Source: Myxococcales bacterium 68-20 | GTDB taxonomy: Bacteria; Myxococcota_A; Polyangia; Polyangiales; Polyangiaceae | Reading direction: 5' to 3' | Length of the DNA: 64,000 nucleotides | Assembly (NCBI GenBank): GCA_001899635.1 | Contig: MKVQ01000021.1 | Span: 61,395-125,394, forward strand | Part shown: positions 1 through 64,000 of the stretch, piece by piece | How positions within the stretch are numbered: the stretch's first letter is position 1 | How the letters are laid out: every line of letters starts with the position of its first letter | The notes under the pieces: generated by a model | What the model was told of the DNA's origin: nothing | Databases searched by the model: none | What the model saw: only the letters and a program-made list of their open reading frames with translations | Position numbers and translations under genes: made by a program

Positions 1-19
1 AACCGGCTCCGGTGAGTTC

Positions 20-1258
20 CTATGCGCGCACGCGGAAGCGTACGAGCAGCAGGAGCGCCGTCGCCATGAACGCGCTCGCGGAGACGAGGAGCGAGGTGTG
101 GACCGTGGCGATGCTTCCCACGAGCCCGACGGTCACGCCGCTGAACGTGCGGAGGCCGGCCGACGACATGTTGAAGAGACCGAGCACACGCCCGCGGATC
201 GCGGAGGGCGCGTTCATCTGCACCAGCGTCTGCGTCATGCTGCTGAACGCGAGCTCGAAGAATCCAGCGCAGAAGAGGACCGCGAGGGCCACCGGATACG
301 ACCGCGTGAGAGCGAAGCCCGCCAGGCCCCCCGCCCAGAGGATCGCGAAGACGATCGCCGCCGACATCTTCGGCTTGCCAAAGCTGCGCCCCGTCTCGAG
401 CAAGATGCCGGCGATGAGAGCACCCGCTGCGTCCGCGCCGAGCAACATCGTGTAGGCGGCGCCCGGATCGCCATGGCCGAGGTCGGATGCGAAGCCCGGC
501 ATCTGCGCCTGGTAGCTGTTGCCGACGAAGAACGACGCGGCTCCGGCGAGGACGATCATCGCGATCAGCACGGGGACCCCGCGCACGTCGCGAACGGTAT
601 CGACGATGTCCGCGATCCCGCGGACCGCGCGTTTGGGACCTTCGCCGGCCCCGCGATACGCGCGGCCGTAGGGAGCGCCGATCAGCCAGATGATGAGCGG
701 GAGATAGATGGCGGCGTTGAGGAAGATGCCGCGCGTCGGTCCGAGCGTGCGCATCAGGGCGCTCCCCACGCCCGGGCCGACGAGGACGCCGAGGTAGCGA
801 GCCGTCGCGTTCAGGCGCACGGCGCTCGGAAGCGCCGCGGGCCCGACGATGTCGTAGAGCAACATCTGGCTCGACGTCATCCAGAGCACGCCCGCGCACC
901 CGTGGAGCACGAGGAGCACCATCGCATGCCACATCTCGAGCGTGTCGGTGACGAAGAACCAGCCCCACCCGAGCGAGACCACCATGAACAACGCCGCGCC
1001 GGACTGGATGAGTCGTCGCGAGTCGAACCGGTCGTTGAGCGCTCCGGCCGCGACGGAGAAGAGCAGGTACGGCAGCCAGTGCGCGACGACCGCGAAGCCC
1101 CCCAGCGCCGGCGACTGGAACTTCTGGAAGATCACCCAGTAGCTGATCACGTGCTCGATGTTGTCGGCCATCATCGTCAGCATGAACGTGCCGACGAAGA
1201 TGCCGAACCCGGGGACCCTCAGGGCATCGAACGCGCGCGGAGCAGGCGCTGTCGTCAT
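20..1258 (-). CDS. MFS transporter, EntS/MFS_3-like exporter
   Basis: A 412-residue inner-membrane protein with about twelve hydrophobic segments, the normal size for the major facilitator superfamily. Residues 71-83 (AGALNDRFDSRRL) match the conserved loop 2-3 motif of MFS carriers (G-x-x-x-D-R-x-x-R-R). The overall look, with a short cytosolic N-terminus and many Gly/Ala-rich helices, resembles the EntS/MFS_3 group of proton-driven small-molecule or siderophore exporters. That subgroup is inferred and the substrate cannot be read. The ATG at 1258 is preceded by no clear Shine-Dalgarno sequence, but it gives the standard N-terminus. The stop is at 20-22, so the gene is complete. It stands alone, transcribed away from the surface-protein cassette beginning at 1766. 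Confidence 0.85.
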   Translation of the reverse strand: MTTAPAPRAFDALRVPGFGIFVGTFMLTMMADNIEHVISYWVIFQKFQSPALGGFAVVAHWLPYLLFSVAAGALNDRFDSRRLIQSGAALFMVVSLGWGWFFVTDTLEMWHAMVLLVLHGCAGVLWMTSSQMLLYDIVGPAALPSAVRLNATARYLGVLVGPGVGSALMRTLGPTRGIFLNAAIYLPLIIWLIGAPYGRAYRGAGEGPKRAVRGIADIVDTVRDVRGVPVLIAMIVLAGAASFFVGNSYQAQMPGFASDLGHGDPGAAYTMLLGADAAGALIAGILLETGRSFGKPKMSAAIVFAILWAGGLAGFALTRSYPVALAVLFCAGFFELAFSSMTQTLVQMNAPSAIRGRVLGLFNMSSAGLRTFSGVTVGLVGSIATVHTSLLVSASAFMATALLLLVRFRVRA

Positions 1259-1765
1259 CGAAGAAGATGACGACTACCACGAGGAGCTGCGGGGCGCTCC
1301 AACCGACTCCACGAAGCCCAGCCGCAGGCAGCGCGAGTAAGACCGCGTGCACCGCGCCAACCACACGTGAGCGCTTCGAGCACGTGACGCTCCCACGCCA
1401 CGCACTTCCCGGGGCGGTGATGGCAGTGAGGATCGTGTGCTCGTTCATCGCGAGCATCCGAGTCAGGTAGTCACCGGGCTTCGCGAGGATCGCCGCGCTC
1501 ACCGAGACATCGCTCGCATCGATCCGCGCTCCGATGCCCTCCGGCACGGAAGGCGGATAGCGCGGGGACCATGCGTTGGTCGTTGGCCACGAGCGCTCTA
1601 CCAAGGTGCTCCCGAAGCGCGACCGTGCGGCTCACGAGCGAAGCCATTCTGTGGGCGGGCTGGCGTGAGCCCCAAATTCATCGGCGGCGGGGCGCTTCGC
1701 CGTCTATCGTCCGGTCGAGTAGCATCGTGCGTCGAGGTCTCGGATCGCCGTTGAGGCTCATCGGC
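1259..1765. other. Intergenic region with a possible coding remnant
   Basis: About 500 bp between the MFS gene and the first cassette gene. No complete gene is recognisable. On the minus strand, roughly 1640 down to 1380, one frame reads without a stop for about 80 codons. Its third positions are about 85 percent G/C over the part I checked, and it includes the run VSVSAAILAKPGDYL. It has only a weak GTG (1547) or internal ATG as possible starts and then runs into the antisense of the MFS gene. It may be the remnant of a lost gene or chance. The promoter of the downstream cassette should lie near 1650-1765, but no obvious -35/-10 pair was seen. Confidence 0.3.
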
Positions 1766-2819
1766 ATGCGCGCTCGTGCGTGGGCGTTGGCGAGCGCGGC
1801 CGGGATCGCGGTCGCTTCGTGGCCTGCGCCGGCGAACGGCGCGCCCTTCGAGCTCGCCTGGTCGGCTCCGGCCGGCTGTCCGTCGCGCGAAGAGATCGTC
1901 GACGCGACGCTGGCGCGTCTCGGGGAGTCCCACTCCGAAGCCGCGCCGGAGCTCTTCGTGCAGGGGACGGTTCGAACGGTGAGCGGAGGCTTCGTGGTCA
2001 CGCTCGCGCTGAAGGATGCGTCGGGGCAAGCCCTCGGCGAGCGCGATGTCCGCGTCGAGCAGAAGAGCTGTGACACCGTCTCGGCCCCAGCGTCGCTGGT
2101 GCTCGCGATGATGATCGCGGTCGCCCTCCCCCGTGTCGAAGAGCGCGACGACACGGGTCGCGCACCCTCGCCGCGAAGAGCCCGCTGCTTCGCAGGAGCC
2201 GCCGGCAATGCCTCCCGCGTCCGTCGGCGCGCGGGAGCATCCGCCAGCATCTCCCGCACCGCCCGCATCCTCTCCTGCGGCGGCCCCGCCTCCGGCCCGC
2301 CTCTTGGTCGGTGCCGCGGGCGTGGCTTCGCTGGGCATCCTTCCAACCGCCGGTGCCGGTGCTGCGCTCCGTGCGATGTACGCGCCGAGATCGACGGTGC
2401 TCGTCGGGCTCGAGGCGAGCTTCGAGGCGGGCGGTTCCGTCCGTATCGGGGCCATCGGGGTCGGAGACATAGGGTTTCAACTCTTCAGTGCCGGCGCGCG
2501 CGTGGGGCTGCCGGTACTGCACAGCGATCGCTTCGAGCTCATCCCGACGCTCGGCGCGCGCGGCGGTCTGCTCCACACCTCACCGACCGGCTTCCCCGTC
2601 GTCAAGAACGAGACCCGTGCAACGATGCTGGCCGGCGCCGGGGTGCTCGTACGTGCCAGGCTTGGACAGCACCTCTTCGCGGAGGCTCTTCCCGAGGTCG
2701 AGGCTGTCCTGGTTCGCGACCGCCTGCGGATTCGTGACGGCGACAAGCTCTACCATGTCTTTCGGGCGAGCCCTTTCGAGGCGCGTCTCTCGCTCGGTCT
2801 CGGCTACGAGTTTCCTTGA
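1766..2819 (+). pseudogene. Frameshifted exported barrel-like protein, cassette copy 1
   Basis: The ATG at 1766 opens a protein with a signal peptide (cleavage likely after residue 26, ANG/A), followed by a domain containing conserved Cys residues. The reading is good up to about 2130 and then continues in the +1 frame to the stop at 2819. That second part has a Pro/Ala linker and a C-terminal half rich in alternating short beta strands, ending in GLGYEF like an outer-membrane barrel. The shift falls at or just after CCCTCCCCC (2124-2132), where one extra C would explain it. The intact paralogue at 36036-37055 has the same layout: signal peptide, Cys, a GER motif, a helix rich in Ala/Val, a Pro-rich linker and a beta-rich tail. 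So the gene is either a recent pseudogene, a sequencing error in a C run, or a phase-variable gene. Function unknown; a porin- or sensor-like envelope protein is inferred. Confidence 0.6.
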
Positions 2820-2862
2820 GCGACAGGAAACGACCGGCCTCGACATAAAAAGCGCGCGGCGC

Positions 2863-3423
2863 GTGCACAAACGGGAAGTGCACGCTTCGACCCTTCGGGT
2901 AGTCACCGTACGGGAGGCCGCTGGAGACGCGGCTGCTGCGCCCGTGACGATCGAAGCACTCTTCGCGGACTACGTCGGGTTCGTGTGGCGCAGCCTGAGC
3001 CACTTCGGTGTGGCGGAGGCCGACCTCGAGGACCAGACCCAGGAAGTCTTCATCGTCGCGCACCGCCAGCTCGCCCAGTACGACGTGCAGCATCCTCGGG
3101 CCTGGCTCTGCGGAATCGCGCGTCGCTGCGCCTCCGCGTATCGCCGCCGGAGTCATCGCCGGCACGAGTGCCCGGTCGAGAAGCTCCCCGAGAGCACCGA
3201 CGCGTCCGATCCTTCCCTTCGCGCGGAGCTCGACCTCCTGAGCCGGGTCTTCGCTTCGCTCGACGAGCAGCAGCAAGAGGTCTTCGTTCTCTACGAATTC
3301 GAAGAGATGTCGATGCGCGAAGTCGCCGAAGCTCTCCAGTGCCCGCTCCAGACCGCCTACACACGGCTCTACGCTGCGCGCCGCGAGCTCGCGCGCGCCC
3401 TCGCCCTAGAGGAGACGACATGA
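2863..3423 (+). CDS. RNA polymerase ECF-type sigma factor, cassette copy 1
   Basis: About 186 residues with the two domains of an extracytoplasmic-function sigma factor. Region 2 starts near FADYVGFVWRSL and includes the DLEDQTQEVFIVAHR signature, which contacts core polymerase and the -10 element. Region 4 is a helix-turn-helix around SMREVAEALQCPLQTAYTRL that reads the -35 element. The start is uncertain: GTG at 2863, 2878 or 2944 are all in frame and none has a strong Shine-Dalgarno sequence. The stop overlaps the ATG of the next gene (ATGA at 3420-3423), the usual arrangement for a sigma factor and its membrane-bound regulator. It probably controls the downstream lipoprotein genes, but I could not identify a promoter motif. 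The paralogue is at 37130-37819. Confidence 0.9.
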   Translation: MHKREVHASTLRVVTVREAAGDAAAAPVTIEALFADYVGFVWRSLSHFGVAEADLEDQTQEVFIVAHRQLAQYDVQHPRAWLCGIARRCASAYRRRSHRRHECPVEKLPESTDASDPSLRAELDLLSRVFASLDEQQQEVFVLYEFEEMSMREVAEALQCPLQTAYTRLYAARRELARALALEETT

Positions 3424-4235
3424 AGATCGATCGCTCGGAGCGTCTCCGCAGCGACGCGCGTGCCCCCGAAGCGCTGCGTGAGTTCGCGCGCTCGGGCGGC
3501 CGGCGCGGCCCGAGCGACGCGGCCGTGGAGCGGATGGCGAAGGGGCTCGCGACGGCGGGCGTGCTGTCGGCACCGGCAGCCCCGGCGCAGGCCGCACCGC
3601 GAGCCGAGCCGAAAGCTGCGTACTACAAGCTTGGTGTTCTCGCGCTGGCGGTCGCCGGCGGATTGCTCGTCACGTGGCGGGCGACGCAGACGCCGACCTC
3701 GATCGCGACGAACGAGCTCTCCATCGACGCACCTCAGGGAGTGACGGAGTCGACGGCGCCCCCGTCCATCGAGCCTCCTCCCGCGGATCCTGCGGACGCT
3801 CCCAAGCCGCTCACCATCTCGGTCGACGAGCTTCCTTCCGCGGCTCCTCCGGCCACCGCGCTCGCTCCTCGCACGAGCGCGAAGTCGCCGACCGAGATCG
3901 CGGGCTCGGAGCTCGCGCTCGTCCACCGCGCCCAGGTGGCGCTTGCCTCCGATCCCCAGCGCGCGCTCACGCTCACGAGCGAGCACGCGCGCGCCTATCC
4001 GAACGGCGAGTTCGTCCAGGAGCGCGAGGTGATCGCCGTCGAGGCGCTCTCGAGGCTCGGCCGAAAAGAAGAAGCACTGCGACGTGCGCTCTCGCTCGTG
4101 CAGCGCTTCCCGCGTACGCCGTACGCCGCGCGCCTCGAGGTCGCCGTAGGGCGCCCCGTCTCGCCGGCACCGAGCTCCGCGGCCCCGACGACTGCCGGCG
4201 ATCGCGGCAGCTCGCCCGCCGCCGTCACGCCGTGA
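3420..4235 (+). CDS. Single-pass membrane protein, probable anti-sigma/sensor, cassette copy 1
   Basis: A 271-residue protein translationally coupled to the sigma factor by a 4-nt overlap. It has a cytoplasmic N-terminus of about 68 residues, one membrane helix (residues 70-86) and a Pro/Ser/Ala-rich linker. The linker carries the motif SVDELPSA. The C-terminal region of about 80 residues is helical and resembles TPR-type repeats (DPQRALTL ... NGEFVQERE ... ALSRLGRKEEAL). No classical ZAS zinc motif (H-x3-C-x2-C) is present in the N-terminus. Position and topology suggest an anti-sigma factor that senses something in the periplasm; this is inference. The paralogue at 37816-38601 shares the topology, the SVxxLPSA motif and the NG-x2-V-x-ERE core. 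Confidence 0.75.
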   Translation: MKIDRSERLRSDARAPEALREFARSGGRRGPSDAAVERMAKGLATAGVLSAPAAPAQAAPRAEPKAAYYKLGVLALAVAGGLLVTWRATQTPTSIATNELSIDAPQGVTESTAPPSIEPPPADPADAPKPLTISVDELPSAAPPATALAPRTSAKSPTEIAGSELALVHRAQVALASDPQRALTLTSEHARAYPNGEFVQEREVIAVEALSRLGRKEEALRRALSLVQRFPRTPYAARLEVAVGRPVSPAPSSAAPTTAGDRGSSPAAVTP

Positions 4236-4258
4236 ACTCCTGATTGAGGGAGACCGAC

Positions 4259-5455
4259 ATGTTTCGAAGTATCGCGCGCGTAGGCGCGCCATTCACTCTG
4301 ATCGCGTCGGCCACGTTCACGTGGCTGTTCGCGGGCTGCGGGACCGACGTGACCATCGCCGAGACGCGAGACGCTGCGCCGCCGACCTTCGTGGCCCCGG
4401 ACGTCGCGACGACGGAGCCCCTGCCGGACGGGCTCACCGAGTATTGCCCTTCCAGCCAGTGCCCCGCCGGACACACGACGTGTCCGGGTTCGCGCTTCCC
4501 CTGTGAGGTGGATCTACGGACCGATCCGAACAACTGCGGCGCATGCGGCAACGTCTGTCCCGCACGAGGCGTGGACGAGACCTATGCGTGCGTCGACGGG
4601 CGCTGCGTGATGGCCTGCGACGTCGGCACGAAGGCCATGGATTGCGATGGCGTGCCCGACAACGGTTGCGAGACTCGTCCGAACCAAGACAACTGCGGCG
4701 CGTGCGGGAAGAAGTGCCTGAATCCCGCGAAGCCGTGTGTCGTCACGACAGGCGCCTGGCAATGTGGTTGCAACGGCAATGACCTCACCTGTCCGGTGGG
4801 CGACGGCTTCGAGTGTATCGACGGGCGCATGGACGACCGCAATTGCGGAGCATGCGGCAAAGTCTGCGATCCGTCCGGTGATGGCGGAGCCCCGCACGCC
4901 AATGCGTACTACGGCTGTGTCCAGAGCACGTGCGACCAGCCCAAATGCATCGGCGGCTTCGGCAACTGTGACGACGACATGTCCAACGGTTGCGAGACCG
5001 ATCTCGTCGACGACGCCAACTGCGGGGCCTGCGGAAATGCCTGTCCCACAAATACGAAGTGCGTTCTCGACGATTCGTTTCGGCCGTTCTGTGCGTGCCC
5101 GGGAGAGCAGACCTTCTGCCCAGATTTCTGCTTCGGCGAGGATTGCATGGGCAAGTGCTTCGACCTCACCGCGCATCCATACAACTGCGGCGGCTGCGGG
5201 ATCGAGTGCAACACTCCGCCGTACAGCGATCCCATCTGCAACTACGGAACATGCTCGTACGTCTGCAAGGGCGGACGGGCCGACTGCAACGGCAACCCCG
5301 CGGACGGCTGCGAGGTGAACACCCATAGCGACCCACGGAATTGCGGCGGCTGCGGCGTTGCCTGCGACACCGCCGCCGGTCAGGCGTGCGTCGCCGGCCA
5401 GTGCGTGGTCGAGCCATGCGACTCGATCCCGGACGGAGGAGTGACCGCCCGATGA
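4259..5455 (+). CDS. Cys-rich NCGxCG-repeat lipoprotein, cassette copy 1
   Basis: A 398-residue secreted lipoprotein. The signal peptide ends in the lipobox LFAGC and the +2 residue is Gly, compatible with outer-membrane sorting. The mature part contains six units built around NCGACG or NCGGCG followed by x-x-C, separated by stretches with further paired Cys and the recurrent DGCE/NGCE. This is the Cys-rich repeat type common in myxobacterial surface proteins and reminiscent of MopE-like proteins. The Cys pairs are probably disulphide bonded in the periplasm or on the surface. ATG 4259 was chosen over TTG 4244 because GAGGGAGA lies just upstream and the signal peptide starts there. The stop overlaps the next start (ATGA). 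The paralogue at 38642-39787 also has six units. No enzymatic function can be assigned. Confidence 0.8.
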   Translation: MFRSIARVGAPFTLIASATFTWLFAGCGTDVTIAETRDAAPPTFVAPDVATTEPLPDGLTEYCPSSQCPAGHTTCPGSRFPCEVDLRTDPNNCGACGNVCPARGVDETYACVDGRCVMACDVGTKAMDCDGVPDNGCETRPNQDNCGACGKKCLNPAKPCVVTTGAWQCGCNGNDLTCPVGDGFECIDGRMDDRNCGACGKVCDPSGDGGAPHANAYYGCVQSTCDQPKCIGGFGNCDDDMSNGCETDLVDDANCGACGNACPTNTKCVLDDSFRPFCACPGEQTFCPDFCFGEDCMGKCFDLTAHPYNCGGCGIECNTPPYSDPICNYGTCSYVCKGGRADCNGNPADGCEVNTHSDPRNCGGCGVACDTAAGQACVAGQCVVEPCDSIPDGGVTAR

Positions 5456-6657
5456 ACCCTCGAAGCTTGTTCTTGGTCGCGAGTGCCGCGGCGTGCACGT
5501 GCGTGATGGCACTCGGCGCCTGCGCGAACGACGGGGGCACGCTCGTCGTCGAGGAGCCTCGCGCGGAGGAGTCGGTCCCCGGCTCCGACAGCGGGATCGA
5601 TGCCGACGGCGATGCGGCCGCGCTCTGCACCGGCGACTGCGAGTACTTCCCCGACGACTGCGCCCCGGACGCCTTCTGCTCGAATGGACCGTTCGACCCG
5701 AGCACCATCGGCGGCGCGCTGAATCTGCGGACCCGGATCAACGTCGTTCGGGGTCGTTCTCAGAGTGACGTCTGGGTCGCCGGCGCAGTCGGGACGCTTG
5801 CTCACTTCGACGGCACGTCGTGGACGCGCACGCCGTCCGATACGAAGGAGACACTGCAGACGATCTGGCTCCGCGACTCCGAGGAGGTCGCGTTCGGGCG
5901 GCTCGATGTCCTCTATTCGCGCGGCGGCGCTCTCCCGGATGCGGGCGCTCCTTCCGCAGGCGGCTGGGCGCCCCGCACCATCGATGCGTTCCCTCCCGAA
6001 TGGCACTACCTGCCGGTACGGGTCACCGCCGCCTGGGCGCCGCCGGGCGCAGAGTGGCTCTGGATGGCGACGGACCCGGCCTATGCCTACCGCGGGCTCT
6101 GGCGTCTACGCGTGACTCCCTCGGGAACCTACGAGCTCGCGGTCGGCGCATCGACCGACCTGTGTTTGGCATTCTCGGCATGCGAGGTGACCAGCCTCCA
6201 CGGCAGCTCGGCGAGCGAGCTCTGGGCGGTGGGGTTGACCGGTACGACGGTCCGGATCACCGACGCGCAGAGCGGCTCGCCCTCGACCAAGGTCTTCAAC
6301 AGCCGGACGTGGAACGCGCTCCGCGGTGTGTGGGAGGCCTCGGCATCGGATGCATGGGCGGTCGGCGCAGCAGGCACCATCCGCCACTACACCGGCGATG
6401 CTCTGTTCTGGGAGGTCGTGAATGACGTCCCGACGACCGAGAACCTCAACGCCATTTGGGGTACGTCTTCTTCCGATATCTGGGTCGTCGGCGACAACGC
6501 GGTCATCCTTCACTACGACGGCAAGACATGGTCGCGTGTGAAAGTCGCGCGGCTCGGCGCGCGTCGGCCCGACCTCACCACCGTATGGGCCGCTGCTCCA
6601 GGTCACGTCTGGGTCGGTGGGGAGGGCGTCGTCCTTTCCCTTGGAGGGAAGCCATGA
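5452..6657 (+). CDS. Beta-propeller-like lipoprotein A, cassette copy 1
   Basis: A 401-residue lipoprotein. The signal peptide ends at LGAC, followed by an acidic low-complexity spacer and then a repeat domain. The repeats follow S-D-x-W-x-V-G-x-x-x-x-x-x-H-x-D-G-x-x-W, for example SDVWVAGAVGTLAHFDGTSW and SDIWVVGDNAVILHYDGKTW. About six such blades suggest a beta-propeller of the kelch/BNR-like kind often seen in myxobacterial surface proteins. A Cys-containing segment (CTGDCEYFPDDCAPDAFC) precedes the propeller. It is coupled to the Cys-rich gene upstream and to lipoprotein B downstream by 4-nt overlaps. It probably binds a partner or ligand at the cell surface, with no catalytic residues recognised. 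The paralogue is at 39784-40998. Confidence 0.75.
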   Translation: MNPRSLFLVASAAACTCVMALGACANDGGTLVVEEPRAEESVPGSDSGIDADGDAAALCTGDCEYFPDDCAPDAFCSNGPFDPSTIGGALNLRTRINVVRGRSQSDVWVAGAVGTLAHFDGTSWTRTPSDTKETLQTIWLRDSEEVAFGRLDVLYSRGGALPDAGAPSAGGWAPRTIDAFPPEWHYLPVRVTAAWAPPGAEWLWMATDPAYAYRGLWRLRVTPSGTYELAVGASTDLCLAFSACEVTSLHGSSASELWAVGLTGTTVRITDAQSGSPSTKVFNSRTWNALRGVWEASASDAWAVGAAGTIRHYTGDALFWEVVNDVPTTENLNAIWGTSSSDIWVVGDNAVILHYDGKTWSRVKVARLGARRPDLTTVWAAAPGHVWVGGEGVVLSLGGKP

Positions 6658-7982
6658 GAACGAGGTTCCTTCTCACGTGCGCGTCGCTCGCCCTCGCGGC
6701 AATCGCGGCGGCGGCATGCGCATCATCCGACGACGGAGAGGTGACGCAGCCCGAGCAGGGCCCGCCGACCGTACTCCCGGATGCGGGAACGACCGAGGCC
6801 GCGGCGGACGCGGCACCGGATGTCGAGCCAGAGCTCCCGCGATGCAGCGCGGCGGGCTGGTGCAAGACATCGCTCCCCGACTCCGACCTGGTGATGAAAG
6901 ACATCTGGCCGCTTCGGGACCGAGCCTTTGCCGTCGCGGAGAGCGCCACCATCGGCATCAAAGTCCTCGAGTGGGACGAGGCGACCGACGGCTGGAAGTA
7001 CATCGACGACGGAACCCAGAATGCAATCGGCTTTGGCAAGTACGTAGGCTCGGTCTGGGCCCCCAGCGCGGACGAGGTCTATTACGCCGTAGCACCGGGG
7101 ACCATCTATCGTGGGAAGCGACCCGTCCCACCCGCAACGGCATGGGAATGGACACGCCAGCGGCTCGAAGACAACAGCCACAAGGGCGAGCCCGCGCACG
7201 ACCCAAACCATGATCACGGGTCTCCGACCTACGGGCTTCGCAAATCCAACTACCCGGCGCTCGGGGTCTGGGGGACCGGCACCGACGATGTCTACGCCTG
7301 GTACTCGAACACGATCTTCCGGTGGAAGAGCGATGACGGCGGCGCACCTGCGTGGGTCGCCGAATACGTCGCGGACGACCACGACGGCGAGGACGAACAT
7401 CTGTTCTTCCTGTCTGCCGGAGGAAGTCGCGGCGACGTCTGGTTCTCCGGAGCGCGGGACCGCGGTGACGCGTTCACGAGCGGCAACACTTACAACTGTG
7501 CCGTCGCCGTACGCAGGACCTCCGAAAGCTATCGGCGGATCGCGGACGGCGTCGCCAGCACGGACCTCGCTCATCCATGCACCGAGAGAACGGGATTCCT
7601 CCACGTCGGCGGACCGGCCGGGTGGCTCACCGACATCCAGGCGGCGGGAACGGACCGCGTCGTGGCCCTCAAGGGGACGCGCCACGTCGCGCGGATCTCG
7701 CTGGAGGACGGCAACTACGCGGTCGACTTCTCCAACGTACCGACCAGGGAGCCGGCGACCCTCTACTCACTTTGGTGGGCGCCGGAGAACGTTTGGCTGA
7801 GCGGATGGGGAATCATCCTTCGGGGCAACGACCTCGTCGGAGACGCCGGAGCATACGACGTGTCCACCATCTCGCTCACCGGAGCCCCTCTCGCCACGCC
7901 GATGTACCGAATTCGAGGCACGGAAAGCACCAACCTCTGGGCAATCGGAGAGCGCTATGCGCTTCACAAGACGACTCCTTGA
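6654..7982 (+). CDS. Beta-propeller-like lipoprotein B, cassette copy 1
   Basis: A 442-residue lipoprotein. The signal peptide MRTRFLLTCASLALAA ends in an AAAC lipobox, and an acidic/Ala-rich spacer follows. The motif CSAAGWCKTSLPDSD then precedes a domain with repeated W-x-S-x-D-E/D-V-x-Y and GTGTDDVYAWYSN-like strands, consistent with a diverged propeller. The entry motif DWCKTPLP in the paralogue at 40995-42233 matches WCKTSLP here, which supports pairing the two genes. The ATG overlaps the stop of lipoprotein A by 4 nt. No enzyme motifs are visible. The lipoprotein signal argues for attachment to the outer membrane. Confidence 0.7.
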   Translation: MRTRFLLTCASLALAAIAAAACASSDDGEVTQPEQGPPTVLPDAGTTEAAADAAPDVEPELPRCSAAGWCKTSLPDSDLVMKDIWPLRDRAFAVAESATIGIKVLEWDEATDGWKYIDDGTQNAIGFGKYVGSVWAPSADEVYYAVAPGTIYRGKRPVPPATAWEWTRQRLEDNSHKGEPAHDPNHDHGSPTYGLRKSNYPALGVWGTGTDDVYAWYSNTIFRWKSDDGGAPAWVAEYVADDHDGEDEHLFFLSAGGSRGDVWFSGARDRGDAFTSGNTYNCAVAVRRTSESYRRIADGVASTDLAHPCTERTGFLHVGGPAGWLTDIQAAGTDRVVALKGTRHVARISLEDGNYAVDFSNVPTREPATLYSLWWAPENVWLSGWGIILRGNDLVGDAGAYDVSTISLTGAPLATPMYRIRGTESTNLWAIGERYALHKTTP

Positions 7983-9423
7983 ACCGAACTGGACGGAGTC
8001 CAGCATCGCTGGACAGAGTCCGGTGAGGAACGAGAAGGCTCGGCGGAGGCCGAGCCGAATTGAACGCCGCGCCTCGGCAGCGCTCGTGATCCTCGCCTGT
8101 GCGACTGCCGGCAGCATGTCCGCGAGTTGCTCGAGCAAGGGTGATGAGCAACGGCCACTCGAGTCGACCGACGCCGGGTCCGACGCGACCATCACGCCGG
8201 GCGACGCCGGCCCCGATGCCTCGCCATTCGACGCGGCTGTACGCGACGCGGCCCCGTTCGACGGAGGACCGCTCGCGATCGTCTGCACGGAGCCTCCTTG
8301 CGCGAAGTCGCTCGTGACGACGCTCCGCGCGAACGGCAGCGACCGCGGCGAAGGCTTCTGCGCGTTGCTCGACGACGGGACGGTTGCGTGTTGGGGGGCA
8401 AACCTCGGTGGCCAGCTCGGTCGCGGCGAGGACGCCGGCTCCGATGACAGCTCGGTCCCCATGCGCGTCGCGGGCCTCTCGGAGGTCATCCAGCTCGATC
8501 ACACGTGTGCGGTCGACAAGAGCGGTGAGACGTGGTGCTGGGGGACGGGGCCCTTCCTTCGAAGCACCACCCAGGCTTGGACCCTGGAGCGGACGCCGGT
8601 GAAGCTCCCCATTCCGCCGGCGACGCGCGTGGCCATGGGCGAGTGGACGGCATGCGCCGTCGTGAGTGACGGCGTCATCTGCTGGGGAGAGAACCGGCAC
8701 GGCCAAGTCGCACCGATCGTGCCCGCCACTCGCTATGCCGCCCACCCCCCGCGCGCGATCGAGCTGCCTGCGGCAGCGCCCATCCGCGACCTCATCGTCG
8801 GCAACGCATCGTTCGCTCTCCGCGAGGACGGCACGGCCGTGAGCTGGGGCTCGAGTGCTTCGATTGGGCGCGTGTCGTCGATCTTCCCGGACCCGTACGC
8901 CGCGCCGGTCGAGCTCGACGGTGTCGCTTCGATCGACATCGTCGGCGAGGACGTCTGCGCTGCGGCTGCAGGGAGTGGATACTGCTGGGGACCGGTCGTC
9001 CCGAAGCCCAACGGCTCGACCGACGAAGGTCCTCCGATCGGACGCGCGCTCCCTGAACCGGCGCTCGTGCCCGAGCCCGTCGTTCAGGTCGCCGTGACGC
9101 GCACCGCCGTCATCTACGGCGCCGGTAGCCCGCTCGTGGAGCCATACCGGTGGTGTGCCGTCGCCGCCGAGGGCCACGTGTACTGCTGGGGCGCCAACGC
9201 TAGTGGTCAAGCGGGGGACGGGACCAAGGAGTACGCGTTCGAAGCCGTGTTGACCAAGGGGCTCCCAGCTCCCGCCGTGCAGGTGAAGACGATGCCATCC
9301 TCGACATGCGCGCTGCTGACGACAGGCAAGATCTTTTGTTGGGGCAGCAACTTCTATGGACAGCTCGGGAATGGCGGGCCCAAGGGAGCGAGTGTCGTTC
9401 CGCAGGAAGTGGTGCTGCCATGA
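7957..9423 (+). CDS. RCC1-repeat lipoprotein, cassette copy 1
   Basis: Up to 488 residues. After an Arg-rich n-region and a hydrophobic segment, a lipobox SMSASC leads into a Thr/Asp-rich spacer. The rest is made of RCC1-type blades, seen as CWGANLGGQLGRG, CWGENRHGQV, CWGANASGQAGDG and CWGSNFYGQLGNG. About seven such units should close one propeller. ATG 7957 overlaps the preceding gene by 26 nt and has GGAGAG six bases upstream. GTG 8023 lies after the upstream stop and would still keep the signal peptide, so the start is not settled. The stop overlaps the next ATG by 4 nt. The likely role is protein binding at the surface. The paralogue is at 42230-43687. Confidence 0.8.
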   Translation: MRFTRRLLEPNWTESSIAGQSPVRNEKARRRPSRIERRASAALVILACATAGSMSASCSSKGDEQRPLESTDAGSDATITPGDAGPDASPFDAAVRDAAPFDGGPLAIVCTEPPCAKSLVTTLRANGSDRGEGFCALLDDGTVACWGANLGGQLGRGEDAGSDDSSVPMRVAGLSEVIQLDHTCAVDKSGETWCWGTGPFLRSTTQAWTLERTPVKLPIPPATRVAMGEWTACAVVSDGVICWGENRHGQVAPIVPATRYAAHPPRAIELPAAAPIRDLIVGNASFALREDGTAVSWGSSASIGRVSSIFPDPYAAPVELDGVASIDIVGEDVCAAAAGSGYCWGPVVPKPNGSTDEGPPIGRALPEPALVPEPVVQVAVTRTAVIYGAGSPLVEPYRWCAVAAEGHVYCWGANASGQAGDGTKEYAFEAVLTKGLPAPAVQVKTMPSSTCALLTTGKIFCWGSNFYGQLGNGGPKGASVVPQEVVLP

Positions 9424-11207
9424 GACGGGCGCTCCATCCGAGACTGACGGTTCGCGGGGCCACGCTCGGCCTTCTCGGCATGTCGCTGTTCGTGGCCGTC
9501 GCTTGCGGCGAGGACCGGAGGGCGTTCCCACAATCGGACGACGTCTTCGGCGTCGACGCCTCGAAGCCGGATGCCCCGACTTGCGGACTGCAGTGCTCGC
9601 TCGACGGACGTTCGATCGTCCAGACCTGCACGGGCGAAGTCGTCGAGACGTGCCCGCCGGACCTCGCATGCGGGGCAGCCACGTGTCAGGAGCCGTGCGC
9701 TGCCGCCGCGGCGGATCGAAGCTCGAATGGGTGCGAGTTCTATCTCCAGACGCCGCGGCTCTCGAAGCTCCTTCCCCAGTCGTGTCACGCGGCGTTCATC
9801 GTCAATACATCGACCAAGCCGGTCGACCTCTCTCTCGAGCTCGAGGGAAAGTCCCTCGACGTCTCCAAGGCGCTCTTCCGCTCGAATCCGGCAGACGCGT
9901 CACTCGTCCAGCACACCGGCCCGATCGCCCCGGGTGAAAGTGTCGTCCTCTTCCTTTCCGATCGCGACCCGACCATCGCGCGCTCGTGGGCGGACAACGT
10001 CGACTACGCGGCTTGTCCAGCAGGCGTCGTTCCTGTCGTGCATGCCGACATCGCCCCGATCGACACTGGAATCGGCTCGTCGTTCCATCTGAAGACGAGC
10101 GGACCGGTGAGCGCTGCAGCGATGTACCCGTTCGGCGGAGCGGGCAGCTTCGTGAGCACGGCGACGCTTCTCTTGCCCGTCGCGACGTGGTCGAAGGAGC
10201 ACATCATCGTCAACGGATGGGAAGCGAGCCACGGTCAGCCTGGCGCGCAGATCGTCGCCTCCGAGGACGACACCGAAGTCACGCTCATCCCCACCCGTGA
10301 CGTCCAAGGCGGCGTCGGAGTCGCGGGAGCCCCTGCGCGTGTTCCGGTGACGTACAAGCTCGGCAAGGGGCAATACCTGCAGTTCATGCAGCACGAAGAG
10401 CTTTCGGGAAGCTTCGTCACTTCGAACAAGCCGACGACCGTATTCGGCGGAAATGAGTGCGCGAACGTCCCGTCGACTCAGATCGCCTGCGATATTCTGA
10501 ATCAACAGCTCCCCTCCTTCGAGCAGTGGGGAAACGAGTACGTCGGCGCCGGCTATCGGCCGCGCCTCGGGAACGAGCACGAGTCGGTCGCCTATCGAAT
10601 CGTCGCAGCACGGGACGGAACGCGTCTCGACTACGATCCGGTCGTGCCGCCCGGTGCGCCGATCGAGCTCTCTGCCGGTCAGGTGGTGACCTTCCATTCG
10701 GGAACCGGAGACGCGTTCGTCGTCCGGAGCCAGGACGTCGAACATCCGATCTATCTCGCCGCGTACATGAGCGGATCCGAAGGGCAGTTGTCCTTCGGCG
10801 GACGCGGGGATCCGGAGTTCGTGAACGTGGTGCCCACTGGGCAGTACTTGAGCTCATACACCTTCTACGCGGACCCGACGTACGCGGAGACGTCCCTCGT
10901 CATCATCAGGGCGAAGCAGGGCGGTGCGTTCAAGGACGTCTGGCTCGAGTGCGCCGGCAACGTGACCGGATTCCGTCCCATCGGGACCCGAGGCGAGTAC
11001 GAGCTCGCAAGGGTAGATCTCTCACGGGACGGCGAAGCGGGCGACACGTTCGGCGATCGTGCCTGCCGGACCGGCGTGAATCGCATGAAGAGCGAAGGGC
11101 CCTTCGCCGCGACGATCTGGGGGTGGGACAGGTACGTCAGCTACGCGTATCCCGGCGGCATGGCTCAGCGGAAGCTCGTCGATACCCCGCTGGTGCCGGT
11201 CCACTGA
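9420..11207 (+). CDS. IgGFc-binding-like surface lipoprotein, cassette copy 1
   Basis: A 595-residue protein, last in this operon. The signal peptide ends at VAVAC. A short Cys-rich module follows (CGLQCSLDG ... CTGEVVETCPPDLAC ... CQEPC), then a long beta-rich region resembling the IgGFc-binding N-terminal domain. Features include GAGSFVSTATLLLP, VNGWEASHGQPG, ASEDDTEVTLIP and PTTVFGGNECAN. The C-terminus reads SYAYPGGMAQ, matched by SYAYPGGAG in the paralogue at 43730-45619. In known proteins this domain is found in large adhesins; binding of antibody should not be assumed here. A surface adhesin or scaffold role is inferred. A 10-bp stem hairpin follows immediately downstream. Confidence 0.8.
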   Translation: MRRALHPRLTVRGATLGLLGMSLFVAVACGEDRRAFPQSDDVFGVDASKPDAPTCGLQCSLDGRSIVQTCTGEVVETCPPDLACGAATCQEPCAAAAADRSSNGCEFYLQTPRLSKLLPQSCHAAFIVNTSTKPVDLSLELEGKSLDVSKALFRSNPADASLVQHTGPIAPGESVVLFLSDRDPTIARSWADNVDYAACPAGVVPVVHADIAPIDTGIGSSFHLKTSGPVSAAAMYPFGGAGSFVSTATLLLPVATWSKEHIIVNGWEASHGQPGAQIVASEDDTEVTLIPTRDVQGGVGVAGAPARVPVTYKLGKGQYLQFMQHEELSGSFVTSNKPTTVFGGNECANVPSTQIACDILNQQLPSFEQWGNEYVGAGYRPRLGNEHESVAYRIVAARDGTRLDYDPVVPPGAPIELSAGQVVTFHSGTGDAFVVRSQDVEHPIYLAAYMSGSEGQLSFGGRGDPEFVNVVPTGQYLSSYTFYADPTYAETSLVIIRAKQGGAFKDVWLECAGNVTGFRPIGTRGEYELARVDLSRDGEAGDTFGDRACRTGVNRMKSEGPFAATIWGWDRYVSYAYPGGMAQRKLVDTPLVPVH

Positions 11208-11210
11208 GCT

Positions 11211-11253
11211 CGGGCCCGCCCGCCTCTCGAGAAGCCGATCGGCGGCGGGCCCG
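11211..11253. terminator. Hairpin between convergent genes
   Basis: CGGGCCCGCC (11211-11220) pairs perfectly with GGCGGGCCCG (11244-11253). It sits between the ends of the IgGFc-like gene (+) and the outer-membrane lipoprotein gene (-). No long T run follows on either strand, so efficiency is uncertain, but the position fits a bidirectional terminator. Confidence 0.55.
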
Positions 11254-11274
11254 TCTCCTACTGAAGCGCAACGC

Positions 11275-12714
11275 TCACGTGCCGGATCGCCATCCGCCGC
11301 CGAGCGCCTGGTAGATGCTGACCATGGCCTGCAACTGCCGCTTCTTCGTCTCGGCCAGCTCCATCTCCGCCTCCAGCGAGTCGCGCCGGGTCAGCAGCAC
11401 TTCCATGTAGTCCGCGCGAGCCGACTGAAAGAGGATGTTGGAGACCTCGCTCGACCGGGCAAGTGCTTCCACCTGCCGCGACTGGAGCTCGTAGGCCTTC
11501 TGCAGATTGTCGATCACCGCCAGCTGATTCGCGACATCGGTGAACGCCTGCAGGAGGGTCTTCTCGTAGTTGAACACGGCCTGGATCTGCCTGGCATTCG
11601 CCGAGCGGTATTGGGCCTTGATCGCTGCTCGGTTCAGGAGCGGCGCGGTCAGATTGCCCGCCAGGCTGTAGACGAGGGATTCCGGCGTCGCCACGAGATG
11701 CTCGGCGTTGAACGACCGGTAGCCGACCCCGGCATCGATGCTGAGCGAAGGATAGAACGCCGCCTTCGCTGCCTTCACGTCCAGCTTCGAGGCCTCCAGC
11801 TCCAGCTCGGCCTGCCGCACGTCCGGTCTATTCTCGAGTAGCTGAGAAGGGAGCCCCGTCCCGACCACGTCCGGCAGCGGGTCTTTGAACTTCTGCGGGG
11901 CCCGTCCCACGGGTTGCGGGTATCGACCAACCAGGAAGTTGATCCTGTTCTCGGTCTGGACCTTCTCCTGCTCCAGATCGTAGAGGCGGCTCTTGTTCTT
12001 CAGCACCTCGGCTTCGAATCGCTGGACCGCGAGCTCCGTCACCCGGGCCGCCTCCTTCTGCAGCTTGACGACATCCAGGGCGTCCGTCTGGACTTCGATG
12101 TTCCGCCGGAGGATGTCGAGCTGATTGTCGATGGCGATCAGCTCGAAGTAGGACCGGGCGATCTCGGCGACGATCTGCGTCACCATGAAGTTCCGGCCCT
12201 CGATGCTTGCAAGGTAGCGGAGGTCGGCTGCCTTCGCGGCGTTGCGCAGCTTCTTCCAGATGTCGACCTCCCACGTGCCGGTGAGCCCGAACTGGAAGTT
12301 CCCCAGATGCTCCGGCACACCGTGGGCTTCGTCACTGACGCCTTGGCTCGTGTGCTTACCCACCTTCTCGATGCCGGCACCGGCACCGGCGCTGACCCTC
12401 GGGAGATACTCACCTTGCCTCGCCGATACCTCGGTCTGGGCGATGACGACCTCTTGCAGCCGGATGTTCAGCTCCTGGTTCTTCGCGAGCGCGGTCTCGA
12501 TCAGCGCCACGAGCTCGGGGCTGCCGAAGAGCTGACTCCATGTCTTCTGAGCTGCGCTCGTGGTCTCTCGAGCCGACGCGTCGCCGAAGCTCGCTGGAAG
12601 CGTTTTGTTCGGCTCTCTGGGCTCGTTGCCCTTCAACGAAGGTGCACAGCCCAGCGCGAGACCGCAGACCGATGCCAGCGCCACGACTGACGATGTCCAA
12701 CGTGTCCTAGACAT
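11275..12714 (-). CDS. RND efflux outer-membrane lipoprotein (NodT/OprM family)
   Basis: A 479-residue outer-membrane channel subunit of a tripartite efflux pump. The signal peptide ends in the lipobox LALGC (Cys 23), as in OprM-type lipoproteins. The mature protein shows the two long helical outer-membrane efflux repeats, with heptad-like ALAKNQELNIRLQEV near residue 80 and DIRR/LEQEKVQTENRINFLVG later. The GRYPQP segment and ENRPDVRQAELELEA are hallmarks of the NodT group. The gene overlaps the end of the RND pump gene by 8 nt, so adaptor, pump and channel form one operon. It would bridge the periplasm to the outside. Substrates are unknown. Confidence 0.93.
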   Translation of the reverse strand: MSRTRWTSSVVALASVCGLALGCAPSLKGNEPREPNKTLPASFGDASARETTSAAQKTWSQLFGSPELVALIETALAKNQELNIRLQEVVIAQTEVSARQGEYLPRVSAGAGAGIEKVGKHTSQGVSDEAHGVPEHLGNFQFGLTGTWEVDIWKKLRNAAKAADLRYLASIEGRNFMVTQIVAEIARSYFELIAIDNQLDILRRNIEVQTDALDVVKLQKEAARVTELAVQRFEAEVLKNKSRLYDLEQEKVQTENRINFLVGRYPQPVGRAPQKFKDPLPDVVGTGLPSQLLENRPDVRQAELELEASKLDVKAAKAAFYPSLSIDAGVGYRSFNAEHLVATPESLVYSLAGNLTAPLLNRAAIKAQYRSANARQIQAVFNYEKTLLQAFTDVANQLAVIDNLQKAYELQSRQVEALARSSEVSNILFQSARADYMEVLLTRRDSLEAEMELAETKKRQLQAMVSIYQALGGGWRSGT

Positions 12715-15700
12715 GGTGCGCCACGTCCTCGCTCAAGGGCTCGTCCTCTTCGTCTCGGATCAGACTCCTGCCCTCGGCGAGCGTCCCGAAGATGAAGTAC
12801 AGCCCCGGCACGATCACGACGCCGAACACGGTGCCGAACAACATTCCTCCGAGCGCCGACGCGCCGATCGTGCGATTGCCGACAGCGCCTGGTCCCGTCG
12901 CCACGACCAGTGGGATCAATCCCGCGATGAACGCGAACGACGTCATCAAGATCGGACGGAAGCGTGTCTTGGCGCCTTCGATCGCCGCCGCCGCCACCGA
13001 TGCACCTTCCCGGTGCTTCTGCACCGCGAACTCGACGATGAGCACCGCATTCTTCCCGAGAAGGCCTACGAGCATGACGAGCCCGACCTGGGCGTAGATG
13101 TCGTTCGCCAACCCGAGCTGCTTGAGCAGGAACAACGAGCCGAACACGCCGACTGGCAACGACAGAACGACCGCCATCGGGAGGAGGAAGCTCTCGTATT
13201 GCGCGGCCAATACCAGGTAGACGAACGCGAGGACGACCAGGAAGATGTAGAGGGCCTCGTTCCCGCGCTTCGCCTCGTCGAAAGAGAGCCCCTCCCAGGC
13301 GATGTCATAGCCTCGCGGCAAGGTCTGCGCGGCGACCTCCTTCACCGCCTCGATCGCATCTCCGCTCGTGTACCCCTTGGCGGGCTCTCCACGGATGGCC
13401 GCGGAGTTGTACATGTTGTACCGGGTGATCTCGTTCGGCCCCTGCGTCTTCTTCAGCGTCATGAATGCCGAATACGGGACCATCTCGCCCTGCTCGTTCT
13501 TGACCGCGAGCTTGAGGACGTCCGACGGGAGTCGCCGAAACTCCGGAGCCGCCTGCGTGTACACCTTGAAGAAGTTCCCGAACCGGATGAAGCCCTGCTC
13601 ATAGGTACTCCCGATCAGGATGTCGAGGTTGTCCATGGCGGCCTTGATCGAGACGCCCTTCTGCATCGCCAGCTCGTTGTCGATCACGAGCTCGTATTGC
13701 GGATAGTCGGCCGCAAAGAACGTGAACAACCCGGTGAGCTCCTTCCGCTTCCGCAGGTTGTCCATGAACTCTTTGTTGATGCGGTCGAACTCCTGGTAGT
13801 TCGTCTCGTTGTTCTTGTCCAAGAGGCGCAGCGAGAAGCCGCTCGCGGCCCCGTAGCCGGGAACGGCGGGAGGCTCGAAGAACTCGACGATCGCGCCGAT
13901 GTCCTTCGATTTCGCCTCCAGCTCTTCGATGATCTGGGCGACCGAGTGCTTTCGCTTGGACCATCCCTCGAGACTGATGAGACAGGTTCCCGCGTTCGAG
14001 CCTCGTCCCTCGGTCAGGATTTCGTACCCCGCCAGTGACGAGACCGACTCGACCCCCTCGACCTTCTCAGCGACCCCCTGCAGCTGTCGCGCGACGTCGT
14101 TCGTTCGCTCGAGGGTCGCTCCCGGTGGGGTCTGGATGATCGCGTAGATCATCCCCTGGTCCTCGTTCGGCACGAAGCCAGCGGGGAGGACCTTGTTCAC
14201 GCCGACGATCCCGATGCCGAAGGACAGGAGGAGACCGAACGTGAAGGCTCTTCGATCGACGATCCGCCGAAGCCCGCCGACGTAGAAGCCTGTCACGCGC
14301 TCGAAGGCGCGGTTGAACGCGTCGAGAGCCATGCCGATCGGCGTCCGCCTCCTCGGCTTCCCGTGCTCGTTCTTCAGGATCATCGCGCAGAGGACGGGCG
14401 TAAGCGTCAGCGCGACGACCCCCGACAGGACGATGGACGTGGCCATCGTGATCGCGAACTGACGGTAGAAGATCCCCACCGGGCCGGTCATGAACGCCAC
14501 GGGCACGAAGACGGCGGTCATCATCAAGGTGATCGCGATGACCGCACCGCTGATTTCACCGAGGACCTTGGTGGTGGCGCTGTACGGCGACAGATGCTCT
14601 TCCGCCATCTTCGCGTGAACGGCCTCGACGACGACGATCGCGTTGTCGACGACGATACCGATCGCCAGAACGAGCGCGAACAGCGTGATCAGGTTGATCG
14701 TGATCCCGAACACCTGCATGAACATGAAGGTGCCGACGAGGGACACCGGCACCGCCAACGTCGGAATCAGCGTGGAGCGCCAATCTCCCAAGAACAGGAA
14801 CACGACCAGCGCGACGAGGACGAACGCTTCGCCGAGCGTGTGCACGACCTTCTCGATCGACGCGTCGAGGAAGCTCGAGACGTCGTAGCTGATCTTGTAG
14901 TCCATCCCTGCTGGGAACGAGCTCTGCTTGAGCTCGTCCAGCTTGGCCTTCACGTCCGCGATGACGTCACTCGCGTTGCTGCCGTAGGTCTGTTTCAGCA
15001 CGATGGCCGCGGAGGGATGGCCGTCGAGGTTGGAGTAGATGTCGAAGAACTCGCTCCCGAGCTCGACCGTCGCGACATCCTTCAGCCGGAGAGCCTCGCC
15101 CTCGTGATTCGCTCGCAGGATGATGTTCTCGTATTGCTCCGGCTTGTTGTACCGACCTTCGTAGGTCAGGACGTATTCGAGGGCCTGCGATTGCTTGCCC
15201 GAGGCCTGCCCGAGCCTTCCTGGGCGTCCGATGACGCTCTGCTCGTCGATCGCCTTCATCACGTCTTCGGTTGAGACGCTGTACGCTCGCATCCTGTCCG
15301 GATTGAGCCATACCCGCATGGCGTATTGGCGAGAGCCGAGAATACGCGTCTGCGCGATCCCCTTGATGCGCGTGAGCTCGGGCAGAAGATTCGCGTTGGC
15401 GAAGTTGTAGAGGAACTTCTGATCGGCAGTCTTCTCCTCACTGTAGAGATTGACGTACATCAACATGCTCGGCTGCACGCGATTGACGACGACACCTTCC
15501 AGCTGGACGAGGGGTGGCAATCGACTGAGGACCTGGTCGACCCTGTTCTTGACGTTGACGACGGCTTGGTTCTCGTCGGTCCCCAGCTCGAAGATCACCT
15601 GAATCGTCGCTTCACCGGCGCTCGTCGCGTCGGAGGTCATGTAGCTCATGCCCGGAACGCCGTTGATCGCGCGCTCCAAGGTGATGAGCGAAGACTGGAC

Positions 15701-15877
15701 CAGGACGTCGGCGCTGGCTCCGGGGAAGTCGAGGGTGACGATGACTCGAGGCGGCGAGATCTCGGGAAACTGCGAGACCGGTCGCGCACGCATGGCGAGC
15801 ACGCCGAGGAAGACGAGCGCGATCGAGAGGACGATCGCAAGCACCGGCCGGTGCATGAACTTGGTCGTCGCGCTCAT
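12707..15877 (-). CDS. RND multidrug efflux pump, HAE1 family (AcrB-like)
   Basis: A 1056-residue inner-membrane proton-driven pump of normal family length. The N-terminus (HRPVLAIVLSIALVFLG) is the typical first helix. The two halves each carry a large periplasmic loop and a helix bundle. In transmembrane helix 4 the proton-relay motif reads VVDNAIVVVE (D411, N412), where AcrB has two Asp; the helix 10 Lys is kept in LLGKNAVLIVEF. The DN form occurs in some HAE1 pumps, so loss of function is not implied. The ATG overlaps the adaptor stop (ATGA, 15874-15877). Together with its neighbours it should expel hydrophobic or amphipathic compounds. Confidence 0.95.
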   Translation of the reverse strand: MSATTKFMHRPVLAIVLSIALVFLGVLAMRARPVSQFPEISPPRVIVTLDFPGASADVLVQSSLITLERAINGVPGMSYMTSDATSAGEATIQVIFELGTDENQAVVNVKNRVDQVLSRLPPLVQLEGVVVNRVQPSMLMYVNLYSEEKTADQKFLYNFANANLLPELTRIKGIAQTRILGSRQYAMRVWLNPDRMRAYSVSTEDVMKAIDEQSVIGRPGRLGQASGKQSQALEYVLTYEGRYNKPEQYENIILRANHEGEALRLKDVATVELGSEFFDIYSNLDGHPSAAIVLKQTYGSNASDVIADVKAKLDELKQSSFPAGMDYKISYDVSSFLDASIEKVVHTLGEAFVLVALVVFLFLGDWRSTLIPTLAVPVSLVGTFMFMQVFGITINLITLFALVLAIGIVVDNAIVVVEAVHAKMAEEHLSPYSATTKVLGEISGAVIAITLMMTAVFVPVAFMTGPVGIFYRQFAITMATSIVLSGVVALTLTPVLCAMILKNEHGKPRRRTPIGMALDAFNRAFERVTGFYVGGLRRIVDRRAFTFGLLLSFGIGIVGVNKVLPAGFVPNEDQGMIYAIIQTPPGATLERTNDVARQLQGVAEKVEGVESVSSLAGYEILTEGRGSNAGTCLISLEGWSKRKHSVAQIIEELEAKSKDIGAIVEFFEPPAVPGYGAASGFSLRLLDKNNETNYQEFDRINKEFMDNLRKRKELTGLFTFFAADYPQYELVIDNELAMQKGVSIKAAMDNLDILIGSTYEQGFIRFGNFFKVYTQAAPEFRRLPSDVLKLAVKNEQGEMVPYSAFMTLKKTQGPNEITRYNMYNSAAIRGEPAKGYTSGDAIEAVKEVAAQTLPRGYDIAWEGLSFDEAKRGNEALYIFLVVLAFVYLVLAAQYESFLLPMAVVLSLPVGVFGSLFLLKQLGLANDIYAQVGLVMLVGLLGKNAVLIVEFAVQKHREGASVAAAAIEGAKTRFRPILMTSFAFIAGLIPLVVATGPGAVGNRTIGASALGGMLFGTVFGVVIVPGLYFIFGTLAEGRSLIRDEEDEPLSEDVAHHV

Positions 15878-16956
15878 TCGACCGGTACCTCCAGGTGCGC
15901 GAGCACGTCGGACGGCTTCTGGTAGGAAGCCTCGACCACGGCTCCGTCTCGGACCTTTCGCAGGCCGTCGAGGAGGATCTTGTCGTGCTCCTCGAGGCCG
16001 CTGTCGACGACGTAGACCTGCGGCATCTCCGCGGAGACGGTGATCGGGCGTGAATGGACGACGTTCTTGTCGTCGATCACGAATACGAATTTCTTGTCGA
16101 GGACGTCGAAGGTCGCCTTCTGCGGAATGAGGAGGGCATTCCTGATGGGCACCGTCATCAAGACCTTCCCGGTCTCGCCGTGCCGGAGGAGCCCCTTGGG
16201 GTTCGGGAACGTCGCGCGGAAAGCGACGGTGCCGGTCTCGTTGTTGAAGTCGGCCTCGATCGTCTCGACCTTACCGGGCTGATCGAAGATCTGGCCGTCC
16301 GCCATCCGAAGCTTCACCGGCGTGGGCGTGTCCGCATCCGGCTTTGCTTTCCATTTGAGGTACTCCGCCTCGCTGACGTTGAAGTAGACCCACACCGTGC
16401 TGTTGTCGGAGAGCGTCGTCAGCAAGTCCCCCTCGTCGACGAGGCTGCCCATCCGGACGCGAAAGCGCCCCATGATGCCGTCGAAGGGCGCTCGAATCTC
16501 CGTCATCGTCTTGTGCGTCGTCGCGAGCGCGACCTGAGCCTTGGCCTGGTTCAATTTCGCCGTGGCCAGGGCGAGCTCGTTGGGAGAGACGACGTTCTTG
16601 TCGGCGAGGAGCTTCGTGTTCCTCAGCTCGATCTCCGTGAGGTCGGCCTCCGCCTTCGCCTTCTGGACCTCTGCTTGGTAGATGAGCGGCATGATCTGGA
16701 ACATCTTCGTGCCCTTCCCGATCCGCTGTCCTTCGTCGGCGTAGATGCCTTGGAGGTAGCCTTTCTCGAGGGCGCGCAGTTCGATGTGCTGGATCGCGCG
16801 GATTTGAGCCACGTAGTCCTTCGTGAGCTCGGTGTCCGTTCGGAGAGGACTCGTCACGAGGAACTTGCCCTCCTCCGAGTGTCCTTGATGTGCACGGTGG
16901 CACCCCATCGTCGAAAGGGCTGCCAGCAAGACGAGAGGAGTCGGGAATCGGTACAT
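15874..16956 (-). CDS. RND efflux periplasmic adaptor lipoprotein (AcrA/MexE-like)
   Basis: A 360-residue membrane-fusion protein and first gene of the efflux operon. The signal sequence MYRFPTPLVLLAALSTMGC gives a lipid-anchored N-terminus (Cys 19). Next come the barrel-sandwich start (YVAQIRAIQHIELRALEKG), a helical hairpin of about 70 residues (KAKAEADLTEIELRNTKLLADKNV), the second lipoyl half (IRAPFDGIMGRFRVRMGSLV) and the beta-barrel domain. It links the inner-membrane pump to the outer-membrane channel. The start has no strong Shine-Dalgarno sequence but the signal peptide fits. The promoter should lie in the gap above 16957. No regulator gene is adjacent, although the NtrC-type activator lies 740 bp upstream on the same strand. 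Confidence 0.93.
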   Translation of the reverse strand: MYRFPTPLVLLAALSTMGCHRAHQGHSEEGKFLVTSPLRTDTELTKDYVAQIRAIQHIELRALEKGYLQGIYADEGQRIGKGTKMFQIMPLIYQAEVQKAKAEADLTEIELRNTKLLADKNVVSPNELALATAKLNQAKAQVALATTHKTMTEIRAPFDGIMGRFRVRMGSLVDEGDLLTTLSDNSTVWVYFNVSEAEYLKWKAKPDADTPTPVKLRMADGQIFDQPGKVETIEADFNNETGTVAFRATFPNPKGLLRHGETGKVLMTVPIRNALLIPQKATFDVLDKKFVFVIDDKNVVHSRPITVSAEMPQVYVVDSGLEEHDKILLDGLRKVRDGAVVEASYQKPSDVLAHLEVPVE

Positions 16957-17695
16957 GGTTCCTGTATTCGTCGGAGGTCCGCCGCGACGTCACGGCGGTC
17001 CTTCCGGGACGGCGATGGTCCTGGAAGGGTGAAACTTGAAATGTGCCGGTGACGGCGGGCCGATGACGGCTCGCTGCGCCCGCGACGTCGAACGGCTCAT
17101 CGCCGAGCGGACGCCACGAGCACCGTGACCGGGGCTCAGGCCTGCGCGGCGCGAAGGGCCTGCCACTTCCCTCGCGTACGGCGAATGCAGTGGCCAGGAT
17201 CGACCCATCGCAAGTCGGCGTCAGCGATCGAGATCCCGAGACAGAGCGGCTGCGCGACCTCGAGGACAAGAAGGCCGGCGAGCCCGTCTGGCTTCGAGTT
17301 CTGAAGGAAGCCGGCGAGCCCGTCACGCGGGACCTCGCTCGACGCGGAGGTCACCGAAGACGATGGGTTGGTCATCGCGTCGCGACATGGCAAGCCGTGT
17401 GCCCCCGCAAATACCTCCACAAAGACGGGCACTTTACGGATGAGCGTGTCGTAGCGACACACATCGCAACGAGAAGCGAGTCGTGTGGACTCGCCTTCCC
17501 CGGCCCTGCACTGCGCGCGCGGGGGACATCCGCCTGCGGACCGCATGGCATGAGCGGTGCTTACGGCGGCCACACTTCAGCGCCTTCGCTCGGCGCGGTC
17601 GCCTTCCTCCTCGTGTTCATGGCAGCAGATCGCTGCGAGGCGGAGAGAGTCCGTCGCAACGCGTAGCCGGCAACGCGATCTCGGGAGCGGTCCGA
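16957..17695. other. 739-bp intergenic region, no convincing gene
   Basis: Lies between the sigma-54 activator gene and the efflux adaptor gene, both transcribed leftward. Two open frames are present, 17190-17666 on the plus strand and 17136-17573 on the minus strand, but neither resembles a known family or has a Shine-Dalgarno sequence. The stretch 17230-17345 has coding-like G/C-ended codons on the plus strand and an imperfect internal duplication (GCCGGCGAGCCCGTC occurs twice, 39 bases apart). It may be a gene remnant. The efflux promoter is expected near 16960-17060. Confidence 0.4.
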
Positions 17696-19087
17696 TCAGC
17701 CGTCGGACTTCGGCAGCTCTTCGTCTCCGCTGCGCCAGCCCCACTGCTCGAGCTTGCGGTAGAGCGTCTTGCGCTCGATCTGAAGGATGCGCGCGGCAGC
17801 CGCCTTGTTCCCCGCGACGCTCTCGAGCACGTGGATGATGTAACGCCGCCCCATCTCCTCGAGCGACACGAGCTCGCCCTGTGGCTGCCAGGTCCGCGCG
17901 GCGTCGGTCGGCTCCGTACCCACCACGCGCGCCGGTAGATCGTCGATCCCGATCGTGTCGAACTGCGCGAGCGCCACCGCCTTCTCGATGCTGTTCTTCA
18001 GCTCGCGGACGTTGCCCGGCCAGCGATGGGCGATCAGGCGCTCCGCCGCCGCGGTGGAGATGCCGCGCACGGGCTTCTTGAGCTGCGTGGAGAAGTGAAC
18101 GAGGAAGTGCTGCACGAGCGCGAGGATGTCCGCCGAGCCGCGCGCGCGGAGCGGAGGCAGCGCCATGTCGACGACGTTGACCCGGAAGTAGAGGTCCTCG
18201 CGGAACGTGCGCGCCTCGACGGCCGCCTCGAGGTCACGATTCGTCGCCGAGATGAAGCGCACGTCGATCGGCACCTCCTTGGCGCCACCGATCGGACGTA
18301 CCGCCCGCTCCTGGAGGACGCGAAGCAGCTTCGGCTGAAGGCCGAGCGGCATGTCGCCGATCTCGTCGAGGAACACCGTCCCGCCTTCGGCGTCGCGGAG
18401 GAGGCCCGTCCGTGACTCCCGGGCGTCGGTGAAAGCACCACGCACGTGACCGAACAGCTCGCTCTCGAGGAGCGCCTCGGGGAGCGCGGCGCAGTTGATG
18501 GCGACGAACGGCTTCTCGGCGCGAGGGCTCGCCGCATGGATCCGGCGGGCGACCACCTCCTTGCCCGTCCCGCTCTCGCCGGTGATGACGACGGAAGCGT
18601 CGGTCTGCGCCACCCGACCGATCAGGTCGTGCACCGCGCGCATCGCAGCGCTACGACCGATCACGTCGTCGGGAAGCGCTGCCCGGTCCACCTCCTGGCG
18701 GAGCCGCCGGACCTCGGTCGCGAGTCGGCGATGGTCAGTCGCCCGCTGGAGCGCGAGCGCAAGCGCGTCGATCTTCACGGGCTTGGAGATGAAGTCGTAG
18801 GCGCCCGCACGGATCGCCGCGACAGCGGTCTCGAAGCTGCCGAACGCCGTCAGCACGATCACCGGGACGTCCGACCGCGCCGCAACGATCCGCTGGCAGA
18901 GATCGATCCCGTTCATCGCCGGCATGTTGACGTCACAGACGATCGCGTCGAAGTCCTCGTGGAGGACGCGCTCGGTCGCCTTCGTCGGATCGTGGATGAC
19001 CGCCGCTTCGTAGCCGCGCCGCGCGAGGCCATCGCGGAGCGTCTCGCAGAGCCCACGATCGTCGTCGATGAGCAACACCGGGATCAT
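17696..19087 (-). CDS. Sigma-54-dependent response regulator, NtrC family
   Basis: A 463-residue two-component transcription activator. Residues 1-120 form the receiver (LLIDDDRG acid pocket, phospho-acceptor Asp in IVCDVNMPAMNG, conserved Lys in FISKPVK). The AAA+ domain has Walker A GESGTGKE, the L1 loop GAFTDA and Walker B GGTVFLDEIGDMP. The C-terminal Fis-type helix-turn-helix is AAARILQIERKTLYRKLEQWG. The L1 loop normally reads GAFTGA and contacts sigma-54; the GAFTDA form is a known natural variant. The ATG at 19087 overlaps the stop of the histidine kinase gene (ATGA), so kinase and regulator are a cognate pair made from one message. It should activate sigma-54 promoters in response to phosphorylation. 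Targets are unknown. Confidence 0.95.
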   Translation of the reverse strand: MIPVLLIDDDRGLCETLRDGLARRGYEAAVIHDPTKATERVLHEDFDAIVCDVNMPAMNGIDLCQRIVAARSDVPVIVLTAFGSFETAVAAIRAGAYDFISKPVKIDALALALQRATDHRRLATEVRRLRQEVDRAALPDDVIGRSAAMRAVHDLIGRVAQTDASVVITGESGTGKEVVARRIHAASPRAEKPFVAINCAALPEALLESELFGHVRGAFTDARESRTGLLRDAEGGTVFLDEIGDMPLGLQPKLLRVLQERAVRPIGGAKEVPIDVRFISATNRDLEAAVEARTFREDLYFRVNVVDMALPPLRARGSADILALVQHFLVHFSTQLKKPVRGISTAAAERLIAHRWPGNVRELKNSIEKAVALAQFDTIGIDDLPARVVGTEPTDAARTWQPQGELVSLEEMGRRYIIHVLESVAGNKAAAARILQIERKTLYRKLEQWGWRSGDEELPKSDG

Positions 19088-20538
19088 CTGGGCGCCTCCG
19101 CTGGAAGGAACATCTCGAAGGCGGCCCCGTTCGGTCGCGCCGCCGAGACGGAGATCCAGCCTCCGTGATCGCGAACGATGTTCTCCGCGATGCTGAGCCC
19201 GAGACCGGTGCCGCTCCCCACCTCCTTGGTCGTGAAGAACGGCTCGAAGATGTGCGGAAGGTGCTCGGCCGCGATGCCGGGGCCGTCGTCTTCCACACGG
19301 ACCTTCACGAAGCGCCCGCCCGCGGCGGAGGCCCCTTCCGGTGGTACCGCGTCGAGGACGGACTCCACTCTCACCCGGACGTTGCCGCCGTCGGGCATCG
19401 CTTGCACGGCGTTCATCACGAGGTTCGTCAGGGCCTGCTGGACCTGGAGCTCGTCCACGTTGGCGACGGCGTCGCCCGCGGCGTCGACCTCGATCGCTAC
19501 GCGCGTCTTCGAGCCGAGCGGCGCCACGAGGGCGACCGTCTGTCGAGCGAGACGCGCCACGCTCGCGGCGGTGCGCTCGAGCGCCTGCGGTCTGGCGAAA
19601 GCGAGGAGCTGTCCGATCGTGCGTGTCATCCGCTCGCAGCTCTCCACGATGACCGCGGCGGCCTCCTTCGCGGGCTCGCCGCCGATCTCCCCGGTGGCGA
19701 TCATCGACGCTCTGACCTCGACGACGTTGAGCGGAGTGCCCATCTCGTGCGCGATCCCCGACGCGAGGCGGCCGACGGTCAGCAGGCGATCGACGTGACG
19801 GAGCTGCTCGAGCGTCGCGATGCGGGCGCGTGTCTCCTCGGCGGCCTTCGCGGTGGCATCGCGGAGCTGAGACGCCATCGCTCGCATCTCCAGCGCGAGC
19901 GCGCCGAGCTCGTCGCTGCTCCCGAGCGCGACGGGTCCCTCGAAGTCGGCGCGGCCGATGCGCCGCGCCGCGGCGATGAGCTTCCGTGTCGGCCGACCGA
20001 CGAGCACGGTGCCGAGCGAGAACGCCGTGACCGCGAACGCAATCGCCATCGTGGCCGCGGAGACGAGCGAGTCGGAGAGGACCTTGCGCGAGTAGGAGCG
20101 CAGCGCGTCGACAGGCTCCGACACCTCGATCGCTCCGGCGGGAGCGTCGCCGGGGACGCGAACCCACGTGTACATGCGCTTGAGTCCCGCGCTGTCCTCG
20201 GCGATGCGCGAGAGCTCGGCCGCCAGTGGGATCTTCGAGAGCTCATCACAGCTCACGTGTGTCTCGCGCAAGCGGCTCGGATCGCAGACCCATTGAATCG
20301 CCAGCGAGCCGTCGCGCGCGCTCGCCTCGTGGATGAACGACCGCGACGCCTCGGCGCCGTCGTTGTCTCGCACGGCGCTCGCCGCCTGCGCGAGGGCATG
20401 CGCGATCCGGCCATGATCGAGGACCAGATCCGCGTGAAATGCTCGCTCCTCGTCCCGGACGCGGAAGACGCCGTTGATCGCGAGGACCGCGCACGTGACG
20501 ATCATGAAGGCGACCGTCAGCTTGGTAACGAGCTTCAT
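19084..20538 (-). CDS. Membrane sensor histidine kinase
   Basis: A 484-residue inner-membrane kinase. One helix at residues 6-26 and a second helix around residue 170 (ATMAIAFAVTAFSLGTVLVG) enclose a periplasmic sensor domain of about 140 residues containing two Cys. A HAMP linker and coiled coil follow. The dimerisation/phospho-transfer box is ASGIAHEMGTPLN and the ATPase domain carries NLVMNAVQAMPDGG, VEDDGPGIAAEH and GSGTGLGLSIAENIV. It phosphorylates the NtrC-type regulator encoded immediately downstream with a 4-nt overlap. ATG 20538 starts right before the first helix. The signal sensed is unknown. The divergent lipoprotein gene at 20639 shares the 100-bp promoter gap. Confidence 0.93.
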   Translation of the reverse strand: MKLVTKLTVAFMIVTCAVLAINGVFRVRDEERAFHADLVLDHGRIAHALAQAASAVRDNDGAEASRSFIHEASARDGSLAIQWVCDPSRLRETHVSCDELSKIPLAAELSRIAEDSAGLKRMYTWVRVPGDAPAGAIEVSEPVDALRSYSRKVLSDSLVSAATMAIAFAVTAFSLGTVLVGRPTRKLIAAARRIGRADFEGPVALGSSDELGALALEMRAMASQLRDATAKAAEETRARIATLEQLRHVDRLLTVGRLASGIAHEMGTPLNVVEVRASMIATGEIGGEPAKEAAAVIVESCERMTRTIGQLLAFARPQALERTAASVARLARQTVALVAPLGSKTRVAIEVDAAGDAVANVDELQVQQALTNLVMNAVQAMPDGGNVRVRVESVLDAVPPEGASAAGGRFVKVRVEDDGPGIAAEHLPHIFEPFFTTKEVGSGTGLGLSIAENIVRDHGGWISVSAARPNGAAFEMFLPAEAPR

Positions 20539-20638
20539 GCAACGCGGGTCGTACCCCAACTGTTTGCTCCGCGCACCCCCCGCCCGGACGATCGGATGAG
20601 CTCGCTCGGCGCGCCCGGTTTTCTCGTATTCTCCACCC

Positions 20639-21346
20639 GTGATCCGGCCACTCCTCGCGCTCCTCCTCGTCGTCGTGCCTCTCGCCTGCAGCGGCCGCCA
20701 GCAGGCGAACAACGCGCCGTCCGCGGCAGGGGCGCAGGCGTCCTCCGCGCCCGGCGGAGCGAAGTCGCCGCAGCCTTCTGCCGCGAGCGCCGTCGCGGTG
20801 CCCGATGCGGCGGCTCCCGACGCAGCGGCGCCCGCCGAACCTTCGCCTCCGCCTCCACCGGTGACGCGCACCGGAAAGGTGTGGCCCTTCCACGCGTGGG
20901 ATCGCGCAGAGGCCGTCACGTTCAATCAGTTCCGTATGCGCCCGGGAGCGCCGCTCTACGCGTACGACGAGAAAGGTTGGAGCCCGCACCTCGTCGACCG
21001 AAAGCCGATCACGGGCGCCCAGGCGAAGACCGCCGTCGACCTCGTCGATCAGACACAGGGCGACGTCGCCGTCTCGAAGTGCCCGTTCCCGCGTCATGCC
21101 GTGGTGCTCTACGAAGGTGAGGTGCCGGTCGCGAGCATCAACGTCTGCTTCTCGTGCGGCGACATCCTCCTCTGGCCTCGCTGGTCGCCCGCGCCCGACT
21201 GGGAGAAGATGACGAAGAAGCAGCTCGCCGAGCACGAGTTGCATCAGAAAAAGCAGCTCGTGATGTACGACAAGGCGTTCCCGCGCTGGAAGGAGCTCTT
21301 CCGCGACGGGATCCGCTTCCCGATCGACGAGGGCTACGACCACTGA
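20639..21346 (+). CDS. Lipoprotein of unknown function
   Basis: A 235-residue protein starting at GTG 20639. The signal peptide MIRPLLALLLVVVPLAC gives a lipobox at Cys 17. A low-complexity Ala/Pro spacer follows to about residue 78, then a compact globular domain with Trp/Phe-rich motifs (KVWPFHAWDRAEAVTFNQF, VDRKPITGAQAKTAVD) and the pair CFSCGD near residue 180. The C-terminus is Lys-rich and helical (KKQLAEHELHQKKQL), ending FPIDEGYDH. I do not recognise the family. It is divergent from the histidine kinase operon and could be its target or an associated sensor; that is only inferred from position. Confidence 0.8.
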   Translation: MIRPLLALLLVVVPLACSGRQQANNAPSAAGAQASSAPGGAKSPQPSAASAVAVPDAAAPDAAAPAEPSPPPPPVTRTGKVWPFHAWDRAEAVTFNQFRMRPGAPLYAYDEKGWSPHLVDRKPITGAQAKTAVDLVDQTQGDVAVSKCPFPRHAVVLYEGEVPVASINVCFSCGDILLWPRWSPAPDWEKMTKKQLAEHELHQKKQLVMYDKAFPRWKELFRDGIRFPIDEGYDH

Positions 21347-21373
21347 GCGAGCGCGACCTCGGAGGTTGCTCGC
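21347..21373 (+). terminator. Hairpin after the lipoprotein gene
   Basis: GCGAGC (21347-21352) pairs with GCTCGC (21368-21373), enclosing an inner ACCTC/GAGGT stem. It begins immediately after the lipoprotein stop codon. There is no T run, so this is a weak prediction. Confidence 0.35.
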
Positions 21374-21469
21374 GCACCTGAGCTCCGACCGGCACGCGCC
21401 GCTCCGCGAGCACGAGCCGACCTTCGGACGACCCCGCCGCCCGGTACGTCCGATGCAGCGTCATCCAGC

Positions 21470-22588
21470 ATGGCCTTCGATGAGACGACATCGAACGAAC
21501 GCTACCGGCCGCGCAACGCGATCTGGAAGCTCGTCGCCGCAGCTGCGCTCGGGGCGGCCTTGTCTGCCGCCATTGTCCTCTCGTGCGTCGACCGTCGTGA
21601 ACGAGATCGTCGCGTCGAGCCTCAGGGGCACGTCGAGACGACGAACGCAACCGAAGCGAAGCCCGAGGCGGCATCACGAGAAACCTCGTCTGCCGAGGGC
21701 GTCGGGAGCGACCAAGCGCGACGGGCAGAGGCTCCGCCGCCGTCCGCATCGCCCGTCGACGAGCGCTCGGCGCCCCAAGGACCTTCCGCCGACGTCGCGC
21801 CGCCGCTCGCCGCGATGCAGGAGCCCCCGACCGATGCTGAGCCGCCCGCCGGATCGACGGGGACGGCAGCCCCTACCCGTTCGTCATCGGCCTCCGAACC
21901 ATCGACAAGCGAGCCACGACCGCCGGCAGCGAGCGCGATGACGACGGATCGCGATGCCGGCGCGGGAGCATCCACGAGGCGCGCACCTCGCCGCGCGGCA
22001 CGTGCCGTTCCGCCCCCGGAGAGCGCCCCGGGCACGGAAGCCGGTGGTCCGATGCCGCTCGGGGGTGAGCCGTTCGTTCCGCCGATGGCGACGACATCCG
22101 GGCTGCCCGCGTCGTCGTTCGAGCCGCCCCGGGCTGAGCCGGATCTCGCAGCCGCCGAGGAAGCGAGCCTTGCCAGCGTCGCTCCGAGCGGCACGGTCCC
22201 CGGCACGAGCGCGGTGCCGCCTCGGGGCCCGGCAGAGCCGGCGGCGAGCGCGCCGCCGGCGGTGGTCACGATCGTCGTTCCGATGGCTCCGATGAACACC
22301 GGCCCGGTCGTTCCGTCGAGCGTGGCCCCGAACGCGATCGGCGGTGTGACGAACACGATGACGGGCTCGACGCCGCCGGTGCCGATGGGCGCGAGCGCGG
22401 GGGCAACCGCGGTCGTTCCCCCCGGTGCAGCAGCAGGGGCGAGCTTCACGGGCGGAGCGCTCGAGGTCTCCTCGCCGCTTCGAGGCGGCACGTTTCCAGC
22501 GTCTCCTTCGCTGTTCGGCGGGACGACGAGCCCCGCAGCCCCGTTCGGCGGAGGGCCGTCGCTCGCGGGATGGCCCACGAGGCCCTGA
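21470..22588 (+). CDS. Pro/Ala-rich protein with one membrane helix (doubtful)
   Basis: A 372-residue frame beginning MAFDETTSNERYRPRNAIWK, followed by a hydrophobic helix (residues 23-44, LVAAAALGAALSAAIVLSCV). The rest is very rich in Pro, Ala, Ser, Thr and Gly, with PMG and PP repeats. The start and the basic-then-hydrophobic N-terminus look like a genuine signal anchor. The low-complexity tail leaves the opposite strand (21622-22593) open as well, so composition does not settle the strand. I favour the plus strand because of the membrane anchor and because codon third positions stay G/C rich. The function cannot be inferred. It could be a periplasmic spacer protein. Confidence 0.45.
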   Translation: MAFDETTSNERYRPRNAIWKLVAAAALGAALSAAIVLSCVDRRERDRRVEPQGHVETTNATEAKPEAASRETSSAEGVGSDQARRAEAPPPSASPVDERSAPQGPSADVAPPLAAMQEPPTDAEPPAGSTGTAAPTRSSSASEPSTSEPRPPAASAMTTDRDAGAGASTRRAPRRAARAVPPPESAPGTEAGGPMPLGGEPFVPPMATTSGLPASSFEPPRAEPDLAAAEEASLASVAPSGTVPGTSAVPPRGPAEPAASAPPAVVTIVVPMAPMNTGPVVPSSVAPNAIGGVTNTMTGSTPPVPMGASAGATAVVPPGAAAGASFTGGALEVSSPLRGGTFPASPSLFGGTTSPAAPFGGGPSLAGWPTRP

Positions 22589-22608
22589 CACACGGCTCGC
22601 CGTGCGCT

Positions 22609-23052
22609 TCAGATGCGGTGCTTGCGCTTGAGCGCCTGCACCTGCTCGTCACACTTCGCCAGGCCCTCGTGACCTTGCTTGAGGAGCCGCTCGGCTTCGT
22701 CGAGCTTCTTGGGCAGCTCCTGCGCTTCCGGCGAGTCCTTCGCGAGCGTTCCCTTCTCGAGCGCGCCGAGGCCCTGTTCGACCTCCGTCTTCAAGCGGAG
22801 CGCCTTGGCGGTCGCCTCGCCCGTCGCGACGCAGTCGTCGCGCGTCTTGCACACGTCGAAAGCGGTGCACGGCGTCGCCTTCAGCGCCTCGACCATGGCG
22901 GGCGTCGACGCGTTGTCGGCGGAGCGAAAGCGCGCGACCGCGGTGACGACGCTCGCGGCGTCGCGACGTTCGGCGCCGTCGCAACCCGCGAGCACGGCAA
23001 GCGCGACGAACGAGGCCACGAGCCCGGACCGACCAAGCGAACCGACCGTCAT
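22609..23052 (-). CDS. Small coiled-coil lipoprotein
   Basis: A 147-residue protein with signal peptide and lipobox (SFVALAVLAGC, Cys 24). The mature part has a conserved-looking Cys pattern (TPCTAFDVCKTRDDCV). After it comes a long charged helix, KLDEAERLLKQGHEGLAKCDE, which should form a coiled coil. The ATG at 23052 overlaps the stop of the FAD oxidoreductase (ATGA), making this the last gene of the purM operon. No family is recognised. A hairpin (CACGGC/GCCGTG, 22591-22604) lies just beyond the stop. Confidence 0.75.
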   Translation of the reverse strand: MTVGSLGRSGLVASFVALAVLAGCDGAERRDAASVVTAVARFRSADNASTPAMVEALKATPCTAFDVCKTRDDCVATGEATAKALRLKTEVEQGLGALEKGTLAKDSPEAQELPKKLDEAERLLKQGHEGLAKCDEQVQALKRKHRI

Positions 23053-24602
23053 GACAGCTCCACCTTGCTCCACATCTCGCGGAGCATCTTCTCCTTCCGG
23101 CGATCGGAGCGCGTGATGACCCGCGCGACACCCCACGCCGCGAGGAGCTCGCCTTCTTGACCGAGCGCAGGGAGGACGCTGCGGCCGGTGACGAACACAT
23201 TTCCGAGGCCGGTGCGAATGGGCTCGCCGGCGAGCCCCGCGAGCTGCGGAGGCGTCACGCGGAAGCGCGGCACCATCAGCTCGGGCTCCATCGAGCCGCC
23301 GCTCGCCCGGAGCCGCGAACGATCGACCATCTGCGCGCGAAGGCCCCACGACTCGTGGCCGATGCGCGGATCGCCGCTGGTCGGATTGCGAAAATCCCAG
23401 AGCGGCCGGCCGTCGTGCGGCGAGTCGCAGATGAGGATGTGTCGCTCGATGAACGGGAGAAACTCCATCACCGTTCCGAGGATCTCCTCGCGCGTGCGTT
23501 CGAGGTCCGCGCCGTCGTCTTCGATGAGCGCCTCCGCGATCAGGAGCACGGTGTCGGGCGACGCGCCGGGCACCTTCTGGAGGTGAACCGGCCGGCCCGA
23601 CTTCGGGAGGAGGAACGACTCGGTCGCGAGCTGCTGCGGCAGCCCCTCGGGACGCACCACCATCGAGACGACGAACCGCGCCCCGGACGGATCGACGTCG
23701 GGGTCCTTCTCGCTCCGCGAAGGCTCGAAGCCCTTCGCCAGATCGAGCAGCTGCGGAGTGGCCATGTCGGAGACGACGAACGTGACCCCGATGGGCGCGT
23801 CGTCGCCGTCGACGATGACGCCGCGGACCTTGCCACCCTTGTGCACGAGCTCACTCGCTCGATCGGCGAGGCGGGTATCACCACCGTGCGCGCGGACGCG
23901 GTCGAGGAGGAAGTCGATGAGCTCGTCTTCGCCGTCGGCGAGACGGCTGACTCCGCGTGTCCACGCACCGTGGAGCCTCGCGAGCGCGAATGCCGGGACG
24001 TTGTCGCCGAGGTCGCTGGCGAAGACGGCCGGTGCGGTCACGACCTCGCGGAAGGCGTGGTCGCGCGGGAACTCGACGAGAAAGTCGGTGCCGTCGAGGT
24101 ACGGCAGCGTCGCGAGCACACGCGACGTCTCGCGCCGCTCCCAGAAGCCTCCCGGCGGCCACACGACGTCGCGCTCGAACGCAGCGTCGGCGGCGGCATT
24201 GGTGCGCGCGAGCTCCGCATAGAGGTCGTCGACGACGCGGCGGACGGCCGGGAACTCGCGATCGATCTCCCGGGCGAAGAGCTGCGTGTCCGGCGGAAGA
24301 TCGAGCCGCATGTCCGGCGCGAGCACCTGGAGCATCGGATCGAGCGAGGAGAGGCGACGCCGGAACGTCTGCGACTGCGCGAGCTCGACGAGCACGCGCC
24401 CCCACGCAGGAGACGACGCAGAGAGGAACGTGAACGGCCGGCGCGCGAGCGTGAGGCCGTCGTAGGTGTACGTCGGCCGCAGCCAGCCTTGTCCGAGGAT
24501 GAGCACGCGCCATGAGCGGCGCGCGAGGAGCGCTGCAGTGGCAAGAGCGCCGAGGCCGCAGCCGAGGATGACGACGTCGTAGTGCTTCGACGCCGAGGTC
24601 AT
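23049..24602 (-). CDS. FAD-dependent oxidoreductase, phytoene-desaturase-like
   Basis: A 517-residue flavoprotein. The N-terminal dinucleotide-binding fold is VVILGCGLGALATAALLARR (GxGxxG with helix). The C-terminus has the FAD-contacting segment NVFVTGRSVLPALGQEGELLAAWGVA. The general layout matches the NAD(P)/FAD-dependent oxidoreductases related to carotenoid desaturases and polyamine/amine oxidases. The substrate is unknown and no carotenoid genes are nearby. ATG 24602 overlaps the purN stop, and its own stop overlaps the lipoprotein start, so it is co-translated within a purine biosynthesis operon. That context is unusual and does not point to a clear pathway. Confidence 0.85.
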   Translation of the reverse strand: MTSASKHYDVVILGCGLGALATAALLARRSWRVLILGQGWLRPTYTYDGLTLARRPFTFLSASSPAWGRVLVELAQSQTFRRRLSSLDPMLQVLAPDMRLDLPPDTQLFAREIDREFPAVRRVVDDLYAELARTNAAADAAFERDVVWPPGGFWERRETSRVLATLPYLDGTDFLVEFPRDHAFREVVTAPAVFASDLGDNVPAFALARLHGAWTRGVSRLADGEDELIDFLLDRVRAHGGDTRLADRASELVHKGGKVRGVIVDGDDAPIGVTFVVSDMATPQLLDLAKGFEPSRSEKDPDVDPSGARFVVSMVVRPEGLPQQLATESFLLPKSGRPVHLQKVPGASPDTVLLIAEALIEDDGADLERTREEILGTVMEFLPFIERHILICDSPHDGRPLWDFRNPTSGDPRIGHESWGLRAQMVDRSRLRASGGSMEPELMVPRFRVTPPQLAGLAGEPIRTGLGNVFVTGRSVLPALGQEGELLAAWGVARVITRSDRRKEKMLREMWSKVELS

Positions 24603-25237
24603 GGGCCGAGGCGAATGCGCGTGCGAGGCCGGCCGCCTTCGGGCTGCTCCACGACGACTCTGCCCTCGACGAGCCACTGGAGCACGATCGGCAACAGCTC
24701 GTGCTCCTTCTTCAGGATGCGGGCCGTCAGGGACGCCTCGTCATCGCTGTCCAGCACGGGGACCGGCGACTGGGCGATGATCGGCCCGGTGTCCGTCCCT
24801 GCGTCGACGAAGTGGACGGTGCACCCCGAGATCGAGACGCCGTAGTCGAGCGCCTGACGCTGCGCACGTACGCCGGGAAACGCCGGAAGGAGCGCGGGAT
24901 GCACGTTGACCACGCGGTTCGGGAAGGCATCCAGGATCGTCGAGGTCACGATCCGCATGAAGCCTGCGAGCACGACGCAGTCGACGCGATGAGCCTGGAG
25001 CACCTCGACGACGGCGGCGTCGAACGCCTCGCGTGAGGAGAAGGCCTTGTGGTCGACGACGATCGCGGGAATACGGGCGGCCTTCGCCCGGTCGAGGGCC
25101 TTCGCCGTCGCCACGTTCGACACGACGACGCCGACCTTCGCCTGGAGGGTCCCCGCCTCGATCGCATCGAGGATCGCCTGGAGGTTCGTGCCCGAGCCGG
25201 AGACGAGCACTCCGAGGACGAAGGGACGCTCGCTCAC
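24599..25237 (-). CDS. purN: Phosphoribosylglycinamide formyltransferase
   Basis: A 212-residue enzyme that transfers the formyl group of 10-formyltetrahydrofolate to GAR, the third step of purine biosynthesis, in the cytoplasm. The GAR phosphate-binding loop is GSGTNLQAILD near the N-terminus. The catalytic region reads NVHPALLPAFPG (Asn and His) and DAGTDTGPII contains the catalytic Asp. The length is normal for PurN. The start is GTG 25237, overlapping the purM stop by 4 nt, the common purM-purN coupling. The stop overlaps the start of the oxidoreductase gene. Confidence 0.96.
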   Translation of the reverse strand: MSERPFVLGVLVSGSGTNLQAILDAIEAGTLQAKVGVVVSNVATAKALDRAKAARIPAIVVDHKAFSSREAFDAAVVEVLQAHRVDCVVLAGFMRIVTSTILDAFPNRVVNVHPALLPAFPGVRAQRQALDYGVSISGCTVHFVDAGTDTGPIIAQSPVPVLDSDDEASLTARILKKEHELLPIVLQWLVEGRVVVEQPEGGRPRTRIRLGP

Positions 25238-26277
25238 GGGAAGATCACCCTGGCCTCGAAGTCCGTGTCCGCGGGGACCGAGACGACCTCGCCGAGATCG
25301 ATCGGCGCCTCGCCCTGTGCGACGAGCGCGTCGACCGTGCGCGCCGCGTGCTCCGCGGCGACGACGAAGACGAAGCCGACGCCGAGATTGAAGACGCGCC
25401 GGAGCTCGGCCTCCTCGACCTTCTCGGCAATGAGCTCCAGGATCGCCGGGCGCTTCCACGGCGCGCCGAGGCGGACGCCGAGACCGTCGGGGAGGACGCG
25501 CGGCAGGTTGCCGGGCAGCCCGCCGCCGGTGATGTGGCTCATCGCGCGGACGTCGGCGCCCGCGGCGAGCACGGCCTGGACGTGCCGTGAATAGAGGCGA
25601 GTCGGTGCGAGAAGGGCTTCGCCGACACTCTTGCCCTGGAGCTGCGGAGGGCGATCGGCGGGCGAGAGCTTCATCGCGTCGAACAGGACGCGGCGCGCGA
25701 GCGAGTAGCCGTTCGAGTGGAGACCGCTCGAGGCGACGCCGATCACGCGATCGCCGGCGGTGACGCGCTTTCCGTCGACGATCGCCGGCCGCGAGACGAC
25801 GCCGACCGCGAAGCCGGCGAGGTCGTATTCGCCCGCGGCGTACATGCCGGGCAGCTCCGCGGTCTCGCCGCCGAGCAGAGCGCAGCCGGACTCCTTGCAA
25901 GCCTCGGCGATGCCCTTCACGACGCTCTCTGCGACGCCGATCTCGAGCTTGCCCGTCCCGAAATAGTCGAGGAAGAACAGCGGCCGGGCGCCGGTCGTGA
26001 TGATGTCGTTCACGCACATCCCGACGAGGTCGAACCCGATCGTGTCGTGGACGCCGGTGAGGAACGCGACCTTGAGCTTCGTGCCGACACCGTCGGTGCC
26101 GCTCACGAGGACGGGCTCGACGATGCCTCCGGGCACGGCGCAGAGGCCGGCAAACCCGCCGACGTCGCCCAGGACCTCGGGAATCCGAGTCATCTTTGCG
26201 AACGGCTTGATGCGCTCGACGAGCTCGTCCCCTGCGTCGATGTCGACCCCGGCCTCACGATAGGAGATGGAACCCAT
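25234..26277 (-). CDS. purM: Phosphoribosylformylglycinamidine cyclo-ligase (AIR synthetase)
   Basis: A 347-residue enzyme closing the imidazole ring from FGAM with ATP, the fifth step of purine synthesis. Hallmarks are the N-terminal SYREAGVDIDAGDELVERIK, the nucleotide-binding VSGTDGVGTKLKVA, the segment VGMCVNDIITTGA.PLFFLDY and GGETAELPGMY. HITGGGLPGNLPRVLP lies in the C-terminal domain. Length and order match the PurM family throughout. ATG 26277 is the first residue of the standard N-terminus. It heads a four-gene operon purM-purN-FAD oxidoreductase-lipoprotein with 4-nt overlaps at every junction. Confidence 0.97.
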   Translation of the reverse strand: MGSISYREAGVDIDAGDELVERIKPFAKMTRIPEVLGDVGGFAGLCAVPGGIVEPVLVSGTDGVGTKLKVAFLTGVHDTIGFDLVGMCVNDIITTGARPLFFLDYFGTGKLEIGVAESVVKGIAEACKESGCALLGGETAELPGMYAAGEYDLAGFAVGVVSRPAIVDGKRVTAGDRVIGVASSGLHSNGYSLARRVLFDAMKLSPADRPPQLQGKSVGEALLAPTRLYSRHVQAVLAAGADVRAMSHITGGGLPGNLPRVLPDGLGVRLGAPWKRPAILELIAEKVEEAELRRVFNLGVGFVFVVAAEHAARTVDALVAQGEAPIDLGEVVSVPADTDFEARVIFP

Positions 26278-26746
26278 CGGCGAGACCCTTAGTCCCGAAG
26301 CCCTTTCGCGACAACAGCGCCGAGCCTCTCTCGTCCGGACGCGGCCCCGATGCCTCGAAGATCCCGGCGGGGAAGCGCGGCCGTTCCGCAGGACTCTGCG
26401 GTCGAACGGCCGGTCCCGGCGGCCTCTAGCTCGCCGCCGGCGATCGCGCTCCGGCCGGCCGCCGACGTCCGAGCCCGACGGACGAGACGGCATGCCGACT
26501 GCAGCGCTGCGGGCCGAACAGGACGTGCCGGACGCGCTCTCGTCTTCGAACGAAGCGCCGAACGAAAGGAGGCTGGGACTCTCTCGCGCGGTCCCGCCGT
26601 GAGGCTTCGCACCCCTTCACGGCGGGCCGCTCGACTTCTCGATCCGCTCTCCCGCCGGTGGCTGGGGCGGCCACTGCGGGTGGTTGGGGCGCGAGTCCCA
26701 ACCTGGCGCCGCGGCGCCAGCCGCTGCGACGCCCCCGGGAAAGCCC
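26278..26746. other. Intergenic region rich in hairpins
   Basis: A 469-bp gap between purM (start) and the efflux transporter (end), both on the minus strand. Frames open here are Arg-rich and unlike proteins. It holds the purM promoter at its left side and several inverted repeats at its right side. A 14-bp stem with one bulge (26588-26602 with 26617-26630) stands apart from the terminator-like pair annotated at 26682-26720. Confidence 0.5.
26682..26720 (-). terminator. Two adjacent hairpins downstream of the efflux transporter
   Basis: GGTTGGG (26682-26688) pairs with CCCAACC (26697-26703), and the perfect palindrome CTGGCGCCGCGGCGCCAG occupies 26703-26720. They start 27 bp beyond the transporter stop on the minus strand. 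No T run follows. Termination or mRNA 3'-end protection is inferred. Confidence 0.45.
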
Positions 26747-28306
26747 TCAGTGCGCGCCGGCCTCGACCTTCGCGCCCGCGCTCGGCCGGCCCAGGAGGAG
26801 GACGAGCGGGATCGACACCAGAACGAGGAGCGCGGTCACGAAGAACGTGTCGTTGAACGCCAGCACCGAGCTCTGGAGCCGCGCGGAGCCGTCGAGGATC
26901 GTCATCGCCTGCTGCTTCGCCGTCGCTGCATCGGCGCCCTTCGCTGCGAAGCTGGCCGTCATGCCGGCGACGCGCGCTTGGACGCTGGGATCGCTCACGA
27001 CGAGATGCTCGACGAGCACGCTGCGATGGAACGCGGTGCGGCTCCCGAGGATCGTCGAGAGGATCGCGACGCCGACGCTGCCGCCGAGCTGGCGCGTGAG
27101 GTTGTAGAACGCCGACGCTGCGGCGATGTCCTGCTTCGGGATCGGTCCGAGCGCTGCCATGTTCAGCGGGAGGAACATCAGCACCGTCCCGAACGCGCGG
27201 ACGAGGAGCGGCCAGAAGAGGTCGGACGCCGAAGTGGTGGTCGTCAGGCGGCCGAGCCAGAGGACGGAGGTGACGAGGATGAGCGCGCCGATGGCGAGCA
27301 GGACCCGCGGATCGAAGCGGCGGACGAGCTTCGATGCGATGACCATCGTGAATGCCGATCCGAGCGCGCCCGGGAGCATCATCAGCCCGACCTGCTGGGC
27401 GGTGTAGTGCATCACCGTGGACGCGAAGATCGGCACGGCGAAGAGGGCGCCGTAGAGAGCCATGCCGATGACGACGGAGAGGAGGCTGCCCGCCCAGAGG
27501 GAGCGATGCCGGAGCACGCGAAGGTCGACGACCGGATGCTCCGCTTCGAGCTGGCGCACCACGAAGAGCACGATCGCGACGACGGAGAGCGCAGCCGAGA
27601 CGCAGATGAAGGTCGAGTCGAACCAGTCCTCGGAGTAGCCCTCCTCGAGGAACGTCTGCAGCGCTCCGAGACCGAGCGCGAGGAGGATGATCGCCGTCCA
27701 GTCGACGGGAGTCCGCTTGGCGAGTACGCCGTCGGGAGGAAGTGCGCTCGCGCACAGCATCGTCGCGGCGATGCCGACGGGGACGTTGATGAAGAAGATC
27801 CAGCGCCAGCCGACGTTCGTGACGATGTAGCCGCCGAGCGTCGGCCCGATGACCGGTCCGGCAATGACGATCGCGCCGAAGAACCCCTGCGCGCTGGCCT
27901 GCTCCTCCTTCGGAAAGGTCTCGAAGAGGATCGCCTGCGCCTTCGCGAGCAGGCCGCCGCCGAAGAGGCCCTGAAGCACACGCGAGACGGTGAGCATCCA
28001 GAGCGTGCTCGAGAGACCGCAGAGGATCGACGCGGCGGTGAAGCCGACGAGCGAGAAGACGAAGTAGCGCTTCTTCCCGAAGCGCACGCCGAGCCACGCG
28101 CTCAGCGGGAGGATGATGACGTTCGCGATCGCGTAGCTCGAGACGATCCAGCTCATCTGGCTGAGGGTCGCGCCAAGCGACGCCTGCATCTCCGTGAGCG
28201 CGACGTTGACGATCGAGGTGTCGATGATCTCCATCAGCGCGCCGAGCGCGACGGCGATGGCGATCAGCCATTTCTTCGACGACCCGGCGCTGGCGCTGGC
28301 GTTCAT
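26747..28306 (-). CDS. MFS drug transporter, DHA2 family (EmrB-like)
   Basis: A 519-residue inner-membrane exporter with about fourteen hydrophobic segments, the DHA2 topology. Motif D1 is seen as LMEIIDTSIVNVAL in helix 1. Motif A is WLGVRFGKKRYF in loop 2-3. Motif C in helix 5 is GPVIGPTLGGYI, diagnostic of drug-proton antiporters, followed by WRWIFFINVPVG. It would work with the HlyD/EmrA-type adaptor encoded 16 bp upstream to carry drugs across the envelope. The TetR gene on the other side of the adaptor probably controls it. Substrate unknown. Confidence 0.93.
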   Translation of the reverse strand: MNASASAGSSKKWLIAIAVALGALMEIIDTSIVNVALTEMQASLGATLSQMSWIVSSYAIANVIILPLSAWLGVRFGKKRYFVFSLVGFTAASILCGLSSTLWMLTVSRVLQGLFGGGLLAKAQAILFETFPKEEQASAQGFFGAIVIAGPVIGPTLGGYIVTNVGWRWIFFINVPVGIAATMLCASALPPDGVLAKRTPVDWTAIILLALGLGALQTFLEEGYSEDWFDSTFICVSAALSVVAIVLFVVRQLEAEHPVVDLRVLRHRSLWAGSLLSVVIGMALYGALFAVPIFASTVMHYTAQQVGLMMLPGALGSAFTMVIASKLVRRFDPRVLLAIGALILVTSVLWLGRLTTTTSASDLFWPLLVRAFGTVLMFLPLNMAALGPIPKQDIAAASAFYNLTRQLGGSVGVAILSTILGSRTAFHRSVLVEHLVVSDPSVQARVAGMTASFAAKGADAATAKQQAMTILDGSARLQSSVLAFNDTFFVTALLVLVSIPLVLLLGRPSAGAKVEAGAH

Positions 28307-28322
28307 CGTAGGCTCGGCCGGC

Positions 28323-29603
28323 TCACTTCCGGGTATCGACGCTGAGCTCGACGCTCATGCCGGGCCGGAGGGCGACGGACTCGGGGACGCCCTCGAGGCG
28401 GATGCGCACCGGGAGGCGCTGGACGACCTTCGTGAAGTTGCCGGTCGCGTTGTCGGGGGGGAGGAGCGCGAAGCGCGAGCCGGTCGCCGCGGAGAGGCTC
28501 TCGACCGAGCCATGGAGCGTCTGCCCCGGCGCGGCGTCGACGTGGATCTCGACGGGCTGCCCCGCGTGCATCTTTCCGACCTGGGTCTCCTTGAAGTTCG
28601 CCGTGACCCACACGCCCTTTGCCGAGGGAACGAGCTGCGCGACCGGCGCGCCTACACCGAGCGTCTGGCCGACCGAGACGTTCTTCTTCGAGACGACACC
28701 AGCCTGCGGCGCGACGATCTTCGTGTACGAGAGCTCCAGCGCGGCGAGGTCGCGCGCGGCCTCGAGCTCGGCGACCCTCGCGCGCGCGCTCCGGGCCCGG
28801 GCCTCGGCGAGCGCGACGAACGCATCGACGTCGCGCGTCTGATCCACCTTCGCAGAGGCCTCTCCGACTCGGCTCATCGCCTGCGCCGCGCTCGACTCGA
28901 GCACCGAGAGGTGGGCCTGGGCCTGAGCGAGGTTCGCCTGCGCGGTCTCGTTCGCGGTCCTCGCCTGATCGAGCTGCGCCTGGGAGATCGCTCCGGACTG
29001 CGTGAGTCGCTCGATGCGATCGAGATCGGTCTTCGACTGAGCGAGCGCCGTCTCTGCCGCACGCACCCGCGCGCGAGCCTCGGAGATCTGATCGCGCGAC
29101 GCGGTCGCGCCCGCGCTGGCCGCCGAGAGCGACGCGCTCGCGGCGCGGTTCGACGCCTTCGCATTCGTCGCCGCGAGGCGGGCGTCCGTCTCCGCGGCGG
29201 TCGCCGCCGCGCGTGCGCCTTCGAGGTTCGCCTCGGCTTGCGCGAGCTTCGCCTTCGCAGGCTCGGGATCGAGCTCCGCGAGGACACGCCCCGCCTCGAC
29301 GCGATCGTTGTCCTCGAAGCCGACCTTCACCACGACGCCGCTCGTGCGCGGCGCGAGGGCGACGATCTCGGCGTCGATCTGCGCATCGTCGGTCGACTCG
29401 AGCCCGCGGTGTGCCAGCGCCCACCCGCCCGCGCCCACCGCGGCGGCGCCGAGGACGGCGAGCAAGACGACGCGCCGCCGTGATGCGCCGGGCGGTGAGG
29501 CTGCAGACCCGCGCTTCGACGCGGTTCGGTCACCGCCTCGCCCGTCGTCGTGGGCAGCGTCCTTCCGGTTCGACGTCATCTCATCGCTCGCGGCTGCGGT
29601 CAT
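28323..29603 (-). CDS. HlyD/EmrA-family efflux adaptor
   Basis: A 426-residue membrane-fusion protein. A basic cytosolic tail precedes one membrane helix (about residues 46-65, RRRVVLLAVLGAAAVGAGGW). Next comes the barrel-sandwich start STDDAQIDAEIVALAPRTSG, typical of EmrA. A very long Ala-rich helical hairpin covers about residues 105-290 and is longer than usual. The second lipoyl half reads LSYTKIVAPQAGVVSKKNVS, and a beta-barrel segment ends in RPGMSVELSVDT. ATG 29603 was chosen; ATG 29579 is an in-frame alternative. It is the first gene of the efflux operon and faces the TetR gene across a 97-bp operator region. Confidence 0.92.
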   Translation of the reverse strand: MTAAASDEMTSNRKDAAHDDGRGGDRTASKRGSAASPPGASRRRVVLLAVLGAAAVGAGGWALAHRGLESTDDAQIDAEIVALAPRTSGVVVKVGFEDNDRVEAGRVLAELDPEPAKAKLAQAEANLEGARAAATAAETDARLAATNAKASNRAASASLSAASAGATASRDQISEARARVRAAETALAQSKTDLDRIERLTQSGAISQAQLDQARTANETAQANLAQAQAHLSVLESSAAQAMSRVGEASAKVDQTRDVDAFVALAEARARSARARVAELEAARDLAALELSYTKIVAPQAGVVSKKNVSVGQTLGVGAPVAQLVPSAKGVWVTANFKETQVGKMHAGQPVEIHVDAAPGQTLHGSVESLSAATGSRFALLPPDNATGNFTKVVQRLPVRIRLEGVPESVALRPGMSVELSVDTRK

Positions 29604-29664
29604 CCAGGCACCCCATCGACTAAACGCTACTGACGATTGCCTTAGGGACGCTACGACGCCGGGC

Positions 29665-29689
29665 TTGCCAAAGGCAACGAGTTGTTGCC
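29665..29689. promoter_or_regulatory. Overlapping palindromes, probable TetR operator
   Basis: Two inverted repeats share an arm: TTGCCAAAGGCAA (29665-29677) and GGCAACGAGTTGTTGCC (29673-29689). A further TTGCC lies at 29637-29641. They sit between the divergent efflux adaptor and TetR genes. On the minus strand TTGCCT (29677-29672) is followed after 18 bp by TAGCGT (29653-29648), a possible promoter for the efflux genes whose -35 box would be covered by the palindromes. Binding by the adjacent TetR protein is inferred from symmetry and position. Confidence 0.6.
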
Positions 29690-29700
29690 ATTTATCCTCC

Positions 29701-30375
29701 GTGGACGGAGAAGGACGAAGCGGACCCGCGCGCAGAACCGCAGGCGTGCGCACCGGAGGCAGGAGCGAGCGTGTCGTCGCCTCCGTCCTCGAGGCTGCGC
29801 GCGCCGAGCTGGCAAGCGTCGGCTATGTGGCCCTCCGCCTGGAAGATGTCGCCGCTCGCGCCGGGGTTGCGAAGACCACGATCTATCGCCGCTGGGCCAC
29901 CAAGGCCGAGCTCGTCCACGCAGCCCTCCACGAGGCCGGTCACTACGACGATCCGCTGCCCGATACGGGATCGCTCCGGAAAGACATGCTCGTGATGCTC
30001 GAGCACGCCATGGACCTCGTCAGTACGCCCGAGGGCCGCGCCGTGGCCCGCATGGTCACGATCGAAGGCTCCAATCCGGAGGTGGACGCCCTCTGTCGCA
30101 GCCTCAAGGAGGAGTCGAGAAGGCACCGCGCCGGCCTCGTCGTCCGCGCGCAGGAGCGCGGGCTGATCCCGGACGGCGTCGACGCGCCCCTCGTCACGGA
30201 CTCCGTGTTCACGCTCGTCCTCTCACGCCTCGTCCGCTTCGGGGAGCGGGTCGACCGCCCCACCTGCGAGCGCCTCGTCGATCTCGTGGTGACCGGCGCC
30301 GAGAACGGCGGCGGCCAGCGTCCCCGCCCGACACGCGCGAGCGCTCACCCGAAACGATCGAAGACGCGCCGCTGA
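29701..30375 (+). CDS. TetR-family transcriptional repressor
   Basis: A DNA-binding regulator of up to 224 residues. The N-terminal TetR helix-turn-helix is clear: VLEAARAELASVGYVALRLEDVAARAGVAKTTIYRRWATKAELV. The C-terminal ligand domain is helical and ends in a basic, probably disordered tail (PRPTRASAHPKRSKTRR). The start could be GTG 29701 or GTG 29746, the latter giving 209 residues; neither has a good Shine-Dalgarno sequence. It is divergent from the EmrAB-type genes and next to strong palindromes, the standard layout for a repressor of an efflux pump that is released by the pump's substrates. Confidence 0.92.
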   Translation: MDGEGRSGPARRTAGVRTGGRSERVVASVLEAARAELASVGYVALRLEDVAARAGVAKTTIYRRWATKAELVHAALHEAGHYDDPLPDTGSLRKDMLVMLEHAMDLVSTPEGRAVARMVTIEGSNPEVDALCRSLKEESRRHRAGLVVRAQERGLIPDGVDAPLVTDSVFTLVLSRLVRFGERVDRPTCERLVDLVVTGAENGGGQRPRPTRASAHPKRSKTRR

Positions 30376-30442
30376 GCGCGACCGTTCGGCGATCGCGGCC
30401 GATAAGTTGCGCACCGTCCGGCGACCGTCGTCCACTTGTTCC

Positions 30443-31951
30443 ATGAAGATCGGGACGAGGCGGGCTGCTCCCGCTGCGATGGTCGTGTGCGCGCTCTTCT
30501 CGGCGATGACGTGCGCCGGCTCGGCGATGGCGGCCCCCAAGCGGAGTCCCGCGAAGCTCCTCCGCAACGCCTCGACGACGCTCTCCTCGGAAGCGATCGC
30601 CGCGAGCGAGCCCCGCGCGCCCGCAGCTCCCGGGCTCCGCTGGGTCACCGGCCACCTCCCCGCCGGCGGCGCGCTCGCGGACGGAGGCACGTCCGTCGTC
30701 CACACGGTACGGACCGGCGAGACATGGCAGTCGATCGCCGACGCGTACCTCGAGCTCACCAGCGTCTACGAGGTCCAGGATCTCGCGAAGGCGATCGTGA
30801 ACGAGAACCTGCCCGCGGCGAAAGGCGGCCCCACGCCCGGCCTGAAGCTGCGGATCCCGAACATCCTCGCCTCCGCGCCGAAGACCGGCGCCGCCGAGCG
30901 CATCGGCCTCCCGAAGGACGGCGTCCTGAAGGGCCTCTACGTCCGCGGCTCCACCGCCGGAGCCCGGACGTTTCCGGCCTTCCTCGATCGCGTCGCCGCG
31001 CATGGCATGAACGCCATCGTCCTCGACGTGAAGGACTACGACGGGCCCCTCACCTACCCGTCCAAGGTCCCGCTCGCGGTCGAAGCCGGCGCGACGCAGA
31101 AGCCGCCGATGCGCTCGTACGCACGCGCGGTCCGCTTCGCCCACGAGCGCGGCCTGCGCGTGATCGCACGGGTCTCGTGCTTCAACGACCAGCTCATGGC
31201 GAAGGCCCACCCGGGGATGGCCATCCGCGGCATCTCCGGCCACGTCTACCGCAACGGCTGGCTCGATCCGAAGAACGAGCGCGCCCAGGCCTATGCGATC
31301 GATCTGGTCAACGAGGCGATCGCCGCCGGCGCCGACGAGATCCAGCTCGACTACGTCCGCTTCCCCGTCATCGGAATGAAGAACATCGACTTCGGCCTCG
31401 ACACGAGGAAGAACCCGAACGCGAAGGTCGATGTGATCACCCGCTTCGTCGAGCGCGTCCACTCGGTCACGCGCGCACACGGCGTCCCGCTCTCACTCGA
31501 CGTCTTCGGCGTGATCGCCTTCGGTAAGAAGGTCGATATCCAGAACCTCGGACAGGACCCCGTGGAGCTCGCGAAGCACTCGGAGTTCCTGAGCGCGATG
31601 GTCTATCCGTCTCACTACGAAGAGGGGTTCATGGGCCTCGAGCAGCCGGGCGATCACCCCGAGCTCGTCGGCATGGGCGTGAAGCACATGCGCGCAGAGA
31701 TGGTCGAGCGCGGCCTCGACCTCGACAAGGTCGCCAAGATCCGCCCCTGGCTCCAGGCCATGCGCCACAAGTCATCGAACTACGGGCCCGGGTACATCCA
31801 GGAGGAGATCCGCACCGGGGACAAGGCCGGCGCGACGGGCTGGCTCCTCTGGAACCCGGGACAGGTCTACGACGTCGCGTGGCGTGCGGTGCCAAAGCAA
31901 GAGGTGCAGCCTGAGAGGCTCATGCGAGCCTCGCTGAAGCGCGCGCGCTGA
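30443..31951 (+). CDS. Exported LysM-DUF4015 putative glycoside hydrolase
   Basis: A 502-residue secreted protein. Residues 1-31 form a signal peptide ending GSAMA. A LysM-like module follows near residues 85-140 (HTVRTGETWQSIADAYLELT ... GLKLRIPNI), suggesting binding to peptidoglycan or other N-acetylglucosamine polymers. The remainder is a TIM-barrel-like DUF4015 domain related to glycoside hydrolases. Its signatures are LDVKDYDGPLTYPS, RGLRVIARVSCFNDQL, ADEIQLDYVRFP, LSLDVFGVIAF and SAMVYPSHYEEG, with acidic residues at strand ends. The enzymatic activity is not established for this family. The gene is monocistronic, and a 7-bp hairpin overlaps its stop codon. Confidence 0.85.
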   Translation: MKIGTRRAAPAAMVVCALFSAMTCAGSAMAAPKRSPAKLLRNASTTLSSEAIAASEPRAPAAPGLRWVTGHLPAGGALADGGTSVVHTVRTGETWQSIADAYLELTSVYEVQDLAKAIVNENLPAAKGGPTPGLKLRIPNILASAPKTGAAERIGLPKDGVLKGLYVRGSTAGARTFPAFLDRVAAHGMNAIVLDVKDYDGPLTYPSKVPLAVEAGATQKPPMRSYARAVRFAHERGLRVIARVSCFNDQLMAKAHPGMAIRGISGHVYRNGWLDPKNERAQAYAIDLVNEAIAAGADEIQLDYVRFPVIGMKNIDFGLDTRKNPNAKVDVITRFVERVHSVTRAHGVPLSLDVFGVIAFGKKVDIQNLGQDPVELAKHSEFLSAMVYPSHYEEGFMGLEQPGDHPELVGMGVKHMRAEMVERGLDLDKVAKIRPWLQAMRHKSSNYGPGYIQEEIRTGDKAGATGWLLWNPGQVYDVAWRAVPKQEVQPERLMRASLKRAR

Positions 31952-31968
31952 GGTGCGTGAGCCTCAGC
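31947..31968 (+). terminator. Hairpin overlapping the stop codon
   Basis: GCTGAGG (31947-31953) pairs with CCTCAGC (31962-31968) around an 8-base loop. The stop codon lies in the left arm and no T run follows. A weak terminator is possible. Confidence 0.3.
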
Positions 31969-32136
31969 CCGAGGACCGAGCGCAGCTGGAGTGGAGACAA
32001 ACTTGGCCCGACCTCGTCATCCCTCTTAACCGGGGAGTGAACGAACCGACGTGGTCTGCGCTCCAGCTCGCTGGACCCAGCCAGTCAGGCCTCAGAGGCC
32101 GAAGTCGGCTCCACGAAACTCCTGGGAGGTCCTCTC

Positions 32137-32664
32137 ATGCGCCGATCCGCTGCGCTGTTCCTTGCTGCTAGTGCCGTCGCTCTCGCTCTCGGGGGCTGTG
32201 CGAAGAAGCCGGTCGCGAAAGACCCGACCGAGTCGACCTCCGCGCTGGCGCGGAACAACGTGCGGGTCTCCGAGGACATCATGAAGGCGTGCCAGATCCA
32301 CGTCGACAACGTCGATCGGGCGCCGAAGTTCGACTACGACGACGCCGATCTCCAGCCCGAAGACCGCGACGTCCTCGAGCAGGTCGCGAAGTGCGTCACC
32401 ACCGGCCCGCTCAAGGGCCGTCACCTCTCCCTCGTGGGTCGCTGCGATTCGCGCGGCGAGGTCGAGTACAACATGGTGCTCGGCGAGTACCGCGCAGAGA
32501 GCGTGCACGACTACCTCGCGAAGCTCGGCGTCGATCCCGACAAGATGGCGAAGACCTCGCGCGGTGAGCTCGATGCCGACGGCAAGGACGAGGACGGCTG
32601 GCGGCGCGATCGCCGCGTCGACATCTCGCTGAAGGCCAAGGCCGGCCTCGCCAAGCACGACTGA
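32137..32664 (+). CDS. OmpA-family peptidoglycan-associated lipoprotein
   Basis: A 175-residue lipoprotein. The signal peptide ends LALGGC (Cys 21). From about residue 60 the protein has the OmpA C-terminal fold that binds peptidoglycan: FDYDDADLQPEDRDVLEQVA, LVGRCDSRGEVEYNMVLGE, YRAESVHDYLAKLGV and the closing DGWRRDRRVDISL. It is Pal-like in size but differs in having Cys residues at CQIH, KCV and GRCDS, and it is not next to tol genes. It should tether the outer membrane to the cell wall. GGAGG lies just upstream (32130), supporting the start. A strong terminator follows. Confidence 0.9.
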   Translation: MRRSAALFLAASAVALALGGCAKKPVAKDPTESTSALARNNVRVSEDIMKACQIHVDNVDRAPKFDYDDADLQPEDRDVLEQVAKCVTTGPLKGRHLSLVGRCDSRGEVEYNMVLGEYRAESVHDYLAKLGVDPDKMAKTSRGELDADGKDEDGWRRDRRVDISLKAKAGLAKHD

Positions 32665-32710
32665 CGCGGGCGCCGACCAATCTCGGCCGCACCGAAGCAG
32701 ACGATCCCAG

Positions 32711-32753
32711 AAGGCGGGAACCGCTCGTCCCACGAGCCGGCTTTCCCGCCTTT
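32711..32753 (+). terminator. Strong two-level hairpin terminator
   Basis: AAGGCGGGAA (32711-32720) pairs perfectly with TTCCCGCCTT (32743-32752), with an inner GCTCGT/ACGAGC stem and a CCC loop, followed by T. It lies 47 bp after the OmpA-family gene. The outer arms start with A and end with T, so it could work in both directions. Confidence 0.75.
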
Positions 32754-32870
32754 CGACGTTCGAAGCTCCCATGCTCGCGTCTGCTCCCGCCTGCTCCCGT
32801 TCGCGTGGCGGGGACGAGCGGCGGCCGCTAGGGACGGCGGCCCGTCCTCGCAGTATGATGCGACTGTCCC

Positions 32871-34580
32871 ATGGAAGCCGCGGAGAGCACGCTCGTCCCA
32901 GGCTATCGGCTCGATCGCTACGAGCTGCTCTGCCCGATCGCGTCGGGCGGCATGGCGAGCGTCTGGCTTGCGCGCCTTCGCGGCAAGCGCGGCTTCGAGA
33001 AGCTGTTCGCGATCAAGACGATCAAGACCGAGCTCATCTCCGAACCGCACTTCCAGGAGATGTTCCTCGACGAGGCGCGCATCGCCTCGCGGATCATCCA
33101 TCCGAACGTCGCGCAGATCCTCGAGCTCGGCGAGCAGGACGACATCCTCTACCTCGTGATGGAGTACGTCGACGGCGACTCCCTCGCGAAGATCAACCGC
33201 CTCACGCTCAAGCGCGGCTCCCCGCTCCCGCCGGGCGTCTCGCTGCGGATCATGGCCGAGACCTGCGCCGGCCTCCACGCGGCGCACCAGCTCAAGGACG
33301 CCCAGGGCGAGAGCCTCGGCGTCGTCCACCGGGACGTCTCTCCGCAGAACATCCTCGTCTCCACCGAGGGCGCCGCGAAGGTGATCGACTTCGGCCTCGT
33401 GAAGGCGAAGAACCGAAGCGCCGGAGAGACCGGTCAGGGCGTCGTGAAGGGCAAGATCCGCTACATGGCCCCCGAGCAGGTCTCTTCGAAAGGGACCGAC
33501 CATCGCGCGGACGTCTGGGCCGCGGGGATGTGTCTCTACGAGCTGCTCGTCGGCCACTCGCCGTATCACACCGAGGACGATCTCGACGTCGTGAAGCGGC
33601 TGATGAGCCCCGACCCGCTGCCCGCCTTCGACGTCGCGCTCCCGCCGCCGATCGAGAAAATCCTCGCCAAGGCGCTGGTGAAGGAGCCCGACGACCGCTA
33701 CGAGTCGTGCGCGCAGATGCGCCGCGCGCTCGAGAGCGCGATCCACGAGCTCGATCTTCGCGCCGAGCATGAGGACGTCGCCGAGTTCCTGAAGGAGACG
33801 CTCCCGGAGCTCGCCTCGAAGCGCGCGAAGACGATCGCGAAGGCCACCGAGGCGGCAGAGTCGCGGCAGGCCCACTCGGAGTCGCTCGAGGGCCTCGGCT
33901 CCGCGGACATGGCGTTCGCCGCGACCGAGGTCTCCGCGCGCGAAAAACCCGCCGCGGATCCGTCGCTGCCGCTCACACGCCGCCGGAGCGTGCAGGACGA
34001 GAGCGATCCCGACCGCGCCGTGTCCTCGAGCTACGGCGCGAGCCGCACGACGAGCGCGACGTCGCTCCGCGATCAGCTCGGCGAGCGGAAGAAGCGCGGC
34101 AGCGCCGGGCTCTGGATCGCCGGGCTCGTCGTCGCCGGTGCGGGTGCCTGGATCCTCTGGCCCCGCCCGGGTGCGCCGACGACCGATCCGCCCTCCGCGG
34201 CATCGAGCACGGCGTCGACGGTCTCCCCAGGGCCAGCGGCCTCGCCGTCGTCGTCGACCTCCGCGATCCCGGACGCCGACGCGTCTCCGGTCGGGGCCCC
34301 TGCCCCCGAGATCGACGACGAAGCGGACGCCGACGCCACGAACCGAGCGCCTGCGCCGATCCACAACGGCGGGGCGAGCGCACCGGTCCCGAACGGCGCG
34401 TCGGCATCCCCTGAAGCGGGCGCCGCTTCGGCTGCGCCGACGTACAACCCGGCGTGGTCAATCCTCACGAACCCGCCCGAGGCGGGCGTGCCTCCGCCGC
34501 CGCCCGCAACGGGGGCGACCGAAGCGCCACCTTCCCCCGCACCGTCGCCCGCCCCCTCGCCGCCGGAACATCCCAACTAG
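32871..34580 (+). CDS. Membrane Ser/Thr protein kinase
   Basis: A 569-residue eukaryotic-type kinase. The kinase domain spans about residues 15-290. The Gly-rich loop is IASGGMASVWLAR and the ATP-anchoring Lys lies in FAIKTIK. The catalytic loop is VVHRDVSPQNIL, metal binding is IDFGLVKAK and the activation segment ends YMAPEQ. The catalytic loop has Ser where most such kinases have Lys (HRDxKPxN); this HRDVSPQN variant is frequent in myxobacteria, so activity is not excluded. A single membrane helix follows at about residues 411-430 (GLWIAGLVVAGAGAWILW), then a Pro/Ala/Ser-rich tail of 140 residues that would be periplasmic. It precedes a soluble histidine kinase gene by 104 bp. Substrates unknown. 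Confidence 0.9.
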   Translation: MEAAESTLVPGYRLDRYELLCPIASGGMASVWLARLRGKRGFEKLFAIKTIKTELISEPHFQEMFLDEARIASRIIHPNVAQILELGEQDDILYLVMEYVDGDSLAKINRLTLKRGSPLPPGVSLRIMAETCAGLHAAHQLKDAQGESLGVVHRDVSPQNILVSTEGAAKVIDFGLVKAKNRSAGETGQGVVKGKIRYMAPEQVSSKGTDHRADVWAAGMCLYELLVGHSPYHTEDDLDVVKRLMSPDPLPAFDVALPPPIEKILAKALVKEPDDRYESCAQMRRALESAIHELDLRAEHEDVAEFLKETLPELASKRAKTIAKATEAAESRQAHSESLEGLGSADMAFAATEVSAREKPAADPSLPLTRRRSVQDESDPDRAVSSSYGASRTTSATSLRDQLGERKKRGSAGLWIAGLVVAGAGAWILWPRPGAPTTDPPSAASSTASTVSPGPAASPSSSTSAIPDADASPVGAPAPEIDDEADADATNRAPAPIHNGGASAPVPNGASASPEAGAASAAPTYNPAWSILTNPPEAGVPPPPPATGATEAPPSPAPSPAPSPPEHPN

Positions 34581-34683
34581 CCCTCAACGTCGACGCCCGA
34601 TGAGCCGACGCCATCCGGCAAGCAGGCACCGTCAGGCGTTCTCCACGGTTCTCTCGGGCCCGCTTCGTCGTTAGAGTCGTTAC

Positions 34684-35871
34684 ATGGATCGCGAGGGGGA
34701 CGCCCCGGCAGACGATGCCGAGATCGCAAAGAAGCCGTCGTCGAGCATCGCTCCGGTGGCAGAGACGCCCCACGCGACGGAATGGCTGCTCGACGCCATC
34801 GTCGAGAACATCCCGAACATGATCTTCGTCAAGGACGCGGAGAATCTCGAGTTCGCGCTCTGCAACCGCGCCGGCGAGGCTCTCCTCGGACTGTCACGCG
34901 ACACATTGCTCGGGAAGTCCGACTTCGATCTCTTCCCTCGAGCCGACGCGGAGTTCTTCCAGAAGAAGGATCGCGAGACGCTCGAGAAGAAGGTCCTCGT
35001 CGACATCACCGAGGAGCCGCTCCGGACCGACAACGGCGTTCGCTGGCTCCACACGAAGAAGGTGCCGATCCTCGATGCCGAAGGCCGGCCGAGGTTCTTG
35101 CTCGGCATCTCCGAGGACATCACCGACCGGAAGCTCGCCGATGCCGCGCTCCGCGAAGCCAAGACGAGGGCCGAGGCCGCGAGCGCCGAGCTCGAGGCCT
35201 TCTCCTATTCCGTCGCGCACGACCTGCGCGCTCCTCTCCGCGCGATCGACGGCTACAGCGAAGCCCTCCTCGACGACTACGCCGACAAGCTCGACGACGA
35301 GGGCCAACGGCATCTACGTAGCGTGCGTAAGGCCGCCCAGCGGATGGCCGACCTGATCGACGATCTCCTCACGCTCTCGCGCACGTCCCGCGCCGAGCTC
35401 CGGCGCGAGCGGGCCGATCTCACCGCGCTCGCGCGGGCGACCGTCGATCGTCTCCGCCGGACCGACCCGGGGCGCGCCGTCGATGTGATCGTGGAAGAAG
35501 GACTGACGGCGCTGGCCGATCCGCGTCTGGTCGCGGTCGCGCTCGACAACCTCGTCGGCAATGCGTGGAAGTTCACGAGCAAGAAGCCCCACGCCCGCAT
35601 CGAGGTCGGAACGGCGCCGCAGCAACGAACAGGCGACGCGGCGACCTTCTTCGTCCGCGACGACGGCGTCGGCTTCGACATGACCTACGTCGAAAAGCTC
35701 TTCAACCCATTCCAGCGACTCCACGCGCCGTCCGAGTACGATGGCACCGGGATCGGGCTCGCGACGGTGCAGAGGATCGTGCGCCGGCACGGAGGGCGCG
35801 CATGGGCAGAAGGAGCGGTCCACGCCGGCGCCACGATCTACTTCACGCTCGAGACCGACGAGGACCGTTGA
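34684..35871 (+). CDS. Soluble PAS-domain histidine kinase
   Basis: A 395-residue cytoplasmic kinase without membrane helices. Residues 35-155 form a PAS domain with PAC motif (IVENIPNMIFVKDAENLEF, LLGKSDFDLFP, LHTKKVPILDAEG, LLGISEDITDRK). The phospho-acceptor box is FSYSVAHDLRAPLRAIDGYS, of the phytochrome-like class. ATPase boxes are DNLVGNAWKFTSK, DDGVGFDM, FQRLHAPSEY and GTGIGLATVQRIVRRHGG. No response regulator is adjacent, so it is an orphan kinase. The signal could be redox, a ligand or light, but the PAS pocket cannot be read from sequence alone. Confidence 0.93.
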   Translation: MDREGDAPADDAEIAKKPSSSIAPVAETPHATEWLLDAIVENIPNMIFVKDAENLEFALCNRAGEALLGLSRDTLLGKSDFDLFPRADAEFFQKKDRETLEKKVLVDITEEPLRTDNGVRWLHTKKVPILDAEGRPRFLLGISEDITDRKLADAALREAKTRAEAASAELEAFSYSVAHDLRAPLRAIDGYSEALLDDYADKLDDEGQRHLRSVRKAAQRMADLIDDLLTLSRTSRAELRRERADLTALARATVDRLRRTDPGRAVDVIVEEGLTALADPRLVAVALDNLVGNAWKFTSKKPHARIEVGTAPQQRTGDAATFFVRDDGVGFDMTYVEKLFNPFQRLHAPSEYDGTGIGLATVQRIVRRHGGRAWAEGAVHAGATIYFTLETDEDR

Positions 35872-36035
35872 GGCGACGCGGGTAGCGATCGAGACCGCCG
35901 CACCGGAGACGCGAGAGGTGCTTTCCCGGGCACGCTAGTCGCCTCGCCCACGTGGATCGTGTCGACCGCCTTCTGAGCCCAGCCGCGGCGCTCCGGGCTT
36001 TCGCTTTCGAGCGGAGGAGAGGTAAAGATCGCACG

Positions 36036-37055
36036 ATGGCTCGTCATGGCGCTCTCGTCGGGTGCCTCGTCGCGGCGGCGCACCTGACGGCGGCAGACGC
36101 GCGGGCGGACGCGGCCGTTCCGGCGCGCCCTCTCGCCGAGACGATCGCCGTGGATCCGACCGAGTGCCTGTCGCCCGCAGCGCTGACGGACAAAACGACG
36201 GGCTTTTTGCAGCGAGATCAGGTCGACGCGCGCCTCTCGATGGCCGTGACGATGCGAGGTCCGGACGCATTTTTCCAGCTCTCGCGCACCGGGGTCGTCA
36301 TCGGCGAGCGACTCGTTCCGCGGAGGCACCTCACGTGCGAGGAGTTCCTCTCCGTGGTTGCGCTCGCGCTCGCCGTCGCGATCGATTCGGCGCTCCTCGC
36401 CGCGACGAGCGCAGAGGAAGTCGAGGTCGCGGAGGACGAGGGCGCCCCGGTCGAACCGCTTCCCGCGGTCGTTCCGGCGTCGCCTACCTCCGAGCCTGTG
36501 ACGAAGGGCCCGCCGCCGAGCCCGCCGAAGCTGGGGGAGCGCCACTCGCTCGCGCTGACCTTCGAGCCGGCGGTACTGTCGGTGCTGCACGAGCCCACGA
36601 TCGGCGGCGCGCTCGGACTCGTCGTCGCTCGGCGCGGCGTCGGTCGCCTCGGGCTCACCTCGCTCGCGACTGTCCCGGCGACCACGGACCTCGGCGGTGA
36701 CCGCGCGCGCGTCGGTCTGATCGCCGGCCGCCTCGACGCTTGTCTCGCGCCCCCCGTCCGCACGGTCCCGATCGCGCCGTGCGCCGGCGCCATCTTCGGC
36801 GTCCACCGCGCCGAGGGGGTCGTCCTGTCGACCGAGGCTTCCTCCGTCACGGACTCGGCGCTCTGGGGTGCGCTCGCGCTCGGGCCGGAGCTCACGCTCG
36901 CGTTCGGCCGTTGGTCCGTCGCCGCGCGCCTCGAGCCGTGGTGGGTCGTCCGCCCGTCTCGGCTCGTCACCGTGCGCGCGGGCCGCGAGCTCAGCGTTAC
37001 GGGCACCTCGTTCGGGGCGGCGGCCTTTCTCGGCGTTCGGCGGACGATTTTTTGA
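36036..37055 (+). CDS. Exported barrel-like protein, cassette copy 2
   Basis: A 339-residue protein heading the second cassette. The signal peptide (MARHGALVGCLVAAAHLTAA) is followed by an N-terminal domain with two Cys (VDPTECLSP, HLTCEEF), a GERL motif and the segment SVVALALAVAI. A Pro-rich linker at about residues 145-168 leads to a C-terminal domain of alternating strands ending AAFLGVRRTIF; the terminal Phe is typical of outer-membrane barrels. ATG 36036 has GGAGGAGAGG upstream with a long spacing. It is the intact counterpart of the frameshifted gene at 1766. Role inferred as an envelope sensor or porin-like partner of the sigma/anti-sigma pair. Confidence 0.7.
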   Translation: MARHGALVGCLVAAAHLTAADARADAAVPARPLAETIAVDPTECLSPAALTDKTTGFLQRDQVDARLSMAVTMRGPDAFFQLSRTGVVIGERLVPRRHLTCEEFLSVVALALAVAIDSALLAATSAEEVEVAEDEGAPVEPLPAVVPASPTSEPVTKGPPPSPPKLGERHSLALTFEPAVLSVLHEPTIGGALGLVVARRGVGRLGLTSLATVPATTDLGGDRARVGLIAGRLDACLAPPVRTVPIAPCAGAIFGVHRAEGVVLSTEASSVTDSALWGALALGPELTLAFGRWSVAARLEPWWVVRPSRLVTVRAGRELSVTGTSFGAAAFLGVRRTIF

Positions 37056-37129
37056 AGCTTCGAGCCGAACCGGCCAACAACGAGAGGACCCCGCGCTCGG
37101 ATGCCGACCCGGCAGGTCCTCGATGCCTC

Positions 37130-37819
37130 ATGTCGACAGCCCCCATGCATGAGCCTGTCCTGCTCGCAGGACACGCCGACGACTGGAGCACGCGCAAGGA
37201 AGTGTGCCGCGCAGCCGATCCCGCGCGCCCCGACGCAGCGTCGGTCGACGCCAGCCTCGAAGACCTCGGCAAGCTCTACCATGAGCACGCCAACTTCGTC
37301 GCGCGCTTCATCGCGAGGATCGGCGCGCCTCGTGCCGACATCGAGGATCTGGTCCAGGAGGTTTTCCTCGTCGCCCACAGACAGGGCGGCTTCCGCGCGC
37401 AAGGCGCGAAGCCGACCACGTGGCTCGCCGCGATCGCGTTCCGGATCGTGGGGACGCACCGTCGCGGCCTCCGCCGCCGCGACGGGATCCTGTCGTCGAG
37501 CGAGGCCGCCGATGCGAAGCGCGAGGTGATCGCCGACGGGGCTCCGGACGCATTCGCGCTCCAGGCCGCGAACGAGCAGCTCACCGACGTCCAGCGCGCG
37601 CTCGCGACGCTCGAGCCCGACCAAGCGGCCGTCTTCGTCCTGTTCGAGATCGAACAGCATTCGTGCGCCGACATCGCCGAGACGCTGGGACTGCCCGTCG
37701 GGACCGTCCATTCGCGCCTTCACTACGCACGGACGGCATTCACGGAGGCGTTCGCGAGGATCTCGCGCAGTCGCATGAAGCTCTCCGCAGGCACGCCGAA
37801 GGGAGGAGGCCAGCCATGA
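37130..37819 (+). CDS. RNA polymerase ECF-type sigma factor, cassette copy 2
   Basis: A 229-residue sigma factor. An N-terminal extension of about 45 residues precedes region 2 (YHEHANFVARFIARI, DIEDLVQEVFLVAHRQGGF). Region 4 carries LATLEPDQAAVFVLFEIEQH and the helix-turn-helix SCADIAETLGLPVGTVHSRLHYA. ATG 37130 or ATG 37145 may be the start. The stop overlaps the following ATG, which has GGGAGGAGG six bases upstream. The C-terminal tail (RMKLSAGTPKGGG) is basic. It pairs with the sigma factor at 2863-3423 in the duplicated cassette. Each probably reads its own promoter, since the region 4 recognition helices differ (SMREVAEALQCPLQTAY versus SCADIAETLGLPVGTVH). Confidence 0.92.
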   Translation: MSTAPMHEPVLLAGHADDWSTRKEVCRAADPARPDAASVDASLEDLGKLYHEHANFVARFIARIGAPRADIEDLVQEVFLVAHRQGGFRAQGAKPTTWLAAIAFRIVGTHRRGLRRRDGILSSSEAADAKREVIADGAPDAFALQAANEQLTDVQRALATLEPDQAAVFVLFEIEQHSCADIAETLGLPVGTVHSRLHYARTAFTEAFARISRSRMKLSAGTPKGGGQP

Positions 37820-38601
37820 ACGACCCGCGCCGATTGATCGATGACCCCGACGTCTCCACCTCGATCCGCGAGGCGCTCGCAGGCGAGCGGACCTCGGAGA
37901 GTCTGGTCGACGTCGAGGCGGGCTGGACGAAGCTCCGCGCCGCGGCCTCTTCGGCCAGGGTCGGCGCGGTGCTCGCGGAGCCGCCCGCGACGTCGCCTCC
38001 GGCGACGAGCACCCCCGCAACGGCGGGAGCGAAGCTAGGTCTTGGCACCTCCCGCTTGCTCAAGTGGGGAATCGCCATCTCGACGATGGCCGCCGCGGGG
38101 CTGTCATGGACGGTCCTCGACTCGCCGACTCCGACGGAGTCGCCGACCGCGCCGCAAGGCGAGCTCGCCGCGCACGAGGCCGCCGGCCCGACCCTGGAAC
38201 AACCGAAAGCGCCGACCGCAAGCGAAGGCGCCGCCGAGGCTCCCGTCGTTTCGGTGAACGCGCTGCCCTCGGCCCCCACGGCGAAGGCGCCGCGCGCTAC
38301 GACGACACCGCGACCCGCGGCGCTCGACGACGACGCGCTCCGGGAGGAGCTCGAGCAGATCCGGCAGATCCGTTCCCTGCTCGATCGGGATCCGGCGGCC
38401 GCCCTTGCCCTCTCGGTGGACGGCCAGCGGCGCTTCTCGAACGGACATCTCGTCGAGGAGCGAGAGGGCCTCAGCGTCATCGCGCTCGCGCGGCTCGGCC
38501 GTCGTGACGCTGCGCGCACCAAGGCGAGGGCGTTCGCGAGCCGGTATCCGAAGAGCACCCTCGTCGATCGGATCGAGGCGGAGCTGGCGTCGGTGCCCTG
38601 A
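37816..38601 (+). CDS. Single-pass membrane protein, probable anti-sigma/sensor, cassette copy 2
   Basis: A 261-residue protein coupled to the sigma gene (ATGA). The cytoplasmic part is residues 1-82, the membrane helix residues 83-101 (KWGIAISTMAAAGLSWTVL) and a Pro/Ala linker follows with the motif VVSVNALPSA. The C-terminal helical region (ELEQIRQIRSLLDRDPAAAL ... NGHLVEEREGLSVIALARLG) matches the tail of the protein at 3420-4235. The N-terminal cytosolic parts are much less alike, as expected if each binds its own sigma factor. Anti-sigma function is inferred from topology and gene order. Confidence 0.75.
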   Translation: MNDPRRLIDDPDVSTSIREALAGERTSESLVDVEAGWTKLRAAASSARVGAVLAEPPATSPPATSTPATAGAKLGLGTSRLLKWGIAISTMAAAGLSWTVLDSPTPTESPTAPQGELAAHEAAGPTLEQPKAPTASEGAAEAPVVSVNALPSAPTAKAPRATTTPRPAALDDDALREELEQIRQIRSLLDRDPAAALALSVDGQRRFSNGHLVEEREGLSVIALARLGRRDAARTKARAFASRYPKSTLVDRIEAELASVP

Positions 38602-38641
38602 GACACGGGGCACCTGAATTTTCGGTGAAGGGATCTCGACC

Positions 38642-39787
38642 GTGCGGCAAAGAATGGAAATGAAGCTGAGGAACGTCGAGCTCGCAGCGGCCTTGCTCGG
38701 GGCGTGCGTGATCATCGCGGCCTGCGGTACGAGCGAGCAGCGTGTGGTCTTCGATTCGGAGCCGCCTCCGGGGCCGCCGCCTCTGACCGCGCCGGACGCG
38801 AGCGCGCAGGACGCGAACAGCCCGGAGCACCCCACGATGACGATGTGCGCGTCCGCGAAGTGCCAAGCGCCGTTCGAGACGTGCTCGCACTCGAAGTTCC
38901 TTTGCGACGTCGACCTCTCCACCGACTCGCTCAACTGCGGGAGCTGTGGCAACGAGTGCCCCACGGACGGATGGAGATCCTCGCAGCTCAATGCAGCGTG
39001 GAAATGCATCGACGGCGGCTGCCGAATGACGTGTGCCAACACCCTCTTTGCCGACTGCAACGGGCGGATCGAAGACGGCTGCGAGACCAGTCTGAGCTCG
39101 GTTCAGAACTGCGGTGCATGCGGCGTCGTCTGCCCGGCAGGTTCGCGCTGCGCAAACGGAATCTGCACGACGTGCAAGCCTGACGAGGTCTTGTGCGGCA
39201 CGCTATGCGTGAACCTCAAGAGCGACTTCGGCAACTGCGGTGCATGCGGAAACCGGTGCACCATGTTCCCGGCCGGCTTCCCTCCCCCGAAGGCGAACAT
39301 GAACTACGGGTGCGAGGAGGGCACCTGCAATCATCTCCAATGCAGTCCCGCGTGGCTGAACTGCAACGGTGACCTGGAGGACGGCTGCGAGGTCAATTAC
39401 ACCACCGACCCGAACAACTGCGGTGGGTGCGGGAAGAAGTGCGCCGCGGGTCAGGCCTGCATCAGCGGGAACTGCCAATGCGATCCCGGCCCGTCCGGCT
39501 GCGATTGTCTTCCCGACTTCGAGTCCAACGTCATGCACTGCGGATCGTGCGGGCTCAAGTGTTCCGAGCCACCCAACTCCACGACGAAATGCGAGGCCGG
39601 TCGTTGTGTCTTTACATGCAAGGCCGGAATGGCCGATTGCAACCTGAACGACGCGGACGGCTGCGAGACCAATATCTATAGAGACCCGCAGAACTGCGGC
39701 TCCTGCGGCGCGGCGTGCGAAACGGGACAAGCGTGCATCGACGGCGCTTGCGCCACCGAGCCCTGCCCCGATGGAGTCGTGCAATGA
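38642..39787 (+). CDS. Cys-rich NCGxCG-repeat lipoprotein, cassette copy 2
   Basis: A 381-residue lipoprotein. GTG 38642 has GAAGGG nine bases upstream; ATG 38654 and 38660 are alternatives that keep the signal peptide. The lipobox is IIAAC followed by Gly. Six Cys units follow (NCGSCGNEC, NCGACGVVC, NCGACGNRC, NCGGCGKKC, HCGSCGLKC, NCGSCGAAC), the same number as in the protein at 4259-5455, with DGCE between them. The stop overlaps the next ATG by 4 nt. A disulphide-rich elongated surface protein is likely. No function is known. Confidence 0.8.
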   Translation: MRQRMEMKLRNVELAAALLGACVIIAACGTSEQRVVFDSEPPPGPPPLTAPDASAQDANSPEHPTMTMCASAKCQAPFETCSHSKFLCDVDLSTDSLNCGSCGNECPTDGWRSSQLNAAWKCIDGGCRMTCANTLFADCNGRIEDGCETSLSSVQNCGACGVVCPAGSRCANGICTTCKPDEVLCGTLCVNLKSDFGNCGACGNRCTMFPAGFPPPKANMNYGCEEGTCNHLQCSPAWLNCNGDLEDGCEVNYTTDPNNCGGCGKKCAAGQACISGNCQCDPGPSGCDCLPDFESNVMHCGSCGLKCSEPPNSTTKCEAGRCVFTCKAGMADCNLNDADGCETNIYRDPQNCGSCGAACETGQACIDGACATEPCPDGVVQ

Positions 39788-40998
39788 GGACGCGCAGCAT
39801 CGACGTTCGACAGAGAGCTGTTCTCCTCATGGCAGCGCTCGTGCTCGGCGCACGCACGGTCGGATGCGCGGCCGGTACGGAGAAGCCGGACGAGACCGAG
39901 AGCCCGCTCGGCGACGGCGGCGAGCCTCTCCCGGAGGCCGGAGCGGTGGACGCTTCGACGTCGGTCGATGGCTCGCCGGACGCCGGTGATACGCCGGCGA
40001 ACGAGCACTGCAGCGAAGACGGCTGGTGCCGTGTGGACATGCCCGACGACAAGGCGGCCCTCTATGGCATCTGGGGGAGCGGGCCCAACGACGTCTGGAC
40101 CGTTGGCTCGAATGGAGCCGTCTTCCACTGGGATGGCACCAAGTGGAGCGCTCAGCGCGTCGAGACCGCTGCCGGGCAGCCGAGGCCGCTCTACGGCATC
40201 TGGGGGAGCGGGCCCAACGACGTTTGGGCCATCAGCGGCACCGAGCTCTATCATTCGAACGGCTGGACGGACCAAGGGGCGAACTTCTCGAAGTTCGAAG
40301 TCATCAAGCGCACCGGCCAATTCGCGTTTTTGCCGGTTGCCTTGCGCGGTGTCTGGGGCAGCGGCTCCACGGATGTCTGGGTGCTCCAGGCCACGACCGG
40401 CTCGCCCGGGGCGGCTCCGTTCGACAAGTGCTCGCGCACCGAGGGGTGGGGATCCGGAGAGCCGAAGCTGACCGCGGCGTTCGCAGATCGATCCCCGACC
40501 AAGGGATTGAACCTCGCGGCGATGTGGGGCACCGGCGCGCGCGACATCTGGATGGTCGGCGAGTCGGGCCGAATCTTCCACTCGGATGGCCACTGGGGTG
40601 GATCGGTGGAATGGATTCAGGCCAACAGCAACACGCGCACACATCTGCACGCCGTCTGGGGGACGAGGGCCGATGATGTCTGGGCCGTAGGCGACAACGG
40701 CACGGTCCGTCATTTCACGTACGACGAGGGCGGCGAGCTCCTCTGGACGATCGAAGACACGAAGACGACGAACGCCCTGCGCGCGGTCTGGGGGAGCAGC
40801 GCCACGGATGTATGGGCCGTCGGCGACGAGGGCACCATCCTGCACAGTGACGGTTCGAGCTGGTCTCGCTCGCGGGTCCCGTCGCTACCGCCACAGGCGA
40901 CGCTCTACGGCGTCTGGGGGAGCGGCCCCGATGACGTCTGGGCCGTGGGACACCACGTCCTTTTGCATCGAAGCGGTCCGACTGGAGGAGTGAAATGA
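39784..40998 (+). CDS. Beta-propeller-like lipoprotein A, cassette copy 2
   Basis: A 404-residue lipoprotein with lipobox ARTVGC. After an acidic spacer and the entry motif HCSEDGWCRVDMP come repeated blades of the form LYGIWGSGPNDVWTVGSNGAVFHWDGTKW. The DNA for two neighbouring blades retains near-identical 40-bp stretches (40062-40101 and 40191-40230), with a third similar one near 40911, so blade duplication was recent or is maintained by gene conversion. About six or seven blades make a propeller. It overlaps both neighbouring genes by 4 nt. The paralogue is at 5452-6657. A binding or scaffold role is inferred. Confidence 0.75.
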   Translation: MRTRSIDVRQRAVLLMAALVLGARTVGCAAGTEKPDETESPLGDGGEPLPEAGAVDASTSVDGSPDAGDTPANEHCSEDGWCRVDMPDDKAALYGIWGSGPNDVWTVGSNGAVFHWDGTKWSAQRVETAAGQPRPLYGIWGSGPNDVWAISGTELYHSNGWTDQGANFSKFEVIKRTGQFAFLPVALRGVWGSGSTDVWVLQATTGSPGAAPFDKCSRTEGWGSGEPKLTAAFADRSPTKGLNLAAMWGTGARDIWMVGESGRIFHSDGHWGGSVEWIQANSNTRTHLHAVWGTRADDVWAVGDNGTVRHFTYDEGGELLWTIEDTKTTNALRAVWGSSATDVWAVGDEGTILHSDGSSWSRSRVPSLPPQATLYGVWGSGPDDVWAVGHHVLLHRSGPTGGVK

Positions 40999-42233
40999 TC
41001 CGAACGAACCTGCGAGCGATGGGTACGCGAGGAGCGCTCCTCCTCGTCGCCGGCTGCTCGGCGGCCGCGCTCTTGCTCTTCGCATGCGCGAACGATGGCG
41101 GCCAGGCTCCGGAATCGACGCCCCAAGACGACGGTGGCGCGACCGTGCCGGGCGATGCCTCGCGAGCGGATGACGTCCTCGACGGCGCCGCGGATGGGAA
41201 CGGCGAGCCTGGCGACGCAGGCGATTCAGGTGACGCGGGGATCGAGGATCCCTGCACCGTGGACTGGTGCAAGACACCGCTGCCGATTCCGGACGGCGGG
41301 AAGCTCACGCTCGTGGGCGTCTGGGTGCCGGGGCCGAACGATGCCTGGGCCGTCAGTGAGGAGGGGCTCGTCCTTCGCTGGAACGGGACGCTGTGGTCGG
41401 TCGTATGGGACGCAGGAAAGCCCCTCTACAACGTGTGGGGCGACCATGAAGGCACCCTGTGGGCCGTCGGTGGTCAGGGGTCGATCTTCCACGCTCCCGG
41501 TGGGACGAACTGGACGGCGATCCCGAGCGGCGTCACGACCGATCTGATGGGCATCTGCGAGGGAGCCCGCGACGCGCAGCACCCACGCAACATCTCCATC
41601 GTCGGTTGGTCGGGCACCGTCCTCCGGTGGAACGGCGACACCGGAGCGGACGGCAAGCCCTCGTGGGCCACGTCGACACCGGGCGCGAGCCTCCAGCTCC
41701 ACGACGTATGGTGCGCGGGCTTCGATGTCTGGGTCTCTGGATACTCGGGGGCAGCGCCTTTCGGGGGCGCCCTCTTCCTCGGCAGCGACGCGGGCTGGGA
41801 GCGTCAGAGCGTCATGAACGGCAAGGAACGCGACAGCGAGGACTACCAGTGGGGCGAGACATTCTCCTCGGTCTGGGCCCACGAGCGGCAGAACGTCTGG
41901 GCGCGCGGAGAGGTCGGCATCACTCGCGGAACGGCGAGCCTCGCCGATCCTGCCTTGAAATGGTCGCGGGAACGCTCGGTCACGGACGGCTACGGCGTCA
42001 AGCGCGCCTCCGATATCTGGGGTACCGGGCCGAACGATCTCTGGTTCGTGTCGTCGGTCGGTAGGATCCATCACTGGAACGGCTCGACCCTCGCGATCAC
42101 GGCCACCACCAACACCTGGGACGTGCTCGCCAACAATCTGCGCGCGGTCTCCGGGAGTGGTCCCGACGACGTGTGGGTCGTCGGCGACAACATTGCCCTG
42201 CACCGCAACGTCAAGAAGGGCGCTCAGAAGTGA
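40995..42233 (+). CDS. Beta-propeller-like lipoprotein B, cassette copy 2
   Basis: A 412-residue lipoprotein. Signal and lipobox read AAALLLFAC. An Asp/Gly-rich spacer is followed by CTVDWCKTPLPIPDGG and a set of blades (VWVPGPNDAWAVSEEGLV, IWGTGPNDLWFVSSVGRIHH, VSGSGPDDVWVVGDNIALHR). The WCKTPLP entry motif matches WCKTSLP in the protein at 6654-7982. The last codons overlap the GTG of the next gene (GTGA). No catalytic motif was recognised. Confidence 0.75.
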   Translation: MIRTNLRAMGTRGALLLVAGCSAAALLLFACANDGGQAPESTPQDDGGATVPGDASRADDVLDGAADGNGEPGDAGDSGDAGIEDPCTVDWCKTPLPIPDGGKLTLVGVWVPGPNDAWAVSEEGLVLRWNGTLWSVVWDAGKPLYNVWGDHEGTLWAVGGQGSIFHAPGGTNWTAIPSGVTTDLMGICEGARDAQHPRNISIVGWSGTVLRWNGDTGADGKPSWATSTPGASLQLHDVWCAGFDVWVSGYSGAAPFGGALFLGSDAGWERQSVMNGKERDSEDYQWGETFSSVWAHERQNVWARGEVGITRGTASLADPALKWSRERSVTDGYGVKRASDIWGTGPNDLWFVSSVGRIHHWNGSTLAITATTNTWDVLANNLRAVSGSGPDDVWVVGDNIALHRNVKKGAQK

Positions 42234-43687
42234 TCGCAATCCTCCACACCTCTCCCGCTTCGACGGCGCGTTGCGCTGCTCTGATCGCCCTTCTGTCCGC
42301 AGGAGTGCTCTCGGCAGCATGCTCGGACGGGAAGGATGTCACGGTCCGCGTCATCGACGATGGAGGCGGCGCCGCCGACAGCGCGCTCGACGCGGGTGAA
42401 GGTGCAGGTGAAGGTGAAGGCGACGCCGGCGTCGAGGGCGACGCCAGCGCGCACGCGCCCGAGTTCTCCGGCGAAGTCACGTGCACGGTCTCGCCGTGCG
42501 TCACCGCGCTCTCGGCCAGGGGCGGCAGTCACATCTGTGCACTCCTCTCCGACAAGACCGTTCGCTGCTGGGGAAGCAACTCGAGCGGCCAGCTCGGAGC
42601 GGAGACGCCGCTGACGGACGACGCCGGTGCAGGGGGCGGTGGGGCTTCTGGCGGGCCGTACTCCGGCAAGCCCGTGGCGGTCGCGAACCTTGCGGACGTC
42701 ACGCAGATCAGCGTGTCCGGCGGCAGCGGTGGAACGAGCTGCGCGCGCGTCTCGGACGGCTCCGTCATGTGCTGGGGCTCCAACACGTTTGGCCAGCTCG
42801 GGATGGGCGCCGATCGAGTCATCGCCGACGCGGTTGCGCATACGAGTGCTGCGCGCGTCCAAGGGCTGCCGCTTGCCAGCCGCGTCGACGTGGCCGGCGC
42901 GTTTGCGTGTGCGGTCGGCGAGCTCGGGCCGGATGGCGAAGGCAGCAGCATGTTTTGCTGGGGCGGCAACTCGGTCCTGCAGCTCGGACGCGGGTACCTG
43001 CCGAGGCAGAACGGTGTCGCCGGTCCCGTGAACCTCCGCTACCACCGCGTGCTCGCAGGGGCCGGGACGACGCGCGTCGGCTTCGCGCTGGGGGACGACG
43101 GTGACGTCCTTTCTTGGGGCGGGGCCGAGTGGAACGTCACCGATGCCACCAAGAGGGACGCGTTGGCGCGAGAGACCTCGTTCTCGCCCGACGGAGATCC
43201 TCGAGAGATCCCCCGGCTTCATCACGTCACGCGGATCGTCGCCGGAGACGGGCATGCCTGCGCGCTCTCCCAAGGCACCGTGTATTGCTGGGGACGAAAC
43301 ACGACCGGAGCGGTCGGCAACAGCTCGAGGCTCGATGTCTTTGCCCCGTTTCCCGTCGCTCTGATGGGCGCCCGCTCGATCCGGGAAATGGCCGTGAGCA
43401 ACCTCACGACCTGCGCAGCCGATGAGCGAGGTCGTGCCTATTGCTGGGGCGACAACACGAGCGGGCAACTCGGCAGCGGCGACGCCGAGCCGACGCTTCT
43501 TCCGGTCGCCGTCGAGGGGCTGAAGAAGGACGCCCGCGTCGTTCAGCTCGCGACGATGGACAAGGCAACGTGCGCGCTCCTCGAGGATGGCTCGGTGCAG
43601 TGCTGGGGTAGCAATGCCCTGGGGCAGCTCGGAATCGGCACGAAAGACGATCTCCCGCACCACGCCCCGCAGACGGTCGTCTTCTGA
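42230..43687 (+). CDS. RCC1-repeat lipoprotein, cassette copy 2
   Basis: A 485-residue lipoprotein starting at GTG 42230, whose last two bases begin the upstream stop. The signal peptide ends VLSAAC. A Gly/Glu/Asp spacer precedes the motif VTCTVSPCVTALSARG, comparable with VCTEPPCAKSLVTTLRANG in the protein at 7957-9423. RCC1 blades follow: CWGSNSSGQLGAE, CWGSNTFGQLGMG, CWGGNSVLQLGRG, SWGGAEWN, CWGRNTTGAVGNS, CWGDNTSGQLGSG, CWGSNALGQLGIG. Seven blades fit one closed propeller. Surface protein-binding role inferred. Confidence 0.82.
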   Translation: MIAILHTSPASTARCAALIALLSAGVLSAACSDGKDVTVRVIDDGGGAADSALDAGEGAGEGEGDAGVEGDASAHAPEFSGEVTCTVSPCVTALSARGGSHICALLSDKTVRCWGSNSSGQLGAETPLTDDAGAGGGGASGGPYSGKPVAVANLADVTQISVSGGSGGTSCARVSDGSVMCWGSNTFGQLGMGADRVIADAVAHTSAARVQGLPLASRVDVAGAFACAVGELGPDGEGSSMFCWGGNSVLQLGRGYLPRQNGVAGPVNLRYHRVLAGAGTTRVGFALGDDGDVLSWGGAEWNVTDATKRDALARETSFSPDGDPREIPRLHHVTRIVAGDGHACALSQGTVYCWGRNTTGAVGNSSRLDVFAPFPVALMGARSIREMAVSNLTTCAADERGRAYCWGDNTSGQLGSGDAEPTLLPVAVEGLKKDARVVQLATMDKATCALLEDGSVQCWGSNALGQLGIGTKDDLPHHAPQTVVF

Positions 43688-43729
43688 CTCTCCCGGCGAA
43701 AGAGCGCATTCATTTTCGAGGATGTACAC

Positions 43730-45619
43730 ATGAGAACGCGTCGTACGAGCGGATCTTCCACCCAGTCGCGCGGATGGTTTACACGGCGTACGATCGCGTC
43801 GTGGGGCTTCGCGATCGCCTGTGGAGCCAGCCTCATGGTCGCCTGCGCGACGGATCGTCCGTCGTTCGTCGAGAAGGAGAACACCGGTACCTTCGAGGAA
43901 GCCGATGCTCGGAGCGACGCATGTGAGACCTTCGTTTGCTCTCGAGACCTCCATTCGGTCCTGAGCAGCTGCTCCGGCGAGGTCGTTCGCGAATGCCCTC
44001 CTGACATGGGATGCGCGAACGGAGCGTGCGTGCCCGCGTGCTCGAGCGCCGAGAGCAACGAAGGAACGATCGGTTGCTCCTTCTGGACGACTCCCGCCGT
44101 CGCGACGGGGGGGGCCGTGTCCGGCTACATCAAGCAGGACCACCGCAGCTCCTGCTTTGCCGCCGTCGTCGCGAACACCTGGAGTCGGCCCGTGAACATT
44201 CGGGTCGAGCACATGGGGAAACCGCTCGATCTCTCGCGGAGCATGGCGATCCCGCGCACGAGCGGGAACCAGGTGGACTACGAGGTCCTCGACGGCCCGC
44301 TTCCCGCCGGGGAGGTCGCCGTCGTGTTCCTGTACCAGAACCTCGTCCCACCGCCCAGCGCCAACGCCCACGTCGCTTGCCCGCTGCCGGCAGCACTGGA
44401 GTCGGAGGACCCCACGATACCCATCTCCTCGGGGGTGGGCGCTGCATTTCACATTGCCACGGACATGCCGGTCAGCACCTATTCGATTTTCCCGTATGGC
44501 GGCGCGGAGAGTTATATCCCCACCGCGACGGTCCTCTTGCCGACCAGCTCGTGGGACACGAAGTATCTCGCCGTGGACGGGTGGGATCCGAACGATCGCG
44601 GGATATCGCCGCAGGTGCCCACGATTCAAATCGTCGCCGCGCAGGACGATACGGAAGTCCGGATTCGTCACGACAGCAGCAAGCTCCTGGGGTCGACAAC
44701 GAGCAGCGACGGCCGTTCGCAAGTCTTCAAGCTCGCGAAGGGTGAGGTTCTCCAGTTTGCCGTACATCAACAACTCGCGGGAGCCCCGATCGAGTCCGAC
44801 AAGCCGATCGGGCTCTTTGGCGGGTCGAACTGCTCGATCTTTCCCCCCTTCTTCGGGATGTGCTGTTGCGACGTCACGCAGCAACAGATTCCGCCTGTTC
44901 GTGCGTGGGGGAACGAATATGCAGCCGTTCGCTACGAGAACCGAAGGACGCTGCGCCTGAGCGAGGACAACGCCGACCGAGCCGTGCAGGAGTCGGCCCC
45001 TTGGCGTCTCATCGGAGCCGTCGACGGCACGAAGCTGGAGTATCAGCCCAGGCGCCCCGAGGGCGCGCCTGTCACTCTCTCGCAAGGTGAGGCGGTGACG
45101 TTCTGGACGATCGAGCCCTTCATCGTCAAGAGCCAGGACGAACAGCACCCTTTCTACATGGCCGGCTACATGTCGAGCTCCAACTTTGGTGATGGATCGG
45201 GATCGCCGGCAAGGCAGATCGGGGATCCCGAGTTCGTCAACGTCGTCCCCGCACGGCAATACCTCGATGCCTATACGTTCTTCACGGACATGACGTACGG
45301 CTACACGACCCTGGTCGTCGTCCGTCAGGACCGCGGGAATGGATTCGAGGACGTGACCCTCGATTGCGCAGGGACGATCACGGACTGGAAGCCGATCGAC
45401 GCCCAGGGGCAATTTCAGTACGCCCGCGTCACGCTCGTGCGCAAGGGCGAGCCGCAGCAGTTCGCTGCCGGCACCTGCACCAACGGGCGACACGAAATAC
45501 GAAGCAAGGAGCCGTTTGGGCTCACCGTGTGGGGGCTCGATGTCGCTTCCAGCTATGCCTATCCGGGCGGCGCAGGGCTCCGTCCGATCTCCAGTGTTCC
45601 CATCTCAGTGCCGCGCTAG
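43730..45619 (+). CDS. IgGFc-binding-like surface lipoprotein, cassette copy 2
   Basis: A 629-residue protein with GAGGATG upstream of ATG 43730. A long basic n-region precedes the hydrophobic segment and lipobox SLMVAC. The Cys module (CETFVCSRD ... CSGEVVRECPPDMGC ... CVPAC) and the beta-rich body (YGGAESYIPTATVLLP, VDGWDPNDRG, VAAQDDTEVRIRH, PIGLFGGSNCS) align with the protein at 9420-11207. It ends SYAYPGGAG plus a short tail. The stop TAG at 45617-45619 lies inside the first CTAG of the palindromic element that follows, so insertion of that element may have set the present 3' end. Adhesin or scaffold role inferred. Confidence 0.8.
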   Translation: MRTRRTSGSSTQSRGWFTRRTIASWGFAIACGASLMVACATDRPSFVEKENTGTFEEADARSDACETFVCSRDLHSVLSSCSGEVVRECPPDMGCANGACVPACSSAESNEGTIGCSFWTTPAVATGGAVSGYIKQDHRSSCFAAVVANTWSRPVNIRVEHMGKPLDLSRSMAIPRTSGNQVDYEVLDGPLPAGEVAVVFLYQNLVPPPSANAHVACPLPAALESEDPTIPISSGVGAAFHIATDMPVSTYSIFPYGGAESYIPTATVLLPTSSWDTKYLAVDGWDPNDRGISPQVPTIQIVAAQDDTEVRIRHDSSKLLGSTTSSDGRSQVFKLAKGEVLQFAVHQQLAGAPIESDKPIGLFGGSNCSIFPPFFGMCCCDVTQQQIPPVRAWGNEYAAVRYENRRTLRLSEDNADRAVQESAPWRLIGAVDGTKLEYQPRRPEGAPVTLSQGEAVTFWTIEPFIVKSQDEQHPFYMAGYMSSSNFGDGSGSPARQIGDPEFVNVVPARQYLDAYTFFTDMTYGYTTLVVVRQDRGNGFEDVTLDCAGTITDWKPIDAQGQFQYARVTLVRKGEPQQFAAGTCTNGRHEIRSKEPFGLTVWGLDVASSYAYPGGAGLRPISSVPISVPR

Positions 45620-45815
45620 TACCGAGTGCCCCAAGTTCGTGCGGGGTACCGCACGAAGCGATGCTTCGCATCGCGCACTCGGTCCTAGTCTTTCATCGGG
45701 GCTCCGCCCCGCACTCCTCGCTTCGCTCGTCGTCCCCGCAATTCGCTCCCGCGAATTGCCCTAGTACGGCGCAGCTACGTCCAACCCCTCACGAACATTC
45801 GGCGCGCCGTACTAG
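45616..45815. repeat. Palindromic CTAG-bounded repeat element
   Basis: A 200-bp block of nested inverted repeats with CTAG at its ends and inner boundaries. Unit 1 (45616-45688) has a nearly perfect 14-bp outer stem (CTAGTACCGAGTGC with GCACTCGGTCCTAG). The stem encloses two perfect hairpins, TTCGTGCGG/CCGCACGAA and GCGATGC/GCATCGC, giving a cloverleaf shape. Then come GGGGC/GCCCC and a perfect 9-bp hairpin GCAATTCGC/GCGAATTGC (45738-45759). Unit 2 (45761-45815) is closed by CTAGTACGGCGC/GCGCCGTACTAG. No gene is encoded. It resembles a mobile REP/MITE-type element or a pair of them; that class is inferred. Confidence 0.65.
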
Positions 45816-45873
45816 TCGAAGCGGAATGGCCATGATCGGCGCAACAGCGTTTGCGCCTCAGCGAGCGTTATCC

Positions 45874-47142
45874 ATGACCAAGTTGCACCTGAAGACGTTC
45901 TCGGCGGCATGCGTTCTGATCCGGCTCCTGGTCGGGTGCAGTAGCGATCCGGATGCGCCTGCCAACACCACGGCTCCGCCGGATGGCGATCAGGACTCCG
46001 GCTCGAGTGGTGTCGATGCGGGCGGCATCGATGCGCACGTCGAGGACGACGCGGCGGCCGACGCTGCGCCCGACCGCCGGATCGAGTGGGACAGCGGCGG
46101 CGACGCCGGAGCGCCTGTCGTCCACGAGATGTGGGCACGCGGGAACGCCTTCTGTGCCCGCGTGCAGCGGCCGAGCGGGACGACGGTGGAGTGCTGGGGA
46201 AACAATACCTCTGGCGAGCTCGGGCGCGGCGAGGTCACCACGATTCTCACGAGGGGAACGACGTTCAAGCCGTTTCCAATCGACTCTCCGGACGCGCCGA
46301 ACTTCAGGGTGGTACGGGGCTCGAGCAACCTGGGCAGCGTCATGTGCGGCGTCACGAACGACGACGAGCTGAAGTGCTGGGGAGCGACCTACGGCTCGAG
46401 CGCCGTGAGATCGAGTGTTCCCGCCGAGCCGCTGCGGACCGGCGTCGCTGACGTCTCCGTCGGCCCGAATCACGCCTGTGCGCTCTTGACCGACTCCCGT
46501 GTCGCCTGCTGGGGCTCGAACACGTACGACGGCCTCCTGGGGATGGGGACCTCGGGGGGCCTGGTCCAGCCCGTGCCGCAGGTGATCCCGAACTTCACGG
46601 CGGACCAGGTATCGAGCGGCGTTACCACCACTTGTGCCGTGAAGGACGGCGAAGTCTGGTGCTGGGGAGCCGGTCATCTGACGGGCAACGGTTCGCTGTT
46701 CAATCCGGTCACCAGCCCGACGCGCGTTGCCGGACTGACCGGCATCAAGAAGGTTCAGGCCCACACCTATACGTTCGCCCTCGCGGAGGACAAGACGCTG
46801 TGGTTCTGGGGGTCGGGACCGGGGAGCGCGCTGTCGTATACCCCGATGAAGGTCCCCGATCCGACGCCCGATGACCCGAATCGGGTCATGTCCGACGTCG
46901 AGGACGTTGCCGGGGACTGCCTCCGGTTCACGAACGGCAAGGTCCGGTGCCTCTCGGTCACCGGCGCCACCTACCGCTTCAACGAGATGCCGCGCGTCAG
47001 CGACGCGGTGCGCCTCGAGCCTTTCTGCGCGTTGAGCTCGGCGGGAACGCTCCGCTGCTGGGGGGCCAACGCCGCCGGGCAGCTTGGGGTGCCTCCGACC
47101 CTGCTCCCGAGCGCGCCGGCGTCCGTCGAGGTCAAGCTCTGA
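45874..47142 (+). CDS. Extra RCC1-repeat lipoprotein, cassette copy 2 only
   Basis: A 422-residue protein. ATG 45874 begins MTKLHLKTFSAACVLIRLLVGC, a lipoprotein signal. ATG 45826 is an alternative that would add 16 residues and weaken the signal. The spacer is Asp/Ala-rich, and RCC1 blades follow: CWGNNTSGELGRG, CWGATYGSSA, CWGSNTYDGLLGMG, CWGAGHLTGNG, FWGSGPGSAL and CWGANAAGQLGVP. One blade lacks the CWG core (VRCLSVTGATY). It is separated from the IgGFc-like gene by the palindromic element and has no counterpart in copy 1. It may be a tandem duplicate of the RCC1 gene at 42230 displaced by the element, or an independent gain. Confidence 0.78.
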   Translation: MTKLHLKTFSAACVLIRLLVGCSSDPDAPANTTAPPDGDQDSGSSGVDAGGIDAHVEDDAAADAAPDRRIEWDSGGDAGAPVVHEMWARGNAFCARVQRPSGTTVECWGNNTSGELGRGEVTTILTRGTTFKPFPIDSPDAPNFRVVRGSSNLGSVMCGVTNDDELKCWGATYGSSAVRSSVPAEPLRTGVADVSVGPNHACALLTDSRVACWGSNTYDGLLGMGTSGGLVQPVPQVIPNFTADQVSSGVTTTCAVKDGEVWCWGAGHLTGNGSLFNPVTSPTRVAGLTGIKKVQAHTYTFALAEDKTLWFWGSGPGSALSYTPMKVPDPTPDDPNRVMSDVEDVAGDCLRFTNGKVRCLSVTGATYRFNEMPRVSDAVRLEPFCALSSAGTLRCWGANAAGQLGVPPTLLPSAPASVEVKL

Positions 47143-47166
47143 GGAGCGCGACCACGCGAGGCGCTT

Positions 47167-47201
47167 CCAGTCGGGCGGGACTGGTCGAGGAGCACCTCGA
47201 C
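47167..47201. terminator. Two hairpins between convergent genes
   Basis: CCAGTC/GACTGG (47167-47184) is followed directly by GTCGAGG/CCTCGAC (47184-47201). They lie between the converging RCC1 and VIT/VWA genes. There is no T run; bidirectional termination is inferred. Confidence 0.45.
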
Positions 47202-47223
47202 GTCGCGCCCGACCACCGGTCTC

Positions 47224-50200
47224 TCAACGGTTCATCGCCGCCGCGTCGGAGAGCTTCGTCGACTTGTCGACGGTGCCCATGTCGACGTATCCACGGTCGA
47301 TCATGACTACGAACGGACGCTCCTCGAACGAGATCTTGCCGTTGCCGTCGTGCTCGACGACCTGGAGCTTGCCCATGCCGTAGCCCATCGGTCCGCGCGA
47401 GTAGTAGTGCGCCTGGAGCGTGTACGGGTATGCGCGCCGCTCACGCGGGCCGCGAATGGTGAAGCACTCGGGGCCGTAGCCGTTGGTGACGTCGGCATAG
47501 AGCGCGCCGCCGGACGCGAGGTCCTGCTGGGCGTAATACGCGTGGCCGCCCTTGCCGTCGTAGATGTGGAAGTCGACGTCGTTCGCGTCGGTCTCCCAGT
47601 TGAGCACGAAGCGGAGACTCGGTCCCTTCTCCTCCGTGCCGCCGGCCGCGCGGAGCTTCGCGCCAATCTCCCCTGCCCGGCTCGGCTGCGCGTGGCTCCA
47701 CGCGGCCGCGATGAGACCGAGGTCCTCCTTGAGGATGCGGTCGACACCGCGGAATCTCCCCCTCGGGTACGTGCGCGTCGCGCCCGTCTTCATCGCCTCG
47801 AAGGCCTTCTCGTGCTCGCCCTGCTTGAGGAGCGCGAACGCGTAGAGGCGGTGGCTGGCGGGATGATCGGGGCGCTGCTCGGCCGCCTTGCCGTAGGTAT
47901 CGACGGCGAGCGCGAGCGCGCGCGCGTCGGCGAGGCGCTCGAGACGCTCACCCGCGAAGCGGCGAGAGTCGGCGCGGAACGAGAACAGCTCGAGGATCGA
48001 TCCGTAGGCACGCGCGGCGGACTTGAGATCGCTCTTCGCCTCGAAGACCTCGCCGAGCGCGACGAGCGAGAGGACGTCGCCGGGCTGGTCGGCATGCCAC
48101 TGGTTCGCCTCGGTGAGGGCAGCGTCCTTGTCCCCGCGCGCGAGTGCTTCCATCACGATCTTGAAGCGTCCCTCGTACGGGAGCGCCCGCGGGACGTTCG
48201 GCGAATTGGCCACGCTCCCACCACCACCACCGACGAGATCGAACGTCTGCGCGAAGCGCGCGTCGCTCGATCCCGGTGCGGTGAATCGAAGCGCCTTCGC
48301 GACCGCAGAGAGGCATCCCTTGAACGTATCGCTGCCGGGGGCCTCGGAGAGCTCCGCGACCTTCACGGCCCCGGTCGGATCGACGGTGAAGCGGATCGTG
48401 AGCCGTCCGTTCGTGTTCGGGCTGCGAGAGAGCTCGGTCGTGTAGCAGGTGCGGAAGCTCGGGACGGCGCCGCGGATCACGCGCTGCACCTCGTCGGCGG
48501 CGATGCCGTTCTCGATCGTGAGCGAGCCGGGCCGCACCGCACCGGCGGCGCTCTCGTCGGCACGTGGAGCGCGGTCGGGCCCGAGCTCGACGCAAAGCGG
48601 GTCGCCGGGCGGGCAGCGTGGCGGCGTCGACGGACGCGGAGCCGGGCGTACCGCGCGTGCGCCCGGAGCCTCCATCGCGGGCTCCGGGGCCGCGGTGGCG
48701 GCCGGGGCTGCAGAGGCCAGGGGCTGAGCGTAGCCATCGGCCGGACCGTTGCCCGCGCCGCGGCCGATCGTCCCGATGCGACCGAGGCCGATGCCTTCAC
48801 CCTGTCCACCGCCGCCTTCTCCGATACCGCTGAGGCCGAGGCCGCCGGGCGCGTCCGCGAGAGCGTCGTTGTCGACGCCGCCTCCCGACAGGTCTCCAGC
48901 ACGCGCGGCGGGAGTCGGCGCGTCGTCGACGGCAACCGTCGCCGTGGCGGCGGCCACCGGTGCGGGCGGTGCCGCCGGAACGGGAGCAGCGGCGCTCTGC
49001 TCCCCTTCCTCGTTTCGTGCGCGCGTGCTCCGCGCGGCCTGGCCCTTCGGAGGCGTGGGCACCGGGCGGAGCTCCTTGTTGCGCTCCTCTTCCCATCCGC
49101 GCGCTCCTTGAACGACGGCGACGCGCCCGTCCTGGACGGCGAGGATGTCGACCTTCGCGGTGCGATCGATGTTGAAGCGTCGATAGTCCCAGTCGGTCTC
49201 GAGGACCAGCAGCGCCGTGTGCGGAGAGAGCACGCGATGCCGTGTCGAGAGCGCGATGATCTGCTGCTTCGTCGCGGCGGGCGACTCCTTCGGCGCCTCG
49301 ACGAGGCTCTGGATCTTCGCCTGCGCCCACGCACGCTCGACGAGCGGGCGCTCGATCGTGCGAAGGTCAGGCGTGAACTGCTGGCCGCCGATGTCGATCC
49401 GCACCGGAGTCGCCCCGCCCGCCTCGCTGGGCAGCTCCGCGTAGACGAGGACCTCGTCACCGGCCTGGAGGCCGTCGAGCTTCTCCGGCCACGACCACCG
49501 CGCGCCCTCGACCTTCACGGCAACGCCCGAGCTCGTCGCCTCCCCGAGCCGGCGCGCGAGCGCGTCGGCGCCGAGCTTCGCGTCGAGCACGACACCGTCA
49601 CGATCGAGCACGCCACGCACCACGGTGCGGAGGAAGCCGTCATCGCGGATCCCGCCGATCGCGATCGCGTCCATGCGCGCGACGCCGGAGGAACGAAGCT
49701 CCTCGACCTTCATCTTGAGCTTCTGGCCGTCGGTCTCGCCCGCAGTGGCGACGCCGTCGGTGACCATGATCACGCGCGTCGCCTTCACCTTCTTCGACGC
49801 CTCCGCCGCCCAGGCGATCGCCTGCTCGAAGTCCGAAGCGCCGAGCGCCCCGCGCGAGACGATCGCCGAGACCTCTTTCTGGCCGAAGCCACTCGCCCTG
49901 CCCTCGTAGATCGGGACGACCTCCTGATCGAAACAAGCGACCGTCAGGCTCGTGCTTCCCGGGAGCTTCGCGAGGATCGCCTGGAGCGCCTTCGCCTGCT
50001 CGGCGATCCCGAGGCCACGCGAAGCGCTCGTGTCGACGAGGACGACCGCCGAGCCGACCGGCTCGGGCCGCGACGAGGCGAACGGCACGACGCGCGCGAT
50101 CGCGAGCTCGCCGCTCCGGAGGCCGGGGCTCCGCGGGACGTGCTTGCCTTCGACGACGAAATCGCCCGCCGGCGTGAACCGCTGCTGATGAAGCTCGAAG

Positions 50201-50853
50201 ACCCCATCGGTCTTTCCGCCCTCCGCCGCCTTCGAGCCGGCGACGTGCACGTTGACGTCGAGCGCGCCGAGCTGCGGGAGGCCGCGAAGCGGAAGCACGT
50301 AAGGTGCGCCGAGCTCGACCGCCTCGGCGTAGGTGACGATGATCTCCTTCGTCCCGCGCGCGGGGATCGGGAACACACGAGCGGAGAACTCGTTGCCCGC
50401 TCCCTGCTCCATCAGCGCCGGGTCCTGCTTGCGGTGGAGGAAGTCCTCGTACGCCCGGCGCGCGGCCTGCTTCTCGACGACCTCGCCCTCCTGCCAGGCA
50501 TTGCCGACCTTCATCGCGAAGCGGCTGAGCGATGCTCCCTGCGGGAGCGTGATGCGGAACGTCCCTTCGAGGACGCGATCTTCCGGGTTCTCGAAGGTGA
50601 GATGCAGCTCGGTCAGGGCCAGCGGATCCTCCACCGCCGCTTCGGCTCGCAGGGCGACGAGCTTGAGGCCGGTGCCGTCGGAGGCCGTGAGACGGACGGG
50701 CACCTCGGCTCCCAGCACGCCCTTCGACGTATCGATGAGGGAGACCGGCGCGATGACGGTCGGGGGGCTATCCGACTTGGCCTTGTAGACGCCGATCGCA
50801 GCCGCGATGACGGTGAATCCCAGAGCGCTATAGAGCAGCGTCTTCTCGTGCAT
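47224..50853 (-). CDS. VIT/VWA multidomain envelope protein with DUF2135 C-terminus
   Basis: A 1209-residue protein anchored by an N-terminal helix (residues 5-22). Domains in order begin with a VIT domain at about 45-180 (LTELHLTFENPEDRVLEGTF, ARRAYEDFLHRKQDPALMEQ). A von Willebrand A domain follows at about 250-430, with the metal site DTSAS and VMVTDGVAT. A long Ala/Pro/Gly-rich linker with GGG runs covers about 600-740. Next is a TonB/AgmX-type C-terminal-like domain near 770-870 (FRTCYTTELSRSPNTNGRLT), then TPR-like helices at 880-1040 and a DUF2135 domain to the end (DVDFHIYDGKGGHAYY, YGPECFTIRGP). VIT and VWA domains bind proteins through metal; this combination suggests an envelope assembly or binding platform. 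Function not established. Divergent from the gene at 51158. Confidence 0.85.
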   Translation of the reverse strand: MHEKTLLYSALGFTVIAAAIGVYKAKSDSPPTVIAPVSLIDTSKGVLGAEVPVRLTASDGTGLKLVALRAEAAVEDPLALTELHLTFENPEDRVLEGTFRITLPQGASLSRFAMKVGNAWQEGEVVEKQAARRAYEDFLHRKQDPALMEQGAGNEFSARVFPIPARGTKEIIVTYAEAVELGAPYVLPLRGLPQLGALDVNVHVAGSKAAEGGKTDGVFELHQQRFTPAGDFVVEGKHVPRSPGLRSGELAIARVVPFASSRPEPVGSAVVLVDTSASRGLGIAEQAKALQAILAKLPGSTSLTVACFDQEVVPIYEGRASGFGQKEVSAIVSRGALGASDFEQAIAWAAEASKKVKATRVIMVTDGVATAGETDGQKLKMKVEELRSSGVARMDAIAIGGIRDDGFLRTVVRGVLDRDGVVLDAKLGADALARRLGEATSSGVAVKVEGARWSWPEKLDGLQAGDEVLVYAELPSEAGGATPVRIDIGGQQFTPDLRTIERPLVERAWAQAKIQSLVEAPKESPAATKQQIIALSTRHRVLSPHTALLVLETDWDYRRFNIDRTAKVDILAVQDGRVAVVQGARGWEEERNKELRPVPTPPKGQAARSTRARNEEGEQSAAAPVPAAPPAPVAAATATVAVDDAPTPAARAGDLSGGGVDNDALADAPGGLGLSGIGEGGGGQGEGIGLGRIGTIGRGAGNGPADGYAQPLASAAPAATAAPEPAMEAPGARAVRPAPRPSTPPRCPPGDPLCVELGPDRAPRADESAAGAVRPGSLTIENGIAADEVQRVIRGAVPSFRTCYTTELSRSPNTNGRLTIRFTVDPTGAVKVAELSEAPGSDTFKGCLSAVAKALRFTAPGSSDARFAQTFDLVGGGGGSVANSPNVPRALPYEGRFKIVMEALARGDKDAALTEANQWHADQPGDVLSLVALGEVFEAKSDLKSAARAYGSILELFSFRADSRRFAGERLERLADARALALAVDTYGKAAEQRPDHPASHRLYAFALLKQGEHEKAFEAMKTGATRTYPRGRFRGVDRILKEDLGLIAAAWSHAQPSRAGEIGAKLRAAGGTEEKGPSLRFVLNWETDANDVDFHIYDGKGGHAYYAQQDLASGGALYADVTNGYGPECFTIRGPRERRAYPYTLQAHYYSRGPMGYGMGKLQVVEHDGNGKISFEERPFVVMIDRGYVDMGTVDKSTKLSDAAAMNR

Positions 50854-51157
50854 ATGCCTTCTCGGTTACGCGTCCGAGCCCGACGAACCTCGGACTCGGG
50901 ACACTGGGACGGACGAGACGCGAAAAAGTTCCGATCCCCCGCCTCGACCGCACGCCTCTCCCGGGAGCCGATGGTAGCCACGTCCCGCCCGGAGCGGGCG
51001 ACGATCTCGGGACGGGGGCCATCAGAGCCGCGGGCTCGGCGAGTGCCCGGTCGCCAGCGGGAGGTGGAGGTGGAGGAGAGGGCGCGATCCGGGCGCCGCC
51101 TCTTCTTGGATCGTCTTTGCACCAGATCATCTTCCAAACCTTCGTCTCCTCGTCGGC
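50854..51157. other. Divergent promoter region
   Basis: A 304-bp gap between the divergent VIT/VWA and unknown lipoprotein genes. No coding potential is seen. It contains the only A-rich run nearby (GAAAAAGTTCC, near 50920) but no convincing -35/-10 pair or repeat. Confidence 0.4.
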
Positions 51158-52894
51158 ATGCATCGTGCGAGAGACCTCGTCGTGTCCTCGCCCCTTCGCC
51201 TCCTCCGCCTCCTCTTCCCACTGCTGGTCCTCCTCGCGATCGCGTGCGCCGGCTGCGCGGACGAGGGGTTCGAGGATGCCGACAGCAGCTCCGCCGCGGC
51301 GACGGACCTCCCCGCCGCGAAGGTGGCCACCGACCAGCTGAAGGAGGCGGTCGAGAAGAAGGACGCCACCGACGTCCGGCTCGGCCGCGCGCTCGCCCGC
51401 GTCTCGCCGATGATCACCACGGAGCAGAACCGAGCCTTCGTGAATGCGTTCCAGGCGCTGCCGGACGTGCACGAGGCCGCCGCCGGCTATCACAAGAGCG
51501 CCGCGACCCTCGACGCCGAGCTCCGGCGCATCCTCGCGAGCAGCTCCGAGCGCGCTGCCGTGATGAGCGGGCTCAAGCGCCCCGTCCCCGGGCGCGCAGC
51601 CGTCACCGTGTATGGGCCGAAGGACGTCTTCGAAAGCTATGCGCTGCTCGCGCAGTCGCCCTCGGCCTCCGGCGCTCTGACCTTCGCGATGCGCCTCCTC
51701 GCGGACGATCCGGCCCTCGCCGCGATCAAGGCCACCGACCAGGAGGTGATCGACCGCATCCTCATCCCCGCGCTCCCCGGCACCTATCTCGAGAAGCTCC
51801 TCGCGACCGGCAGCAACGAGAAGGCGACCGATCTCACGAAGGAGATCCTCTCGAAGGGCGGGGCCAAGGTCCGCTCGGTTGCGGGCTGGCTCGACAAGCA
51901 CGACAAGCTCACGGGCAACGACCTCACCGCCGACACGATCAACATCTCGGGGCGCTCCGTCGGCCAGGCCCTCCGCGGGGTCGCGGCCCTGATGGCGATC
52001 TGGGAGCTCGGCGGCGACGTCGCGCGCGGCGATCTCGACGCGGCGATCCAGAGCTTCGTCAAGGGCGGCCCCCAGGCGATCAGCGGTCTCGCGGACGCGA
52101 CCTCGCTCCTTCGCCGCGTCCTCCTCGGCATCGACGAGACGCCGCTGGCGGCGCAGATCGTGAAGTACTCCGGCCACCTCGCGAAGGGCATCTCGTTCGT
52201 CTCGAACGTCTTCACGCTGATCCAGGACGCCGGGCAGTGGAACGAGAGCGTGGCCGCGAAGGTGCGCGTCGCCGGGGACCTCGTCGCGCTCGGCGCGAGC
52301 GTGCTCGTCCTCCTCAGCGTCGGCGGACCTGCTGGTCCCATCCTCGCGACGGTGGCGGTGGGCATCCACCTCCTGGCCGACTGGATGGATGGACGGGCCA
52401 TCGAGGAGCAGGAGCGTCGCGATCTCGCCGCATGCCTCCCGGTGACCGGCCTCGACCGCGTGATGGTCCAGCGGATGATCGACGCTCACCCGGCGCAGGT
52501 GCGCATCCTCAGCGAGACAGTGAAGCTCTCGCCGGCGGACCTCCAGTGGTTCATGAGGGTGTATCCGGAGGCGGTCGACAAGAACTCGTACACGCCGCTC
52601 CAGTACATCGGCGTCCAGGTGGCGCAGAAGATCTTCGACCTCGACGGCACCGAGACGAAGTCGATGCTCGCAGCCGTGGCCGGCAGCGAGAAGGATGCCC
52701 AGCGCGTGACCCTGATGATGGACACGTTCCTCCGCGGCATCGAGTTCAACCAGAGCTGGAACGGTGAGCTCACGAAGCCCCAGGCGCTGGCGTGGCTCGA
52801 CAGCGAGGGTGCCAGCACCACGTCACGTCCCGAGGAGCGCGAGCTGCGGCGCACCGCCTTCCGCAACGCGCGCGCCCACCTCGCGACGAAGTGA
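51158..52894 (+). CDS. Large lipoprotein of unknown function
   Basis: A 578-residue protein with a basic n-region and a long hydrophobic stretch (LLFPLLVLLAIACAGC), giving a probable lipid anchor at one of two adjacent Cys. The mature protein is helical and Ala/Leu-rich. Hydrophobic segments at about residues 270-285 and 365-410 (LVALGASVLVLLSVGG, TVAVGIHLLADWMDG) could insert into a membrane, which resembles toxin-like or pore-forming helical proteins only in a general way. No family motif was recognised. It is followed by a hairpin (52941-52958) and then a nuclease/phosphatase-like gene on the same strand. Confidence 0.78.
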   Translation: MHRARDLVVSSPLRLLRLLFPLLVLLAIACAGCADEGFEDADSSSAAATDLPAAKVATDQLKEAVEKKDATDVRLGRALARVSPMITTEQNRAFVNAFQALPDVHEAAAGYHKSAATLDAELRRILASSSERAAVMSGLKRPVPGRAAVTVYGPKDVFESYALLAQSPSASGALTFAMRLLADDPALAAIKATDQEVIDRILIPALPGTYLEKLLATGSNEKATDLTKEILSKGGAKVRSVAGWLDKHDKLTGNDLTADTINISGRSVGQALRGVAALMAIWELGGDVARGDLDAAIQSFVKGGPQAISGLADATSLLRRVLLGIDETPLAAQIVKYSGHLAKGISFVSNVFTLIQDAGQWNESVAAKVRVAGDLVALGASVLVLLSVGGPAGPILATVAVGIHLLADWMDGRAIEEQERRDLAACLPVTGLDRVMVQRMIDAHPAQVRILSETVKLSPADLQWFMRVYPEAVDKNSYTPLQYIGVQVAQKIFDLDGTETKSMLAAVAGSEKDAQRVTLMMDTFLRGIEFNQSWNGELTKPQALAWLDSEGASTTSRPEERELRRTAFRNARAHLATK

Positions 52895-52940
52895 GCCCGG
52901 ACGTCGGCAATCGTCACGACCGACGACTCTTGGTAGGATC

Positions 52941-52958
52941 GCTGCTCGTGAGAGCAGC
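52941..52958 (+). terminator. Hairpin between two genes, possible attenuator
   Basis: GCTGCTC (52941-52947) and GAGCAGC (52952-52958) form a perfect 7-bp stem with a GTGA loop. It ends 12 bp before the GTG start at 52971 and just before its GGAG. It may terminate the upstream message partially or affect ribosome access. Confidence 0.35.
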
Positions 52959-52970
52959 GCGGAGCAGATC

Positions 52971-53708
52971 GTGATTCGCGTCGTCTCGTGGAACGTCCTC
53001 GCGGACGCTTACGTTCGCCGCGAGTACTACCCTCACACGACGCCCGACGTCCTCGATCGCGCGAAGCGCCGAAGGGCGGTCGCCGACCGCATCGCGCGAC
53101 TCGGCGACGTCGAGGTGCTCTGCCTCCAGGAGGCCGACTCCGCCCTCTTCGAGCTCGCGCAGGAGAAGCTCCCCGAGGCGACGGGACAGCTGTTCCGCAA
53201 GCGCGGGCGCGGCGAGGGATGCGCCATCTTCGTGCGCCGCTCGGTGACCACCGAGCCTTCCTTCCGCGAGCTCGTGTTCTCCGATCGCTCCGGCCACGTC
53301 GCGCTCGGTGTCACGTTCGCCGACGTGAGCATCGTGACCACGCACCTCAAGTGGGAGCCGGAGGGCACCCCGCCCGATGCCCATCGCGGTCGCGTGCAGC
53401 TCGCCGAGCTCCTCGACACATGGCCGTCGGGTCCACGAATCGTCTGCGGTGACTTCAACGCCGAGCCCGACAGCGACGTCCTCGTGCTCGCAAGGTCGCG
53501 CGGGCTCGAAGACGCCTATGCGTCGCTCCCCGACGCGTACACGTGCAACTCGAACGACAAGAAGAAGCGGATCGACTTCCTCCTCCACTCCTCCGACTTC
53601 GTCGCAACGCCGTCGCCCACCCCGCCCGTCGACGACGACACCCCGCTCCCGAGCGAGCTCGAGCCCTCCGACCACCTCCCGATCGAGGCCCGCTTCGAGC
53701 GACGCTGA
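52971..53708 (+). CDS. Endonuclease/exonuclease/phosphatase-family hydrolase
   Basis: A 245-residue metal-dependent phosphodiesterase or nuclease of the DNase I-like superfamily. All catalytic motifs are visible: SWNVLADAYVR (metal-binding Asn), VLCLQEAD (metal-binding Glu), THLKWEP, CGDFNAEPDSDV (Asp and Asn) and the C-terminal SDHLPIEA (Asp-His pair). GTG 52971 is chosen because GGAG lies upstream and the first strand (VIRVVSWNV) begins there. No signal peptide is seen, so it is probably cytoplasmic. It resembles CCR4/Mg-dependent endonuclease-like members, which act on RNA, DNA or phosphorylated small molecules; the substrate cannot be told. Confidence 0.9.
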   Translation: MIRVVSWNVLADAYVRREYYPHTTPDVLDRAKRRRAVADRIARLGDVEVLCLQEADSALFELAQEKLPEATGQLFRKRGRGEGCAIFVRRSVTTEPSFRELVFSDRSGHVALGVTFADVSIVTTHLKWEPEGTPPDAHRGRVQLAELLDTWPSGPRIVCGDFNAEPDSDVLVLARSRGLEDAYASLPDAYTCNSNDKKKRIDFLLHSSDFVATPSPTPPVDDDTPLPSELEPSDHLPIEARFERR

Positions 53709-53711
53709 GAC

Positions 53712-53755
53712 GCTCGCCCACCCCGATAACGCCCCGCGTCAGGCGAGCTTTTCTT
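53712..53755 (+). terminator. Rho-independent terminator
   Basis: GCTCGCC (53712-53718) pairs with GGCGAGC (53742-53748), directly followed by TTTTCTT. It lies right after the nuclease/phosphatase gene and is one of the few candidates here with a T-rich tail. Confidence 0.65.
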
Positions 53756-53881
53756 GCGTGGGCAAACCATGCCCCACCCCGTCAACATCCGCACGGATTG
53801 TTTGCGAACCATGAGGAAGGTTGTTTTCAGCGAAGATTGCGCTATCGCGTTCGGGGTCTGATTGTTGCTGGAGGACGCTAC

Positions 53882-55696
53882 ATGATGCGTGGTCGGACGT
53901 GGGGCCAGGTGCTGATCGCAGCCAGCCTCGTGGCGTGTGGTGCGAACGAGACCGGCGGAGCAAGCAGCGGCGCGGCCCCGGAGCCGGACGTGTTGGCCGA
54001 CCTGCGGGCCGACTCGAACCGTGACGGCGAGGTCACGTTCGACGACGACTCCGACACCCACAAGCGGGAGTGGGACAAGACGAACGGCGCCGTCTTCCTC
54101 GCCAACATCGACGACGACAACGAGCGCTGCAAGGCGACGGGCGACGACATCGCGATCGCCAAGTGCAACGACGCGCAGGACGACGTCGTCAACGGCGACG
54201 ACGACGCCCTCGATCTCGCGCGACTGAAGAGCCGTCCGTGGCCGAAGACGCCCGCCGACGCGACCGGACACATCGCGATCCTCACCGAGGCGGCGAAGGA
54301 GCACGTCCGCATCTTCAGGAAGGTCGGCGAAGGCGCCGCCGATTTCGAGGTCCTCGCCGAGGACTACGTCTTCACTGCGGCGGAGATCCAGGCGGGCTTC
54401 GAGCTCGGGATCGAAGCAACGGACATCGTCCGTGACCAGGAGGCGTGGGACGGCTACGTCGAGGTGCAGCTCACGGTCACGTCACCGACGAAGGGCGAAT
54501 CGACCGATGTCGTCCTCATGCGCGTCGCGCCGGTCCTGACGTTCCATCACCTCCTCCCCACCGAGCAGGTCTGGGTCTCGAACACGAGGTCGGCCGGGAA
54601 CGCCGCGATGCGCGCGGATCTGGCCGCGTCGTGCAAGGCCGCCGGTCTCCCGGAGCCGAAGACGATCGACGACGAGGATCCCTGGACCCAGGACTTCTTC
54701 GAGCCTGCCTACATGACCATGCCGGGACAGGGCGGCACCCAGCACGTGATGCGGGTGAACTACCGCTCGGCCAACGTGTTCGAGCCCGGGAAGAAGAAGA
54801 GCCCGCTCCGCCCCGCGGGGAAGTTCGTCTTCAAGCAGCGCGGACGTGACATCGCCGGGATTCAGCAGTTCGACATCACCCACAACCCGGACATGGACAC
54901 GCTGAACTCGTTCGGCAACTTCGAGACCGTGCCTCCGCACGAGAAGGACGGTGAGTCGTTCCCGTTCGGACGCGTCGTCCGCGGCAAGACGAAGTCGTAT
55001 TACCCCGACAAGAGCTTCACCAAGATGGTCGCGGCGCAGGGCCAGCAGCCCCTGATCGACGTCGACACCTCGTGGCTCCTCGTCGCTCACATCGACGAGA
55101 CGATCTCGTTCGTGAAGGCGCCCACCCCGCGCGGCTGGGTGATGCTCGTCAACGACGCGAGGCTGGCGAAGAAGATGCTCGAGGACGCGGTGAAGGCCGG
55201 CAAGGGCGACACGCCGATGTTCGTCGGAAAGTCGTGGGTCGATTTCGACTCCGGTGAGGAGACTCCGGCCGAGATCTCGATCTCCGAGGTCCTCGCCGAC
55301 ACCGAGGTGATGAAGGCGAGCGCGGAGGCTGCCGCCGAGGTCGACGCCCAGGTCGCGATCCTCAAGAAGGAGATCGGGCTCACGGACGACGAGATCATCC
55401 CCGTCCCGTTCCTCCACACCACGTACGCCGGTAAGTCCGCCGCGTATCAGCCCGGCACGGTCAACGGGATCTACATCTCGGATACGCGCTTCGGCGCCCC
55501 CGACCCGCACGGCCCGACGATCGACGGCAAGGACATCTTCAAGACGGCGTTGTCCGCGCCGCTCGCGAAGATCGGCGTCACCGTCGACTTCATCGAGGAC
55601 TGGGACGACTACCACCTCGGTATCGGTGAGGTTCACTGCGGCACGAACTCGACCCGGACGATCCCCGAGCAGCGCTGGTGGGAGAGCGGACGATGA
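53882..55696 (+). CDS. Peptidylarginine deiminase (PAD) family lipoprotein
   Basis: A 604-residue exported lipoprotein (lipobox SLVAC, Cys 19) of the family that converts peptidyl-arginine to citrulline. Four catalytic residues can be placed by comparison with animal PAD4: Asp 271 in DPWTQDFFEPAY, His 403 and Asp 405 in VAHIDETISF, and the nucleophile Cys 586 in GIGEVHCGTN near the C-terminus. An Asp-rich segment at residues 40-80 (DSNRDGEVTFDDDSDTH) looks like a calcium-binding loop, in keeping with the calcium dependence of animal PADs. ATG 53882 has GGAGG upstream. The stop overlaps the HEAT-repeat gene. The upstream 130 bp are unusually A/T-rich and probably hold the promoter. Catalysis is predicted, not shown. 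Confidence 0.9.
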   Translation: MMRGRTWGQVLIAASLVACGANETGGASSGAAPEPDVLADLRADSNRDGEVTFDDDSDTHKREWDKTNGAVFLANIDDDNERCKATGDDIAIAKCNDAQDDVVNGDDDALDLARLKSRPWPKTPADATGHIAILTEAAKEHVRIFRKVGEGAADFEVLAEDYVFTAAEIQAGFELGIEATDIVRDQEAWDGYVEVQLTVTSPTKGESTDVVLMRVAPVLTFHHLLPTEQVWVSNTRSAGNAAMRADLAASCKAAGLPEPKTIDDEDPWTQDFFEPAYMTMPGQGGTQHVMRVNYRSANVFEPGKKKSPLRPAGKFVFKQRGRDIAGIQQFDITHNPDMDTLNSFGNFETVPPHEKDGESFPFGRVVRGKTKSYYPDKSFTKMVAAQGQQPLIDVDTSWLLVAHIDETISFVKAPTPRGWVMLVNDARLAKKMLEDAVKAGKGDTPMFVGKSWVDFDSGEETPAEISISEVLADTEVMKASAEAAAEVDAQVAILKKEIGLTDDEIIPVPFLHTTYAGKSAAYQPGTVNGIYISDTRFGAPDPHGPTIDGKDIFKTALSAPLAKIGVTVDFIEDWDDYHLGIGEVHCGTNSTRTIPEQRWWESGR

Positions 55697-56658
55697 GGAC
55701 CCTCGCGATGAAGAAGCTCTCTTTCTCCTGCACCCTCGCGCTCGCCCTGGCGACCCTCGCGACGACGACGACGATCACGACCAAAGCAGCGGCCGTGCCG
55801 TCGAACGCGACGGCCACGGTCCGTTTGCCGGCGAGGTCGCTCGCCGAGCTGAAGATCGAGATCGCCAAGGCGCGGTCGATCGATCCACGCGCGTTCGTGG
55901 CCGTGAACGGGGTCATCTCCCATGCCGCCGACGCCGACGCACGCGCGCGCGGCCGGAAGGCGCCGGTCGCGCTTTACCTCGCGAAGCTCGGCCCGAGCGC
56001 GCTCATGCCGATGCTCGAGATGCTCGCGGTCGAAGCGCCGCGAGGTGTACCCGCGGCGTCGGCGGCCGGCGTACGCCGCGACCTGATCGAGGCGCTCGGC
56101 CTCCTGAAGGACGCCCGGGCGCTCCCGGTCCTGGTCACGATCCTCGAGGACAAGACCGAGGACGCCGCGACGACCCGTACCGTGACCGAGGCCGTCGCAC
56201 GGATCGGCACCGAAGAGGCCGCAACGCGCCTGCTTGGCGCGCTCGACTCCTCGAGCGACGAACGCACGCGCGCGATCATCGCCGGCATGGGGGACTGCCG
56301 CCGCCTTCGCGTCACCGAGGCCCTCGCCTCGCGCCTCCGCACGACGAACGACGACGCGATCGCTCGCGCGGCCGCTCGCTCGCTCGGCCGCGCGGGAAAC
56401 GCGTGGGCATGGCAGACGCTCGCCGATCGCGGCGAAGAGGCTCGGATCCGCGAGACCGCTGCACGCGCGCTCGTCGACGCATACGTCCGCCGCGTCGGTG
56501 AGGAGCGCGACGCCGCGTCGAACGCGCTCATGGTGGTCGACGCTCCCCAGACGCCGGCCATCATCGCCGAGGCGAAGAAGGGCGCATCCCCCGATGGCGT
56601 GAAGGCCCTCGACGCGCTCGCCGAGCGCTTCGCGCGCAATCCGTCGCGCGTGCGCTGA
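55693..56658 (+). CDS. Exported HEAT-repeat protein
   Basis: A 321-residue protein coupled by a 4-nt overlap to the PAD gene. An N-terminal signal peptide (MKKLSFSCTLALALATLA after six residues) is followed by Ala-rich paired helices of about 30 residues typical of HEAT/PBS-lyase-type repeats. Examples are AALGLLKDARALPVLVTILED-like, AVARIGTEEAATRLLGAL, ALASRLRTTNDDAIARAAAR and SLGRAGNAWAWQTLADRG. Such repeats form a curved solenoid that binds proteins. Co-translation suggests it handles, localises or presents substrate to the deiminase in the periplasm; that is inference. Confidence 0.85.
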   Translation: MRTLAMKKLSFSCTLALALATLATTTTITTKAAAVPSNATATVRLPARSLAELKIEIAKARSIDPRAFVAVNGVISHAADADARARGRKAPVALYLAKLGPSALMPMLEMLAVEAPRGVPAASAAGVRRDLIEALGLLKDARALPVLVTILEDKTEDAATTRTVTEAVARIGTEEAATRLLGALDSSSDERTRAIIAGMGDCRRLRVTEALASRLRTTNDDAIARAAARSLGRAGNAWAWQTLADRGEEARIRETAARALVDAYVRRVGEERDAASNALMVVDAPQTPAIIAEAKKGASPDGVKALDALAERFARNPSRVR

Positions 56659-56706
56659 GCGGCGCGACCGCCGCGCCGGGTGCACCTTTCTGGTATCGTC
56701 CCGCGC

Positions 56707-57408
56707 ATGCGCCGTCGTGCCATGCTCGGTCTCTTCGTGCTCGCCGCGGCGTGTGCTCCAGCGACGCCCGCGCCCGAATCCCCGTCGGTGGCGAGCGCCG
56801 CCCCCTCGAGCTCCTCGATGAAAGTACCTCCGATCGTCCAGACGGGAGCCCTCGTGCTCCGCTCCCGCGCCCAGGAAGTCCCCGCCGAACGCATCCAGAC
56901 CAAGGAGATGCGTGACCTCGTGGCCACCATGATCGCGACGATGCGCGCGGCGCCCGGCGTCGGACTGGCCGCGCCGCAGATCGGCATCCCGCTCCGGGTG
57001 GTCGTCCTCGAGGATCGCGAAGACCTCCTGAAGAACCTCACGCCCGAAGAGCGGCGCGAGCGCGAGCGCTCGCCGTTCCCGACGCGGGTGTTCTTCAATC
57101 CGGTGCTCACGCCCGTCGGCGAGGATCGCGCGATGTTCTTCGAGGGTTGCCTGAGCGTGAAGGGCTTCGTCGGATTGGTCGATCGGAGCCTGGAGGTCGA
57201 AGTGAGCGGCCTCGACGAGAAGGCGCAGCCCCAGACCTGGCGAGTGCGCGGCTGGCCGGCGCGCATCCTCCAGCACGAGGTCGATCACCTCGACGGAACG
57301 CTCTACATCGATCGCATGAAGACCCGCTCATTCGCGACGGCGGAGCACGCGAAGGCGGTCTACAACGGCAAGTCGATCGCCGACATCAGGAAGATGCTCG
57401 GCCTGTAG
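56707..57408 (+). CDS. Peptide deformylase with apparent lipoprotein signal
   Basis: A 233-residue protein. The deformylase domain has all three metal/catalytic motifs: GVGLAAPQ (84-91), EGCLS (146-150) and QHEVDH (189-194), so the Fe/Zn ligands Cys and two His and the catalytic Glu are present. The enzyme normally removes formyl from nascent proteins in the cytoplasm. The N-terminus, however, reads MRRRAMLGLFVLAAAC plus a Pro/Ser linker, a convincing signal peptide with lipobox (Cys 16). An internal ATG at 56818 (Met 38, MKVPPIVQTG) would give an ordinary cytoplasmic deformylase of 196 residues. Neither start has a clear Shine-Dalgarno sequence. I did not assign def because an essential copy may exist elsewhere. 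Confidence 0.88.
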   Translation: MRRRAMLGLFVLAAACAPATPAPESPSVASAAPSSSSMKVPPIVQTGALVLRSRAQEVPAERIQTKEMRDLVATMIATMRAAPGVGLAAPQIGIPLRVVVLEDREDLLKNLTPEERRERERSPFPTRVFFNPVLTPVGEDRAMFFEGCLSVKGFVGLVDRSLEVEVSGLDEKAQPQTWRVRGWPARILQHEVDHLDGTLYIDRMKTRSFATAEHAKAVYNGKSIADIRKMLGL

Positions 57409-57511
57409 CGCAGCGGCATCATTCGACTCACAGTAGAGAGCGCATCGAGATACGTCGCGCGAGCGCGTGCTTCGCGCCGAGAACGACCGCCGGCGGTGAT
57501 ATCCTCGCCAC

Positions 57512-59845
57512 GTGGGATTTCCCTCCACGATCCTCGACCCCGGCACCACCGACATCGTCGGGGATCGCTACGAGATCCTCGGCCTCGTCGGCGCCGGTGG
57601 AATGGGTACGGTCTACCGCGCGCGCGATCGCGAGCTCGACGAGGTCGTCGCGCTGAAGGTCCTCCGCGGCGACCTCTCGTACGACCCGCAGGCGCTCGCG
57701 CGGTTCCGTCGCGAGGTGAAGCTCGCGCGGCGGGTCACGCACAAGAACGTCGCGCGCACGTTCGACATCGGCGCCCACGGCGGCACGGCGTTCCTGACGA
57801 TGGAGCTCGTGCAGGGCGAGTCGCTGGCGCAGCTCCTCGCGCGGAAGACGCACCTCGCGCTCGATCGGGCCGTCGAGATCGCGCTCGAGATCGCGCACGG
57901 GCTCGGCGCAGCGCACGAGGCCGGCGTCGTTCATCGCGATCTCAAGCCGGACAACGTTCTCGTCTCGCGCGACGGCCGCATCGTCGTGACCGACTTCGGG
58001 ATCGCGATCGCCGAGGAGGCGCTCGCAGCCGAAGGCGGCCCTCGGCGCATCGTCGGGACGCCTGCGTACATGGCGCCGGAGCAGCTCGAGACGCCGGACA
58101 AGATCGACGCGCGGGCCGATGTCTACGCGCTCGGCCTCGTGCTCTACGAGATGCTCACCGGCAAGCTGCCGTGGACCGCGAAGACGGATCTCGCGCTCGC
58201 GACGGCTCGCATCCTCAAGGCGCCACGCGATCCGCGCGAGCTCGTACCCGAGCTTCCGGCGTCGATCGTCGCGATCCTCTTCGCCGCGCTGGCGAAGGAG
58301 GTCGGCGACCGCATCCCCACCGCCGAGGCGTTCGCCGCGAAGCTGTCGAGCATCGCGATGCCGACGCGCCCGACGATGCTCGACGAGAGCGGGACCTACC
58401 CGAGCATCCGCCTACCTCCGCCGGTCCAGCGAAGCCTCGCCGTGCTCCGACTCCGTCACCTGGGCAACGAGGACGACGACTACCTCCCTTTGGGGATCAG
58501 CGAAGCGCTCATCGACGCCCTCGCCGGCGCGGGCATGCGCGTGCGCGCCGCTCCGGCCGACGTCCGGGCTCGCGATCCCCAGGACGTCGGGCGCGAGCTC
58601 GGTGTCGATGCCGTCCTCGCGGGGGCCGTCGAGGTCGAGCCCTCCGCGCTCCGCGTCGTTCTCCGTCTCGTCGGCGCGCACGATGGCTTCGCGCTCTGGG
58701 CCGGTCGCTTCAACGGCAGCCGCGGCGATGCGATCGCGATCGCCGGCAGCGCCGCTCGACAGATCGCCGAGGCGCTCTCGGGCACCCGCGCGCCGACGCC
58801 GACCCGCGACCTCGCCGGCCCCGAGGCCGTGGACCTCTACCTGCGCGGCCGCCGCACGTATCATCGCTTCTGGCGCACGGGCGAGGCAGTGACACTCCTC
58901 GAGCGAGCGCTCGCGAAGTCCAACGACGACCCGCGCATCCTCGCGGCGTTAGCGCTCGCTCTCTGCCGCGAGACGGGCGCCGAGACCGACACCGCGGCGG
59001 CGCGCCAGGCCGCCGTCGCGCGCGCGGAGCGAGCCGTCGCCCTCGCGCCGTCGCTCGCCGAGGCACACGTCGCGCTCGGAGTGTGTCGCCTCCGTGACGG
59101 AGACGTCGCCGCCGGATCGACGCTCATTCGTCGTGGCGTCGACCTCGCGCCGGGCAACGTGGACGCGCTCGAGCACGCCGGACGCATCTTGCTCGAGACG
59201 CGCGCGATCGAAGAAGGCATCGCGCACGCGGAGCTCGCGATCCGGATCGAGCCACTCCTCCAGCTCGTCCTCCAGTACCAGGTCATCCGAGCACGAGCGC
59301 TGCTCGGCGAGTGGAAGGCCGTCGACGCCGAGCTCCGGCAGGTGCCGACCGAGGCCGCCGCGAAGATCGCTTACTGGCTGACGCGGATCCGACTCGCGCT
59401 CTGGCGGAACGATCCTTCGGAGGACGCGAGCATCCTCGCCGGCCTCGCAGCGGACACCTTCCCGAACAAGGCCTTCCCCCTCGCCTATGCGGGCTACCTG
59501 AAGGACGGTCGTCCCGGGCCGGTCGAGCGCCAGCTCCTCGACGATCGGATGCACTCGCCGCGGAGCTCGCCGCGCCAGCGCTCGTTCTTCGCCCAGCTCC
59601 GCGCCGAGCTCCTCCTCCGCAACGGCGATCGCGAGGAGGCGCTGGCGGCGCTCGAGGCCTCCGTCAACGACGGTCTTTTCGACGAGGCCTGGCTCGACCG
59701 CTGTCCCGCGCTCGACGCCCTCCGCGACGACCCGCGCTTCGCACGCGCCCGCGAAGAGGTGCACGCACGCGCCGCGGTCGCCGTTGCCACGCTGCTCCGC
59801 CGCACGTCGACGGTCAGCGTCGCGGCTTCGACTTCGGCGCGTTGA
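57512..59845 (+). CDS. Ser/Thr kinase with FlgO/TolB-N-like and TPR regions
   Basis: A 777-residue protein from GTG 57512. The kinase domain spans about residues 20-285 with canonical motifs: LVGAGGMGTVYRA, VALKVLR, VVHRDLKPDNVL, DFGIAIAEEA and GTPAYMAPEQ. Residues 310-430 resemble the domain found after kinases and adenylate cyclases in many soil bacteria (SLAVLRLRHLGNEDDDYLPLGISEAL, LGVDAVLAGAVEV), related to FlgO/TolB-N. The rest, to about 740, is TPR-like (helical pairs such as ARAERAVALAPSLAEAHVAL). No membrane helix is obvious, so it is probably cytoplasmic. It should act as a signalling kinase with a protein-docking tail. Target unknown. Confidence 0.93.
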   Translation: MGFPSTILDPGTTDIVGDRYEILGLVGAGGMGTVYRARDRELDEVVALKVLRGDLSYDPQALARFRREVKLARRVTHKNVARTFDIGAHGGTAFLTMELVQGESLAQLLARKTHLALDRAVEIALEIAHGLGAAHEAGVVHRDLKPDNVLVSRDGRIVVTDFGIAIAEEALAAEGGPRRIVGTPAYMAPEQLETPDKIDARADVYALGLVLYEMLTGKLPWTAKTDLALATARILKAPRDPRELVPELPASIVAILFAALAKEVGDRIPTAEAFAAKLSSIAMPTRPTMLDESGTYPSIRLPPPVQRSLAVLRLRHLGNEDDDYLPLGISEALIDALAGAGMRVRAAPADVRARDPQDVGRELGVDAVLAGAVEVEPSALRVVLRLVGAHDGFALWAGRFNGSRGDAIAIAGSAARQIAEALSGTRAPTPTRDLAGPEAVDLYLRGRRTYHRFWRTGEAVTLLERALAKSNDDPRILAALALALCRETGAETDTAAARQAAVARAERAVALAPSLAEAHVALGVCRLRDGDVAAGSTLIRRGVDLAPGNVDALEHAGRILLETRAIEEGIAHAELAIRIEPLLQLVLQYQVIRARALLGEWKAVDAELRQVPTEAAAKIAYWLTRIRLALWRNDPSEDASILAGLAADTFPNKAFPLAYAGYLKDGRPGPVERQLLDDRMHSPRSSPRQRSFFAQLRAELLLRNGDREEALAALEASVNDGLFDEAWLDRCPALDALRDDPRFARAREEVHARAAVAVATLLRRTSTVSVAASTSAR

Positions 59846-60161
59846 CGAGACGGGCGAGCGGAACGCGCCCGATGACGTTACGGATCTGCTGCGCCTGGTG
59901 GTCGGTCACGCTACCGATGAGCTGAACCTCGGCGCGTCCCGACGAGCGCAGGATCCGCACCTGGAGGCCGTCGATCGGAGGGCGCTTCGCCACGTCGCGA
60001 AGGTCGGCGAGGATCGGTGGGGCGATCCCTCCGCGCACGACGCGGATGATCCCGCGCTCGATGTCGAGCTCCGCGATCGTCACCGCCCTCCGAGCGGCGA
60101 CGTAGAGCGCACCGACGGCAACGGCGAGAGCGAGCAGGGGGAGAATGAGCGTGGAATCCAA
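59814..60161 (-). CDS. Small DUF3634-like membrane protein
   Basis: A 115-residue protein read from TTG 60161. One membrane helix (residues 5-24, ILPLLALAVAVGALYVAARR) is followed by a small beta-rich domain with ERGIIRVVRGGIAPPILADL, DGLQVRILRSSGRAEVQLIG and DHQAQQIRNVIGRVPL. The ARGxI-x-RVxGxIPP-type segment fits DUF3634, a family of about 110 residues with the same topology and no known function. An upstream extension to 60248 is Arg-rich and unlikely. It ends 33 bases inside the 3' end of the kinase gene on the opposite strand and is divergent from the TPM-domain gene. Confidence 0.7.
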   Translation of the reverse strand: MDSTLILPLLALAVAVGALYVAARRAVTIAELDIERGIIRVVRGGIAPPILADLRDVAKRPPIDGLQVRILRSSGRAEVQLIGSVTDHQAQQIRNVIGRVPLARLVNAPKSKPRR

Positions 60162-60214
60162 GGCTGATTGTCGGGACGGCGCGCCGCTCTCCGGTTTAAG
60201 CTCCCGGAGAGCCC

Positions 60215-60832
60215 GTGTCCACCCGTGCCTTCTTCGATGACGCCGCAAAGGCGGCGGTGAGCGCTGCGATCAAGCGCGTCGAGAGCCAAACCTCTGCCGA
60301 GGTCGTCGTCGCGGTGCGGCGCCAGGCCGGCGTCTCGTATCGCGACGCCGACCTCGTCCTTGGCGCGATCGCCGCCCTCGCGACCCTCGCGATCCTCCTC
60401 TTCGTCGACAAGGAGTTCGCGACCACGTGGATCCCCGTCGATGTGGCCGTCGCGTTCGCAGCGGGCATGCTCCTCTCCCGCTACACGATGTTCCTCCGCC
60501 GGCTCCTGACGCCCGGCTCGCGCCGTCGCGAAGAGACGCGACGCGCGGCGTGCGCGGCCTTCAACGAGCTCGGTATCGGACGCACGAGCGGGCGGAACGG
60601 CATCCTCGTCCTGGTCGCGCTCTTTGAGCACGAGGTCGCCGTCGTCTCGGACGTCGGGATCGATCCTGCCGTGATCGCCCGCGCGGTCGCTGCGCTCCAA
60701 GGCTCCGTCGCGCGCGCCGTCCCCGACTTCGACGCCTTCGTCGCTGCGCTCGACTCCCTCGGGCCCGCCCTCGCACCGACGATGCCGCGTCGCGACGACG
60801 ACGTGAACGAGCTCCCCGACGAGGTCGCATGA
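60215..60832 (+). CDS. TPM-domain membrane protein
   Basis: A 205-residue protein from GTG 60215. The N-terminal MSTRAFFDDAAKAAVSAAIKRVESQTSAEVVVAV is the start of a TPM fold (as in YgcG/TLP18.3 proteins). Two adjacent membrane helices interrupt it at about residues 48-88. The second half resumes with GRTSGRNGILVLVALFEHEVAVVSDVGID. The split arrangement is known in the DUF2207/YgcG-like neighbourhood. Related proteins take part in membrane protein turnover or photosystem repair, but the role here is unknown. It overlaps the Tim44-domain gene by 4 nt, so the two products probably act together in the inner membrane. Confidence 0.75.
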   Translation: MSTRAFFDDAAKAAVSAAIKRVESQTSAEVVVAVRRQAGVSYRDADLVLGAIAALATLAILLFVDKEFATTWIPVDVAVAFAAGMLLSRYTMFLRRLLTPGSRRREETRRAACAAFNELGIGRTSGRNGILVLVALFEHEVAVVSDVGIDPAVIARAVAALQGSVARAVPDFDAFVAALDSLGPALAPTMPRRDDDVNELPDEVA

Positions 60833-62364
60833 GCTCGCTCTTCCGTCGCCTCGCCGATCCGAAGCGCTCGCGTTGGCTCACGCCCGCGATGATCGTCGGC
60901 GTCCTCGTCGCCGTTGCGCTCGTCCTGGTCGCGGTCACGGCCGCCGCGAGACCGGGCGGCGGGAGCTCCTACTCCGGCGGCTCGCGCTCGTCCGGCGGTT
61001 CGCGCTCGTCCGGCGGTGGTGGTGGCGGCGGTGACGGCGGGGCGCTCGTGGAGCTGCTCGTGTGGCTGTGCATCGAGCATCCGATCATCGGCATCCCGCT
61101 CCTCCTGATCGTCGTCGGATACTTCGTGGTGAAGAAGGTCTCGGGCGGCAAGCAGTCGGACTGGAACAGCGGCGTCCCGAGCTACGCGCCGCCGTACGTT
61201 CCGCCGATCGAGGCCGATCGGCCGCCGCCCGTCACGCTCGAGGTGATCCGCAGCATCGACGCCAACTTCTCGCGCGTCGTCTTCGAAGACTTCCTCTATT
61301 CGCTCTACGCCGAAGTGCATCGCGCGCGAGGCATGGGCGCGCTCGACCGCCTCTCCGCATACCTCTCCCCGCGCGCGGCGCAGACGCTCCAGCACGGAAC
61401 GCGCGGACCGATCGAGGGCGTCATCGTCGGCGCCATGCGCATCGTCGAAGCCAGCGCGACACCGCAGTCCGGCGCACGCGCCGTCATCGAGTTCGAGAGC
61501 AACTACACCGAGGCCGGGCGCGGCTGCTACGTCGTGGAGCAATGGACGCTCGTGCGTGGACCGTCGGCGAAGTCGCGCACGCCGGATCGCGTGCGCGTGC
61601 TCGGGTGCCCCAACTGCGGCGCGCCGCAGGAGCAGCTCTTCAGCGGAACGTGCAAGCACTGCCAGCGCGTCGTCAACGACGGCTCGTTCGACTGGTCGGT
61701 GCAGAACGTCCAGGTGCTCCAGCGTGAGGAGCGCCCGCCGATGCTCGGGTCGAGCGCCGAGGAGCAAGGCACGAACGATCCGACGATCCGCGACCGGAAC
61801 CTCCCGCAGGCGATCGGTGCGCTCCGGGCGAAAGATCCGGCCTTCGACGTCGGCCAGTTCCAGGCGCGCATCGGGCTCGTCTTCCAGCAGTTCCAGATCG
61901 CCTGGTCCGGACGCAACCTCGCCCAGATGCGCCCGTTCCTCAGCGACGCGCTCTTCACGACGCAGCAGTACTGGATCTCGGCCTACATCGCGCAGCGCCT
62001 TCGCAACGTCACCGAGGGCGCGCGGATCACGAACCTCGAGCTCGTGAAGGTCGCGTCCGACGCGTTCTACGACGCGATCACGGTCCGCCTGTTCGCCACC
62101 GGCCTCGACTACACCGTGTCCGACGACGGACGCCACGTCTCGGGCAGCCGGACGAAGCAGCGAGCCTACAGCGAGTACTGGACCCTCATCCGCGGGACGA
62201 ACCGCAAGGGCCCCACGCGCACGGATCTCGCGTGCTCCAACTGCGGCGGCCCGCTCGCCGTGAACATGGTCGGCCAGTGCAACTACTGCAAGGTCAAGGT
62301 CACCACCGGCGACTTCGACTGGGTGCTCTCGCGGATCGAGCAGGACGAGTCGTACACGGGCTGA
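60829..62364 (+). CDS. Membrane protein with two Tim44-like domains and two zinc ribbons
   Basis: A 511-residue protein. Membrane helix 1 is at residues 18-42. A Ser/Gly-rich linker with repeated SGGSRS follows, then a second hydrophobic segment at about 78-104. A Tim44-like domain at 135-250 (FSRVVFEDFLYSLYAEVHRA) is followed by a zinc ribbon CPNC ... CKHC at 260-280. A second Tim44-like domain (FQARIGLVFQQFQIAWSGRN) is followed by another ribbon CSNC ... CNYC at 467-488. The fold is that of mitochondrial Tim44/Mba1 C-termini, which dock on membranes or ribosomes. The duplication with alternating ribbons suggests internal tandem duplication. Coupled to the TPM-domain gene. Function unknown. 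Confidence 0.82.
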   Translation: MSSLFRRLADPKRSRWLTPAMIVGVLVAVALVLVAVTAAARPGGGSSYSGGSRSSGGSRSSGGGGGGGDGGALVELLVWLCIEHPIIGIPLLLIVVGYFVVKKVSGGKQSDWNSGVPSYAPPYVPPIEADRPPPVTLEVIRSIDANFSRVVFEDFLYSLYAEVHRARGMGALDRLSAYLSPRAAQTLQHGTRGPIEGVIVGAMRIVEASATPQSGARAVIEFESNYTEAGRGCYVVEQWTLVRGPSAKSRTPDRVRVLGCPNCGAPQEQLFSGTCKHCQRVVNDGSFDWSVQNVQVLQREERPPMLGSSAEEQGTNDPTIRDRNLPQAIGALRAKDPAFDVGQFQARIGLVFQQFQIAWSGRNLAQMRPFLSDALFTTQQYWISAYIAQRLRNVTEGARITNLELVKVASDAFYDAITVRLFATGLDYTVSDDGRHVSGSRTKQRAYSEYWTLIRGTNRKGPTRTDLACSNCGGPLAVNMVGQCNYCKVKVTTGDFDWVLSRIEQDESYTG

Positions 62365-62503
62365 CGGGACGAGCGCGGCGGTCTGCGCCCGATCGCGAGT
62401 GCTCGACGGCGCTGCCTTGGGACGCCTCGGGAGTCGATGCGGCGCGCTGCCGAGGGTGAGCCTTCGCCTTGACGCCCGCCAGTGCAGCTGGTCTCTGTCA
62501 CCC

Positions 62504-62863
62504 ATGTCCGAAAAGAAGACCTACGAGGGTGGCTGTCACTGCAAGCGCGTCCGTTACAACGTCGCGACCGACCTCGCGCAGGTCATCGCATGCAACTGCT
62601 CGATCTGCGCGAAGAGCGGCTCGCTCCTCACGTTCGTGACGCCCGACCAGTTCGAGCTCCTCTCGGGCAAAGACGCGCTGACCGACTACCAGTTCAACAA
62701 GAAGGTCATCCATCACACGTTCTGCTCGACGTGCGGGATCAAGTCCTACGCGATGGGCACGGGGCCCGGCGGGCAAGAGATGGTCGCAATCAACGTCCGC
62801 TGCCTCGAGGGCGTCGATCCGTCGACCCTTTCGCTCATCAACTACGACGGAAAGAACCACTGA
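62504..62863 (+). CDS. GFA-family (glutathione-dependent formaldehyde-activating-like) protein
   Basis: A 119-residue zinc protein. The seven Cys ligands of the family are present: GGCHCKRVRY (Cys 11 and 13), ACNCSICAKSG (Cys 30, 32, 35) and HTFCSTCGIKSYA (Cys 74, 77). Length is normal for the short CENP-V/GFA family. The archetype catalyses glutathione-formaldehyde adduct formation, but most family members have no proven activity, so only the fold is claimed. ATG 62504 starts the conserved N-terminus. No operon partner is evident; the hemerythrin-like gene begins 215 bp downstream. Confidence 0.92.
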   Translation: MSEKKTYEGGCHCKRVRYNVATDLAQVIACNCSICAKSGSLLTFVTPDQFELLSGKDALTDYQFNKKVIHHTFCSTCGIKSYAMGTGPGGQEMVAINVRCLEGVDPSTLSLINYDGKNH

Positions 62864-63078
62864 CGGCACGCGCTCCCGCGACGTCGCGTCCGAGAAGGAC
62901 GTCGCACTCTCGAGCGCAACGCGCGTCTTGCGCGAGGGCTGCAGAGGGTGCGTTGCGGAGCGGACATCGAGCACGCGGGCGCACGAGTCAGCGTGCCCGC
63001 TCCGCCGCTCGTCGCGCAGCATCACGGCGCGACGGGCGCGTCGCGCCGAGTGGCACGGGAAGTGGAGTGCGGTGCGGC

Positions 63079-63579
63079 ATGACATGGGACCGCTCCGCCG
63101 GAATCACGATGACGGCCGCTGAGCTAGCGCGCTCGACGCTCGTTGGAGGAGATGCTGCAGCGACGTTCGTTCGTGACGGTCACGAGTGGCTCGAGGTGCT
63201 CTACGCCGCGCTCCTCGCCGCCTTTCGCCACGGAGACTGGCCCGACGTCACCGAATACTGGCAAGAGCTCGAGCGTGCTCTCTGCGCGCACATGGACGAG
63301 GAGGAGCAGCAAGTGTTCCCGGTGTTCCGCGCGGTCGAGCCGGCAGAGGCCGCTGCCCTGAAGGCCGATCACGACGAGCTCCGCGGGCTCGTCGAGCTCC
63401 TCGGAATCAAGATCGAGCGTCGCTCCCTCACCGAGCCGGATGCCCATGCGCTCGTACGGCGGCTACGCGCCCACGGCGCTCGAGAGGAACGTGTCCTCCA
63501 TCCATGGATCGATGCGATGAGCGCTTCGCCCTTGGGCGATCGCATCGGTGCGCCGCCCCGGCAGGTGTTCGAGTCCTAG
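63079..63579 (+). CDS. Hemerythrin-like HHE-domain protein
   Basis: A 166-residue four-helix bundle protein. Likely iron ligands are spread as expected: His in RDGHEWLEVLYAALLAAF, His and Glu in LCAHMDEEEQQVFPVF, His in LKADHDELRGLVELL and His/Glu in HGAREERVLHPWID. Such proteins bind oxygen or nitric oxide at a di-iron centre or sense iron. The start may be ATG 63079 or ATG 63109; the second gives MTAAELARS. It has no signal peptide. The 215-bp region upstream is not coding in a recognisable way. Confidence 0.85.
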   Translation: MTWDRSAGITMTAAELARSTLVGGDAAATFVRDGHEWLEVLYAALLAAFRHGDWPDVTEYWQELERALCAHMDEEEQQVFPVFRAVEPAEAAALKADHDELRGLVELLGIKIERRSLTEPDAHALVRRLRAHGAREERVLHPWIDAMSASPLGDRIGAPPRQVFES

Positions 63580-63705
63580 CTGCTCGCGTCGGTCTCGAGC
63601 GCGCGAGTAGCCCCGACGGCAGCGCGGTGTCGGGCTCGAACGATGCGCGCGTTCGATCGCCGGACGCAACTCGGCCCGCGGACATCGACCGAGTCGATTG
63701 CTCTC

Positions 63706-64000
63706 TCAGATGCCCGCGCTCTGGACCTTCTGGAGCTTCACGCCGCCGCCCTTCTTCGCAGGCTTGCGCGCAGGCGCCTTCTTCTTGGCCTGCGAGGCGG
63801 CGTAGGCCGCGGCCGCGGTCTTCCGCGAGTAGTCGGGGCCTGCCTTTGCGGTCGGCGCCGGCTCCGGAGCAGCGGCGGCGGGCTCCGGGGCGGCCGGTGC
63901 GGGCGCCGGCTCGCTGACGGGAGCCGGAGCGGTCACGGCCGCAGGCGGAGGCGCGGCAGCTGCCGCGGGTGCCTTCGCGGGCTCGCTCTCTCCGCCCGCC
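63706..64000 (-). CDS. Ala/Pro/Lys-rich protein, 5' end outside the window
   Basis: The C-terminal part of a gene that continues past the right edge. The visible sequence is a long Ala/Pro/Glu spacer with PAPAAPEP-type repeats. A basic tail follows (YSRKTAAAAYAASQAKKKAP, RKPAKKGGGVKLQKVQSAGI). The frame remains open to base 64000; GTG 63936 is an internal codon and not necessarily the start. Composition resembles a nucleic-acid-binding tail or a periplasmic spacer. No family can be named from this part. Confidence 0.6.
   Translation of the reverse strand, partial: AGGESEPAKAPAAAAAPPPAAVTAPAPVSEPAPAPAAPEPAAAAPEPAPTAKAGPDYSRKTAAAAYAASQAKKKAPARKPAKKGGGVKLQKVQSAGI

What the first reader, a model, noticed from the sequence alone, without database searches (positions are those of the whole stretch)
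1766..47142. A complete sigma-led surface lipoprotein cassette occurs twice
Eight consecutive genes at 1766-11207 (barrel-like, ECF sigma, membrane regulator, Cys-rich lipoprotein, propeller A, propeller B, RCC1, IgGFc-like) are matched one for one, in order and orientation, at 36036-45619. Proteins are diverged but share specific signatures: SVxxLPSA and NGxxVxERE in the regulator, six NCGxCG units, the WCKT(P/S)LP entry motif, VCTEPPC/VTCTVSPC before the RCC1 blades, and SYAYPGG at the IgGFc-like C-terminus. I know of no named system with this composition. The likely reading is a sigma/anti-sigma-controlled outer-membrane lipoprotein complex that exists as a family with different specificities.
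Basis: partly seen in the sequence, partly recalled or inferred. Interest (0 to 1): 0.88.

Follow-up and report, generated by a model that had tools for sequence, protein, structure and literature searches.

The report
Mix-and-match bacterial surface gene cassettes
One myxobacterial genome carries 129 full or partial copies of this gene cassette, about a tenth of its DNA, and the cassette's three-gene control half has been swapped again and again between five-gene halves predicted to make surface lipoproteins, which would likely let the cell rewire which signal switches on which surface coat.

Summary
The two cassettes are real, but "twice" misses the point. The window's genome (11.9 Mb) holds 129 clusters of four or more of these genes, 99 with the exact order barrel-sigma-regulator-Cys-propeller-propeller-RCC1-IgGFc; together they take 1.19 Mb (10.0%). 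Copies are diverged (median 20-41% protein identity), nearly all intact, and at unrelated sites. The exact order recurs in 21 of 30 fetched same-genus loci and 0 of 30 loci of other genera.

The cassette is two modules. Barrel, sigma and regulator (head) share one history; the five lipoprotein genes (body) another. Gene trees within a module share 34-52 of 96 splits; head and body trees share 1 (chance 0-1). Bodies 80-90% identical sit behind unrelated heads, with junctions about 110-290 bp past the regulator stop and at the IgGFc stop. At least two swaps separate species.

Most likely reading: the head is a predicted envelope sensor that switches on its body through its own ECF sigma factor, and recombination re-pairs sensors with surface coats. 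Sensing, sigma control and surface display are inferred; copy number, modularity and shuffling are shown. Nine paper searches found no description.

The parts
1766..2819 (+). Cassette A, head gene B: secreted N-domain plus predicted small outer-membrane barrel; split over two frames (1766 frame, then 2133-2819 frame)
   Evidence: family profile hits in both frames, 4e-33 and 1e-44 (the profile may include this gene's own ORF)
2755..3423 (+). Cassette A, head gene S: ECF sigma factor (start codon uncertain, may lie after 2819)
   Evidence: Pfam Sigma70_r2 and r4; TIGR02937
3420..4235 (+). Cassette A, head gene R: membrane regulator, anti-sigma-like by position
   Evidence: alignment with partner; profile family
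4259..5455 (+). Cassette A, body gene C: Cys-rich NCGxCG lipoprotein
4345..4525 (+). Cassette A, where head-body junctions would fall (110-290 bp past the R stop), projected from other cassettes
   Evidence: 46 of 50 pairs
5452..6657 (+). Cassette A, body gene P1: propeller-type lipoprotein
6654..7982 (+). Cassette A, body gene P2: propeller-type lipoprotein
   Evidence: pairwise E only 0.014
7957..9423 (+). Cassette A, body gene K: RCC1-repeat lipoprotein
   Evidence: Pfam RCC1
9420..11207 (+). Cassette A, body gene I: IgGFc_binding-domain lipoprotein
   Evidence: PF17517 E 5e-104
36036..37055 (+). Cassette B, head gene B: N-domain plus predicted 8-stranded barrel
   Evidence: model, OmpA-like matches
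37056..37129 (+). Cassette B, gap between barrel and sigma, where other cassettes carry a promoter-like element
   Evidence: 29 of 91 gaps; this cassette is not among the rows printed
37130..37819 (+). Cassette B, head gene S: ECF sigma factor
37816..38601 (+). Cassette B, head gene R: membrane regulator with helical TPR-like C-terminal domain
38654..39787 (+). Cassette B, body gene C: Cys-rich lipoprotein, MXAN_6577-like
   Evidence: NF041328 98.7 bits, cut-off 100; Stig1 43.8 bits, cut-off 24.1
38843..45619 (+). Cassette B body tract homologous to cassette C42:245k of the same genome (75% mean protein identity) whose head is unrelated; left edge to within a few bases
39784..40998 (+). Cassette B, body gene P1
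40995..42233 (+). Cassette B, body gene P2
42230..43687 (+). Cassette B, body gene K: RCC1
43730..45619 (+). Cassette B, body gene I: IgGFc_binding
   Evidence: PF17517 E 1.5e-89
45874..47142 (+). Cassette B, optional ninth gene: second RCC1 protein, travelling with the body in one relative
   Evidence: 85% DNA identity over 1,297 bp downstream of I with C42:245k

Best explanation
The window holds two of 129 cassettes (99 complete), built of a head (barrel, sigma factor, regulator) joined to a body (five predicted surface lipoproteins); heads and bodies have been reassorted, so each head likely senses a cue and is predicted to switch on whichever body it now carries. Shown here: the copy number, the conserved order, the mostly intact reading frames, the two separate histories and the junctions. 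Inferred: the barrel (B) with its periplasmic N-domain is the envelope sensor; R holds the sigma factor S until B or R is engaged; free S then transcribes S-R-C-P-P-K-I, probably from a promoter in the B-S gap; the five lipoproteins are displayed together as one surface assembly that binds or recognises something outside (prey, kin, polymer or another surface). Recombination, favoured between neighbouring cassettes, moves complete bodies under new heads and so rewires which cue displays which coat.
For: Copy number: 141 PF17517 matches in the own genome, 0 in 14 control genomes; 128 B, 125 S, 124 R, 129 C, 253 P, 138 K, 142 I in the fetched 1.86 Mb, 129 clusters of >=4 genes, 99 exact BSRCPPKI, 1,185,956 bp = 9.97%. 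Intact: among cluster ORFs that hit the profile, coverage >=0.8 in 120/120 S, 118/119 R, 127/129 C, 248/253 P, 127/134 K, 129/131 I, 109/112 B (a gene split like the window's first barrel can escape this count). Two modules: Spearman of pairwise identity B-S .44, B-R .39, S-R .47; within body .71-.83; across -.05 to .08, against 30 permutations each with maxima .03-.13. Trees: 40-47 shared splits of 96 within head, 34-52 within body, 1-2 between single head and body genes, 0-1 in 20 relabellings. I data on the head tree lose 19,454 log units, S data on the body tree 6,128. Bodies at 80-90% with heads at background, and the converse. Junctions: 46 of 50 body pairs begin 109-290 bp past the R stop, 48 of 50 end within -16 to +39 bp of the I stop (pairs share members, so they are not independent). 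Across species: L176 body 91.7% DNA to cassette 72, head matches cassette 127 (69.5%); L174 head 83.7% to cassette 9, body 81% to cassette 98. The 17 neighbour pairs within 15 kb share bodies (.53 vs .38, 0 of 5000 resamplings) more than heads (.30 vs .27). Order in 21 of 30 same-genus loci. Some rearranged loci keep an inverted head beside the body. Lipobox 50-82 of 99 in body genes, 0-5 in head genes. B model: N-domain and eight long strands, OmpA-like. Directional TTTTCGTGAT-like element (<=2 mismatches) in 29 of 91 B-S gaps versus 3 on the other strand and 1-6 of 99 in other regions.
Against: I have no expression, protein or binding data. R has no Pfam hit that names it an anti-sigma factor, nor an NCBIfam hit for cassette B's R, the only one scanned there. 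Models are weak (mean pLDDT 65 for B, 63 for R) and rest on 10-11 sequences; Foldseek gave no match at E <= 0.001 for B. The promoter-like element was picked after seeing the same data and is missing in about two thirds of gaps; the two-block motif search beat its shuffles but only three were run per clade, and the best motif differed between clades. Some joint inheritance remains: S-C correlation .08 exceeds its permutation maximum .03, and the best body partner ranks in the top 5 for the head in 11 of 99 (5 expected). At least three bodies (C42:274681, C23:259618, C31:7184) have no head found beside them. Third-position identity is not raised at the junctions and I found no shared DNA motif there, so the mechanism of exchange is unknown. 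Of five cross-species candidates tested on DNA, L170 proved colinear and L171/L185 ambiguous. The genome is a 52-contig assembly with 4.2% estimated contamination.
Confidence: 0.62

Rival explanations
1. Switchable-coat (identity or antigenic variation) system: most cassettes are silent at any time and bodies act as recombination donors, so lineages change coat; the sigma heads merely enforce which one is on.
For: Large divergent repertoire, whole-body exchange with sharp junctions, preference for neighbours.
Against: Most bodies have their own sigma and regulator (125 S and 124 R beside 129 C), mostly intact, and no single expression site was seen; no site-specific recombination signal seen.
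Confidence: 0.2
2. Parallel nutrient- or polymer-sensing units, as in Bacteroidetes polysaccharide loci: each head senses one substrate and the body captures it; shuffling is a by-product of recombination between paralogs with little function.
For: ECF sigma plus membrane regulator plus predicted outer-membrane barrel plus lipoproteins; propellers and RCC1 folds can bind ligands (general knowledge).
Against: No TonB-dependent receptor, SusD-like protein, hydrolase or transporter in the Pfam results for the window's 17 cassette proteins; barrel is predicted small, 8-stranded.
Confidence: 0.13
3. Selfish, mobile operon that copies itself around the genome.
For: 129 clusters, dispersed, mostly unrelated flanks, PF17517 counts 0 to 141 within one genus.
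Against: No transposase or integrase among the window's 17 cassette proteins (flanks were not scanned for them); no common flanking repeat (40 of 4,851 upstream and 17 of 4,851 downstream pairs match); copies are diverged and mostly intact; orthologous cassettes persist between species.
Confidence: 0.03
4. No exchange: whole cassettes duplicated and the heads simply evolve much faster.
For: Heads are less conserved on average than bodies.
Against: Heads have their own strong tree (40-47 shared splits) and head-similar pairs have unrelated bodies, e.g. S 69% with I 37%; the DNA homology stops abruptly inside gene C.
Confidence: 0.01
5. Assembly or binning artefact: repeats misjoined heads to wrong bodies or foreign contigs were added.
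For: 52 contigs, 4.2% contamination; some contigs begin or end inside cassettes.
Against: Among the 11 body pairs compared on DNA the most alike still differ by 12%, so they should not collapse in assembly; complete head-plus-body orthologs are recovered in another species' assembly (L166-L169); the order recurs in 21 of 30 same-genus loci.
Confidence: 0.01

Closest known systems
Bacteroidetes ECF-sigma/anti-sigma controlled SusCD-type surface lipoprotein loci (recalled)
   Same: Many paralogous loci per genome, each with its own sigma and membrane regulator beside surface lipoprotein genes.
   Different: No SusC/TonB receptor or SusD in the window's cassettes; body made of Cys-rich, propeller, RCC1 and IgGFc proteins; heads and bodies reassorted; different phylum.
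FecA-FecR-FecI type cell-surface signalling (recalled; PMC4598750 and PMC8999054 seen only as search listing and start of abstract)
   Same: Outer-membrane barrel, membrane regulator and ECF sigma inherited together.
   Different: Barrel predicted small and not TonB-dependent; regulator lacks a FecR hit; output is five lipoproteins.
PF17517 IgGFc_binding proteins of Myxococcota
   Same: Body gene I belongs to this family, found in 213 of 377 sampled genomes of the phylum, own genome included.
   Different: At 30 of 30 fetched loci of other genera the gene stands without the cassette.
MXAN_6577-like Cys-rich proteins (NF041328)
   Same: Body gene C of cassette B resembles them (98.7 bits, cut-off 100).
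   Different: C is about 380 residues, versus a 145-position model, and travels in the cassette.
Phase-variable shufflons and gene-conversion antigen systems such as Borrelia vls (recalled)
   Same: Paralogous surface modules exchanged by recombination.
   Different: Here the exchanged unit is a five-gene body joined to full regulatory heads at about a hundred loci; no invertase sites seen.

Membership tests
IgGFc_binding (PF17517) | Score above the Pfam gathering cut-off | tested here: met
   348 and 301 bits against 25.6
ECF sigma factors | Regions 2 and 4, TIGR02937 above cut-off | tested here: met
   65.7 and 64.2 bits against 42.9
Named ECF subfamily | Any equivalog or subfamily model above its cut-off | tested here: inconclusive
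   the best 25 of 79 and of 78 models shown are below cut-off apart from the superfamily model; the rest were not listed
Anti-sigma factor | Recognisable anti-sigma domain | tested here: not met
   no Pfam family for R at E 0.1 except one sub-cut-off winged-helix hit; none in NCBIfam for cassette B's R
Anti-sigma factor | Cytoplasmic N-terminus, one membrane helix, gene next to sigma | tested here: inconclusive
   81 of 99 have a hydrophobic 17-mer, median at 25% of length; 124 R beside 125 S in the fetched blocks; topology and sigma binding untested
Anti-sigma factor | Binds and inhibits the cognate sigma factor | not testable with these tools
   needs a bench assay
FecARI cell-surface signalling | TonB-dependent receptor with signalling N-domain, FecR-type regulator | tested here: not met
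   no such Pfam hit in the window's cassettes; small barrel model
SusCD loci | SusC- and SusD-family genes | tested here: not met
   no such Pfam hit in the window's cassettes
Outer-membrane small barrels (OmpA/OmpX type) | 8-stranded transmembrane barrel | tested here: inconclusive
   eight long strands in the model, Foldseek probability 1.00 but best E 1.4e-3, TM 0.28 by query length, pLDDT 65
Lipoproteins (body genes) | Signal peptide with lipobox cysteine | tested here: met
   C 64, P1 81, P2 82, I 80 of 99 by a simple rule, K only 50; head genes 0-5 of 99
Known anti-phage defence systems | PADLOC model hit | tested here: not met
   0 hits for the 8 proteins of cassette B
Site-specific shufflon | Conserved recombination sites at junctions, dedicated recombinase | tested here: inconclusive
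   junctions spread over about 180 bp, no common motif seen; recombinase not searched for

The most novel reading that the evidence does not exclude
This is a combinatorial signal-to-surface repertoire: more than a hundred sensor-sigma heads and more than a hundred multi-protein surface coats, kept in one genome and continually re-paired by recombination at a fixed join, so that evolution (perhaps even a growing population) rewires which outside cue displays which coat, for recognising prey, kin or surfaces.
Probability: 0.4. Interest if true: 0.95.

Novelty: categorically new. Interest (0 to 1): 0.88.

Why it matters
A tenth of a bacterial genome spent on one undescribed, eight-gene surface system is unusual in itself. 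That its regulatory and structural halves have separate genealogies across about a hundred loci makes a general question testable: how do bacteria evolve new signal-output wiring while keeping over a hundred parallel sigma circuits apart? It supplies a natural library of co-inherited sensor-sigma-regulator sets for orthogonal gene control, and a candidate recognition system in little-studied myxobacteria.

Tried and rejected
Pairwise BLASTP alone would have left barrel and propeller-B pairs unproven; family profiles were used instead. The first cluster counts lost regulators because ORFs overlap; repeated with other overlap rules and stop coordinates. Cross-species best hits first suggested a swap at L170; DNA comparison showed full colinearity with cassette 59, and L171/L185 matched two bodies almost equally, so only L174 and L176 are claimed. 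Raised synonymous conservation at junctions: not seen. Common flanking element: not seen. Promoter motifs: k-mers in the B-S gap gave a lead, a two-block search per sigma clade was weak. Solved-structure search with the IgGFc pair: none at E 0.1. Genome-contig scan with the barrel alignment: no relative; with the IgGFc pair 16 loci. Own-genome search for PF04542 scored 150 of 250 candidates, so the total number of sigma factors is not claimed. The phylum search scored at most about 6 candidates per genome, so first-look numbers are quoted for it; the order search with R scored 28 per genome. 30 of the 129 clusters were left out of the module statistics because they lack the exact eight-gene string. 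The printout 'perm max of 200' is mislabelled: 30 permutations were run. Gene-gap lengths printed depend on a crude start-codon rule and are not used.

Papers: nine searches (listings and abstract starts only) gave nothing on this cassette; in PMC3696898 passages were read: it reports sigma-factor and kinase families in Sorangium, and 'RCC1' and 'lipoprotein' do not occur in its main text. Most subscription papers are not in that library and no bioRxiv preprints are held as such.
Full report
OBSERVATION. The eight genes at 1766-11207 and 36036-45619 are real, colinear and on one strand. Six of eight pairs align significantly; the barrel and second-propeller pairs do not. Pfam recognises the sigma factors, RCC1, IgGFc_binding (PF17517) and Stig1 (above cut-off in cassette B only); it gives no family above cut-off for the barrel, the regulator or the propellers. 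I write the cassette as B-S-R-C-P1-P2-K-I.

COPY NUMBER. The window lies at G000:C21:61395-125394 of an 11.9-Mb, 52-contig genome. PF17517 matches 141 places in it and none in 14 control genomes. I fetched all places with up to 11.5 kb upstream (116 blocks, 1.86 Mb), built profiles from the window's own pairs and iterated them on these blocks. Result: 128 B, 125 S, 124 R, 129 C, 253 P, 138 K, 142 I; 129 clusters of four or more genes spanning 1,185,956 bp (9.97% of the genome); 99 with the exact string BSRCPPKI, median 9.43 kb. Among the other 30 are clusters that lack a propeller or RCC1, carry extra RCC1 or IgGFc genes, or have the head inverted or the barrel moved but still adjacent (e.g. 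C4:444619- SR beside C4:437708+ CPPKI; C48:186425+ barrel after the cassette); at least three bodies (C42:274681, C23:259618, C31:7184) have no head found beside them. Among cluster ORFs that hit the profiles nearly all cover them. An own-genome search with the R alignment gave 146 hits, 25 outside these blocks, five of them within about 3 kb of a contig end; heads without this body may exist.

DISTRIBUTION. Among 38 genomes (own and relatives) PF17517 occurs in 32, with 0 to 47 first-look candidates in the other same-genus genomes; in a phylum sample in 213 of 377, the next highest first-look number after 144 being 27. Of 30 same-genus loci fetched (29 picked because they hold C, one, L191, because it holds IgGFc), 21 have the exact order; the other nine are cut by contig ends (L162, L172, L190), lack one propeller (L166), have an extra RCC1 between R and C (L171, L185), an inverted head (L178, L189) or IgGFc alone (L191). 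None of 30 loci from other genera has the cassette: 22 show only IgGFc, eight also one to three other cassette-type genes, among them head genes at L196, L203, L206, L213 and L218. R-type regulators occur in 69 of 96 genomes of the order, own included, with 1-16 hits in the others that have any (at most 28 candidates scored each). So R at least is an older, order-wide part and the full cassette looks like a genus-level invention. Contig lengths equate G003 with Labilithrix sp. ACE_MYX5 and G006 with ACE_MYX7 (inference from equal lengths); Labilithrix belongs to Polyangiales. Named ACE_MYX5/7 records show the same order, but they are partly the same loci.

TWO MODULES. For the 99 exact cassettes, median pairwise protein identity is B 20, S 32, R 25, C 41, P1 30, P2 24, K 32, I 40%. 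Identities of B, S and R correlate (.39-.47), those of C, P1, P2, K and I correlate (.71-.83), and across the blocks the correlation is -.05 to .08; only S-C (.08, permutation maximum .03) exceeds its permutations. The nearest relative is the same cassette for 47-52 of 99 within the head, 46-64 within the body, 2-10 across. Trees agree within and not between modules, and likelihood differences are very large (1000 resamplings, fewer than IQ-TREE advises; the individual gene trees also reject their own module's joint tree, by only 120-151 log units).

JUNCTIONS. Cassettes C17:56k and C40:512k have P1 .88, K .90, I .89 but B .21, S .31, R .26; C41:144k and C44:217k have S .69, R .54, B .53 but I .37, P2 .21. 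Of 11 body pairs compared by BLASTN, nine give one body tract of 6.8-7.0 kb at 78-88% identity and two a broken one; none matches in the head; one has a flank match, to a neighbouring cassette's end. The tract begins in the 5' part of gene C, in 14 of the 16 pairs printed just before the conserved YCPSxxCPxGxTTCP segment, and ends at the I stop. Head tracts of five pairs run from B to 50-490 bp past the R stop. The exchange thus appears to keep the head's own C signal peptide and swap the rest. The window's cassettes show it too: cassette A's best head partner (C16:79k) ranks 37th for the body, its best body partner (C37:47k) 62nd for the head; cassette B's body is 75% identical to C42:245k, which ranks 92nd of 98 for the head. 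Flanks of cassettes are mostly unrelated. Neighbours within 15 kb share bodies more than expected.

BETWEEN SPECIES. Some sister-species cassettes are orthologs throughout (L166, 84-93% for seven proteins; L167, 86% DNA over 9.8 kb). Others are re-paired: L176 has a body 91.7% identical to cassette 72 but a head like cassette 127; L174 has the head of cassette 9 (83.7%) and a body like cassette 98 (81%), the two homologies overlapping at 4294-4371, inside C. Of 24 cassettes with all four best hits, S and R point to one partner in 21, I and K in 15, S and I in 11; many of the discordant ones are weak and I claim only the two above.

MECHANISM. B: secretion signal, small N-domain, disordered linker, eight long strands, OmpA-like (low confidence). 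R: N-terminal helices, hydrophobic stretch in 81 of 99, disordered linker, helical C-domain whose profile hits BamD TPRs (E 6.5e-6; model). S: ECF. Because B, S and R are inherited as one unit although B's product is predicted to lie in another compartment, B most likely belongs to the signalling path rather than to the coat (inference). A directional TTTTCGTGAT-like element precedes S in 29 of 91 gaps, which fits a promoter for S-R-body and would leave B on its own promoter (inference). Body proteins often carry lipobox signals. What the coat binds is unknown; recognition or adhesion is my guess from the fold types.

NOVELTY. None of nine paper searches nor PADLOC named such a system. The components are known fold families; the assembly, its amplification and the head-body reassortment are, to my knowledge, undescribed, within the limits of an open-access library.

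Noticed in passing
window 1766-2819: The barrel gene of the first cassette continues in another frame near a C5 run at 2128-2132; real frameshift, phase variation or assembly error cannot be told apart here.
   Followed up: partly
window 45874-47142: A second RCC1 gene follows cassette B; seven other or same-type clusters also carry trailing RCC1 genes (strings ending IK or IKK), and DNA there matches downstream of C42:245k.
   Followed up: partly
G000 C1:71977, C23:273803, C34:80797, C40:174802 and others (25 R hits outside the fetched blocks): Regulator-type genes away from the IgGFc loci; they may control other outputs or mark cassettes lost at contig ends.
   Followed up: no
L171 and L185: In two sister species an extra RCC1 gene sits between head and body of what looks like the same cassette.
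   Followed up: no
G380, G240, G369, G383, G245 (same class, family f16): Another family has 22-27 PF17517 first-look candidates per genome, but no such cassette at the one locus fetched from each of G380, G240 and G369 (L202-L204): perhaps a separate expansion.
   Followed up: no
window 11275-16956, 19087-20925, 32871-35868: An ordinary RND efflux set (OEP, AcrB-type, HlyD-type) and a histidine kinase lie on the minus strand between the cassettes; a Ser/Thr kinase and a PAS histidine kinase precede cassette B.
   Followed up: partly
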